From positions 1-36,872 of the forward strand of contig JACRLT010000035.1 of NCBI GenBank assembly GCA_016235185.1: DNA of 36,872 nt, written 5' to 3'. The translations under genes and the position numbers were made by a program. This DNA is from Candidatus Omnitrophota bacterium (GTDB lineage Bacteria > Omnitrophota > Gorgyraeia > Velamenicoccales > Velamenicoccaceae). Positions 1 through 36,872 of the stretch are shown here, one piece after another (position 1 is the stretch's first letter; every line of letters starts with the position of its first letter). The notes under the pieces were generated by a model, which saw nothing but the letters and a program-made list of their open reading frames with translations, was not told where the DNA came from and made no database searches.

Positions 1-120
1 CACGGGGTCAATGAAGCCCCAGGTAAACGATACAACCTATAACCTATCTACTCTCCAGACCATTCGAGCTACTATATCGATAATCCAGAGAATTCACCAA
101 CTCATTTGACTTTTATCGTA
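1..120. other. Left-edge intergenic stretch, no gene seen
   Basis: I see no convincing coding region. Short low-complexity phrases of the AACCTATAACC type occur near 25-45. On the minus strand this stretch follows a structured leader (121-231), but the first ATG after the Shine-Dalgarno sequence (minus strand, from 124) meets a stop after three codons. The gene that leader would serve is either outside the window, very short, or lost. Confidence 0.5.
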
Positions 121-231
121 TCATCTCCTTAATTTTGCCATTCCCAGCTTTTCTTCTTTACAAAATTAACCCCGAAGCGAGCTTCAAAATTATCAAAGAG
201 AATTTTGAAGCGCTTTCGCAAGGGGCCACTT
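121..231 (-). promoter_or_regulatory. Structured 5'-leader element, copy A (downstream of flavodiiron gene)
   Basis: On the minus strand this has the two-hairpin layout shared by five sites. The outer stem pairs 170-173 with 222-225 (CCCC/GGGG). An inner 11-bp stem pairs 181-191 with 201-211. The second hairpin pairs 161-169 with 129-137 (TTAATTTTG with CAAAATTAA) and runs into AAGGAG. It begins just after the flavodiiron stop codon. No clear reading frame follows it, so it may be an orphan copy. Confidence 0.6.
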
Positions 232-238
232 CATCTAT

Positions 239-1423
239 TTAAGCTGCTTTTACCGCTTGGACTATCACTTTAGCATAATCTTTTAATTTGCTCAACTCTT
301 CTTCGTCAGGCACATACTGCACCTCAAAAGGCGGCTCTATGATCTCTATACCAATAGCTTCAATATCCTTACGTATAGCCTTAGATGCGCCTTCAGCCCA
401 TCCATAAGAACCGAAGATGCCGGCTTTCTTGTTTTTTGGTTTCAGCCCCCTTAAATACGTCAGAAAACCGCCGACTGTCCAGAACATATCGGCATTCAAT
501 GTGGGCGAGCCCACCAAAAATACCTTCGCATCCAGTATATCGCGCACGATCTGGCTTCCGTCGCTCTTCCTGATATTGTAGATCTTGACCTCTATGTTTT
601 CAGCCGCGATCAATTCAGTCAGCCTGCGCGCCAATTCTTGCGTTGAATCCCACATCGAGTCATACACGATAACTACTTTCTGTTTGGCCTTAAAAACAGC
701 CCAGTCCATATATGCATTTATGATACGCCCCGTATTTTTTCGCCAGATAGCTCCGTGGCTGGGGCCAATGATATCTACAGCCACACCCATATTGCAGAGT
801 TCGTCAATTTTCTTGGAGATAATACTGCCCAAAGGCATCAAGATGTTTGCATAATATTTAGTCGCTTCCTCCATACAATAATCTTCGCCTATCTCGTCTG
901 CAAAACGCTGCGGGCTGGCTAAATGCTGGCCAAAAGCATCGTTCGGCAGGAGGACTTTATCCTGTTCGCAGTAGGTAAACATGCTATCGGGCCAATGCAC
1001 CATTGGAGCGGCGATAAATTTTAAAGTGCGGCTTCCCAGTGAAAGCGTATCACCGCTCTTTACGACGTTCATCTCCCTGTCTTTGATCTGATAGTGCTTG
1101 ATTAACCCTTCTCTTCCTTTTGCTGTACAGAATATCTTGGCGCCCTTGGCAACATTTAAAATATCCGGCACCGAGCCCGAATGGTCCATCTCAACATGGT
1201 TGACTATCAGGTAATCTATTTTTTCCGGAGGCACGATCTCGCGGATATGGTCCAAGAGATCTGCGGCAAAACCTTTTTTTACAGTATCGACCAAGGTTAT
1301 CTTCTCGTCGATTATCAAATAGGCATTATAGGAAGTCCCGTGCGGGGTAACATAACCGTGAAAATCCCGGACATTGTAATCAACAGCGCCAACCCAGTAA
1401 ATTTTGTTTTTTAATTCGACCAC
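239..1423 (-). CDS. Flavodiiron protein (A-type flavoprotein, O2/NO reductase)
   Basis: Flavodiiron proteins reduce O2 to water and/or NO to N2O in the cytoplasm of anaerobes, usually with electrons from rubredoxin. The 394 residues match the minimal two-domain form. An N-terminal metallo-beta-lactamase-like domain carries the diiron ligands His76, Glu78, Asp80 and His81 (HVEMDH), with later His/Asp ligands in VHWPD, NDAFGQH and GPSHG. A flavodoxin-like FMN domain follows from about 255, starting VVIVYDSMWDST. There is no fused rubredoxin, but a rubredoxin gene lies two genes upstream (2587-2745). I chose the GTG start at 1423 because AAGGAG sits 7 bases before it; the nearby ATG at 1430 is out of frame. 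A structured leader (1431-1539) ends at this Shine-Dalgarno sequence. Confidence 0.93.
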   Translation of the reverse strand: MVELKNKIYWVGAVDYNVRDFHGYVTPHGTSYNAYLIIDEKITLVDTVKKGFAADLLDHIREIVPPEKIDYLIVNHVEMDHSGSVPDILNVAKGAKIFCTAKGREGLIKHYQIKDREMNVVKSGDTLSLGSRTLKFIAAPMVHWPDSMFTYCEQDKVLLPNDAFGQHLASPQRFADEIGEDYCMEEATKYYANILMPLGSIISKKIDELCNMGVAVDIIGPSHGAIWRKNTGRIINAYMDWAVFKAKQKVVIVYDSMWDSTQELARRLTELIAAENIEVKIYNIRKSDGSQIVRDILDAKVFLVGSPTLNADMFWTVGGFLTYLRGLKPKNKKAGIFGSYGWAEGASKAIRKDIEAIGIEIIEPPFEVQYVPDEEELSKLKDYAKVIVQAVKAA

Positions 1424-1430
1424 GGTACAT

Positions 1431-1539
1431 CTCCTTGATTTTACCTATAACTGGGTATTTATTCCTCACAAAATCAACCCCGAAGCCTGCGCAGTCCGCC
1501 ACTGAATCAATGGCGGACAAGCGTTTAAGCAAGGGGTCA
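1431..1539 (-). promoter_or_regulatory. Structured 5'-leader element, copy B (flavodiiron gene)
   Basis: The outer stem pairs 1477-1481 with 1533-1537 (ACCCC/GGGGT). The inner 8-bp stem pairs 1494-1501 with 1511-1518 (GTCCGCCA/TGGCGGAC). The second hairpin pairs 1469-1477 with 1435-1443 (TTGATTTTG with TAAAATCAA, one G-T) and runs directly into AAGGAG, 7 bases before the GTG start. The inner stem is entirely different in sequence from the other copies, while its position is kept. The element begins at the stop codon of the upstream membrane-protein gene. Confidence 0.7.
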
Positions 1540-2574
1540 CTTCCCAGTGATGCGCTCTTCTACTTCGCGCATATCTTTAATGACAGGGCCATCGGGGCCA
1601 TTGAAACGGACCTGCCCCGATTCATCGGCATAAAAAATAAAACGCCCTGTCACATCAGGCTCTTTCGGCCTTGCCTCCAGGCGATAATGCTGGTCATCCG
1701 GACGGCTGTATTGATATATGTAGCCGCCTGGATGGCGAGGGCTGACCGCATCATCAATAATGGAATCTGATGCATACTTCCTTAAAACTCCGGGGTGCGC
1801 CGGATAAAATCCAAGATCGCGCTTGTAGTCCCCTGCTGCCGCTACTATAGAACTCATAGTAGCGTAAGCTGTGACATCATTGATACTGGCCATCTGCATC
1901 TTCATCTCCGGATAAAAAGAAATGATCGTCCTGTTTAGCGCAGGCCCCATCCCAACCAAGATAAAGACCAGGAGCGTAACCGGCATAACAATACCGGCAG
2001 CAATAGACCGTAAAAATCCTGCTTTGTAGGACTCGCGAAGGCCGATGATAATAATGGCCACTGACCACGCTAACGCAAAGACCCCCCCTACAAGAGGGAC
2101 GCAATAAAACAGATCCGCAGCGCTTCTATAGCAGATGACAAAAAAAGCGCCGATAAGCGCCCTATCCATACCCAGGATAAGCTTGATGCCTGTTGCTACC
2201 AGGACCACGGACACCGCAAAAACCAACAAAGGCCTCAAAAGCAAAAAAGGCGATGTAAAAATTGTGCTAGATAGCGTAGAGAGTTGTAAAGATCCTGAAA
2301 CCGGAAAGATACCCTTTGAGAAATATTTGAACCAATAAAGACTGGTAACGTCGAGGAATAATTTGATGTAACCGAGGATAAGCGCGAAGGCAACCGCCCG
2401 GATAAGGCGCCTCTTAATATCAGCGTGGCCGGCTAAAGAAAACTGCCTGAAAAAATCAACAGGCCTGAAAAGTATCTGGCCGCAAAAAGGCAGGAAAGCG
2501 CGCACACTTGCGCCAAATGTAGCCGCCTCGTCCCATGCCTGAAGCGGGTGTTTTTTTTCTTCGCCTGGGTCCAT
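1537..2574 (-). CDS. YIP1-type membrane protein with pseudopilin-like C-terminal domain
   Basis: The first ~210 residues hold about five hydrophobic segments and the FFRQF...RAVAFALILGY style of YIP1-family proteins. About 125 residues of soluble tail follow, containing DLGFYPAHPGVL, GGYIYQYSRP, YRLEARP and FYADESGQVRF. This pattern of short strand-forming motifs resembles the C-terminal part of type II secretion major pseudopilins (GspG-like). I infer a membrane-anchored protein exposing a pseudopilin-like domain; its function is unknown. I chose the ATG at 2574 over the TTG two codons earlier; no strong ribosome binding site precedes either. It follows rubredoxin by 12 bases, so it is probably in the por operon. 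Its stop codon is the first base of the leader of the next gene. Confidence 0.65.
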   Translation of the reverse strand: MDPGEEKKHPLQAWDEAATFGASVRAFLPFCGQILFRPVDFFRQFSLAGHADIKRRLIRAVAFALILGYIKLFLDVTSLYWFKYFSKGIFPVSGSLQLSTLSSTIFTSPFLLLRPLLVFAVSVVLVATGIKLILGMDRALIGAFFVICYRSAADLFYCVPLVGGVFALAWSVAIIIIGLRESYKAGFLRSIAAGIVMPVTLLVFILVGMGPALNRTIISFYPEMKMQMASINDVTAYATMSSIVAAAGDYKRDLGFYPAHPGVLRKYASDSIIDDAVSPRHPGGYIYQYSRPDDQHYRLEARPKEPDVTGRFIFYADESGQVRFNGPDGPVIKDMREVEERITGK

Positions 2575-2586
2575 TGTCAATTTATC

Positions 2587-2745
2587 TCACAACTTCTTGA
2601 AGTTGTCTTTCGTGACCCCGCATTCAGGACAGACCCATGTATCCGGGATATCTTTGAATTTTGTGCCGGGTGAGATATTCTGGGTAGGATCACCTACGGC
2701 CGGGTCATAGACATAACCACAAACCAAACATTCCCATTTTTCCAT
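2587..2745 (-). CDS. Rubredoxin
   Basis: This 52-residue protein is a canonical rubredoxin, a small one-electron carrier with a single iron bound by four cysteines. The ligands are Cys6 and Cys9 (CLVCG) and Cys39 and Cys42 (CPECG). The aromatic core (Trp4, Tyr11, Tyr13, Trp37) and the DPAVGDP loop are present. Length is typical of the family (52-54). The ATG at 2745 lies one base past the porB stop codon, so it is translationally coupled to the pyruvate:ferredoxin oxidoreductase genes. Its likely partner is the flavodiiron protein two genes downstream, for which rubredoxin is the usual electron donor. Confidence 0.97.
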
Positions 2746-2746
2746 C

Positions 2747-3622
2747 TTAGGCCTCCGCATTCAAACCATACTTCTGGATATTGTAGTCAGCGATAGCCTG
2801 GACTTGTTTGACGGCATCCGGATTTTTCAAAAGATGTTTAAAGCGGCCCTGGACTTTCAGATACTCCTCCACAGGCTTGATCTTAGCGATCTTGCGCGGG
2901 ATCAATTTGCCATATTCATATTCAAAAAGAGGGTAAAGCCCGGTCTCGACCGCGAGTTTCGCCACATCAAACGTCATATTTGATTCATGTCGCCATCCCA
3001 AAGGACACGGCACATGCATCTGGATATATTTTGGGCCTTTGATGCTCAAAGCCTTCTTGACCTTTTTTTGTACGTCCTGCGGATAACCCACGGAGGCTGT
3101 CGCGACATAAGGTATCCCATGCGCAGCAGCGATCTCTGGCATAGGCTTTTTGGGCCTAGGGTTGCCTAAAGAACCTGCCCCCGATGGCGAAGTCGTGGTA
3201 TTGGTCAGCGTCGGAGTCAAACCGCTGCGCTGAATACCTGTATTCATATATGCCTCGTTGTCGTAACAAACGTAGAGGACATCATGGCCTCTTTCAAACA
3301 TTCCGGAGATCGCCTGCAGGCCGATATCAGCTGTACCGCCATCGCCGGCCTGGGCGATGACATTAATAGCATCCTTCTTACCTAAATACTTTAAGCCTGC
3401 CTCGATGCCGGAGGCAACAGCCGAACAATTCTCGAACAACGAATGGATCCACGGCACGCACCATGCGCTCTCCGGATACTTGGTCGAAAAAACCTCAAGG
3501 CAACCCGTATTATTGGCGATCATTGTATTTTTTCCGGCTGTGTCAATTACAAGGCGCGCGCCTACTGCCTGGCCGCAACCCGCACACGCCGTATGGCCCG
3601 GTTTAAAAAGTGTCTGCGTCAT
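2747..3622 (-). CDS. porB: Pyruvate:ferredoxin oxidoreductase, beta subunit
   Basis: The beta subunit binds thiamine diphosphate and, with the alpha subunit, oxidatively decarboxylates pyruvate to acetyl-CoA while reducing ferredoxin. The N-terminal HTACAGCGQ carries cluster-ligand cysteines typical of PorB. The thiamine-diphosphate motif begins at GDGG in [12 protein letters not shown] and continues to [10 protein letters not shown] with the metal-binding Asn. The 291 residues are normal for this subunit. The start overlaps the porA stop by one base (TAATG). It belongs to a four-gene set, C-D-A-B, transcribed right to left. A related 2-oxoacid substrate cannot be excluded from sequence alone, but the alpha-subunit motifs favour pyruvate. 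Confidence 0.93.
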
Positions 3623-4803
3623 TATTTCGCCTCCGCTAATAATTCCTTCTTTAATCCTATAAATTCACAATCAACTTGTTTACCTGACAGGCATTCATAA
3701 ACTTCTTGGATGGATTGGAGCGTTATATCTCTTCCGCCCAGCCCAATAACAAAACCGCTGACCTTCGGTGCCTTTGCGCCCATGGAAGACACTGCGGCGC
3801 TCAAATCCGTATATAGCGGGCCAAAACCGCCCAAAGAAATACTTTTATCTACAACGGCCACTTCGCGTGCGCGGCTTAAAGCTTTCACTATTTCATTTTT
3901 AGGAAAAGGCCTATAGCTCGCGATCTTCAAAAGGCCAGCTTTTTTACCTTTACTCCTGAACTCATCAACGCTGTCACGGATAGTCCCGCACACAGATCCC
4001 ATGGCTACAAATACCTGCTCGGCGTCTTCTAAGTGATAGCCTTCGATAAGGCCGTTGCCTTCGCCCCTCTTGAATTGTCTCTTAAACTGTGCGGCGACTT
4101 CAGGGATGATGGTCAAAAGCTCTTGATGCGTCTGTTGCACCATATAACGGATCTCGATGTAATAATCCGGATCAGCCAAATACCCCATCGTCAGAGGATT
4201 ATCAACATCCAGCTTATACGTCGTAGAGTAAGGCGTGACGAATTTATCCACTTCTTCCTGCGACGGCATATCCACTACTTCCATGCCGTGCGTCAGGATA
4301 AAACCGTCCATGTTGACCATGACCGGCAACATTACGCGCGGGTCTTCGCCTATCCTGTACGCCTGCAAGTGCAGGTCAACTGCCTCCTGGATCGTCTCGG
4401 CGAACAAAAGCACCCACCCGGAATCACGTACTGTCATTACATCCTGCTGGTCATTCCAGATATTAATAGGGGCGGATACCGCGCGATTAGCAGTGGTCAT
4501 GACAACAGGCAGACGCAGGCCCGCAATATTAAAAACAACTTCTGCCATTAATAGCAGCCCTTGAGAGCTGGTCGCGGTATATGTGCGTACGCCGGTCGCT
4601 TGAGCGCCTAAAACAACAGAGGCTGCTGAATGTTCACTTTCGACATTGACGAACTGCGCGTTCAATTCTTTGTCCGCTACCATCTGCGCCAGGCCTTCTA
4701 CGATATGTGTTTGAGGCGTAATCGGATAGGCTGATACAACGCCTGGCCGGCACCTCTTTACTATCTCGGCAATAGCATGCGATCCTTCGACGAACTGTTT
4801 CAT
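3622..4803 (-). CDS. porA: Pyruvate:ferredoxin oxidoreductase, alpha subunit
   Basis: This is the alpha subunit, supplying the pyrimidine-binding and transketolase C-terminal-like domains. Recognisable motifs are AYPITPQTHI near residue 25, the ESEHSAASV segment, TATSSQGL, and the MTTANRAVSAPINIWNDQQD loop. I moved the start inward to the ATG at 4803, giving MKQFVEG and 393 residues: this produces an ATGA overlap with the porD stop and matches the usual PorA N-terminus. The longer reading frame to 4869 would add 22 non-conserved residues encoded inside porD. Confidence 0.93.
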   Translation of the reverse strand: MKQFVEGSHAIAEIVKRCRPGVVSAYPITPQTHIVEGLAQMVADKELNAQFVNVESEHSAASVVLGAQATGVRTYTATSSQGLLLMAEVVFNIAGLRLPVVMTTANRAVSAPINIWNDQQDVMTVRDSGWVLLFAETIQEAVDLHLQAYRIGEDPRVMLPVMVNMDGFILTHGMEVVDMPSQEEVDKFVTPYSTTYKLDVDNPLTMGYLADPDYYIEIRYMVQQTHQELLTIIPEVAAQFKRQFKRGEGNGLIEGYHLEDAEQVFVAMGSVCGTIRDSVDEFRSKGKKAGLLKIASYRPFPKNEIVKALSRAREVAVVDKSISLGGFGPLYTDLSAAVSSMGAKAPKVSGFVIGLGGRDITLQSIQEVYECLSGKQVDCEFIGLKKELLAEAK

Positions 4804-5072
4804 TTTTGGTCCCCCTCTTCCATTTCGCTGATCATTTCTATATCTTTTTTCGGGCATATCGCCGCGCAATTACCGCATCCCTTGCAATACGCATAATCGC
4901 ATTTAAAGGTATTTTTGCCTTCGCCGCTTATGATACCCTCGGGACATGTATAAATGCACATACGGCAGGCTATACAATTCTTTTGTAAAAACTTGGGCTT
5001 TGTTTCCGTGCGCCAAGAACCTGTCTTATTTGCTTGACTTGAGCCCGGTTTGCACGTTAAATGTCCTATCAT
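4800..5072 (-). CDS. porD: Pyruvate:ferredoxin oxidoreductase, delta subunit (2[4Fe-4S] ferredoxin)
   Basis: This 90-residue protein is the ferredoxin-like subunit that moves electrons out of the enzyme. It has two Cys-x2-Cys-x2-Cys-x3-Cys-type clusters: CIACRMCIYTCPEG and CKGCGNCAAICPKK. The N-terminal ~25 residues, with GSWRTETKP, match the usual PorD lead-in. It sits 11 bases after porC and overlaps porA by four bases. Confidence 0.93.
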   Translation of the reverse strand: MIGHLTCKPGSSQANKTGSWRTETKPKFLQKNCIACRMCIYTCPEGIISGEGKNTFKCDYAYCKGCGNCAAICPKKDIEMISEMEEGDQK

Positions 5073-5083
5073 TTATCCACCTC

Positions 5084-5647
5084 TTAATTTTTGCTGTTTT
5101 TGACGAACTCATAGCCTTTTTTAACGGCTTCGGCATTCATATCAACGATCTTCTGGCCCTTGTCCCCGAAACGCTCGACGATAGCCTTGACCATGTCTTC
5201 TACCTTTAGCTCACCTGTCGCAGCTGCATAAGCCCCCAAAAGGACGGTATTGCTCAAGAGCGTCTTACCGCCTGTGATCTCCATAGAGATCTTATTAGCG
5301 GGCACAACAAAAAGCTTCTGCTTGCCGCGAGGTTCAGGTATTTCCATTCCTTCTCTCTCGTTGACGATGGCCGTGCCGTTGTCTTTAAAACCCACATAAC
5401 AGTCAAAACCGCGCATCAGTGTCGCGTCCACGACAATAAGGTAATCCGGGTTGTAGACCTGGCTTCTTAAACGTACAGGCTTATCATCAATGCGGACAAA
5501 CGCATTCATGGGTGCACCCATGCGAGCCGCCCCAAAATGCGGAAACGCATACGGGTACTGGCCTTTTAAAAAGTACGCGTAGCCCAAGATGCTGGCTGTC
5601 GTAATAGCACCCTGGCCAGCCCGTGCATGAATCCTTATTTCTTTCAT
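5084..5647 (-). CDS. porC: Pyruvate:ferredoxin oxidoreductase, gamma subunit
   Basis: This is the first gene of the por operon, 187 residues, the normal size for the gamma subunit. Conserved features are IRIHARAGQGAITTASILGYA at the N-terminus, FGAARMGAP near residue 40, RLRSQVYNPDYLIVVD, and the ITGGKTLLSNTVLLGA segment. The ATG at 5647 is preceded by GAGAGG. A consensus-like promoter (5760-5788) and a structured leader (5658-5732) lie upstream, so the whole por operon appears to be under this leader. Confidence 0.93.
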   Translation of the reverse strand: MKEIRIHARAGQGAITTASILGYAYFLKGQYPYAFPHFGAARMGAPMNAFVRIDDKPVRLRSQVYNPDYLIVVDATLMRGFDCYVGFKDNGTAIVNEREGMEIPEPRGKQKLFVVPANKISMEITGGKTLLSNTVLLGAYAAATGELKVEDMVKAIVERFGDKGQKIVDMNAEAVKKGYEFVKNSKN

Positions 5648-5657
5648 CTATTGCCTC

Positions 5658-5732
5658 TCAATTTCCCGCTGAATCTTTTGTGTGAAATTGACCCCGAGCC
5701 TTTATCAGCGCTTTTCTTAAGCGAGGGGTCAA
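5658..5732 (-). promoter_or_regulatory. Structured 5'-leader element, copy C (por operon)
   Basis: This is the most divergent copy, yet it keeps the fold. The outer stem pairs 5688-5695 with 5725-5732 (TTGACCCC/GGGGTCAA, 8 bp). The inner stem pairs 5709-5713 with 5719-5723. The second hairpin pairs 5684-5691 with 5658-5665 (TCAATTTC/GAAATTGA) and abuts GAGAGG. Positions 5688-5691 belong to both stems, so the full outer stem and the second hairpin cannot form together. This gives a ready-made switch for exposing the ribosome binding site. Confidence 0.65.
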
Positions 5733-5759
5733 AATTAGATTTTAAAAAAACGAGACCCT

Positions 5760-5788
5760 ATTATATTAGGTAGGGCAGATAAAATCAA
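5760..5788 (-). promoter_or_regulatory. Promoter of the por operon
   Basis: On the minus strand TTGATT (5783-5788) and TATAAT (5760-5765) are separated by 17 bases. The predicted start is near 5753, giving a leader of about 105 bases containing structured element C. The -35 box overlaps the nicotinate phosphoribosyltransferase stop codon. Confidence 0.7.
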
Positions 5789-7146
5789 GGCTTTTTCAAA
5801 TGCCTCTCTAACCCCCGTATAAGCTTATTCAGATCCTTGCTTAGAACTACCGGATAAGCCGCTCCATGGCGCAGAAGCCTGTATTCTTTTTTTAAAGAAG
5901 ACAGGCCTTGGGCAGCCCTGTCTTTTATTTCGGAAGGCGGCCTAAAATTATAAACAATCTCCCCTGCGCGCATTACATTCTTTAAAAGGGGTTCGCCGGG
6001 TTTCTCATGCTCCAATCCTATGATATCCTCAATACAGAAGCCGCGCTTATCAAAGCGCCTGAAAATTTGCTTGCGGCCCGGAAGGGTAACCTTGTTTATG
6101 CTGAACTTCATGGTCGGCAGAAAAACACCGCCCTCATTGGTCACCTCGGCTATCTTATAGACCACGTCCAATGATGGAGCGTCTGCGGATGCACCCATTC
6201 GCGTGCCTACGCCAAAATCATCTATGGGAGCCTTACTTGCCACGAGCTTGTCTATCTTGTATTCATCCAGGTCACCACTGGCAAAGATCTTGACCTCTCG
6301 AAAATCGTTCTCGTCAAGCATGCGCCTGGCCATCTTGGCCTGCTGCGCAAGGTTCCCGCTGTCTAAGCGTATCCCCTGCAGCATATGCCCTTTAGCCCTG
6401 AACTCTTCTGCCACACGGATGGCGTTCTTGATGCCTTCCTGGATACTATATGTATCCACGAGCAGAATGGACTTATTAGGGAATGTCTCGAAAAACGCCC
6501 TGAAACTTTCTGCCTCGCTGGAAAAAGACAGGACAAACGAATGTGCCATTGTGCCCACCGCCGGTATGCCATAAAGCTTAGAGGCCAACACATTGGAAGT
6601 GCCGCTGAAACCCGCGATAAAAGCAGAACGCGCTACTTTTAGCGCCGCATCGATGCCCTGCGTGCGACGCAATGAAAAATCGTATGCACCCCTGCCGTCT
6701 GCCGCGGCCACTATACGAGAGGCCTTTGTAGCTACCATGGTCGAAAGATTAACGGCATTCAAAAGGAAGCTTTCAATGATCTGGCTCTCGATCAAAGAGC
6801 CTGTAACGCGGATAACGGGTTCCCCCGGAAAAAAGACCGTCCCTTCAGGCATAGCCCAAACATCGCCGTGAAACCTCAAGCGGCCCAAATAGGTCAAAAA
6901 ATCTTCACCGAATCCCAGACGCTCCAAATAATCCAGGTCTTCCTGGTTGAATTTCAGATTTTTCAAATAGCGCAGGACGTCTTCTAAACCTGCAAAAAGA
7001 AGATAAGAACGGTTAGCCGGCAGATGCCTGACAAAAAGGTCAAATGTAGCCTGGGCCTTGAAACGATGGCGGTAATAGCTCTGCGCCATCGTCAGCTCAT
7101 ATAGATCCATCAACAAACTTAAATTCGAATGATTAAAGGCTGCCAT
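5785..7146 (-). CDS. pncB: Nicotinate phosphoribosyltransferase
   Basis: This enzyme converts nicotinate and PRPP to nicotinate mononucleotide in NAD salvage (Preiss-Handler pathway). The 453 residues carry N-terminal LLMDLYELTMAQSYYRH, the FSLRRTQGIDAA segment around the active site, GTMAHSF, LLVDTYSIQEG and GIRLDSGNLAQQAKMAR, all characteristic of the family. The start at 7146 is 12 bases past the regulator stop codon, so the two genes probably share one transcript. NAD salvage downstream of a peroxide- or metal-responsive regulator fits a redox-stress operon, but this link is inference. Confidence 0.95.
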   Translation of the reverse strand: MAAFNHSNLSLLMDLYELTMAQSYYRHRFKAQATFDLFVRHLPANRSYLLFAGLEDVLRYLKNLKFNQEDLDYLERLGFGEDFLTYLGRLRFHGDVWAMPEGTVFFPGEPVIRVTGSLIESQIIESFLLNAVNLSTMVATKASRIVAAADGRGAYDFSLRRTQGIDAALKVARSAFIAGFSGTSNVLASKLYGIPAVGTMAHSFVLSFSSEAESFRAFFETFPNKSILLVDTYSIQEGIKNAIRVAEEFRAKGHMLQGIRLDSGNLAQQAKMARRMLDENDFREVKIFASGDLDEYKIDKLVASKAPIDDFGVGTRMGASADAPSLDVVYKIAEVTNEGGVFLPTMKFSINKVTLPGRKQIFRRFDKRGFCIEDIIGLEHEKPGEPLLKNVMRAGEIVYNFRPPSEIKDRAAQGLSSLKKEYRLLRHGAAYPVVLSKDLNKLIRGLERHLKKP

Positions 7147-7158
7147 ATTTTTCTAAGA

Positions 7159-7572
7159 TCAGTGGACCATCTGCCTTTCATTGCAGGCGTCACAAAGCCC
7201 GAAGAATTCAAGGCGGTGGGAATATATCCTGAAACCGGTCATCGTCCGGACTTTATCGTCGAGCTCTTTAATGGCCGGTATACGTATATCGTAGATCCTG
7301 CGGCAATTCTTGCAGATAAAATGGTAGTGCGAATGGACCACGGCGTCAAAGTGGCTTAAACCAGTGCCGAAATCAAGTTCCCAGATCTGCCCCTGCTCTT
7401 TTAATATCCTCAAATTCCTGTATACGGTCCCTAAGCTTAGGCGGGGAAATTTGCTTTTGAGCTTCTTATAGACCTGGTCAGCTGTCGGGTGCTCCTTGGT
7501 ATTAGTCAGAAGCTCTAATATCTTCTGACGTTGTTTCGTGATGCGATAACTGCTTTCCTTATCTTTTTTCAT
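7159..7572 (-). CDS. Fur-family regulator, PerR-like
   Basis: This 137-residue protein is a metal-dependent winged-helix repressor of the Fur/PerR family. The DNA-binding domain covers about 1-80 (RITKQRQKILELL, the HPTADQVY helix, LSLGTVYRNLRIL). The metal region has His80, His82 and His84 before Cys87-x2-Cys90 (HSHYHFICKNC). A second pair, Cys127-x2-Cys130, completes the structural zinc site. The multi-His stretch is closer to PerR than to Fur, though peroxide versus iron sensing cannot be settled here. I use the ATG at 7572, preceded by AGGAAGAGG; the longer frame to 7608 needs a TTG start without a good site. A PerR-like box overlaps its promoter, indicating autoregulation. Confidence 0.9.
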   Translation of the reverse strand: MKKDKESSYRITKQRQKILELLTNTKEHPTADQVYKKLKSKFPRLSLGTVYRNLRILKEQGQIWELDFGTGLSHFDAVVHSHYHFICKNCRRIYDIRIPAIKELDDKVRTMTGFRIYSHRLEFFGLCDACNERQMVH

Positions 7573-7702
7573 ATCCTCTTCCTTTCTAACGACAAACAAC
7601 CCACCCAAAAAGAGAAAGACTTTCCTTCTTGTTTTCTTTTAGAAGCGTGAAATATTACCTGGTGAGACGTCTAAGCCTGATTAACAGCAGGTTTTTTAGA
7701 TA

Positions 7703-7757
7703 GCTTGCTTATTAATAATGGTTATTATTATTATAAAGCAAGCAGGGGGATTGTCAA
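7703..7757 (-). promoter_or_regulatory. Consensus promoter overlapped by a PerR-like box (regulator-pncB)
   Basis: TTGACA (7752-7757) and TATAAT (7730-7735) are separated by 16 bases on the minus strand. A sequence differing at one position from the PerR consensus TTATAATNATTATAA occupies 7722-7736 and covers the -10 box. An 8-bp perfect inverted repeat (7703-7710 and 7736-7743, GCTTGCTT/AAGCAAGC) frames this AT-rich core. The predicted start near 7723 leaves an untranslated leader of about 150 bases. The overlap predicts autorepression. Confidence 0.72.
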
Positions 7758-7766
7758 GAAAAAGTT

Positions 7767-8264
7767 CTACTTGCCGAATATCTTATTGTAATTATTCGGC
7801 ATATCGTTATCGCTGTAAACGATATTGCCTTCAGAAGATACAAGGACAAAGTTAGGTATACCCACTACATCGTAATCCTCGGATACCTTCGTATCTCTGT
7901 CCAGAAGGATATCAAACGGTATACCCTGTTTCTCTATAAAAGAAGAGACTTTGGCCTGGCTCTCTCCGACATCAATGATAACAAGCTCGACACCATCGCT
8001 TTTATACTTCTGTTGATCCTTGATCAATTCAGGGAATTTCTTGCGGCACCATGGGCACCAGGTGGTAAAGAAAAAAAGCGCAACATTCTTTCCTTTGAAG
8101 TCTTTCAACGAAACGGTCTTACCCGAGACGGTAGCAAGGCTAAATTGCGGCGCCGAAGACGGATCCGCCTCCTTCTTGACCGAAGCCGATGCGAAAACGC
8201 TTGATGCGGACAAAAACAAGACCAGCGATAATATAACGGAAACTTCCCTGACTATTTTTTTCAT
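7767..8264 (-). CDS. TlpA/ResA-like periplasmic thiol-disulfide oxidoreductase
   Basis: The 165-residue protein has an N-terminal hydrophobic export signal (about residues 7-26) followed by a thioredoxin fold of the TlpA/ResA class. The active site is WCPWC in FFFTTWCPWCRKKFPEL, and the cis-Pro loop is VGIPNFVLV. Such proteins keep periplasmic cysteines reduced, for example for cytochrome c maturation. It is the last gene of the operon and overlaps ccdA by four bases. CcdA upstream would deliver electrons to it across the membrane. Confidence 0.88.
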   Translation of the reverse strand: MKKIVREVSVILSLVLFLSASSVFASASVKKEADPSSAPQFSLATVSGKTVSLKDFKGKNVALFFFTTWCPWCRKKFPELIKDQQKYKSDGVELVIIDVGESQAKVSSFIEKQGIPFDILLDRDTKVSEDYDVVGIPNFVLVSSEGNIVYSDNDMPNNYNKIFGK

Positions 8265-8932
8265 ACGAGAGCCCCTCCCATCTTAACCAAGAAGTATTCA
8301 CCGGCCAGAATTAATAAGACGCCGCCCAGCCTTTCTACGGTATACATCCATTTCCCCGACTTAGGCATATTGACCAGAACACCGCTGAACGTGCCGGCTA
8401 AGATCAAAAGCGAACCCATGCCATACGCAAAACTGAACAAAAGCATAATACCATACAGGAGATTCTGTTTTGTCGCAACATACACCAGGATAGCCCCCAG
8501 GACGGGCGCCGTACAAGGCCCCACTATCAGGCCGGAGGTTAAGCCCAAAAAGAAAACAGAGATCTTATTTTTAGGATTTTTAGCCTTGTTCAAGAAAAAG
8601 TTCGGCATATGAAGCTCGAAAACCCCGAGCATAGATAACCCGAAAATAATACAGATATTGCCGATAATAAAAAACGATACGGGGCTGGCACTTATCTGGC
8701 CGAAGATCTTCCCGGTCATGCTGGCAAAAACACCCAGGATACAATAAGTAATGGCCATGCCAAGGACATAAATGAGGCTCAATAAAAACGAGTGGAATTT
8801 GTCCTTTTGTGAAGAAGCGCCAATATAACCTACAGTGATAGGCAAAAGCGGATATACGCAAGGCGAAAAACTAACCAGCATCCCTGCTCCAAAAGCGAGC
8901 ACTATTTCAAGCGGATTACCACCCTGTATCAT
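8261..8932 (-). CDS. ccdA: CcdA/DsbD-type transmembrane electron carrier
   Basis: CcdA passes reducing equivalents from cytoplasmic thioredoxin to periplasmic thiol oxidoreductases. The 223 residues contain six predicted membrane segments with the two signature cysteine motifs: SFSPCVYPLLPITVGYIGA in the first helix and GLIVGPCTAPVLGA in the fourth. This is the short CcdA form, without DsbD flanking domains. It overlaps cutA by four bases upstream and the TlpA-like gene downstream. With glutaredoxin and thioredoxin reductase at the head of the operon, a full route for electrons from NADPH to the periplasm is encoded in one unit. Confidence 0.92.
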   Translation of the reverse strand: MIQGGNPLEIVLAFGAGMLVSFSPCVYPLLPITVGYIGASSQKDKFHSFLLSLIYVLGMAITYCILGVFASMTGKIFGQISASPVSFFIIGNICIIFGLSMLGVFELHMPNFFLNKAKNPKNKISVFFLGLTSGLIVGPCTAPVLGAILVYVATKQNLLYGIMLLFSFAYGMGSLLILAGTFSGVLVNMPKSGKWMYTVERLGGVLLILAGEYFLVKMGGALV

Positions 8933-9309
8933 ATCCTATGTCTCCTTCGACTTCGCTCAGGATAATTCGAAGAATGGTGAACCTGTCGAACCACTTTCTT
9001 ACACGATCCAGAAACCCAATCAAGATAATCCTTATTGCCGCTGATAATAGGCAGCGCGATGATCTCGCAGACCTCATAGCTGTGAGCGTGCTTTACCGCT
9101 TTTATCAACTGTTTCAAGATGCCGCGCCTGGTCTTTACGATTAACAGGGATTCTTTAGCCGTATCTAATTTTCCCTGCCACCAGAAAAAAGAATCTATTC
9201 CTTTAATGATGTTGACACATGCGCAAAGTTTTTTTTCTAAAAGCATTTTCGCTAAGGTTGGCGGCTCTTTACCTTTGGGCGCTGTGATCAGGACGACACA
9301 ATAGCTCAT
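8929..9309 (-). CDS. cutA: CutA-like divalent-ion tolerance protein with altered C-terminus
   Basis: CutA forms compact trimers with a ferredoxin-like fold; its physiological role is unsettled although it is linked to metal tolerance. Family motifs are seen: VLITAPKGKEPPTLAKMLLEK, LCACVNIIKGIDSFFWWQGKL and ESLLIVKTR. At 126 residues it is longer than the usual 102-112. The last ~17 residues (SNYPERSRRRHRI region) are encoded by a palindromic repeat at 8943-8993, so the natural C-terminus was replaced by a repeat insertion. It starts just after the trxB stop. Confidence 0.88.
   Translation of the reverse strand: MSYCVVLITAPKGKEPPTLAKMLLEKKLCACVNIIKGIDSFFWWQGKLDTAKESLLIVKTRRGILKQLIKAVKHAHSYEVCEIIALPIISGNKDYLDWVSGSCKKVVRQVHHSSNYPERSRRRHRI
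8943..8993. repeat. REP-like palindromic repeat within the 3' end of cutA
   Basis: The segment contains TTCGACTTCGCTCAGG and CCTGTCGAA with a central ATTCGAA, an imperfect palindrome. I recognise it as the widely dispersed CCTGAGCGAAGTCGAAGG type of repetitive extragenic palindrome found in many bacterial genomes. Here it lies inside a reading frame, encoding the end of CutA, just ahead of the ccdA start at 8932. Confidence 0.7.
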
Positions 9310-9310
9310 C

Positions 9311-10219
9311 TTAAGACCCCGACTGATACAAGTAGCGGCTTACACCTAAAACCGATTTAGCACCTTCTCCGGCGGCTACGATGATCTGCTTCTCCGGGAC
9401 ATCAGTTACATCACCCGCAGCAAAAATACCCGGCATATTTGTACGGTTGAGATTATCTACGATGATCTCGCCATTATTATTTTTTGCGACGAAATCGACA
9501 ATATTCGAATTCGGAATAGAGCCGATCTCAACAAAAACACCCTGGACCTTAAGCTCATTGGCAACGCCGTTCTGCTCAAATTTAATACCTTCCACAAATT
9601 GCGCACCAAATATCTCTTTAGTCACTGCGCTGTTGAAGACTTTGACATTTTTGGCTGCCTGGACTTTATCGCGCATGATCGGATCGCCGCCCAACTCCGG
9701 ATTGATATTGATCAGGTACACGTAAGAGGCGATATGGATCAACTGCAAAGTCGCATCCAAAGCGGAGTTAGCCCCACCTATTACCACAACGTTTTTTTTG
9801 GAAAACAGCGGGCCGTCGCACGTCGCGCAATAACTGACGCCCTTGTTCCTTAAAGGTTCCTCGCCTTTGACATCAAGCCAACGCGGCCTTCGGCCGGACG
9901 CCACTATGACAGTTTTCGCAGAATAAGCAGCCTTTTTTGTTTCAACAACAAAATGACCTTCTTTCGCCTGCAGTATCCGCTCAACTGGCTCGTCTTTCTT
10001 GAGCCCGACGTTAAACTGCTTAAGATGCTCTTCAAATTTTGCTACAAGCTCCGGGCCTGTAATGAACTGATATCCCGTATAATTCTCGACATCGGAGCTT
10101 AGTAACGTCTGGCCCCCGACATCCTGGGTCACAAGCAGAAAATCTATTTTTTTTCTGGCCGCATACACCGCAGCAGTTATGCCCGCGGGCCCGGCCCCGA
10201 CTATGATAAGCTCGTACAT
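9311..10219 (-). CDS. trxB: Thioredoxin-disulfide reductase
   Basis: This FAD-dependent NAD(P)H enzyme reduces thioredoxin- or glutaredoxin-like proteins in the cytoplasm. The N-terminal FAD motif GAGPAGITAAVYAARK, the redox-active CATC in SYCATCDGPLF, the second nucleotide-binding motif VVIGGANSALDATLQL and the C-terminal GIFAAGDVTD are all present. Length (302) is typical. The NAD(P) loop reads GGANSA, so cofactor preference is uncertain. It shares its first base with the end of the glutaredoxin gene, implying that the neighbouring CPYC protein is its substrate. Confidence 0.93.
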   Translation of the reverse strand: MYELIIVGAGPAGITAAVYAARKKIDFLLVTQDVGGQTLLSSDVENYTGYQFITGPELVAKFEEHLKQFNVGLKKDEPVERILQAKEGHFVVETKKAAYSAKTVIVASGRRPRWLDVKGEEPLRNKGVSYCATCDGPLFSKKNVVVIGGANSALDATLQLIHIASYVYLININPELGGDPIMRDKVQAAKNVKVFNSAVTKEIFGAQFVEGIKFEQNGVANELKVQGVFVEIGSIPNSNIVDFVAKNNNGEIIVDNLNRTNMPGIFAAGDVTDVPEKQIIVAAGEGAKSVLGVSRYLYQSGS

Positions 10220-10455
10220 CAGCCAAGCCCTAGCTTACTGTCTATTTTCTCTTGGTCAAAACCCACCATAACATCGCCGTCTATCGAAATAACCGGCACG
10301 CCCATCTGGCCGGAGACCCTAATCATCTCGGCCAACCCGGCTTCGTCTACGGAAACATCAATGTTTTCAAATAAGATATTCTTTTCTTTCAGGTAATTTT
10401 TAACCCTGATACAGTAGGGGCATGTTGGCGTAGAATAAACTTTGATCTTTGCCAT
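10219..10455 (-). CDS. Glutaredoxin-like (NrdH-type) thiol carrier
   Basis: A 78-residue single-domain glutaredoxin fold with the active site Cys12-Pro-Tyr-Cys15 and the GVPVISIDGDVMVGFD segment containing the cis-Pro and a C-terminal helix. Size and adjacency to thioredoxin reductase point to an NrdH/Grx-like carrier reduced directly by TrxB. It heads the thiol operon. The ATG at 10455 follows AAGGAGG by four bases, and that site is the 3' edge of structured leader D. Confidence 0.9.
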   Translation of the reverse strand: MAKIKVYSTPTCPYCIRVKNYLKEKNILFENIDVSVDEAGLAEMIRVSGQMGVPVISIDGDVMVGFDQEKIDSKLGLG

Positions 10456-10464
10456 ATCGCCTCC

Positions 10465-10567
10465 TTAATTTTGTATATTAGTAGGTATTTTTCCCCTACA
10501 AAATTAATCCCGATGAGTGTGTCAAAATTATCTAAAGAAAATTTTGACATATATTACGAATCGGGAT
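10465..10567 (-). promoter_or_regulatory. Structured 5'-leader element, copy D (glutaredoxin operon)
   Basis: The outer stem pairs 10507-10514 with 10560-10567 (ATCCCGAT/ATCGGGAT, perfect 8 bp). The inner stem pairs 10520-10529 with 10540-10549 (10 bp). The second hairpin pairs 10497-10507 with 10465-10475 (TTAATTTTGTA/TACAAAATTAA, perfect 11 bp) and overlaps the first bases of AAGGAGG. It follows its own promoter, so the element is transcribed as the first ~115 bases of the message. Confidence 0.75.
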
Positions 10568-10589
10568 AGCCGCCTCTTTAATTTTATAT

Positions 10590-10618
10590 ATTATATCACG
10601 GATCTATCTCGCGCTCAA
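10590..10618 (-). promoter_or_regulatory. Promoter of the glutaredoxin/thioredoxin reductase operon
   Basis: On the minus strand TTGAGC (10613-10618) and TATAAT (10590-10595) are spaced by 17 bases. The predicted start is near 10583, so the untranslated leader is about 128 bases and begins just ahead of structured element D. Confidence 0.75.
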
Positions 10619-10685
10619 GACATGGCAATAAAACAAATCGTTGCTTCCAGCATGTGGCCATCGTCGCCGACCCCGGGTTCAAAAG

Positions 10686-11441
10686 CTACAGGATTTCCAT
10701 CACTGACATGCTGCGGCCGGCATTTTCGCCTTCTCTGCGATAGGAGAAAAATTCGTGGTTGGCGCATGAAGTGCAGATGTTTGTATCGTAGATCTGCTCG
10801 TGCCTTACGCCTGATCTTTCCAACTCCCGGCAAGCCGCTTCTGCTATATCGAAATAAAGTTTGCCGCCGCTGTGCCCAAAAACTCCCGATGCAAACTTTT
10901 TCTTAAAATCCTTGCCCACCTCATAACAACACTGCCGTATAGCCGGGCCCATTGCCACCAAAATACGATCCGGCCTCAAACCGAATCTCTGGCGCATCTT
11001 AGCTATCGTCAGGCTTATAAGACGCTGGTGGACCCCCCTCCAACCAGCGTGGATTAAAGCAATACATCGATGTTCCGGATCAAGAATGAAAACAGGAAGG
11101 CAATCCGCAGTCAAAATGGCTATTGGGACATTGGTTTGTGATGTGATCAATGCATCGGTGTCCGCTATAGCGTTCGAGCGCTTAAAAACACCGCGGCCTC
11201 GGTCTTTCTTTTGTGCTACAAAAACTTTATCCCCGTGGACCTGGGAAGGACAAACCATATTGCGCCAATTAATATCCAGCCTTGGATAAACATTTTTCCT
11301 GTCTCCAGTATCCTTCGACGCCCTATGCTCAAACCCCATGTCGTACTTTCTCGCAGTAAAGACAGCGCGGACGCCATACTTTTCAAAAATACAAAGTTCA
11401 TAAAAACCATCTTGTTTTTTTAGGATCAGCGACTGGGACAT
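10686..11441 (-). CDS. pgeF: Peptidoglycan editing factor family protein (multicopper-oxidase-like, YfiH)
   Basis: PgeF/YlmD/YfiH proteins are zinc enzymes that remove mis-incorporated residues from cell-wall precursors or deaminate purine nucleosides. The 251-residue protein shows HGDKVF, the ADCLPVFILDPEH motif with the metal Cys, the IALIHAGWRGV motif with the metal His, and GPAIRQCCYEVG. The C-terminal CTSCANHEFFSYRREGENAGR is also typical. It starts three bases after the DUF167 stop without a strong ribosome binding site, suggesting translational coupling. Confidence 0.9.
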   Translation of the reverse strand: MSQSLILKKQDGFYELCIFEKYGVRAVFTARKYDMGFEHRASKDTGDRKNVYPRLDINWRNMVCPSQVHGDKVFVAQKKDRGRGVFKRSNAIADTDALITSQTNVPIAILTADCLPVFILDPEHRCIALIHAGWRGVHQRLISLTIAKMRQRFGLRPDRILVAMGPAIRQCCYEVGKDFKKKFASGVFGHSGGKLYFDIAEAACRELERSGVRHEQIYDTNICTSCANHEFFSYRREGENAGRSMSVMEIL

Positions 11442-11444
11442 ATT

Positions 11445-11663
11445 TTATTTTTCAACGGAAACGACTTTGAGTGCGGAGTGCGCCCCCTTAACAATGCGCA
11501 CCTGGTGTTTTTTAACCTTGTAATATTCGGCGACTAACTCCACCAGAGCCTGGTTAGCCTTTCCTTTTTCAGGGGCAACGGTTAAATAGACTTTTAAACG
11601 ACCAGCCTCAACTTTAATCATGTTACGGGATGATTTAGGGATGACTTTAATGTCTACTAGCAT
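11445..11663 (-). CDS. DUF167 (YggU) family protein
   Basis: This 72-residue protein matches the small DUF167/YggU family in size and pattern: VIPKSSRNMI near the start, LKVYLTVAPEKGKANQALVELVAEYY in the middle and VRIVKGAHSALKVVSV at the end. Function is unknown. It follows rmuC by 52 bases and precedes pgeF. Confidence 0.87.
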   Translation of the reverse strand: MLVDIKVIPKSSRNMIKVEAGRLKVYLTVAPEKGKANQALVELVAEYYKVKKHQVRIVKGAHSALKVVSVEK

Positions 11664-11715
11664 AGCAGCTGCTTGACAAGTTTCGCCTTCGGTACGGGGC
11701 TTTTGCGTCTAATCC

Positions 11716-12873
11716 TTATGCTTCCTGGCTCATATCTTCCAGGGCCAGCCCTTTTTCCTGGCGCAGATCTTCGACCTTTTTCAATTGCCGGTCTAATTGG
11801 TTCTTGCGGGTAGTAATGAGGGAATCGTATTCTTTCCTTGCGTCGTCTATCTTCTCGCCCATCTTTTCAAGCGAAGCGCAAAAGGCCTGATATTGTTTTT
11901 CGAAAGCGCCCAATACGTCCAATATCTTATGCGCAGTGCGTTCCAGGCTGAAATTATCCATTGCCTGGCGGATCACAGCCAAGATGGCATACAACGTCAA
12001 CGGCGAACAAAAGATCACTTTGTGGCGCATGGCCTCGTCTAAGATAGCCCGGTCAGCCTGATTTATAAACGCATACACCTGCTCGTTGGGGATAAAAACT
12101 ATCACATAATCAACGGTCTTCTGCTCGGGGTCGATATAATCGCGGGAGGTTACTTCCTTGATACGCAGTTTTACGTCGCGCAGGAACTGACTTTTGTAAT
12201 TTTCTTTTTCAGTATCGGAGCTGGCGTCAAAAAATCTCAAATAGTTATCTAAGGGGAACTTAACATCCATATTGACCTTGAGGCCTTGCGGCAGAAAAAA
12301 CGTATAATCAGGCCTGCCAGCCCCTTGCGCCTTCTGCTTGGCGTAGTTAATGCCCTCAATAAAACCGGCGAGCCGCAAAACATCTTCCGCCATCCGCTCG
12401 CCCCACTGGCCGCGGGTCTTTGTGCTCGCCAAGGCGGTCTTCAAGTGGCCTGTTGTCTCCTGCAACTCCGAGACTTCTTTGGTCATTAGTTCCAGGTTTG
12501 TTGAAAGCTGGGCGAATTTGTGCTCCCTGTCTTTTTCCAAGGCCTTCATCAGATCTTCGACCTTGGCCAGCTCTACCTTCATATCGCCGAACGTCTGGTC
12601 AATAAGCTTCTTTTTACCTTCAAGGTCTTTCTCGCCCAAAGACGTTGAGGCCTCCAGTTTCTGGTGGGCCAATTTCAGGAACTCTTCGCTGTTTTTCGAG
12701 AGTGCATCTAGAGACAACGTCGCAAATATGCCTTTGAGCTTCTCAACGATATCCTGAAGGTCTTTATCCTTTCTCTCTTCGGCCTTACACGATAAGCTGT
12801 TTTTCAGCCATAGGAAAAGAAAAACGATCGCCGCACCTAAGATCACACCCGATAATATCATCGCAATATTCAT
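11716..12873 (-). CDS. rmuC: RmuC-like DNA recombination protein
   Basis: RmuC proteins limit recombination between inverted repeats and carry a PD-(D/E)XK-like nuclease core. Residues about 4-24 form a membrane anchor and about 30-145 a coiled coil. The conserved core follows, with TRGQWGERMAEDVLRLAGFIEG, DYTFFLPQG, DVKFPLDNY and DYVIVFIPNEQVYAF. I place the start at the ATG at 12873 rather than 12891, because a TATAAT box six bases upstream predicts that transcription begins on this very A. Length with this start is 385 residues. Confidence 0.9.
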   Translation of the reverse strand: MNIAMILSGVILGAAIVFLFLWLKNSLSCKAEERKDKDLQDIVEKLKGIFATLSLDALSKNSEEFLKLAHQKLEASTSLGEKDLEGKKKLIDQTFGDMKVELAKVEDLMKALEKDREHKFAQLSTNLELMTKEVSELQETTGHLKTALASTKTRGQWGERMAEDVLRLAGFIEGINYAKQKAQGAGRPDYTFFLPQGLKVNMDVKFPLDNYLRFFDASSDTEKENYKSQFLRDVKLRIKEVTSRDYIDPEQKTVDYVIVFIPNEQVYAFINQADRAILDEAMRHKVIFCSPLTLYAILAVIRQAMDNFSLERTAHKILDVLGAFEKQYQAFCASLEKMGEKIDDARKEYDSLITTRKNQLDRQLKKVEDLRQEKGLALEDMSQEA

Positions 12874-12879
12874 GAGATT

Positions 12880-12908
12880 ATTATAACGCATTAAAAGACA
12901 ATAGTCGA
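12880..12908 (-). promoter_or_regulatory. Predicted leaderless promoter of rmuC
   Basis: TATAAT (12880-12885) lies exactly six bases before the ATG at 12873, with TCGACT (12903-12908, four of six to consensus) 17 bases further upstream. The predicted start is the A of the ATG. No Shine-Dalgarno sequence is present. Confidence 0.55.
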
Positions 12909-12970
12909 TAGTCTATGGTCAATAGTAAAAAATATTTTACTATCAGCCATCGTCTATAGACTATAGACTA
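12896..12970. repeat. TAGTCTATAG-type low-complexity repeat with hairpin
   Basis: Between DUF2156 and rmuC, short units related to TAGTCTATAG recur on both sides of a 9-bp hairpin (12922-12930 with 12935-12943, ATAGTAAAA/TTTTACTAT). The right part overlaps the end of the DUF2156 gene. It lacks a T-tract on the minus strand, so I do not call it a terminator. Confidence 0.5.
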
Positions 12971-13850
12971 AACTATATTTCTTCACCATATGGTGCGGGT
13001 GGTAGGATTCTTTGGCCTGGCGCAGGCCCGGCACACCCAGGTCCTGTTCGCGGTTAACATAGGTGTAGCGCCCGGCTTCGTTACTTATGAAGATCTGGTT
13101 GATCGCCTGATAAATGCCTATGTGCTTGCCGTTCGCCTTCTCTACATGCACGACGAATGTATCAGGGTTTAGTTCCTCGCCTAAAGTTACTGCCTCCACT
13201 TTGCCGTTTATCTCAATCATGCCGCCTGTTATCCCTAACTCATCCCTGTTCCAAAGCATCTGCCTGACGGCTTCTCTTTCGGCTATAAGGCCTTCAGCCC
13301 GCTGGCAATCCTTGGCCAGACACCACTCCTCCTCAAAAGATAAACATGCCCCGACATTAGCCCTGGTTATTTTTTTATATTCAAAAGAATTATTTTCCTT
13401 AAAACGTTTGATAAAATTCCTCTTGGCGTCAAAGGCCTCGCCTTTCAATTCAGCGAGGTCGCGCGTCAGATAAACATAATCAAAATTGTTCTTGTCCTCT
13501 TCCAGGCGCACCGCTGCTTCATCCGCAAATAACTTTGCAGTATGTTCGGGCACGCGCACAAACCTCGCATTTCTTCCCCTTAAAGCAAAAACATCTAAGA
13601 TGGCCTTCTTTTTTTTAGATGGCTCACCAACGGGATCAAATATATCCAGAGGCTGGCCGTCTTTTACAGACACGGCCAGTATGCAATCATTGAAGCGGCA
13701 AAGGCAAAACTTATACGCCTGTTTCCATGCAAAAAGATTGGTAAAGGTGAACTCTGATATCTCCGGCGGATGCTGTTTAAAAAGCCGTTCAAATATTCCC
13801 TTGTCGCCTAATGCCAACGGCCTCATATCAGGAAATGCGGGAATGTTCAT
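12954..13850 (-). CDS. DUF2156 family protein (phosphatidylglycerol lysyltransferase C-terminal-like)
   Basis: About 298 residues in two GNAT-like halves, as in the DUF2156/LPG synthetase C-terminal family. Characteristic pieces are EFTFTNLFAWKQAYKF early, DYVYLTRDLAELKGEAFDAKRNFIKRFKE centrally, and VHVEKAN...GIYQAINQIF...YVNREQDLGVPGLRQAKESYHP at the end. Relatives transfer aminoacyl groups, but many stand-alone members are uncharacterised. I start it at the ATG at 13850, which overlaps the permease stop (ATGA). The reading frame extends to 14024, but the extra residues are encoded inside the permease gene. Confidence 0.88.
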   Translation of the reverse strand: MNIPAFPDMRPLALGDKGIFERLFKQHPPEISEFTFTNLFAWKQAYKFCLCRFNDCILAVSVKDGQPLDIFDPVGEPSKKKKAILDVFALRGRNARFVRVPEHTAKLFADEAAVRLEEDKNNFDYVYLTRDLAELKGEAFDAKRNFIKRFKENNSFEYKKITRANVGACLSFEEEWCLAKDCQRAEGLIAEREAVRQMLWNRDELGITGGMIEINGKVEAVTLGEELNPDTFVVHVEKANGKHIGIYQAINQIFISNEAGRYTYVNREQDLGVPGLRQAKESYHPHHMVKKYSLVYSL

Positions 13851-14635
13851 TTTAACAGCCTCTTTTTCATCATTGCGATAGCGGCAAAAGCGCAGAAAAA
13901 AGCGATCAGGATAAAAACGATCGTGTCTTTTAAAATACTCAAAGGCATGCTCCCTGCAGCAAGGGCGCGGGTGCTTGAAACCAGGAATGTCAACGGCAGG
14001 CACCAGGCCACCGTTTGAGCCCATTGCGGCAATCCGGACAAAGGAAAAAATACACCGCTAAAAAGGAACATGGGCGTGACAAATAAAAAAACCGGAAAAT
14101 TAAACATCTCGATATTTTTAACCATGGCCGTAAAACACATCCCAAGGGCGCTAAAAGCCATCCCGGCAAAAAATGAAATAGGAAGTATCAATAAGGCTTG
14201 CGGCAGGCTCAATAAGCCGAAAAACCCCACTACAACGAACATGATAGTGCCGGCAAAAAACGCTTTTGTAGCTCCCCAGACGATCTCGCCAAAGACCACG
14301 TCTTCGAGCACAAGCGGTGTCGACAGTATAGCGTCGTAGGTCTTCTGAAAATACATGCGCACAAAAGAAGCATAGGTCGTTTCAAAAAAACCGTGGTTCA
14401 TGACTGCAGTAGCTATAAGGCCGGGGGCTATAAACTCTAAGTACGATACAGGCCTGCCCGCGTAGGTAATATCAGGGACCAAACCCCCTAGACCCCAGCC
14501 GAAAGCCAACAAGTACAAGAGAGGCTCCAATAAAGGCGGGATAAAATTCACCTTCCACGTCGCCAGGTACACGTCGAAGTTCCTCTGCCATACACGCCAC
14601 GCTCTCCAACTTATATTCCTTAAAATATTATCCAT
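13847..14635 (-). CDS. ABC-2 type transporter permease
   Basis: A 262-residue membrane protein with about six membrane segments and the ABC-2 signature: YLEFIAPGLIATAVMNHGFFETTYASFVRM, then a central GAT-KAFF helix and FLFSGVFFPLSGLPQW. These proteins pair with a DrrA/NodI-type ATPase to export lipids, polysaccharides or drugs. The cognate ATPase gene is immediately upstream (14688-15620), with a 41-base hairpin between them. Substrate is unknown; nearby acyltransferases make a lipid plausible, as inference. Confidence 0.9.
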   Translation of the reverse strand: MDNILRNISWRAWRVWQRNFDVYLATWKVNFIPPLLEPLLYLLAFGWGLGGLVPDITYAGRPVSYLEFIAPGLIATAVMNHGFFETTYASFVRMYFQKTYDAILSTPLVLEDVVFGEIVWGATKAFFAGTIMFVVVGFFGLLSLPQALLILPISFFAGMAFSALGMCFTAMVKNIEMFNFPVFLFVTPMFLFSGVFFPLSGLPQWAQTVAWCLPLTFLVSSTRALAAGSMPLSILKDTIVFILIAFFCAFAAIAMMKKRLLK

Positions 14636-14641
14636 TCTTCT

Positions 14642-14682
14642 CGAGGTCCGACCTCGACAATCGGGGCCGAGGTCGGACCTCG
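14642..14682. repeat. Perfect 15-bp inverted repeat, copy 1 (CGAGGTCCGACCTCG family)
   Basis: Arms 14642-14656 and 14668-14682 are perfectly complementary, separated by an 11-base loop ending TCGGGGC; each arm is itself nearly palindromic. It lies between the ATPase and permease genes, six bases before the permease ATG. There is no T-tract on the coding strand. A second copy is at 29399-29439. Confidence 0.85.
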
Positions 14683-14687
14683 CCTTT

Positions 14688-15620
14688 CTATTCTCTTAGT
14701 TCTCTGCCTGTCAACTTAAGGAACACATCTTCCAGATTCGCCATGCGCAAGGTAGAGATCCCGTGGCCAAACTTACTCGAAATTTCCTCAAAGGCCTGCG
14801 GCCCATGCTGGCTATAGACAAAGAAATGCGTAAGGGTTTTTTCATAGGCCAGGCCTTTGTCCTTAAGATAACCTTCGATGCCGGGGCTGCCGGAATATAT
14901 CTCGATAACATGCGAAGTCACAGCCTGGCGTATAAGCTCTTTCGGAGAGCCGGAAACAATGATCTTCCCCTTGTCCATGATAACGATGCGGTCGCATAAA
15001 TGCGCTGCTTCATCCATGTAATGCGTGGTCAAAACTACGGTAGTGCCTTCTTTTTTCAAGCGCATTACGCTCTCCCAGACCTGGTGCCTGGCTTGAGGGT
15101 CAAGGCCCGTTGTCGGCTCATCCAATATCAAAAGATCGGGCGAATTAACAAGGGACCTGGCTATCATAAGGCGCCTCTTCATGCCTCCGGAGAGCTCGTC
15201 AATGGCGCTCTTTCTTTTTTGGTATAATCCCACAAAGTGCAGGAGTTCTTCGCAGCGCGCCTTTGCATCTTTACCCACGATATCAAAGTAACGCGCAAAG
15301 ACGCGCAGATTGTCTTCAACGGTCAGATCAGGGTCTAGATTATTCTCTTGCTGGCAGACGCCTATGCGAGCCTTAATAAGGCGCGGCTCTTTTTGGGCCT
15401 CTCGGCCCAAAACCTCCAGGTACCCTGAACTAGGCTCAATAAAACAAGATACCATACGCACAGTGGTCGTCTTGCCGGCGCCATTCGGGCCCAGGAACCC
15501 GAAACACTCTTCTTTAAAAACAGAAAAATCTATTGCGTCTACGGCAAGACAATCCCGGAAGGCCTTTGTCAACCCTTTGGCCTTAACAACAGCAGATAGG
15601 GACACTTTCTCTTGTTCCAT
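14688..15620 (-). CDS. ABC transporter ATP-binding protein (DrrA/NodI-type)
   Basis: The 310-residue ATPase carries Walker A GPNGAGKTT, the Q-loop region CQQENNLDPDLTV, signature LSGGMKRR, Walker B LLILDEPTTGLD and the H-loop TTHYMDEAAHLCD, then a ~90-residue C-terminal extension common in NodI/DrrA-type exporters. I start at the ATG at 15620, preceded by GGAGGAGG with a 9-base gap. The longer frame to 15650 would overlap the previous gene. It works with the permease at 13847-14635. Confidence 0.92.
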   Translation of the reverse strand: MEQEKVSLSAVVKAKGLTKAFRDCLAVDAIDFSVFKEECFGFLGPNGAGKTTTVRMVSCFIEPSSGYLEVLGREAQKEPRLIKARIGVCQQENNLDPDLTVEDNLRVFARYFDIVGKDAKARCEELLHFVGLYQKRKSAIDELSGGMKRRLMIARSLVNSPDLLILDEPTTGLDPQARHQVWESVMRLKKEGTTVVLTTHYMDEAAHLCDRIVIMDKGKIIVSGSPKELIRQAVTSHVIEIYSGSPGIEGYLKDKGLAYEKTLTHFFVYSQHGPQAFEEISSKFGHGISTLRMANLEDVFLKLTGRELRE

Positions 15621-15622
15621 CT

Positions 15623-16102
15623 CTAAAGGCCTCCTCCGCACTCCGGACACTGGCTTTCGATAAAAACAAGCGATTTTACGATATCATCGAAAGAAGGCAT
15701 GTCGGAGACCTCTTTTGCGGTGTACTGGAAAAATATCTCGCCGAACCTGTCAGTTATAAAAAGCGCTGCTATTTCTTCACCCTTTTCAAAAGAGAGGAAT
15801 TTTGCAAAAACTTCTCTTTTCTCATCGGACAAAATACAATAAGAAAGCCTGTTTTTCCTGTAGAACGACTCGATCTCCGTTAAAGGCAAAGGGCAGACAA
15901 CAGACATCTCGGCGTTCTGCTCTTTCAATCTTGCGTATGCATCTTCGGCTTTTAACAGGAATGCGGCATCGGGAAGGCTAACAAAAAAAATGACGAGATT
16001 TTTCTTCCTCTTAAATTCTAAAATGTCGAATATCTGTCCCTCTCGGCACGCAAGATGGAAAAGAGGCATCAAACTACGGTCATCTAAGCGCGATGTGGCC
16101 AT
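15623..16102 (-). CDS. Redoxin-like protein lacking a peroxidatic cysteine
   Basis: A 159-residue protein whose pattern resembles the AhpC/TSA redoxin fold: LMPLFHLACREGQIFDILEFKRKKNLVIFFV at the start, then CPLPLTEIESFYRKNRLSYCILSDEK and ALFITDRFGEIFFQ. The position after the first core strand, where peroxiredoxins have a catalytic Cys, reads SLPDAAF and has none. A CPEC motif (Cys152, Cys155) lies at the extreme C-terminus and could bind metal or be redox active. It overlaps olsA by 19 bases. Catalytic activity as a peroxiredoxin seems unlikely; function is unknown. Confidence 0.6.
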   Translation of the reverse strand: MATSRLDDRSLMPLFHLACREGQIFDILEFKRKKNLVIFFVSLPDAAFLLKAEDAYARLKEQNAEMSVVCPLPLTEIESFYRKNRLSYCILSDEKREVFAKFLSFEKGEEIAALFITDRFGEIFFQYTAKEVSDMPSFDDIVKSLVFIESQCPECGGGL

Positions 16103-16914
16103 ATGCCTCCCTGCACTGCTTCATATGCCAATTCACAAACTCGCTTACGTAAGCCGCCGCGGTCGCCTTCAGTTTCCGGGCTGATAACAGGATGGATCCC
16201 GACCTCGACGTCAAGCGCCGAGCAGGACAAAAGCCTGACAAGATGATCGGCGAATGTCATATCGCCATACCAGTAGATCCTGTCCCTGTTTTGTTTGTTT
16301 ACCGGCTCCCCGTCAATAGAAACATAAACAATGCTTACCGGAACAACAGGCGCGCCTGCGGCGAGCGGTGCTTCAAAAAAAGCCGTTTTAAAAGGCAAAA
16401 GGCTTTCTCCGTCCGAAGATGTCCCTTCAGGGAAAAAAAGCACATTAACGCCGCCATTTAACGTATCTGCTATGGTGCCGATGTATTCGGATATATGATT
16501 TTTTCTGTTACGGTCTATATAAAGTGTGCCGGAAAAATCGCTCATCAAGCCGATCAAAGGCCAATCTTTTAATTCGCTCTTGCTTACATAAATAATAGGG
16601 AACAGCGCACCCAATACAAATCCATCGACATAGCTTGAATGGTTACTTACGATAAACATCCCCTTGTCGAGTTTGGGACCCCGAGGGCTGACACTCTTGG
16701 TCTTAATGCGGATATTAATGATCCTGATAAGGCAAAGATTGAAAAGATGGATAAGGCGGGCCGAAAGCCGCCTTTTGGCAACGGGTTTTAAAAAAATAAA
16801 GGCGGCGGAAACGCAGAGGACAGTAAAAAAATAGAACAAGAAACAAATAACTATGGCTATAGATTTAACCAGGCATCTTATGATCCGCAGTAAAGCCGAA
16901 CAGCATAATTTCAT
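16084..16914 (-). CDS. PlsC-family O-acyltransferase, OlsA-like
   Basis: A 276-residue 1-acyl-glycerol-3-phosphate acyltransferase-type enzyme. It has a hydrophobic N-terminal segment (about 19-42), then the HX4D catalytic motif NHSSYVDGF (His92, Asp97), the substrate motif FPEGTSSDGE and the GAPVVPVSIVYV strand. The start overlaps the end of an OlsB-like gene by four bases. This pairing is the usual arrangement for ornithine lipid synthesis, where OlsB forms 3-hydroxyacyl-ornithine and OlsA adds the second acyl chain. A role in phosphatidic acid synthesis is the alternative. Confidence 0.85.
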   Translation of the reverse strand: MKLCCSALLRIIRCLVKSIAIVICFLFYFFTVLCVSAAFIFLKPVAKRRLSARLIHLFNLCLIRIINIRIKTKSVSPRGPKLDKGMFIVSNHSSYVDGFVLGALFPIIYVSKSELKDWPLIGLMSDFSGTLYIDRNRKNHISEYIGTIADTLNGGVNVLFFPEGTSSDGESLLPFKTAFFEAPLAAGAPVVPVSIVYVSIDGEPVNKQNRDRIYWYGDMTFADHLVRLLSCSALDVEVGIHPVISPETEGDRGGLRKRVCELAYEAVQGGIWPHRA

Positions 16915-17669
16915 CGCAAAGGCACATTGTGGACGCGGAAACGCCTCAAGTAACTGTCAGCTATTCGGCTAACTTCCAAAAGCATGAAAAAATCAGCGGT
17001 ACCAAACTCTGGGTCTAATGCCGGCTCGCCGCAGACAAAGGCCCCTATTTTTATATAGGACCGGACCAGCGACGGCAATTTTAATAGGACTTTTCTCTCC
17101 TCTCCAACCAGAGAAACCCTGTCTGATAACCCGGGCACACGGGCGCTTTCCCTGGGATAAACCCTTAATTCCGAAGGAGCGAAATGGTCCTTCTTCATGA
17201 GCGTATAAACGCTTGATATTTCAGATGGGTCCATCGTATAAAGGCTTGGACAACCGATTATGTAGCATACGCGATAATCCTCCACATATGCCAATATCCT
17301 CTGCCATAATAAATGGAGTATGGAATTGCTGCGGTAATCTTTATGCACACAGGAACGCCCCATCTCTAAGATCTCGCCCTTAACCTTTTTAATATTGCTT
17401 GGGTCAAACTCATTTTCTGAATAAAATCGGCCGCCGGCTTCCAGGCGTGAACGTAACAAGAGCCTGTAGGTCCCGATAGTAAGGCCTTTTTCCTTATCAA
17501 TGATCAGCACATGATCGCAAATAGGGTCATACTCGTCACGGTCCAGGCCATCCTCATGCGCGGCCGCAAGGCCTTTTTTTAACTCGAGATTAAAGACCTC
17601 GTAGCGCAGGCGCTGCGCTGATTCCACCTCTTGGGGATTTTGGGCCAGCTTGATCAGAAAATCAGACAT
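16911..17669 (-). CDS. OlsB-like ornithine N-acyltransferase (GNAT)
   Basis: The 252-residue protein matches the OlsB/hemolysin-type GNAT acyltransferases that move a hydroxyacyl chain from ACP to the amino group of ornithine. Diagnostic segments are QRLRYEVFNLEL near residue 20, DPICDHVLIID, TIGTYRLLLRSR, the EMGRSCVHKDYRS motif, LLWQRILAYVED and IIGCPSLYTMDP. I start it at the ATG at 17669, five bases after the previous stop; the reading frame runs to 17843 but that part is encoded inside the upstream gene. Ornithine as substrate is inferred from family and from the adjacent OlsA-like gene; other amino acids (Gly, Gln, Lys) are possible. Confidence 0.85.
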   Translation of the reverse strand: MSDFLIKLAQNPQEVESAQRLRYEVFNLELKKGLAAAHEDGLDRDEYDPICDHVLIIDKEKGLTIGTYRLLLRSRLEAGGRFYSENEFDPSNIKKVKGEILEMGRSCVHKDYRSNSILHLLWQRILAYVEDYRVCYIIGCPSLYTMDPSEISSVYTLMKKDHFAPSELRVYPRESARVPGLSDRVSLVGEERKVLLKLPSLVRSYIKIGAFVCGEPALDPEFGTADFFMLLEVSRIADSYLRRFRVHNVPLR

Positions 17670-17673
17670 GATG

Positions 17674-18177
17674 TTAAAACTTAGGCAACCAGCGTGGTGT
17701 CTTTTGGAGGTAAGAAACGTACTCGTCACCGAAGCGCCGCGTAAGCGCCCCCTCTTCAATAAGTACAAAAAGATGCATGATAATAAAAATAATAACGGCA
17801 TAGATAAAAATACCGACAGAACCCAATAAGACGGAATTACCAAAAAGAAACAAAACCGTCCCTAATACCATGGGATTGCGCACAAATCTATAAGGCCCCT
17901 TGATGACAAGTTTTTTCGGATGGGCAAAAGGAAGCGGCGTGCCCTTGCCCTCTTTGATAAAAAGCATGACGCACCAGACAGCCAAGGCATACCCAAGGCA
18001 ATTGAGGATGGCGCCCAGCCAGCGGACCGGCTTTGCGCCTAAAAAAACCAAATACGAGTCCACGAACTTATGGATGAGATAAGGAAAACCTATCCAGATA
18101 CACATAATAAAAGTGCCGCCGATAAAAAAAGTCTTTAAGGCGTTCGCACGCTCTTGTTTATCTTTGATATTTATCAT
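17674..18177 (-). CDS. Isoprenylcysteine carboxyl/phospholipid methyltransferase-like membrane protein
   Basis: A 167-residue integral membrane protein with four to five membrane segments. The C-terminal half shows the ICMT/PEMT signature: KKLVIKGPYRFVRNPMVLGT followed by EEGALTRRFGDEYVSYLQKTPRWLP. Such enzymes methylate lipids or prenylated groups with S-adenosylmethionine. It leads a run of lipid genes (OlsB-like, OlsA-like), so a lipid substrate is a fair inference. The ATG at 18177 follows AAGGA by 7 bases. A rho-independent terminator of the cold-shock gene ends only about 13 bases upstream, leaving no room for a promoter. Confidence 0.8.
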   Translation of the reverse strand: MINIKDKQERANALKTFFIGGTFIMCIWIGFPYLIHKFVDSYLVFLGAKPVRWLGAILNCLGYALAVWCVMLFIKEGKGTPLPFAHPKKLVIKGPYRFVRNPMVLGTVLFLFGNSVLLGSVGIFIYAVIIFIIMHLFVLIEEGALTRRFGDEYVSYLQKTPRWLPKF

Positions 18178-18190
18178 AAATGTGTCCTTG

Positions 18191-18241
18191 TGAAACAAAA
18201 CCCCGCACTTACAACGAGACCATTACATCATAAGTGCGGGG
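18191..18241 (-). terminator. Intrinsic terminator of the cold-shock gene
   Basis: A perfect 11-bp stem (18231-18241 with 18201-18211, CCCCGCACTTA/TAAGTGCGGGG) with a 19-base loop is followed on the minus strand by TTTTGTTTCA. It starts 12 bases after the cold-shock stop codon and ends against the ribosome binding site of the next gene. Confidence 0.88.
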
Positions 18242-18253
18242 AGCGATTTTTAA

Positions 18254-18454
18254 CTAGGCCTTGACTACGTTCGTAGCCTGCTCGCCCTTTGGGCCCTGGG
18301 TGATCTCAAATTCGACCGCCTGCCCTTCCTCCAGGGAACGATAACCCTCGCCCTGGATCGCGGTATGATGGACGAATATGTCTTTGCCTTCATCTGTACT
18401 GATAAAACCGTACCCCTTTTGATTATTGAACCACTTCACTTTACCTCTTGCCAT
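18254..18454 (-). CDS. Cold-shock-domain protein
   Basis: A 66-residue single cold-shock domain that binds single-stranded RNA or DNA and acts as an RNA chaperone. RNP1 (KGYGFIS) and RNP2 (DIFVHHT) motifs are intact, as is the N-terminal [11 protein letters not shown]. The ATG at 18454 follows GGGGAGG. The longer frame to 18511 would translate through a stable hairpin and lacks family support. It has its own terminator (18191-18241) and an unusual structured leader (18471-18522). Confidence 0.96.
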
Positions 18455-18470
18455 CTTTTTCCTCCCCTTA

Positions 18471-18522
18471 TGGTGCAATATGTTAAGAAAAACCGCAAGG
18501 CGTTGCACCACGCCTTGCGGTT
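18471..18522 (-). promoter_or_regulatory. Hairpin with predicted pseudoknot in the cold-shock gene leader
   Basis: On the minus strand a perfect 12-bp stem (18511-18522 with 18491-18502, AACCGCAAGGCG/CGCCTTGCGGTT) encloses an 8-base loop TGGTGCAA (18503-18510). All eight loop bases are complementary to TTGCACCA (18471-18478), 12 bases downstream and directly against TAAGGGGAGG, the ribosome binding site. The stem is followed by TTTTT, so it could also act as an intrinsic terminator. Confidence 0.75.
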
Positions 18523-18540
18523 AAAGTTCACAAATACCTG

Positions 18541-18570
18541 ATTCTAAGATACTTCTTAAAACTTGTGTAA
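18541..18570 (-). promoter_or_regulatory. Candidate promoter of the cold-shock gene
   Basis: TTACAC (18565-18570) and TAGAAT (18541-18546) are spaced by 18 bases on the minus strand, predicting a start near 18534 and a leader of about 80 bases that contains the whole hairpin/pseudoknot. Confidence 0.5.
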
Positions 18571-18579
18571 TAATCCATA

Positions 18580-18738
18580 TTACTTCTTATCTCTGATCTC
18601 CTTTAGAATCTTGATCATCACGCGCTGGCGCACCAACATCACCAAAAGGCACGTAAAAAGCATGAGGACAAAAATGATCTTAATAGTGAACAATAGATAC
18701 AAATTCTGCTGCATCGAAAAATGCATCCCTGGACACAT
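18580..18738 (-). CDS. Small single-span membrane protein, 52 residues
   Basis: This short gene starts MCPGMHFSMQQNL, has one hydrophobic helix (about residues 13-37, YLLFTIKIIFVLMLFTCLLV), and ends in a basic tail, RQRVMIKILKEIRDKK. I accept it as real because AAGGAGG lies four bases before the ATG and structured leader E ends exactly at that site. Three residues of the first five (Cys2, Met1, Met5) plus His6 could bind metal, but this is speculative. I do not recognise a family. It lies between the cyclophilin and cold-shock genes. Confidence 0.72.
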   Translation of the reverse strand: MCPGMHFSMQQNLYLLFTIKIIFVLMLFTCLLVMLVRQRVMIKILKEIRDKK

Positions 18739-18747
18739 ACGACCTCC

Positions 18748-18845
18748 TTGATTTTGCCCTATACCGGTTTTTTACCTTACAAAATCAACTCCGAAGCCTA
18801 TCGCAAAAATATCGTAGAGATTTTTGTGATGTTCAGGCAAGGAGT
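18748..18845 (-). promoter_or_regulatory. Structured 5'-leader element, copy E (small membrane protein)
   Basis: The outer stem pairs 18788-18792 with 18841-18845 (ACTCC/GGAGT), extended by GCCT/AGGC (18796-18799 with 18835-18838). The inner stem pairs 18802-18810 with 18820-18828 (9 bp, one G-T). The second hairpin pairs 18780-18788 with 18748-18756 (TTGATTTTG/CAAAATCAA, perfect 9 bp) and overlaps AAGGAGG. Compared with copy B, the third outer-stem pair is T-A instead of C-G, a compensatory change. Confidence 0.72.
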
Positions 18846-18881
18846 AGGCCTCAATTCCTCTTTTTGCCTATATTGGGTTTT

Positions 18882-19433
18882 TCACTTGATACTGGCCTTG
18901 ATGATCTTCTGCTCTTTGACAGGCTTATCATTTGCCCCGGTTTGAGCAGCTTCGATCTTTTCAACTACATCATACCCGCTGACAACTTCGCCGAAGATCG
19001 TATGATGCATATTCAACCACGGTGTCGCCGCGACTGTTATAAAAAATTGGCTGCCATTAGTGCCCGGGCCGGCGTTAGCCATGGCCAGGATACCAGCCCT
19101 GTTAAACTGCACGTCCGGCCTGACTTCGTCATCAAAGGATGAGCCGAATATCGACTCGCCGCCGGAACCGGTTGCCGTAGGGTCGCCACCTTGGATCATA
19201 AAGCCCTTTATAACACGATGAAAGACCGTTCCATCGTAGTAACCTTTTTTAACCAAGCCTATAAAATTTTCACATGCCTTGGGCGCCACTTGAGGAAAAA
19301 GTTTTAATTCTACATTTCCCTGGTTTGTCTCCAGGACGACTACCGACTCCTTGCCCACAGGTTCCTCCTGCGCTGATAAAGGTTGAACAAAACCAACAGC
19401 CAAAAATACGCAAATCAGTACGTACCGCACCAT
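18882..19433 (-). CDS. Periplasmic peptidyl-prolyl isomerase, cyclophilin type
   Basis: A 183-residue cyclophilin with a cleavable signal peptide (hydrophobic residues 3-20, site near LSAQ). Isomerase motifs are FHRVIKGFMIQGGDPTATGSGG, ILAMANAGPGTNGSQFFITVAATPWLNMHHTIFGEV and VVEKIEAAQT. It would assist folding of exported proteins. GGGGAGGG precedes the ATG at 19433. It is divergent from rpoN across a 112-base gap. Confidence 0.94.
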   Translation of the reverse strand: MVRYVLICVFLAVGFVQPLSAQEEPVGKESVVVLETNQGNVELKLFPQVAPKACENFIGLVKKGYYDGTVFHRVIKGFMIQGGDPTATGSGGESIFGSSFDDEVRPDVQFNRAGILAMANAGPGTNGSQFFITVAATPWLNMHHTIFGEVVSGYDVVEKIEAAQTGANDKPVKEQKIIKASIK

Positions 19434-19533
19434 TATTACGCCCTCCCCAATCTTATCTTATACGTGCCACTGACTGAATTAAAACTTATTTTACCTGTTA
19501 AATCCCGTGAAAGCAAGCTGAAAAATAACCACT

Positions 19534-19551
19534 GTATGTTATAATATGACT
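19534..19551 (+). promoter_or_regulatory. Predicted leaderless extended -10 promoter of rpoN
   Basis: TGTTATAAT (19537-19545) is an extended -10 element. With normal spacing the transcript would begin at 19552, the A of an in-frame ATG. There is no recognisable -35 box and no Shine-Dalgarno sequence in this gap. Confidence 0.55.
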
Positions 19552-20913
19552 ATGGCATTCAGGCAAAAAATAGAACAGCGGCAAAAGCCGGTTTTCACTC
19601 AAGGGTTAAGGCAATCAGTTGAGATCCTGGAATTGCCCCTGCTCGAATTAAAAGAAACGGTTGAAACAGAGCTGGCTGAAAACCCTGTCATAGAAGAAAT
19701 GCAGGCGCCAGCCGCATCTGCCGCTGCGCCGGAACCTTTGGAGCAAAGGATGCGCGAAGACGAAGACCGCTCGAATTTCAATAAGGGGACCCCGCTAAAA
19801 GAATTCGACAGTTTCGAAAATTCCCTCCCCGGGAAAAAAGACAGCCTTGCAGAAACCCTCCTCAAACAATTAAGGATAAATGCCAAGGACGACGAAGAGG
19901 CCAGGCTCGGAGCCATAATCATACAACAAATAGATGAAAACGGTTACTTGCGTCAAGACATAAGCGCGCTGGCTCAAGAAGCGGGTGTAAACGAAAAAGA
20001 CATGCTACAGGCGTTAGAACTCATCCAGACATTCGACCCGCAAGGCGTAGGTGCGCGAGACCTCAAAGAATGCCTTCTGATCCAGCTTAAAAAAAACCGC
20101 GAAAAAAACAAACTCGCCTATAGCCTCGTTGAAAACTACCTGCCCGAATTGGCAGGCAAAGACTTAAACAGATTATGTAAAAAACTCAAGTGTTCGCAGG
20201 AAGAACTTTCGCAGAGCATTGCGAAGATCCACAGCCTGGAACCTAAACCCGGCCGCAGCTTTAACTACGACGAGGTCGCATACGTCATTCCTGACATCAT
20301 AATAGAAGAAAAAGGCAACGAACTCCTGGTCTCCATAAAAGACGACGTCATCCCCGTAATCCGCATCAATCCTTTATACAGAAGCATGCTCAAATCTGAA
20401 AAAGTCAACGACCAAACAAAAGAGTTTATCCGTGAACGGATCTTGCGCGCCAACAATCTCATCCGAGCCATTGAGAGCCGCAAAAATACTCTGTCAAAAG
20501 TCGTCTCTTTGATAGCCGAGACCCAGAAAGAGGCCTTATTGGAGGGGATAGAAAAACTGGTGCCGCTAAGCTTAAAAGAGGTTGCCCAAAAAGCCGGCCT
20601 GCACGAATCCACTGTCTCTCGCGTTGTCTCCAACAAATATGTCCAGGCGCCGTCCGGCATATTCACGCTCAAAGACCTCTTCTCTTTCAGCCTAAAGACT
20701 TCAGAAGGTGAAGAAATAGCTGCCCAACGCATCAAGTCAAAGATCCAGGAACTGGTAGAAGCAGAAGATAAGACAAAGCCGCTGAAAGACCACGAAATCG
20801 CTTGTCTCATCAAAGAATCGGAAAAAATACCCATCGCACGGCGTACCGTCGCCAAATACCGCGAAGGCATGAATATCCCTCCGACGTCTCAACGCAAAAA
20901 AACCAGTCTATAG
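19552..20913 (+). CDS. rpoN: RNA polymerase sigma-54 factor
   Basis: Sigma-54 directs RNA polymerase to -24/-12 promoters and needs an AAA+ activator. Region I is seen in RQKIEQRQKPVFTQGLRQS and LELPLLELKETVETELAENPVIEE. The core-binding domain follows; the helix-turn-helix is LKEVAQKAGLHESTVSRVV and the C-terminal RpoN box is ARRTVAKYRE. Length with the start at 19552 is 453. I prefer this ATG to the one at 19546 because the predicted transcript starts here. An NtrC-type activator is encoded at 22272-23684, so sigma and one of its activators are close together. Confidence 0.94.
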   Translation: MAFRQKIEQRQKPVFTQGLRQSVEILELPLLELKETVETELAENPVIEEMQAPAASAAAPEPLEQRMREDEDRSNFNKGTPLKEFDSFENSLPGKKDSLAETLLKQLRINAKDDEEARLGAIIIQQIDENGYLRQDISALAQEAGVNEKDMLQALELIQTFDPQGVGARDLKECLLIQLKKNREKNKLAYSLVENYLPELAGKDLNRLCKKLKCSQEELSQSIAKIHSLEPKPGRSFNYDEVAYVIPDIIIEEKGNELLVSIKDDVIPVIRINPLYRSMLKSEKVNDQTKEFIRERILRANNLIRAIESRKNTLSKVVSLIAETQKEALLEGIEKLVPLSLKEVAQKAGLHESTVSRVVSNKYVQAPSGIFTLKDLFSFSLKTSEGEEIAAQRIKSKIQELVEAEDKTKPLKDHEIACLIKESEKIPIARRTVAKYREGMNIPPTSQRKKTSL

Positions 20914-21011
20914 TCGATAACCATAGCAACGCCCCTGTTCGCAAACCAGGAGTATAGTCGCTTTTAGCATTTTCTTTGCTCAGGTTGGTTTCTTCACGCC
21001 AAAGGTCTTTA

Positions 21012-21116
21012 TTGCACTGCGGTATACCTGTTTGCCGACGAAGTTTTTTGTCCCGGGAATTCATCGAATTCCACGGGACAAAAAATACCATCTGCGAACA
21101 GAGACTTGCAGTGCGA
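21012..21116. terminator. Large multi-tier inverted repeat between convergent genes (bidirectional terminator)
   Basis: The core stem runs from 21044 to 21085: TTTTTTGTCCCG pairs with CGGGACAAAAAA and GGAATTC pairs with GAATTCC around a three-base loop and one bulge. A-tracts and T-tracts on both sides make it work in either direction. Outside it, CTGTTTGC (21028-21035) pairs with GCGAACAG (21094-21101), and GCACTGC (21014-21020) pairs with GCAGTGC (21108-21114). The sites separate rpoN from the convergent PocR-GAF gene. The rest of 20914-21225 shows no gene. Confidence 0.8.
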
Positions 21117-21225
21117 AAAAGCTAACCAAACCAGGACCCCAATACAATTATGTTGTCTGCAAATAGGGATATTGCGTTACTGAAAAAAAAGTTATTCTGC
21201 TTTTAGTGGGGTTATCGGATATCGG

Positions 21226-22275
21226 CTAGCTTCTAATACGCGCCAAAGCCATGCCGGCAAGCCCGGCGGCTTTGGTCACAAAGGCGAGGCTGGATTCGTC
21301 AAATCTTATGGGGGCACTTGTATCGGAAGATATGTTAACCACTCCGCAGACATCTTCGCGGCATTTGATAGGAACGATCATCGAGGAAAAAAGCTGGGGC
21401 CTTTTCAACCTGCCGCAAATATCACTGTCGGCCGCATCCTGATTTATCAAGAATGATTTTTTAGTCTGGGCCGCCAATCCGGCGATCCCGTCCCCCAGTT
21501 TCAAAGTGGGACCGGCCACAACTTCCGCAGGCAGGCCATGTGCGGCCTTGATCACCAGTTCTTTTTTCTTGTCATCCAACAGCATGACAGAACCGACGCT
21601 CCCGCTGGTTATATCTATGATCAAATCAAGGAAAAGCTCTAAGAACTCATCTGTGGGCAGGGCTTTAAAACCTTCCTCTTGCGAAACTTTGAAGCAAGAG
21701 ATCTTCTTCTGCATCGTCAACTTGCTATAGGCCAAAGTCAGGATATGGCTGGTCAGATTTTCGATCATATCCAAGAGCGAGCGTATGCCATGATACGAAA
21801 AAACCCTTAACTCCAGGACGAGATTCCAAAGCTGATAAGGATCAAGCCCTGTCTCAAAAGCTATTGCCTCAAATTCTTCTTTTGTCTTTCGCTTTATAAA
21901 AATAACCGGACCGACGACCATATAGCCTACGATGAGAGATTTTATATCGGACATGACGATCTTTAACGGCACCAGATAACTCCTTAGGCCCGGCATACAT
22001 TCAAAACTAAAGTCATCATCGATATTGCCCTTGCCCCCTAAAAATAAAGGCAGGCACTTCTGACAAAGCTTTTCACGAACGGTATTATCCCTCATGCCCT
22101 CGACGCACAATGAAGGCGCATTGCTCGTCTCTGTCACAGGACCGCCTTTTGTATCAACTATCCTTAGAGAGACATTGGCTACTTCGGCAAAACTGCTTTG
22201 CATCTCCTGGAGTTCAGCCACACCGATGAGATCGGTCAAAGTGACTTTATAATTATTATTCCCGTTATGGTTCAT
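21226..22275 (-). CDS. PocR-domain and GAF-domain sensor protein
   Basis: A 349-residue soluble protein. Residues about 10-185 form a PocR-type sensory domain (LTDLIGVAELQEMQSSFAEV, a Cys57 and Cys71-x2-Cys74 cluster, Cys93 in FECMPG, then YLVPLKIV and GYMVVGPVI), known to bind small ligands or hydrocarbon derivatives. Residues about 200-349 form a GAF domain (SVMLLDDKKKELVIKAAHGLP, GDGIAGLAAQTKKSFLI, VPIKCREDVCGVVNIS). There is no kinase, cyclase or DNA-binding output. It overlaps the response regulator stop by four bases and probably feeds its signal into that kinase-regulator pair by protein contact. Confidence 0.85.
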   Translation of the reverse strand: MNHNGNNNYKVTLTDLIGVAELQEMQSSFAEVANVSLRIVDTKGGPVTETSNAPSLCVEGMRDNTVREKLCQKCLPLFLGGKGNIDDDFSFECMPGLRSYLVPLKIVMSDIKSLIVGYMVVGPVIFIKRKTKEEFEAIAFETGLDPYQLWNLVLELRVFSYHGIRSLLDMIENLTSHILTLAYSKLTMQKKISCFKVSQEEGFKALPTDEFLELFLDLIIDITSGSVGSVMLLDDKKKELVIKAAHGLPAEVVAGPTLKLGDGIAGLAAQTKKSFLINQDAADSDICGRLKRPQLFSSMIVPIKCREDVCGVVNISSDTSAPIRFDESSLAFVTKAAGLAGMALARIRS

Positions 22276-23684
22276 GCTTTTGCGTTGTTCAGTGCGATGC
22301 CATATTGGCTTAATTTTTTATAGAGCGTAGTGCGATTGATGCCCAGTAATTTAGAGGCTTCCTTTTTATTACCGCCGCACTTCTGGAGCGCGTCTAAAAT
22401 GATCTTCTTCTCGGGGTCTTTAAGCGCGTCTTTGAGGCTGGCGCCGTTATTTTCGACTCCGGCGGCTTCCGAAGATGCTTGGCTTGCGGCATGGCTCTCA
22501 ACAATATTATCCGGCATGTCACCTATCCCTAAGAGCGAGCCCTTGGCCAGGACACAGGCGCGTTCGATGGCATTCTCCAATTCCCGGACATTACCGGGCC
22601 AGTCATGATCCATCAGGCGCGCAACAGCATCGTCGCTAATACCGTGGATCTGCTTGTTTAATTGCCCGGCGTGCTTCTCGATGAAATGTTCTACCAAAAG
22701 CGGAATGTCATCCTTGCGGTCCCGCAACGGCGGGATAGCTACGGAAATGATATTGAGGCGGTAATAAAGGTCGTTACGGAACTTTCCCTGGCATATCAGG
22801 GCCTGCAGGTCCTGGTTGGTAGCAGTGATAATGCGCACGCTTGCCTTCCTGGTCTTTGTCTCTCCGACACGTTCATATTCACCGTCCTGCAAGACCCGCA
22901 ATAGCTTCACCTGTAAAGCCGGAGTGAAGGCATCTATCTCGTCAAGGAAGATCGTTCCGCCCTCGGCGGATTCAAAACGCCCGACCCTGTCTTTGATAGC
23001 GCCCGTGAAAGCGCCCTTGACATGGCCGAAGAGCTCGCTTTCCAGCAATGTTTCAGGCAATGCGCCGCAGCTGACTTCTACAAACGGCCTATCTGCGGGA
23101 TCCGGGCTTGAATCATGGATCGCATGCGCCACCAGGCGCTTTCCAGTGCCGCTCTCCCCCGTTATCAATACGGTAGTCTTTGTTTCGGCTATGAGATCTA
23201 TAAGATCATATATCTTCTGCATCTTGTAATTTTTGCCGATCATATCGTGGCACTGCTGGCGGGATGTCGAAGACAATTTAGCCTTAAGATACTTGTTCTC
23301 GTCTAAGATATTGCGCTCATCTGCGATGCGCTTGATGATAAACTTGATCTCCTCATCGATGATCGGCTTGGTAATGTAATCCACCGCACCCTCACGCATA
23401 GCCGCTACCGCGCTTTCTATTGAGCCGAAACCGGTAACCATGATGACTGAAACCAGCGGATGATCAGCCTTTATCTTTTTCAAAAGTTCCGTGCCTTCCA
23501 TCCCGGGCATCTTCATATCCGAGATGACTATATCAAAAGGGGTCTCTTTTAATAGCTTCAAAGCCTCGAGGCCGTTGCTCGTGTTGGCGCAGGAATGCCC
23601 TTCAAAAAACAGAACTTCGCAAAGCGAACGCCGCACGAGCGAATCGTCGTCAACAACAAGGATACGTATACCGTTTGAGGACAC
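22272..23684 (-). CDS. NtrC-family sigma-54-dependent response regulator
   Basis: A 470-residue transcription activator with three domains. The receiver (about 6-120) has acidic VVDDDS and phospho-acceptor Asp56 in ISDMKMPG. The AAA+ domain carries Walker A GESGTGKR (176-183), the sigma-54-contacting GAFTGA loop (224-229), Walker B IFLDEID and the WPGNVRELENAIERA sensor II segment. The Fis-type helix-turn-helix at the C-terminus is ILDALQKCGGNKKEASKLLGINRTTLYKKL. It follows the kinase by 6 bases and is co-located with rpoN. Confidence 0.95.
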   Translation of the reverse strand: MSSNGIRILVVDDDSLVRRSLCEVLFFEGHSCANTSNGLEALKLLKETPFDIVISDMKMPGMEGTELLKKIKADHPLVSVIMVTGFGSIESAVAAMREGAVDYITKPIIDEEIKFIIKRIADERNILDENKYLKAKLSSTSRQQCHDMIGKNYKMQKIYDLIDLIAETKTTVLITGESGTGKRLVAHAIHDSSPDPADRPFVEVSCGALPETLLESELFGHVKGAFTGAIKDRVGRFESAEGGTIFLDEIDAFTPALQVKLLRVLQDGEYERVGETKTRKASVRIITATNQDLQALICQGKFRNDLYYRLNIISVAIPPLRDRKDDIPLLVEHFIEKHAGQLNKQIHGISDDAVARLMDHDWPGNVRELENAIERACVLAKGSLLGIGDMPDNIVESHAASQASSEAAGVENNGASLKDALKDPEKKIILDALQKCGGNKKEASKLLGINRTTLYKKLSQYGIALNNAKA

Positions 23685-23690
23685 GAAAAC

Positions 23691-24899
23691 CTACTTTCCT
23701 ACAGGCGTGTATTTTAAAGGCAGGTAAACCTTAAATTCTGTTCCTTCCCCTACTTGTGTTTCAACGTCTATTTTACCTTCATAGCGCTGGATGACCTCAA
23801 AACAGATCGGCAAACCTAAACCTATGCCGTGGCCTATGGGCTTGGTCGTAAAAAATGGCGTGAATATCTTATCGCGGACATCATCCGCTATACCGCATCC
23901 GGAATCCTTGAAAGAGACGGCAATGTGCCCGTCAACCTGTTTAGTCATGATCCTAAGCGTGCCGCCGTTAGGCATCGAGTCAAAGGCATTTTTTATGAGA
24001 TTTGAAAAAACACGGCAGAGCCCTTTGTCTACGACCTTTGGCAGAAGATCCGAATAATTTTTTTCGATCTTGATGTGGCCCAAAAACACCGTATGCCTGA
24101 AAAGAGACAACGCCTCTTCGATGATATCATTGACATTGCCATATTCCTGGTAACGGTTATCGTTCAATTGCTGGGAGAATTCCAGAAGAGAACGGGTGAT
24201 CTTCACTATGCGCGTCAACCCTACCTTTATTTCGTTTAAGTACTCCTTGGCAACAGACGGATCCATATCCCGCTCTATCAAAAGATTGGTATAACGCATG
24301 ACTGCATCCAAAGGATTGTTTATCTCGTGCACTATACCGCCGGCAAGTTTACCGACAGAAGCAAATTTTTCCAAAAACGCGCGCTCTTGTTTTATCTGCG
24401 CCTTCTCTTGCCTTAAGATCTCATTTTCTTCCTTAAGGCTGATAATGGAGATCTCGTTGTCAACGATATGCGAGGCCATCTGCGCAAAAAGACAGGCAAC
24501 GCCGAAATCGCTTTCTGAAAACGGCTCGCCGGTTTGCTTGTCGGAGATATTAATTATGCCGATAAGGCCTTCGCGCGTTACGATAGGAACGCAAATAAAG
24601 GAATTGGTGTGGTAATGACGGAAGCGCTCTTTGAGAAAGCGCGGGTCAGTCTTTATGTCCTTGACCAGTATAGCTTCGCCTTTGGTCGCGACTGAACCGG
24701 CAACGCCCTCTCCGATGCGCTGTCGCAGGCCCTTAAACTGGGCTTTATGTTCGTCAAAAACAGAATTAAGGATCAGTTCATGCTGGTCCTTGTCTACCAG
24801 AAAAAGCGAAACCGACTCTGCCGCAAGGATCTGCTTCAATTGCGACAGCGTATCATTCAAAATATTCTTATGAAGTTCTGACAACGCGACCTTTGTCAT
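23691..24899 (-). CDS. GAF-domain sensor histidine kinase
   Basis: A 402-residue soluble kinase without membrane segments. An N-terminal GAF domain (about 15-148) contains RIGEGVAGSVATKGEAILVKD and ICVPIVTREGLIGIINIS. A short coiled coil (about 150-175) leads to the dimerisation helix with the phospho-acceptor His191 in GGIVHEINNPLDAVMRYTN. The ATPase domain carries NLIKNAFDSM, DSGCGI and GHGIGLGLPI boxes. It is the cognate kinase of the NtrC-type regulator downstream. Strong GGGGGAG precedes the ATG at 24899. Confidence 0.94.
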   Translation of the reverse strand: MTKVALSELHKNILNDTLSQLKQILAAESVSLFLVDKDQHELILNSVFDEHKAQFKGLRQRIGEGVAGSVATKGEAILVKDIKTDPRFLKERFRHYHTNSFICVPIVTREGLIGIINISDKQTGEPFSESDFGVACLFAQMASHIVDNEISIISLKEENEILRQEKAQIKQERAFLEKFASVGKLAGGIVHEINNPLDAVMRYTNLLIERDMDPSVAKEYLNEIKVGLTRIVKITRSLLEFSQQLNDNRYQEYGNVNDIIEEALSLFRHTVFLGHIKIEKNYSDLLPKVVDKGLCRVFSNLIKNAFDSMPNGGTLRIMTKQVDGHIAVSFKDSGCGIADDVRDKIFTPFFTTKPIGHGIGLGLPICFEVIQRYEGKIDVETQVGEGTEFKVYLPLKYTPVGK

Positions 24900-24911
24900 T
24901 CTCCCCCACCT

Positions 24912-25742
24912 TTAGAGCTTTTTAAGAAAACCTTCCGCCTGCTTGGCGAGTTTGGATTTCGGATACAGCGTTACGATATTCTGCAGCTCAACTTTCGCCT
25001 TGTCCTTATCCTTTAATTTATTATTGTAGACCAAGGCCTTCAAAAAATAAGCATCTACTACATTCTGCTTCGGATAATCGCGGATGAGCTTGTTCAAGGA
25101 ATCTATTGAATCCAGCCAATAACCGGCTTCCATATATGTACGCGCAATAAGGCCCTGTAATATATAATCGCCTTGCTCCGCCTGGCTTTTGCTCTTTAAG
25201 TCCGTATAATGGGCTATTGCCTCGTCTACAAAAAGCTTCACGTTCGCCTCATCCTTGGCGCGCGCGTAGTGGCCTACGATATAAATAGGCAAGTCAAGGC
25301 TCTTAGAAGATAACGGGTAGGACTTCATTATTTTACGGTAATGGACAAGGGCGCTGTTCCATTTGTCTTCCAACTCGAAGCTATTACCAATGGCAAATTC
25401 AGCATCAGGGCAACGGCTGCCCTTTTTACCGCAATCCACGGTCAATTTTTTATACTCGGCCCTGGCATTTTCAAACTCTCCCCTCACCAGATAAAGATGG
25501 CCTATGCTGAACTGGCATTGGATGGCAAAGATCGTATCAGGATATTTTTTAATGATCGCGCGATAAGCATCCTGCGCGCGGGCGAACTGGAACGGCGGAG
25601 TACCTTTTGGATTTTGATAAATAGCTTTGGCAAGCTTATGCGCGCGCCACAATTGACGTTCAGCCTTATAGACTTTACTTTCGCAGGCTGAAAGGCTCAA
25701 GATAATCAGTGCCAGGACAAAATAGCGCGATCTACTTTTCAT
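24912..25742 (-). CDS. TPR-repeat outer-membrane lipoprotein, BamD-like
   Basis: A 276-residue lipoprotein. The signal peptide ends in a lipobox LSAC, with Cys20 as the likely lipidated residue. The rest is made of tetratricopeptide-like helix pairs (for example QFARAQDAYRAIIKKYPDT, QCQFSIGHLYLVRGEFENARAEYKKL, NKLKDKDKAKVELQNIVTLYPKSKLAKQAEGFLKKL), similar to BamD/YbgF-type scaffolds. Function in beta-barrel assembly is possible but the repeats alone do not prove it. It overlaps the upstream membrane-protein gene by 11 bases. Confidence 0.75.
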   Translation of the reverse strand: MKSRSRYFVLALIILSLSACESKVYKAERQLWRAHKLAKAIYQNPKGTPPFQFARAQDAYRAIIKKYPDTIFAIQCQFSIGHLYLVRGEFENARAEYKKLTVDCGKKGSRCPDAEFAIGNSFELEDKWNSALVHYRKIMKSYPLSSKSLDLPIYIVGHYARAKDEANVKLFVDEAIAHYTDLKSKSQAEQGDYILQGLIARTYMEAGYWLDSIDSLNKLIRDYPKQNVVDAYFLKALVYNNKLKDKDKAKVELQNIVTLYPKSKLAKQAEGFLKKL

Positions 25743-26619
25743 GAGTTGCCTCTATGAAGATCATGGTGGTTGCAACCGTCACAAGACAATCTACGACGAC
25801 AGTCCCTACCAGAATACCAAGGAAAAGAATGGCCATGATCACTTCAGGCGCAAACTTATCTGCCAGGAAAACCGCATTGTTGCGCAATATGGTAACAGGA
25901 ATATATAAAAGCATGGGCACTAAAACCACCAAAAGAGTCTTGATCAAATTTCTAGCGAATAACACAAAACCCGACAGTAGCGCTGCCAAAAGCTTCTTGC
26001 CTTTAATAATGACAAAGGGAACAGAATAAACGAATATCCCCTGCAGCACTATCGCAAGGATAAATGTAAGAACCGGCAAGAAGACATTGAACCAGAATTT
26101 CGGGCCGATAAAAAGAAATTTCGGGAAGGAGCGGAAATACTTGAATAACAGGACCTGCGGCTGCTTCATCAGGTAGTGTACCGACACAAAAAGGATGACC
26201 GACAAGAGCAAAAGCGTTACGTAGCGCTTGAGCACAAACAAAAAAACTTTTTTGATATCTACTTCCTCTTTTGCCTTTGAACGCGCGACTATCAAAACCG
26301 CAGCAGCGCTTGTTACGGAGCCCAGAAGAACACCAATAATGATCTTGGCATAATAGAACACGCGCGGCACGAGTTCGTAGATAAGGGGGTAATGAAGATA
26401 TATCCTCCTCCAGATGCTCTTGATCAGAGGGGCCATCACATAATTTATTGGAAAGTGTGGGCTGCAGGAGAGGAACCAGAGTGCCAGGGTCTCGAAAACG
26501 GCCAATATACAAAAGGGAACCAGGATTATGGGCTTCGCAACAATAAGCTCAAATACGGCCTTCCAGATGCTAAAGGCCCCTTTTGCGCCGGCCAGTTTCC
26601 TTAATCTTAATAAAGCCAT
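25732..26619 (-). CDS. Multi-span membrane protein of unknown function
   Basis: A 295-residue protein with about six hydrophobic segments, for example LIVAKPIILVPFCILAVFETLALW, IIIGVLLGSVTSAAAVLIVA, YVTLLLLSVILFVSV, VFLPVLTFILAIVLQGIFVYSV and IMAILFLGILVGTVVVDCLV. I do not recognise a family; the layout resembles DUF4013/YciC-like membrane proteins. It is the first gene of the five-gene signalling operon, 44 bases downstream of the predicted transcription start. No ribosome binding site precedes the ATG. Confidence 0.72.
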   Translation of the reverse strand: MALLRLRKLAGAKGAFSIWKAVFELIVAKPIILVPFCILAVFETLALWFLSCSPHFPINYVMAPLIKSIWRRIYLHYPLIYELVPRVFYYAKIIIGVLLGSVTSAAAVLIVARSKAKEEVDIKKVFLFVLKRYVTLLLLSVILFVSVHYLMKQPQVLLFKYFRSFPKFLFIGPKFWFNVFLPVLTFILAIVLQGIFVYSVPFVIIKGKKLLAALLSGFVLFARNLIKTLLVVLVPMLLYIPVTILRNNAVFLADKFAPEVIMAILFLGILVGTVVVDCLVTVATTMIFIEATHEK

Positions 26620-26629
26620 TAAAGAAATG

Positions 26630-26663
26630 TTAGGTGTACTAAATTAGGTGTACTAAATTAGGG
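26630..26663 (-). repeat. Tandem 14-bp operator-like repeat
   Basis: TTAGGTGTACTAAA occurs twice in direct tandem (26630-26643, 26644-26657) plus the first six bases of a third copy. Each unit contains the near-palindrome TTAG-GTGTA-CTAA. The array lies exactly at and just downstream of the predicted start site, where a bound repressor would block transcription. Confidence 0.65.
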
Positions 26664-26669
26664 ATTTAA

Positions 26670-26698
26670 AATATAACATATCAAAAGCTATTTGTCAA
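26670..26698 (-). promoter_or_regulatory. Strong promoter of the five-gene signalling operon
   Basis: TTGACA (26693-26698) and TATATT (26670-26675) are spaced by 17 bases on the minus strand. The predicted start near 26663 is at the first base of the 14-bp repeat array. Confidence 0.82.
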
Positions 26699-26726
26699 GT
26701 TTATAAGAAGAATAAAAGTGCTTAGT

Positions 26727-29387
26727 TTATATGGGGTTAGAAAGTTTTACCAGCTCCGAGACCTTGGCTTTCAGGCTGTTGGCTATACCCAAATAATGGT
26801 CTTCTCCCGGCAAAACCTTCAGCTCATCCGCGTCCAGACACTTGCCTATCCTGACAGTTATCTTGGCAGGCAAGGGAAACGCGCGGGTCCTGGGCCACGC
26901 CTTATATGCGCCACTGATATAGACAGGCAGGACCTTTGCCTGTGTTTCCTTTAAAAGGATACCGACACCTTTCCTGAATTCCTTCAAATTTCCGTCAATA
27001 GAGCGCTGGCCTTCCGGAAAATATACCAGCACCTTGCCTTCGCGAATAATATACGAACACATTTTAAGGGTCTCCCCTAAATTCAGGTCCGCATCTATCG
27101 GCACAAGACGGTGAAATTTTGCGCTCCAGGCGATCAAAGGATGGTTAAAAATAGCTCCAAACCCTACAAAATAAGTCTTCAAGATCAAACCCAGCGGCAA
27201 CGCGCATAGGACATAAAACGCATCCAGATAGCTCACATGATTAGGCGCAATGACAAAAGGCCCGTCTTTTGGGATATTCTCCCTGCCTTCAACGCTGACC
27301 AAAAAAACGGACCTGAAGAAAAGCTTGAAGAACAGGACTTCAATGAAGGTCACGGCCCGTTCGAAGAGACCAAAATGAAGCTTGAGCTTTTTTATATTTT
27401 CAGCACTCGGAAGTTCTTGAAGCACATGCGGCCAAAAAACAGTTTCTTCGGTCTTGACGAACCCGAGAAAAGCGCTGTCCGGCAGAGCCTGCCTTGCCTT
27501 TGTGATAAGGTCCCTGATAGTCCTGGATTGAAATAATTCCAGGGCCAGAGAATCGTCTATGCCGACATTGACAAGATCCTGCAATGCCGACAATAGCTCT
27601 ATTCGCCCGAGGGAATCCAACCCCAGGTCCAATTCCAGATGGTCGTCAAGCGAGACATCTTTTTTCAATATCTTTGATAGATACCCCAGAGCCAATTCCT
27701 CAAAACGCGATAGCCCCTGCGGTAACACTTTTTTCTCTTCGCGGCCAATTCCGCCTGCAACATATCTGAACTGGGCCTTGTAGCGGATAAGTTTTCCGAG
27801 GCGCGTGCGCGGGAGCGCCTCGCTCGTCAGGACAAAACCTTTTATCCTTTGATAAGGAGGCAGCTTCTGCGAATACGCATCGAGTTCCCACTTGATCTTA
27901 AAATTGATATTGACGTGCTTATGGGCCTTTAAATAATCCTCGTCGGGCACAATAACAGCGGCAAGGTGGCCGGCATCTGCCGCGGCCTTTTCGAACAAGA
28001 TACACATTTCTTTGATATATGGGCTCTTGAGGTAATGCCCCTCGATATCTTCAGGATTGATCTTTTTCCCCGAGGCCAAAACGATCAGCTCGTCTTTGCG
28101 CCCCGTCAGATGCAGGAGCCCGTCCTTGTCAATAGAACCGATATCCCCGGTAAAAAACCATCCGTCTTTTATCACCTGCCTAGTTATCGCCAAGGCGCGG
28201 TAATACCCCAGCATAACATTTGCCCCGCGGACCGCGACCTCGCCTACACCATCCCCATTGGGATACATTATCTTTGTCTCTACACCCGGGACAGGTTTCC
28301 CGACGGAAGTAAAACGCGCCCTGTTTAGAGAAGTAAAAGTAGCTACGGGCGAAGTCTCTGTAAGCCCGTAACCCTCGATGACTTTAAAACCCCAGCGGGA
28401 AAAATTACGCGCGACTTCCGGATCAAGTTTTGCGCCGCCGCTGGTCATAAGGCGCAAATCTTCCCCCAGGGCCGCATGCATGCCTTTTAAAACCTTTTTA
28501 CAGACGTTTCTCCCGGTTAACGTGGATAAGCCCCTGCATACGTCGACCAACGCATTTGTCGATAATTTGATAAAAAAACCATATTTCTTTATACGGTCGC
28601 TGACGGAACGCTCTATAAGCGAGAAAAGCTGGGGCACGCCCACAAAAATACTTACCTTATTTTCCCGAATAGCATTAAAAAGTTCATAGTGCACCATGCT
28701 CTGGAAATAACAGACAGACAGCCCTTTTAGAAACGGCACCAGGCACGTGATCATGAACGGATATGTATGATGGAGGGGTAAAAGCGACATGATAATGTCG
28801 TCTTCTTTTAAAATAGCCAGTTCGTCGATGGATCCAACATTGGAAAGAAGATTGTGATGTGTCAGCATAACAGCCTTGCGCTCTTTAGTAGTGCCTGATG
28901 TATAGAATAAAGCGGCAAGTTTGTGCGCTCCAAAAGATGAAAGCCGGCCCATATCTTCCTGGCCTATATCCTTAACAAGATCTTCCTCTCTATCGACAAA
29001 AAGTATCTTGACCGCCATATCCCACGTCAGCACGGCGCCCAGCGCGATACCAAACTTATCTTCAGTCAAGAGTATCCTGGATGCGGAATGGACCAAAATA
29101 TCATGGATCTCTTCCGGGGCAAGTTGGACATCTATGGGGACTACTACCGCCTGGATGGACATCGCGGCAAAAAACGCAGCAGGCCAATGCGGGCTGTTGC
29201 TCAAAAGAAGCGCCACCCTCTGGCCTGGCCTGATGCCTGCCCTGATAAGCTGACAACGAATACTAAAAACCTGTTTATATAACTGCGCGTAAGTCAGGCC
29301 TTCGTAACTTTCCTGCTTTTTAAATTTTATGCAGACTTTATCCGGATATTTGCGGCAGGTTTCCTGAAAGGCTTGGAAGATATTCAT
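26727..29387 (-). CDS. Acyl-CoA synthetase-ACP-PlsC fusion protein
   Basis: An 886-residue trifunctional enzyme. Residues about 1-545 form an acyl-adenylate ligase: P-loop YTSGTTKERK (162-171), GYGLTETSP (339-347), FTGDIGSIDKDG and the catalytic Lys in TRLGKL (Lys532). Residues about 560-635 are an acyl-carrier domain with the phosphopantetheine Ser592 in LGLDSLGRIEL. Residues about 690-870 are a PlsC acyltransferase with HX4D in NHVSYLD (His717, Asp722) and FPEGQRSIDG. The order suggests it activates a fatty acid, loads it on its own carrier, and transfers it to an acceptor. It resembles Aas, but with a carrier domain. It is downstream of two N-acyl amino acid synthases, whose products could be its acceptor. 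Confidence 0.9.
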   Translation of the reverse strand: MNIFQAFQETCRKYPDKVCIKFKKQESYEGLTYAQLYKQVFSIRCQLIRAGIRPGQRVALLLSNSPHWPAAFFAAMSIQAVVVPIDVQLAPEEIHDILVHSASRILLTEDKFGIALGAVLTWDMAVKILFVDREEDLVKDIGQEDMGRLSSFGAHKLAALFYTSGTTKERKAVMLTHHNLLSNVGSIDELAILKEDDIIMSLLPLHHTYPFMITCLVPFLKGLSVCYFQSMVHYELFNAIRENKVSIFVGVPQLFSLIERSVSDRIKKYGFFIKLSTNALVDVCRGLSTLTGRNVCKKVLKGMHAALGEDLRLMTSGGAKLDPEVARNFSRWGFKVIEGYGLTETSPVATFTSLNRARFTSVGKPVPGVETKIMYPNGDGVGEVAVRGANVMLGYYRALAITRQVIKDGWFFTGDIGSIDKDGLLHLTGRKDELIVLASGKKINPEDIEGHYLKSPYIKEMCILFEKAAADAGHLAAVIVPDEDYLKAHKHVNINFKIKWELDAYSQKLPPYQRIKGFVLTSEALPRTRLGKLIRYKAQFRYVAGGIGREEKKVLPQGLSRFEELALGYLSKILKKDVSLDDHLELDLGLDSLGRIELLSALQDLVNVGIDDSLALELFQSRTIRDLITKARQALPDSAFLGFVKTEETVFWPHVLQELPSAENIKKLKLHFGLFERAVTFIEVLFFKLFFRSVFLVSVEGRENIPKDGPFVIAPNHVSYLDAFYVLCALPLGLILKTYFVGFGAIFNHPLIAWSAKFHRLVPIDADLNLGETLKMCSYIIREGKVLVYFPEGQRSIDGNLKEFRKGVGILLKETQAKVLPVYISGAYKAWPRTRAFPLPAKITVRIGKCLDADELKVLPGEDHYLGIANSLKAKVSELVKLSNPI

Positions 29388-29398
29388 ATCTTTATCAT

Positions 29399-29439
29399 CG
29401 AGGTCCGACCTTGCCGTTCGGGGCCAAGGTCGGACCTCG
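29399..29439. repeat. Perfect 15-bp inverted repeat, copy 2 (CGAGGTCCGACCTTG)
   Basis: Arms 29399-29413 and 29425-29439 are perfectly complementary; the loop again ends TCGGGGC. Compared with copy 1 at 14642-14682, the base 14 change C to T in one arm is matched by G to A in the other. It sits between an N-acyl synthase gene and the fusion gene, without a T-tract. Confidence 0.85.
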
Positions 29440-29447
29440 AAATAAGG

Positions 29448-30149
29448 TTAAAACTTTGGCTGTAATTCCGGTTCCAGGCTTTCTATAAAGTAGGCAAAAA
29501 ACTGCGGAAATTTCATATAAACGCTTTTTTCGAGTTCCGGTATATCGGCGAGATAAGGCGCGACAGTGCCATAAAAATTGACTTCCGGGCCTATTGGTTT
29601 AAAAACGAAACCGTGGATCTTCAAAAGCGTCCATAAAGACCTTTCCATAAGGGCAAACCAATGATTGATACCGACACGCTTGCATTCCTGGTATATGGCA
29701 CGATAGAGGCCAAAGGCCATGGGCCGCACACGGCGCATGAAATGCTGCCCTTTTTCTTCCACCGTCATATCCGCTACCTGCGGTTCATAATAAAGGCCGT
29801 CATTGGATCTTCTTCTATAGACCTTGCTGATAGTCAACCTGGATATCTCTGCGCACTCCTGCCTGCGAACAACGCCCCAGTCAACATCCAGCTTAGGACA
29901 ATGCTCTTCTATCGGGAATTTATCGCAGGAAGACGTGATCAGGCGGACAGCTCCTATAAGCCGGCCTTCGGTATCAAACCCGCCGAAATGGAGCGAATGA
30001 GCGTCGAGCTCATCCGTCTCGTATCCTTGAGGATAATCTTCCTCACGGATAAAATTACACTCTTTGCAATAGACCTGGAAACGCAGGCGGTAGCTCTCCT
30101 GCAGAGATTCAGGCGAATCGATCTTCCTGAATACGAATTTCTCTTCCAT
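29448..30149 (-). CDS. FeeM-like N-acyl amino acid synthase, tandem copy 2
   Basis: A 233-residue GNAT-fold acyltransferase of the PEP-CTERM/exosortase-associated, AHL-synthase-like group. Conserved features are SYRLRFQVYCKECNFI (residues about 19-34), HFGGFDTEGRLIGAVRLI and the ECAEISRLTISK motif. FeeM-type members transfer an acyl chain from ACP to an amino acid. Residues 6-34 are identical to those of the upstream copy. Its start overlaps the end of that copy by 41 bases in another frame. This copy has the longer, apparently complete C-terminus. Confidence 0.83.
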   Translation of the reverse strand: MEEKFVFRKIDSPESLQESYRLRFQVYCKECNFIREEDYPQGYETDELDAHSLHFGGFDTEGRLIGAVRLITSSCDKFPIEEHCPKLDVDWGVVRRQECAEISRLTISKVYRRRSNDGLYYEPQVADMTVEEKGQHFMRRVRPMAFGLYRAIYQECKRVGINHWFALMERSLWTLLKIHGFVFKPIGPEVNFYGTVAPYLADIPELEKSVYMKFPQFFAYFIESLEPELQPKF

Positions 30150-30750
30150 AGGGGACCTTGAATAACCCTTTCTTTTCTAGATCGCGGATATCGATAAGAT
30201 ATGGCGTCACTTTGCCGAAATAATCGATTTCAGGGCCGATCGGAGAGAAAAGAAAACCATGCATCTTTAACAACATCCACAACGGTTTTTCCATTAAGGC
30301 CAGGCAATGATCGATACCCAATGCCCTGCACTCACGGTACATTTGGTGGCACAAACCCAAAGCGATATAGCTGACTTGAAGGATAAAATTAGTAGGCCTG
30401 GCATCTATCTGCTGGCGCCATGACTTACTGATGGTCAGGCGGGAGATCTCCGCGCACTCCATACGCGAAATATTCAGATCATCAAAATTAAAAGAAGGAC
30501 ACCTCTCCTGAATGGGAAATTTGGCACAGGAAGGCAGGATAAGCCGGACTGCTCCGATCAACCTTCCGTCATTACCCAAGGCTCCGAAATGCAAGGAATC
30601 CCGGTCATAATCATCCGATTCATAGCCGCCCGGATACTGTGACTCTTCGATAAAATTGCACTCCTTGCAGTAGACCTGGAAACGCAGGCGGTAGCTCTCC
30701 TGCAGAGATTCAGGCGAATCGATCTTTCTGAACACTAATCTATCTTCCAT
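30109..30750 (-). CDS. FeeM-like N-acyl amino acid synthase, tandem copy 1 (altered C-terminus)
   Basis: A 213-residue paralogue of the gene that follows. The N-terminus (VFRKIDSPES...), HFGALGNDGRLIGAVRLI and ECAEISRLTISKS align closely. The last ~13 residues (YGREIRIQEDRFA) do not match copy 2 and are encoded within the next gene's start, so the original 3' end was replaced at the duplication junction. It also lacks a ~15-residue stretch present after residue ~120 in copy 2. I start it at the ATG at 30750; a predicted promoter puts the transcript start two bases before it. Confidence 0.82.
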   Translation of the reverse strand: MEDRLVFRKIDSPESLQESYRLRFQVYCKECNFIEESQYPGGYESDDYDRDSLHFGALGNDGRLIGAVRLILPSCAKFPIQERCPSFNFDDLNISRMECAEISRLTISKSWRQQIDARPTNFILQVSYIALGLCHQMYRECRALGIDHCLALMEKPLWMLLKMHGFLFSPIGPEIDYFGKVTPYLIDIRDLEKKGLFKVPYGREIRIQEDRFA

Positions 30751-30758
30751 GATTTTTA

Positions 30759-30787
30759 ACTCTATCACATCGCCGGTAATCCGTCAA
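30759..30787 (-). promoter_or_regulatory. Near-leaderless promoter of the N-acyl synthase operon
   Basis: TTGACG (30782-30787) and TAGAGT (30759-30764) are spaced by 17 bases on the minus strand, predicting a start at 30752, two bases before the ATG. Its -35 box is two bases from that of the divergent promoter. Confidence 0.55.
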
Positions 30788-30789
30788 CC

Positions 30790-30817
30790 TTGACATTTCA
30801 TCCATAAGAAATATAAT
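30790..30817 (+). promoter_or_regulatory. Consensus leaderless promoter of the LolA-like export operon
   Basis: TTGACA (30790-30795) and TATAAT (30812-30817) are separated by 16 bases. The predicted start is 30824, one base before the ATG at 30825. No Shine-Dalgarno sequence fits in the gap. Confidence 0.78.
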
Positions 30818-30824
30818 AGGTTGT

Positions 30825-31589
30825 ATGAGAAAGGGCATTTCTTGTTTTTTTTTAGCCTGCCTGTTTTTTTGCTTTAGCTTGCCGTCTTTTAGCCAAGAGC
30901 TATCACCTAAAGAGATAGTCAAAAACTCCGATGACCTGATGCGCGGGGATACCCAGGAAGGGACCTATTCCATGGTCATCATCACTCCTAACTGGGAAAG
31001 AAACTTGAAACTCTATGTTTATAGCAAGGGCCGCGACAAGATGTTCATCCGGATCTTATCCCCTGCCAAAGAAAAAGGCACTACCACTCTTCGAATAGCC
31101 AACGAGATGTGGAATTACCTGCCCCAGGTCGAGCGCACCATAAAGATCCCTCCCTCCATGATGCTCCAGCCCTGGATGGGCTCTGACTTTGCCAATGATG
31201 ACCTTGTCAAAGAATCGAGCATCATAAACGACTATACCCACACCTTGATCGCGCAAGAGAAGATCGACGGTAAAGATGTATATGTCATCGAATTAAAACC
31301 AAACCCTAAGGCCGGAGTTGTATGGGAAAAACGGGTCATGCGCATATTGAAAGAAAACTTTATCCCTGTGCGCGACGAATTTTACGGAAAAAATAACAAA
31401 CTTATCAAGACGCTTGATTATTCAGCTGTCAAAAAGATATCCGGCCGCATGATACCGACTGTCTGGGAAATGGTTTCCGAGGCCAAAAAAGGAAATCGCA
31501 CCTTGATTGAAGTCGATGACAAAGTAGTCTATAATGGGCCTATTGAAGACGCTGTCTTCAGCCTGCAAAATCTGAAAACAAACAGATGA
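30825..31589 (+). CDS. LolA-like outer-membrane lipoprotein-sorting family protein
   Basis: A 254-residue secreted protein with a signal peptide (hydrophobic 5-20, site near SFSQ). The mature part matches the LolA-like beta-barrel-half family used with MMPL or ABC exporters: ILSPAKEKGTTTLRI, MWNYLPQVERTIKIPPSMMLQPWMGSDFANDDLVKESS and YVIELKPNP. The family carries hydrophobic lipids across the periplasm. It is first in an operon with permease, ATPase and a beta-barrel protein and overlaps the permease start by four bases. Confidence 0.88.
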   Translation: MRKGISCFFLACLFFCFSLPSFSQELSPKEIVKNSDDLMRGDTQEGTYSMVIITPNWERNLKLYVYSKGRDKMFIRILSPAKEKGTTTLRIANEMWNYLPQVERTIKIPPSMMLQPWMGSDFANDDLVKESSIINDYTHTLIAQEKIDGKDVYVIELKPNPKAGVVWEKRVMRILKENFIPVRDEFYGKNNKLIKTLDYSAVKKISGRMIPTVWEMVSEAKKGNRTLIEVDDKVVYNGPIEDAVFSLQNLKTNR

Positions 31590-32812
31590 ATACCTTTACA
31601 AAAATAGGCTGGCGCAACATAACGCGTAACATTTACCGCTCTTCTATCACTATAGCGGCGGTAGCCGTAGGCCTGGCTTCCCTTATCTTCCTGAAATCCT
31701 TTATCGACGGGGCAGACCGGCAGATGGTAGAAAACTACACCGACCTTCTTATCGGCCATATTCAGATACATAAGGCAGGTTTCCAGAAAAATATGGGCCT
31801 GGAAAAAAGCATCTCCGGCCCCGAGGCCCTTATCTCATCCTTCAAAAGCACGCCCGGCATCCGTTATGCCGTAGCAAGAATCAAAGATTTTGCCCTGGCC
31901 TCTTCCCCTGAAAGCTCCTCCGGGATAATGCTTTTCGGCATAGACCCGACAGCAGAAACTAAGATCTCCATCCTACACAAACGGATCCGGCAAGGCAGAT
32001 TTTTAGAAAAAGACGATGACGATAAGATCGTGATCGGCCGCAGCCTGGCAGACCACCTTAAAGTTGCCACAGGAGACAAGGTCGTCCTGATGAGCCAGGG
32101 TGCAGACGGAAGCATGGCAGCAGCAGCCTACGAAGTCTGCGGGATCGTAGAGGCAGGGGCCGAGGAGATCGATAAAGGCCTTGCGCTTATCACCCTCAAA
32201 GCCGCGCAGGAACTTCTGGTCATGGGCAACAAAGTCTCGGAGATCGTAGTAAAAGCCGATTCCCTGGAAAAGATCGACGATATAAAAGAAATTCTTAAAT
32301 CCAAAGTCAACACCAACAAATTCGAAGTCTTGACTTGGAAAGAGATATCTCCCATGACCTACCAATGGCTCCAGTTTGACCAGGTCTTTACCGGCCTCAT
32401 CCTATTTATCGTCCTTCTGGTAGTTGCGGCAGGGATATTAAATACGGTATTGATGGGCGTCCTGGAACGCACACGCGAGTTCGGTATTATGCTGGCGCTT
32501 GGGACAAAACCGTCTCAAATAACAAAGATGGTAACAATGGAATCTTTATTTCTGGGGCTTTTCGGCGTCCTTATCGGCTCCGTCGCAGGATTGGGCCTGG
32601 TCATATTTTTTGGGAAGATAGGCATCAACCTTTCGGCGATCTCAAGCGCGTTAAACAGTTTTTATATAGGCTCTGTCATCTACCCGCGGCTGGATGCCAT
32701 GAGTTTCTGCCTGTACGCGGCGATAGTACTGCTGGTGAGCATGCTCGTTTCAATTTTCCCGGCAAAAAAAGCCTCTCGTCTTTCGCCCATAGAGGCAATA
32801 AGGCACATATAA
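31586..32812 (+). CDS. LolC/E- or MacB-type ABC transporter permease
   Basis: A 408-residue permease with one N-terminal membrane helix (ITIAAVAVGLASLIFLKSF), a large periplasmic MacB-core domain of about 240 residues, and three C-terminal helices in an FtsX domain (LIVLLVVAAGILNTVLMGV, LFGVLIGSVAGLGLVIFF, YAAIVLLVSMLVSIFPA). The MGVLERTREFGIMLALGT motif is characteristic. Such permeases extract lipoproteins or other amphiphiles from the inner membrane without moving them through the bilayer. The ATPase follows by two bases. Confidence 0.92.
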   Translation: MNTFTKIGWRNITRNIYRSSITIAAVAVGLASLIFLKSFIDGADRQMVENYTDLLIGHIQIHKAGFQKNMGLEKSISGPEALISSFKSTPGIRYAVARIKDFALASSPESSSGIMLFGIDPTAETKISILHKRIRQGRFLEKDDDDKIVIGRSLADHLKVATGDKVVLMSQGADGSMAAAAYEVCGIVEAGAEEIDKGLALITLKAAQELLVMGNKVSEIVVKADSLEKIDDIKEILKSKVNTNKFEVLTWKEISPMTYQWLQFDQVFTGLILFIVLLVVAAGILNTVLMGVLERTREFGIMLALGTKPSQITKMVTMESLFLGLFGVLIGSVAGLGLVIFFGKIGINLSAISSALNSFYIGSVIYPRLDAMSFCLYAAIVLLVSMLVSIFPAKKASRLSPIEAIRHI

Positions 32813-32814
32813 CC

Positions 32815-33498
32815 ATGCAACGGCCATACATCATAACCATAAACAACTTATCCAAGGTCTACACGGAAAAATATTCTAATATCCAGTACAAAGCCCTGGA
32901 TAACATCAATCTCAATATTGAAGAAGGCGACTTCACCGCTATAGCAGGCCCGTCGGGATCAGGCAAAACGACTCTTTTAAATATCATAGGAGCTTTGGAT
33001 AAGCCGACAAGCGGCGAAGTCATGATCGAAAATACCCCTCTTTCAACATTAACGGCAACGGAATCAGCCCAGCTGCGCTTAAAAAATATAGGTTTTGTCT
33101 TTCAGGCATACAACCTTATACCGACGTTGAACTCCCTTGAAAATGCCGAATATGTGGCATTGTTACAAGGGGTTCCGCAAAACAGGCGGCGCAATGAAAT
33201 ACTGCAGATCCTTAAAGAGCTTAGGCTGGATAACCTGGCCAACCGCAAACCTTCTGAATTAAGCGCCGGACAACAACAAAGGGTAGCCGTTGTCCGGGCC
33301 ATTCTCGGCAGGCCCAAAATAGTGCTGGCTGACGAACCAACAGCCAACCTTGATTCCAAAACCGGCGCCGAGCTCATTGAACTAATGAAAACGATGAGCC
33401 AAAACTTAGGCATCACCTTCATCTTCGCCACCCACGACAAGATGGTCATGGAAAAAGCAAAGACCCTGATACAGTTACACGACGGAAAAATCATATAA
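32815..33498 (+). CDS. LolD/MacB-type ABC transporter ATPase
   Basis: A 227-residue ATPase with Walker A GPSGSGKTTLL, Q-loop FVFQAYNLIPTLNSLENAEY, Walker B IVLADEPTANLD and H-loop FIFATHDKMVM. The ABC signature reads LSAGQQQRVAVVRAI, with Ala in the place of the usual first Gly of LSGGQ. It is the motor for the permease immediately upstream. Confidence 0.93.
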   Translation: MQRPYIITINNLSKVYTEKYSNIQYKALDNINLNIEEGDFTAIAGPSGSGKTTLLNIIGALDKPTSGEVMIENTPLSTLTATESAQLRLKNIGFVFQAYNLIPTLNSLENAEYVALLQGVPQNRRRNEILQILKELRLDNLANRKPSELSAGQQQRVAVVRAILGRPKIVLADEPTANLDSKTGAELIELMKTMSQNLGITFIFATHDKMVMEKAKTLIQLHDGKII

Positions 33499-33504
33499 TA
33501 TAGC

Positions 33505-34644
33505 ATGCGCAAGATCTTTACATACACCCTGCTGACGCTTTTCTTCTGCACAACAACGGCTTATGCAAACCCTGTCAAAGACGTCATTTCAGGCTATTAT
33601 AAGATCCTTACCGCTTTCACCAAGGCAACATCCACCGAGGAGGGAATTTATTACGCGCTCCAGCGCCTGCGCCTTGAATTCAGGCCAAAGCTTACAAAAA
33701 ATATAGAAGCCAACTTAACATATGACCACGAACTCCTATTGAACGACTTCTCCGGCACGTCGGATTTCAACCTCATCCGCCAAAAAAACCTAAGGAACCT
33801 TTCGTGGTGGGATACTGACAAAAACATCTCCGACACCGGCCACATCTATGAACGCCACCTCTTGCACCGCGCTTATTTAAAATTTGAATCGCCGCACAGC
33901 CGGGTCATATTCGGCAAACAACTGATCGACTGGGGACGTATGCGTTTTTACTCGCCTTTGGACCTCTTCAATCAACCGTTGCCATCAGATATCGAATCCG
34001 ACGAGCGTATTGGTTTTGACGCCTTGAATATAGAGTTATTTAGCGAAAATTTCAGCGGGATAAACGTCCTTTGTGGCCCGGCACGCAACCAGGATAAAAA
34101 CAGTTACGGCCTGCGGTTTTACAAGAAAATAGGCACGTACGATACGTTCATCCTGGCCGCAAAACACGAAAAAGAAAAAGTGGCAGGTATCGGTTTTGAC
34201 GGCTACATCAAAGATGCCGGCTTCCGGGGAGAATTCAGCTATACAAAAGCAGGGAAAGAAAAATATCCAAGGTTTTCCGTAGGGGCAGACTACAGCTTTT
34301 TTTCAAAAGCTACCGTTATTCTCGAATACTTCTATAACGGAGCGGCAAACGGCGACTTGGGCGCTTTTACAAATTCTATTATAGAGCAGCGCCGGAGGCT
34401 GTCCATCAAAAAACACCTTTTGAGCTCTATGCTGACCTATGAAATAACGCCGCTTCTTAAATTCAAGTTGCTGTCCATCTATGATATTGCCGGCAAAAGT
34501 GCTTTCGTCAACCCGGAAGTGCGCTATAATATAAAAGAGGACTTAGATATTGCTTGCGGCACCCAGGCCTTTATTGAATCTCACGGCAGCGAATTTGAAA
34601 GAAGCAATAATTTATTTTATTTTGAATTGAAATACTTTTTTTAA
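33505..34644 (+). CDS. Predicted outer-membrane beta-barrel protein
   Basis: A 379-residue exported protein with a signal peptide ending near TTAYA. The body has many alternating hydrophobic strands of the barrel type (HRAYLKFESPHSRVIFGKQLIDWGR, YGLRFYKKIGTYDTFILAAKHEKE, FSVGADYSFF, ATVILEYFYNG), and the final residue is Phe (FYFELKYFF), the usual barrel-assembly signal. It resembles DUF1302/alginate-export-like or selenite-type barrels in style, but I do not assign a family. It would be the outer-membrane partner of the LolA-like/ABC exporter. Confidence 0.78.
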   Translation: MRKIFTYTLLTLFFCTTTAYANPVKDVISGYYKILTAFTKATSTEEGIYYALQRLRLEFRPKLTKNIEANLTYDHELLLNDFSGTSDFNLIRQKNLRNLSWWDTDKNISDTGHIYERHLLHRAYLKFESPHSRVIFGKQLIDWGRMRFYSPLDLFNQPLPSDIESDERIGFDALNIELFSENFSGINVLCGPARNQDKNSYGLRFYKKIGTYDTFILAAKHEKEKVAGIGFDGYIKDAGFRGEFSYTKAGKEKYPRFSVGADYSFFSKATVILEYFYNGAANGDLGAFTNSIIEQRRRLSIKKHLLSSMLTYEITPLLKFKLLSIYDIAGKSAFVNPEVRYNIKEDLDIACGTQAFIESHGSEFERSNNLFYFELKYFF

Positions 34645-34686
34645 TAATTTTACCTTAACCGCAGCCTTAACCTCAACCTAAAACCT
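34645..34686 (+). other. Short spacer with CCTTAACC-type repeats
   Basis: Only 42 bases. It contains three ACCTTAACC/AACCTCAACC-like units and no Shine-Dalgarno sequence before the next ATG; similar short units occur near the left edge of the window. Confidence 0.45.
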
Positions 34687-36105
34687 ATGTTCCGACGGGC
34701 AAAAAAGCATTTAACGATCCAGATGATGGCTGCGCTTGAGCCTGCCATGCTAAACAGCCTTTCTGAAAAAAAGGCCGTTAAGGCATTTCAGGCGGCTGCC
34801 ACAAAGGTCCCTGCCTACAGGCAATTTTTAAAAGGAAAGAGCATCTCTCCTTCTGCCATAAAGACGATCTACGATTTCAAAAAAAACGTCCCTGTCATCG
34901 ACAAAGAAAGCACCTTTAAGCTCTACTCCCTCGAGATCAAAAAATTATGCCTTTCAGGTGAGATCAAGGACACCCGCACGATAATATCCAGCTCGGGCCA
35001 CAGCGGCTGCTTTTCCTACGGCTTAAATACGCAAAAAGAAATAGAGAAGTCCCAAGATACAATAGATTTCATGCTGGATTACATTTTTAACACACGCGAG
35101 AAAAAAACTATCCTTGTCAATTGCCTGCCCATGGGTGTCAAGATCCAGGCCTCATGCGTCACGGTCGTAGACACAAGCGTGCGCTCGGATATTGTTTTAG
35201 GGATAATCAAGACGTTTGCGCATTGCTATGACCAGGTGATACTGGTCGGGGAAAATTCATTCGTCAAAAAGGTGCTCGAGGATGGCGTAGAAGATGGGAT
35301 AGACTGGAAAAGGATCAAGCTCCACCTGGTCTTGGGCGAAGAGATACTGCCCGAAAACCTGCGAAGTTATCTCGCCAACATCTTAGGGATAAACCCGGAC
35401 GATGCGCAGTGCCAGGCCCTTATCGGCTCCTCTTTTGGCGTGGCTGAATTCGGCCTTAATGTATTTTATGAGACAAAAGAGCTTATCCGCATACGGCGGC
35501 TCCTTGCCCGTGACAGGGCCTTAAAAGAAACACTCATCGGCCGCGACCCTGACAACTTTCCTGCTATCCTTCACTATAATCCCCTGCGCGTCTTTGTGGA
35601 GGAACAACCAAAGGACAACGGCTTAAACGACCTTGTTTTGACTAATCTTGAGCCAGACACGAATATTCCGCTGGTGCGCTACAACATAAAAGACGAAGGC
35701 ATTAAGATCTCCTTTGAAGACCTTAAGACCGCGCTCAAAAATTCCGGCTATGACGACTATGTCCCGCGCATCCGCATGCCGCTTGTAGCGGTCTGGGGCA
35801 GGGACAAGATCACAACAGAGGACGGTTTTACCTTCAGGCCGGAGTTCTTAAAGGAACTACTGTATTCGGACAGGGCTGTGGCTTGCAACATCACCGGGAA
35901 TTTTAAGCTCTCCAACAGCAAGGCAGGATTGAGGATCGAAATTCAGATGAAACTAAACAGTGAACGTTCCCCTGATTTTGAGAACAGGGTACGCGAAATA
36001 CTTCTTTCTAAGGTCCCCGCAAAAACGGAGATCATTATCTACCCCTACCGCGACTTCCCGTATGGCGTCGAGCTAAACTACGAAAAGAAATTCCAGTATA
36101 TCTAG
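34687..36105 (+). CDS. PaaK/CapK-like adenylate-forming enzyme
   Basis: A 472-residue member of the phenylacetate-CoA ligase-like / CapK branch of the ANL superfamily. The P-loop is SSSGHSG (101-107), an unusual version of the TSGTTG type. LIGSSFGVAEFG corresponds to the adenine-binding Tyr/Phe-Gly segment and PLVRYNIKDEGIKIS to the ribose-binding YRTGD-like region (Asp present). It probably activates a carboxylate as acyl-AMP; a CoA or amine acceptor is not known. It is last in the export operon, so the substrate may be part of the exported lipid. Confidence 0.82.
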   Translation: MFRRAKKHLTIQMMAALEPAMLNSLSEKKAVKAFQAAATKVPAYRQFLKGKSISPSAIKTIYDFKKNVPVIDKESTFKLYSLEIKKLCLSGEIKDTRTIISSSGHSGCFSYGLNTQKEIEKSQDTIDFMLDYIFNTREKKTILVNCLPMGVKIQASCVTVVDTSVRSDIVLGIIKTFAHCYDQVILVGENSFVKKVLEDGVEDGIDWKRIKLHLVLGEEILPENLRSYLANILGINPDDAQCQALIGSSFGVAEFGLNVFYETKELIRIRRLLARDRALKETLIGRDPDNFPAILHYNPLRVFVEEQPKDNGLNDLVLTNLEPDTNIPLVRYNIKDEGIKISFEDLKTALKNSGYDDYVPRIRMPLVAVWGRDKITTEDGFTFRPEFLKELLYSDRAVACNITGNFKLSNSKAGLRIEIQMKLNSERSPDFENRVREILLSKVPAKTEIIIYPYRDFPYGVELNYEKKFQYI

Positions 36106-36114
36106 CCAACCCTG

Positions 36115-36630
36115 CTACAAATGGAACCCTATTCGTTTCTTTGGTTCTTGCTTTGGCGACTCTAATAATTGTTTTATAGCATCAAAAACAATCTTGAACT
36201 GATAATCATATTTCTTTTCCATTTCCTCAATTTTCTTTTTTAAATTTTCGTGTGTCGCCATAAATTCTCTAAGTTTTACAAAAGCACGCATAATTTGTAT
36301 GTTGGCCTGGATAGCTCTCTCGCTATGCAAAACGCTTGAAAGCATGGCTACTCCCTCTTGGGTAAAAGCATACGGAAGATATTTTGAATGTTCTCCTATC
36401 TTTAAGGTGCCAAATTGGCACCTTAAAGATCTATACTCATCCCTGGATAACTCAAACATAAAATCTTCGGGAAAACGGCCGACATTTCTCCTGACAGCTC
36501 TTTTTAATTGTTTCGTTTCTACACGATAAATCTTTGCCAGATCTCTATCCAACATAACCCTGGCTCCACGAATAAATAGTATCTTGGTTTCGATTCTTTC
36601 TTGCAGAGCTGATAAAGATTTTTTGTACAT
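36115..36630 (-). CDS. ORF6N-domain DNA-binding protein
   Basis: A 171-residue protein. Residues about 9-95 form an ORF6N domain (KILFIRGARVMLDRDLAKIY, KRAVRRNVGRFPEDFMFELS, YAFTQEGVAMLSSVLHSERAIQANIQIMRAFV), a phage- and mobile-element-type DNA-binding fold. The rest is a coiled coil ending KKRIGFHL. I start at the ATG at 36630 (GGGGG upstream), not at 36816. Stand-alone ORF6N genes are often scattered accessory genes in uncultivated phyla. It is convergent with the PaaK-like gene. Confidence 0.88.
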   Translation of the reverse strand: MYKKSLSALQERIETKILFIRGARVMLDRDLAKIYRVETKQLKRAVRRNVGRFPEDFMFELSRDEYRSLRCQFGTLKIGEHSKYLPYAFTQEGVAMLSSVLHSERAIQANIQIMRAFVKLREFMATHENLKKKIEEMEKKYDYQFKIVFDAIKQLLESPKQEPKKRIGFHL

Positions 36631-36872
36631 AATATCCCCCTTCTGTTTATTGTTGGTTAGGGAATATTCGAAACTTGCGGGAGGGAGAAAAGGTAAAGTC
36701 CGAATATGCTGAATTTTAACTATGTAAGAATTATCATAGCTGTCCAAATTAGCCAAAAGATAGCAAAAGTTGGTGTTGGTTAACGGATTTATCGCTTTTT
36801 TCATGGAATGGCGCATTAAGCCAATCCCAAAGATTACGTTTGGAAAAAAGGTTCGTAGGTAATATAGCGCAC
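36631..36872. other. Right-edge non-coding stretch
   Basis: I see no supported gene. The minus-strand reading frame extends from the ORF6N gene to 36816, but it has no family support and no ribosome binding site, so I treat it as upstream sequence. Confidence 0.45.

Follow-up and report, generated by a model that had tools for sequence, protein, structure and literature searches.

Two adjacent hairpins recur at five places on the minus strand of a contig from a Candidatus Omnitrophota bacterium, and the locus raises the question of what such a repeated structure does next to genes. The copies were analysed in the window (the whole stretch of 36,872 nucleotides), in the genome studied (G000, 1.79 Mb), in a genome of the same genus (G001) and in relatives including G003-G007. 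Features of the window are collected in Table 1, where copies 1 and 2 correspond to A (121-231) and B (1431-1539) of an earlier lettering.

Two-hairpin copies in the window

A covariance model built without the Shine-Dalgarno bases (R2) was run unfiltered on both strands of the whole window. Exactly five copies were recovered (E = 7e-14, 1.3e-13, 2e-11, 1.5e-10 and 2e-4), the sixth match being at chance level (E = 0.15), and all the stem arms that a sequence-only reading had quoted for five minus-strand copies are present. Because these copies are the seeds of R2, independent evidence comes from the rest of the family. The 5' edge of copy 2 is overlapped by the stop codon of an upstream 347-aa ORF, which has no Pfam match. 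A promoter-like TTGATT...TATAAT was seen by eye upstream of copy 3, and beyond the GGAG of copy 1 lies sequence common to five other contig ends.

Table 1. Two-hairpin copies and neighbouring features in the window
Feature	Positions	Strand	Details
Copy 1 core, P1 to end of P3	129..226	(-)	stems CCCC/GGGG and TTAATTTTG/CAAAATTAA; R2 91.6 bits
Shine-Dalgarno-like GGAG, flush with copy 1	125..128	(-)	
Copy 2 core	1435..1537	(-)	stems ACCCC/GGGGT and TTGATTTTG/TAAAATCAA; inner palindrome of CCGCCA type; R2 77.2 bits
Shine-Dalgarno GGAG, flush with copy 2	1431..1434	(-)	
Gene behind copy 2: flavodiiron-type protein	239..1423	(-)	ODP beta-lactamase and flavodoxin domains (PF19583, PF00258)
Copy 3, short class	5658..5729 (R1 match 5650-5732)	(-)	TTGACCCC/GGGGTCAA and TCAATTTC/GAAATTGA; R1 39.6 bits, R2 36.1 bits
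Gene behind copy 3: pyruvate/2-oxoacid:ferredoxin oxidoreductase subunit	5084..5647	(-)	PF01558
Copy 4 core	10465..10567	(-)	ATCCCGAT/ATCGGGAT and TTAATTTTG/CAAAATTAA; R2 72.0 bits
78-aa ORF behind copy 4	10219..10455	(-)	glutaredoxin-like by eye
Copy 5 core	18748..18845	(-)	ACTCC/GGAGT and TTGATTTTG/CAAAATCAA; R2 90.0 bits
52-aa ORF behind copy 5	18580..18738	(-)	membrane-protein-like by eye

The sequence-only reading knew of no described class with this layout, and the Rfam searches agree. The whole window gave no match at gathering score, and a relaxed search of four copy-bearing loci (7,381 bases) returned only matches far below the gathering scores, mostly miRNA models placed on palindromes. 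Viral contigs contained no match to one exact core pattern, and no account of the element was found in the open-access literature searched, where broad queries were covered by their 10 top-ranked papers (for example 10 of 253 and 10 of 2,493). The two-hairpin element looks undescribed.

Anatomy and covariation of the family

A second covariance model (R1, cut-off E <= 0.001) listed at least 95 element places in the whole G000 genome and dozens in related genera. This number is a lower bound, because copy 3, which is short and divergent, and two more places recovered by a further R1 search (C3:29497-29582 and C3:37081-37169) are absent from the list. The element occurs in the taxonomic family of G000, and other families of the same class have it more sparsely. 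Its first hairpin begins with P1 (ACTCC/GGAGT). A small internal loop, in which a T and a C are conserved, separates P1 from P2 (GCTTA/TAAGC), and P2 is followed by a bulge that also holds a conserved C and by a freely exchangeable inner hairpin. The second, P3 (TTRATTTTG/CAAAATYAA), is joined to P1 without a linker and lies flush with the next Shine-Dalgarno sequence, ATG or tRNA. Complete replacement of the inner stem, proposed beforehand from the five copies, was seen genome-wide, with at least four unrelated inner hairpins across the G000 copies.

The 17 core pairs were compared with 500 shuffles in three sets of sequences. In a MAFFT alignment of 27 sequences, 98.0% of cells pair and 8 of the 17 pairs are changed on both sides. 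No shuffle (0/500) reached its paired cells, both-side pairs or covariation score, while the number of further pair types was not above shuffles (335/500 reach the same). Among 96 distinct model-fitted G000 rows, 97.5% of cells are paired, with both-side changes in 14 of 17 pairs and 190 cells. For 89 distinct rows from relatives the values are 97.8%, 17 of 17 pairs and 213 cells, and in neither set was any measure reached by shuffles (0/500). The earlier claim that changes in one arm are matched in the other is borne out by these tests. With G-U taken as paired and gaps set aside, at most one of the 17 pairs is broken in 90 of 96 distinct G000 copies and in 86 of 89 copies from relatives, a count made among copies that the model search retains, as badly decayed ones escape it. 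Four unpaired bases (T11, C21, T136 and C138 in alignment A3) are 95-99% conserved, and the unpaired bases are kept in relatives too.

G-U pairs are scarce. Core G-U pairs and A-C mismatches number 7 and 13 in G000, and 22 and 13 in relatives, without a clear excess of G-U. RNase P RNA of relatives contains 5.9-7.7% G-U versus 1.9-2.2% A-C, whereas the elements, given the same treatment, contain 2.4-2.5% versus 1.1%. For P3, the pairing probability is predicted to average no more than 0.40-0.43.

Position at gene starts and a candidate intercistronic role

Nearly all copies are sense-oriented and lie between operon genes. In G000, 56 of 86 copies have the start of an ORF of 100 aa or more 0-45 nt past P3 in the sense direction, versus 9 of 86 that have one pointing outward at the opposite end; by the same criterion, relatives give 55/87 versus 3/87. 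At the 3' boundary, 73 of the 96 distinct G000 rows are flush with a Shine-Dalgarno sequence, 19 with an ATG and 4 with neither, and the corresponding numbers for the 89 rows of relatives are 76, 7 and 6. A covarying structure at gene starts, mostly in the sense direction, is found in G000 and relatives alike. The statement that the second hairpin always ends at a Shine-Dalgarno sequence is correct for the five window copies but too strong genome-wide, where about one copy in five ends at an ATG. All 19 flush ATGs among the 95 places begin ORFs of at least 83 aa. In these copies the final P3 base is the A of the ATG, and the four nucleotides preceding the 3' arm of P3 contain GG in 15 of 19 rows, versus 30 of 73 Shine-Dalgarno-flush rows. 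Upstream, a same-strand ORF ends at most 150 nt away in 88 of the 96 copies examined, and stop codons overlap the first P1 base in 10 copies and end 0-12 nt before P1 in 47. Three copies end flush at a mature tRNA 5' end, the tRNA starting immediately after P3, so translation cannot be the target there. Judged by eye, the downstream genes are diverse (ribosomal proteins, gyrA, IF3, SecD, many others and the three tRNA genes), with no common pathway.

Nine of the 30 G003 copies lie at junctions shared with G000 copies, and both sides match in seven of them. At the copy 5 junction the element is present in G003 and absent from G001. The G003 element shows a paired change (TTGGTTTTG/TAAAACCAA versus TTGATTTTG/CAAAATCAA in G000) and also a P1 mismatch (ACTCC against GGTGT). 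An element flush with gyrA was seen by eye in six of the seven genomes having a readable gyrA start. In G001, inspection by eye showed no two-hairpin element at the copy 1, 2, 4 and 5 junctions, at thrS/IF3/bL35 or at gyrA, and the R1 search gave one copy in 89,720 bases and seven in the whole genome. A more general rule for G001, in which any hairpin would lie flush with the Shine-Dalgarno sequence, was rejected: a flush perfect 8-bp hairpin was found at 0 of 53 starts by an insensitive scan (it flags 2/19 in the window and 3/14 in G003). A single flush hairpin is kept before the ATT start at G001 thrS/IF3, a start type outside the 53 scanned.

We estimate a probability of about 0.5 that these copies make up a cis-acting intercistronic element, dispersed and dispensable, whose site of action is the start of the gene that follows, a function proposed from sequence comparison. 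In the mRNA, the two hairpins would fold and probably stack on each other, taking up nearly all the RNA from the upstream stop codon to the next start. The start site would then be single-stranded at the base of P3, near the terminating ribosome and insulated from upstream sequence. ATG-flush copies would have a Shine-Dalgarno-like AGG within P3, so that P3 would have to open before initiation and would serve as a weak AU-rich translation gate. Copies could multiply and swap inner modules by recombination or transposition and could be lost from lineages, which would make the element useful rather than essential. It may set how operon genes are started. This reading draws on the covariation in three sets, the small number of decayed copies, the sense direction, the flush 3' boundary, the nearby stop codons, the conservation at orthologous junctions and the conserved unpaired bases. 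Counting against it are the near-absence from G001, the P1 mismatch in G003, the tRNA copies, the scarce G-U pairs and the low pairing of P3.

More tentatively, the element could be a cis-acting RNA of a new class, an intercistronic relay that would fold the spacer of operon mRNAs out of the way and place the next gene's start site at the foot of two coaxially stacked hairpins. A mobile repeat, with loops as slots for palindromic DNA, would have spread to dozens of housekeeping junctions per genome and turned into a genome-wide layer of translation control in an uncultured lineage. If this is true, dozens of starts in one genome have a structured spacer in common, one that is not a riboswitch and not an ordinary intergenic repeat either. 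The element would then be a naturally occurring example of a dispersed repeat coupled exactly to the start points of translation and of tRNAs, with palindromes nested in palindromes. Between G000 and G001, a genome-wide element would have been nearly all lost or gained within one genus, which makes the selfish-versus-functional question for such repeats directly testable.

Alternative explanations and known systems

The main rival to an intercistronic element, possible although we would not call it probable, is a mobile double-hairpin repeat, selfish or neutral, of the REP/MITE type or similar to mitochondrial double-hairpin elements. The hairpins would be the DNA substrate of some recombinase, and the sense lock and flush position would reflect the site of insertion together with selection against expression-disturbing insertions. 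High copy number, presence or absence at orthologous junctions with short empty G001 spacers at copies 2 and 5, tandem copies in G000, G004 and G006, and the scarcity of G-U pairs all favour this explanation. The inner palindromes do so as well: at shared junctions G000 and G003 carry different ones, two modules occur in 20 and 22 of the 96 G000 rows versus 0 of 90 rows from relatives, and one of these two has 21 of its 22 genome matches inside listed elements. A mobile repeat fits poorly, however, with the strongly locked direction, the 3' edge flush with a Shine-Dalgarno sequence, ATG or tRNA, the few decayed copies despite divergence, and the conservation of unpaired bases in relatives too. 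The sequence-only reading had named a mobile repeat lying mostly away from gene starts as evidence against a regulatory RNA; a dispersed repeat with gain and loss was indeed found, but at gene starts. Dispersed copies and presence/absence variation are shared with REP and MITE sequences, whereas occurrence in both orientations relative to genes is not.

REP and BIME sequences, which go with REP-associated tyrosine transposases, are short intercistronic palindromes in many copies, for which a sense lock is not expected. The element resembles them in being intercistronic and abundant, and G000 has nine Y1_Tnp matches. G001, however, has five such matches and few elements, and no element-like palindromes or other link to the element were found at the three Y1_Tnp loci examined (L223-L225). 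As to a RAYT link, the number of Y1_Tnp matches did not follow the number of elements across the nine genomes searched, a set without G006 and G007.

A global translational regulon, in which a trans-acting RNA-binding protein would recognise the P1/P2 core and control dozens of starts, is unlikely. Conserved unpaired bases in the P1/P2 domain are consistent with it, as is the core ACTCCTTGCTTAAAC...TTAAGCTTCGGAG, also present in G022 and G055 of another family, and G001, where the element is almost missing, would have lost the factor and then most sites. No theme common to the downstream genes was seen by eye, however, and the tRNA-flush copies also argue against it. Still less probable is an RNA-processing signal, in which cleavage at the P3 base would give the downstream mRNA or tRNA its 5' end. 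It would explain the three tRNAs that begin right after P3 and the flush starts in general, but in ATG-flush copies, where P3 closes with the A of the ATG, the start codon would not survive a cut at that position. Of 24 genomes searched, 20 have an RNase P RNA, among them the other seven members of the family, so the element is not needed for tRNA ends.

A metabolite-binding riboswitch controlling translation start, the function suggested by the sequence-only reading, is hardly credible: a conserved structured leader at start sites agrees with it, but at least 95 copies precede unrelated protein and tRNA genes with no shared ligand-linked pathway (gene identities mostly by eye), the inner hairpins are freely replaced, and G001 keeps the examined genes without the element. 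Translation-controlling riboswitches and RNA thermometers have a hairpin in the leader that lies at the start site or covers it, and a weak AU-rich helix. The start-site helix of the element is similar, while its copy number, gene range, tRNA copies and exchangeable loops set it apart. An anti-Shine-Dalgarno switch between CTCCTTG of P1 and the complementary CAAGGAG was rejected, as changes in P1 go together with changes in its own pairing arm, CTCCTTG is still present (by eye) in ATG-flush copies that lack a Shine-Dalgarno sequence there, and the alternative pairing is predicted at only 0.10 and 0.01. A promoter in P3 (TTGATT ... ATATAC) has a spacer too long and too variable by eye and leaves the covariation unexplained. 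Likeness of P1/P2 to integron attC sites, compared by eye, fails at the end boxes.

Among known systems, the put RNAs of phage HK022 are cis-acting two-hairpin antitermination signals, with almost no linker, at operon heads. The element likewise has adjacent hairpins with hardly any linker but sits at start sites inside operons. Mitochondrial double-hairpin elements are repeated intergenic single or double hairpins, potentially mobile and without known adaptive function, some of which differ by complementary substitutions (PMC2800124). They share with the element two adjacent repeated hairpins with compensatory differences, but they also occur inside genes and rRNAs, and the excerpted text of that report does not describe a sense lock or flush start site for them (PMC2800124). 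The TAACTGA repeats of Beggiatoaceae form 169 direct-repeat sets in one genome, mostly forward and upstream of the start codon, with the largest category ending 1 nt upstream of the start (PMC4679880). They occur also in ribosomal protein operons without a functional pattern, and the same text suggests a translational role and discusses mobile or horizontal spread (PMC4679880). They are simple heptamer arrays, with no predicted structure, that overlap the expected ribosome binding site (PMC4679880), whereas the element consists of a covarying pair of hairpins, and a Shine-Dalgarno sequence usually comes after it. Direct heptamer repeats are absent from the element in alignment A2. Forward orientation and an end at the start site are common to both (PMC4679880).

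Copies of the element in the window and in the genome

The sequence-only reading had taken five copies of a two-hairpin leader in the window for a candidate new class of cis-regulatory RNA, and every stem arm that it quoted was found in the sequence. The element comprises stems P1 and P2, an exchangeable inner hairpin and then P3. An unfiltered scan of both strands of the window with R2, a covariance model without Shine-Dalgarno bases, recovered copies 1-5 and gave no sixth match above chance. A second model, R1, was built from 27 seeds with 17 pairs; it holds Shine-Dalgarno columns and is therefore biased towards Shine-Dalgarno-flush copies. In the genome under study (G000, 1.79 Mb in 55 contigs, the window being contig C28), R1 located at least 95 places at E ≤ 0.001, a lower bound as 150 of 1,045 candidates were scored; 83 of them score at least 59 bits. 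Three further places, copy 3 included, came from a search of individual loci. C10:6 and C46:7 (contig:position) are identical contig ends and possibly a single locus. Among named genomes, a Candidatus Omnitrophota bacterium gave the best match to one window protein (44% identity), so G000 probably belongs to this phylum.

No Rfam family matched the element, and no description of it was present among the top-ranked papers of an open-access library. PMC10066038 mentions RNA motifs once, as an Rfam annotation step. Two analogues come nearest: the TAACTGA repeats of Beggiatoaceae (PMC4679880), and the double-hairpin or repetitive hairpin elements described in mitochondrial DNA (PMC2800124). PMC2267715 shows that families of structured intergenic repeats are already a known kind. 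The element therefore appears to be an undescribed variant within this kind and may, on a bolder reading, be a new class of cis-acting RNA.

Copies of the element in the window and loci with particular features
Feature	Position or locus	Strand
Copy 1	121-229	minus
Copy 2	1427-1540	minus
Copy 3	5650-5732	minus
Copy 4	10457-10570	minus
Copy 5	18740-18848	minus
Copies without clear downstream feature	C35:6815, C46:27732, C7:8368, C2:29269	
Contig-end repeated sequence	window 1-124; L023, L026, L102, L127, L142	
Insert in P3 arm	L049 (C29:53646, C29:54449), L142 (C9:121), L145 (C2:29269)	

Position relative to neighboring genes

ORFs of 100 aa or longer start in sense 0-45 nt past P3 in 56/86 cases in G000 and 55/87 in its relatives, and outward from the opposite end in 9/86 and 3/87, respectively. 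Neighbor strands were called crudely from greedy longest ORFs. For 95 copies, the upstream neighbor was on the same strand in 90, on the opposite strand in 4 and missing in 1; the downstream calls were 66, 22 and 7, and inspection by eye showed that the 22 include many tRNAs and short or shadowed genes that the caller had overlooked. For 68 of the 95 copies, automatic detection gave an ORF of 40 aa or longer that begins within 45 nt downstream. By eye, the remaining 27 included 11 flush ATGs, all opening long ORFs, one IF3-like gene with an ATT start, three tRNAs, six copies before the same repeated contig-end sequence, one contig end and one copy followed by a tandem copy, with four lacking a clear downstream feature. 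Upstream, a same-strand ORF ends within 150 nt of 88/96 copies, overlapping the first P1 base in 10, 0-12 nt before it in 47, at 13-60 nt in 17 and further away in 14. Gene names were read by eye from protein starts, except for eight window proteins run against Pfam.

The 3’ edge abuts a Shine-Dalgarno-like motif in 73, ATG in 19 and another sequence in 4 of 96 distinct G000 rows (76, 7 and 6 of 89 rows of relatives), called with a broad motif list that G-rich tRNA starts would also pass. The 4 nt that precede the P3 3’ arm contain GG in 15/19 ATG-flush and 30/73 Shine-Dalgarno-flush rows of G000 (relatives: 5/7 and 30/76). In ATG-flush rows this places a Shine-Dalgarno-like AGG within P3, at a distance of about 8-9 nt from the ATG. 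Of the 14 tRNAs detected by ARAGORN in 60 loci scanned, three (Leu, Tyr and Ala) begin on the base right after P3.

At six contig ends, six copies have the same repeated sequence flush past P3, with no ORF in its visible part; this multi-copy unit starts precisely at the element 3’ edge. The IF3-like gene (L115:1720; orthologues L176-L186) has ATT or ATC as first aligned codon in 11/13 further genomes; in the exceptions, G031 and G022, the match may not begin at the gene start. Most of these ATT/ATC starts lie behind a strong GGAGG, whether the element is present or not. A different palindrome (CGAGGTCCGACCTCGG...CGAGGTCGGACCTCG) occupies window positions 14641-14682 in the spacer that separates two same-strand ORFs. 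It lies 5-6 nt upstream of the ATG that starts ORF 13847-14635, and near-identical copies occur at three places in the family member G003 (88-95%) and once in G000 (L070).

Distribution and turnover among relatives

With up to 63 candidates scored per genome, the element matched 24/59 genomes, G000 counted, and 35 had no match. Within the family, G003 carries at least 60 matches, G004 56, G006 51, G005 47, G007 13 and G001 7 (all lower bounds), and G002 had none among the candidates scored. Other families of the class also carry it (at least 33 in G054, 31 in G021 and 25 in G031, plus others). In a phylum sample with 25 candidates scored per genome, 25/145 genomes matched, G000 counted, all in the same class; as the other 120 may also include members of that class, the element may occur outside it as well. 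By eye, members in G022 and G055 share the layout ACTCCTTGCTTAAAC - hairpin - TTAAGCTTCGGAGTTAATTC - variable hairpin - TCATTAAGGAG. G001, of the same genus as G000, has one R1 copy in 89,720 bases searched, and a scan of 53 Shine-Dalgarno starts across 79.6 kb of it revealed no perfect 8-bp hairpin in flush position; cells are thus nearly able to do without the element.

Orthologous junctions were compared by eye. At the copy 5 junction, G003 keeps the element with a paired change in P3 and a mismatch in P1 (R1 also finds it), and the G001 spacer is CAATAAAAAAGGAGGCTG only. The copy 1 junction has no element in G001 and a degenerate one in G003; that of copy 3 has a diverged relative in G001, missed by the models, and no element in G003. 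Copies 2 and 4 were found in G000 alone. An ATG-flush element precedes gyrA in G000, G003, G004, G005, G006 and G007, irregular in G004 and G007, and R1 at E ≤ 1e-4 calls it only in G000, G003 and G006; G001 has no element there, and gyrA was not found in G002. Depending on the genome, the S8|L6 and thrS|IF3|bL35 junctions hold a diverged element, a remnant of one, a single flush hairpin (thrS|IF3 in G001) or nothing. Among 30 G003 copies with flanks (37 listed), 9 share their junction with a G000 copy and 21 do not. Shared junctions with compensatory change, set against unshared ones, indicate that copies are old at some sites and come and go elsewhere, although such paired changes could also arise when copies convert one another. 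In the six family genomes searched (all but G006 and G007), the Y1_Tnp transposase family (PF01797) has 9 matches in G000, 2-5 in each of four others and none in G002.

Pairing, proposed mechanism and the inner hairpin

Covariation was assessed in 27 seeds aligned with MAFFT without use of structure (A2) and in model-fitted alignments of 96 distinct G000 rows (A3) and 89 distinct rows of relatives (A4). In all three, paired cells, double changes and covariation score exceeded 500/500 shuffles and all slid controls; the count of further pair types in A2 was not above shuffles (335/500 reach it). The unpaired bases T11, C21, T136 and C138 are each conserved at 95-99% in A3. Core cells contain 7 G-U and 13 A-C among 1,609 in G000, and 22 and 13 among 1,429 in relatives. 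RNA-level selection tolerates G-U pairs. RNase P RNA of relatives, aligned and folded by a single script, gave 7.7% G-U and 1.9% A-C (n=20), 5.9% and 2.2% (n=10) or 6.5% and 2.2% (n=7), whereas in the same comparison the elements gave 2.5% G-U in the first 60 distinct G000 rows and 2.4% in the first 55 distinct rows of relatives, with 1.1% A-C in both sets. Pairing has thus been preserved almost perfectly, with little tolerance of G-U, a pattern that fits copying directed by the hairpins or a role at the DNA level and speaks against reading the element purely as RNA. RNase P RNA itself had no match in G000 and is present in all seven other family members, a gap probably due to assembly incompleteness.

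Sense direction, flush edges, kept pairing and turnover are established here, as is the small number of broken copies among those found. In the mechanism proposed, both hairpins would fold in the mRNA, and P1 and P3 would stack because no base lies between them. The folded hairpins would thus loop the spacer out and keep the next start site at the base of P3; in ATG-flush copies P3 would have to open. Predicted pairing probability is modest (0.60-0.72 for P1, 0.63-0.70 for P2 and 0.40-0.43 for P3), which would make P3 a weak gate. The tRNA-flush copies show that translation alone does not explain the element; an insulator function, preventing downstream RNA from pairing with upstream sequence, would account for them as well.

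The inner hairpin falls into several types in the 96 rows: AAAAT..CGATATTTT (28), CCGCCA (22), CCCCACCGTTTTG (20), GTAAATTT (15) and others (11). One inner module has 22 occurrences in the genome, 21 of them within listed elements. Junctions shared by G000 and G003 carry differing modules (e.g., C20:7623 and C2:67889). Of 90 rows of relatives, 35 of which are from G003, none contains the CCGCCA or the CCCCACCG module. From this we infer that these two modules are probably later arrivals in older elements. A second palindromic insert, of the TCAGCC..GGCTGA / TCCGCC..GGCGGA type, lies within the P3 5’ arm at several loci (Table), and the P3 arms are still complementary around it.
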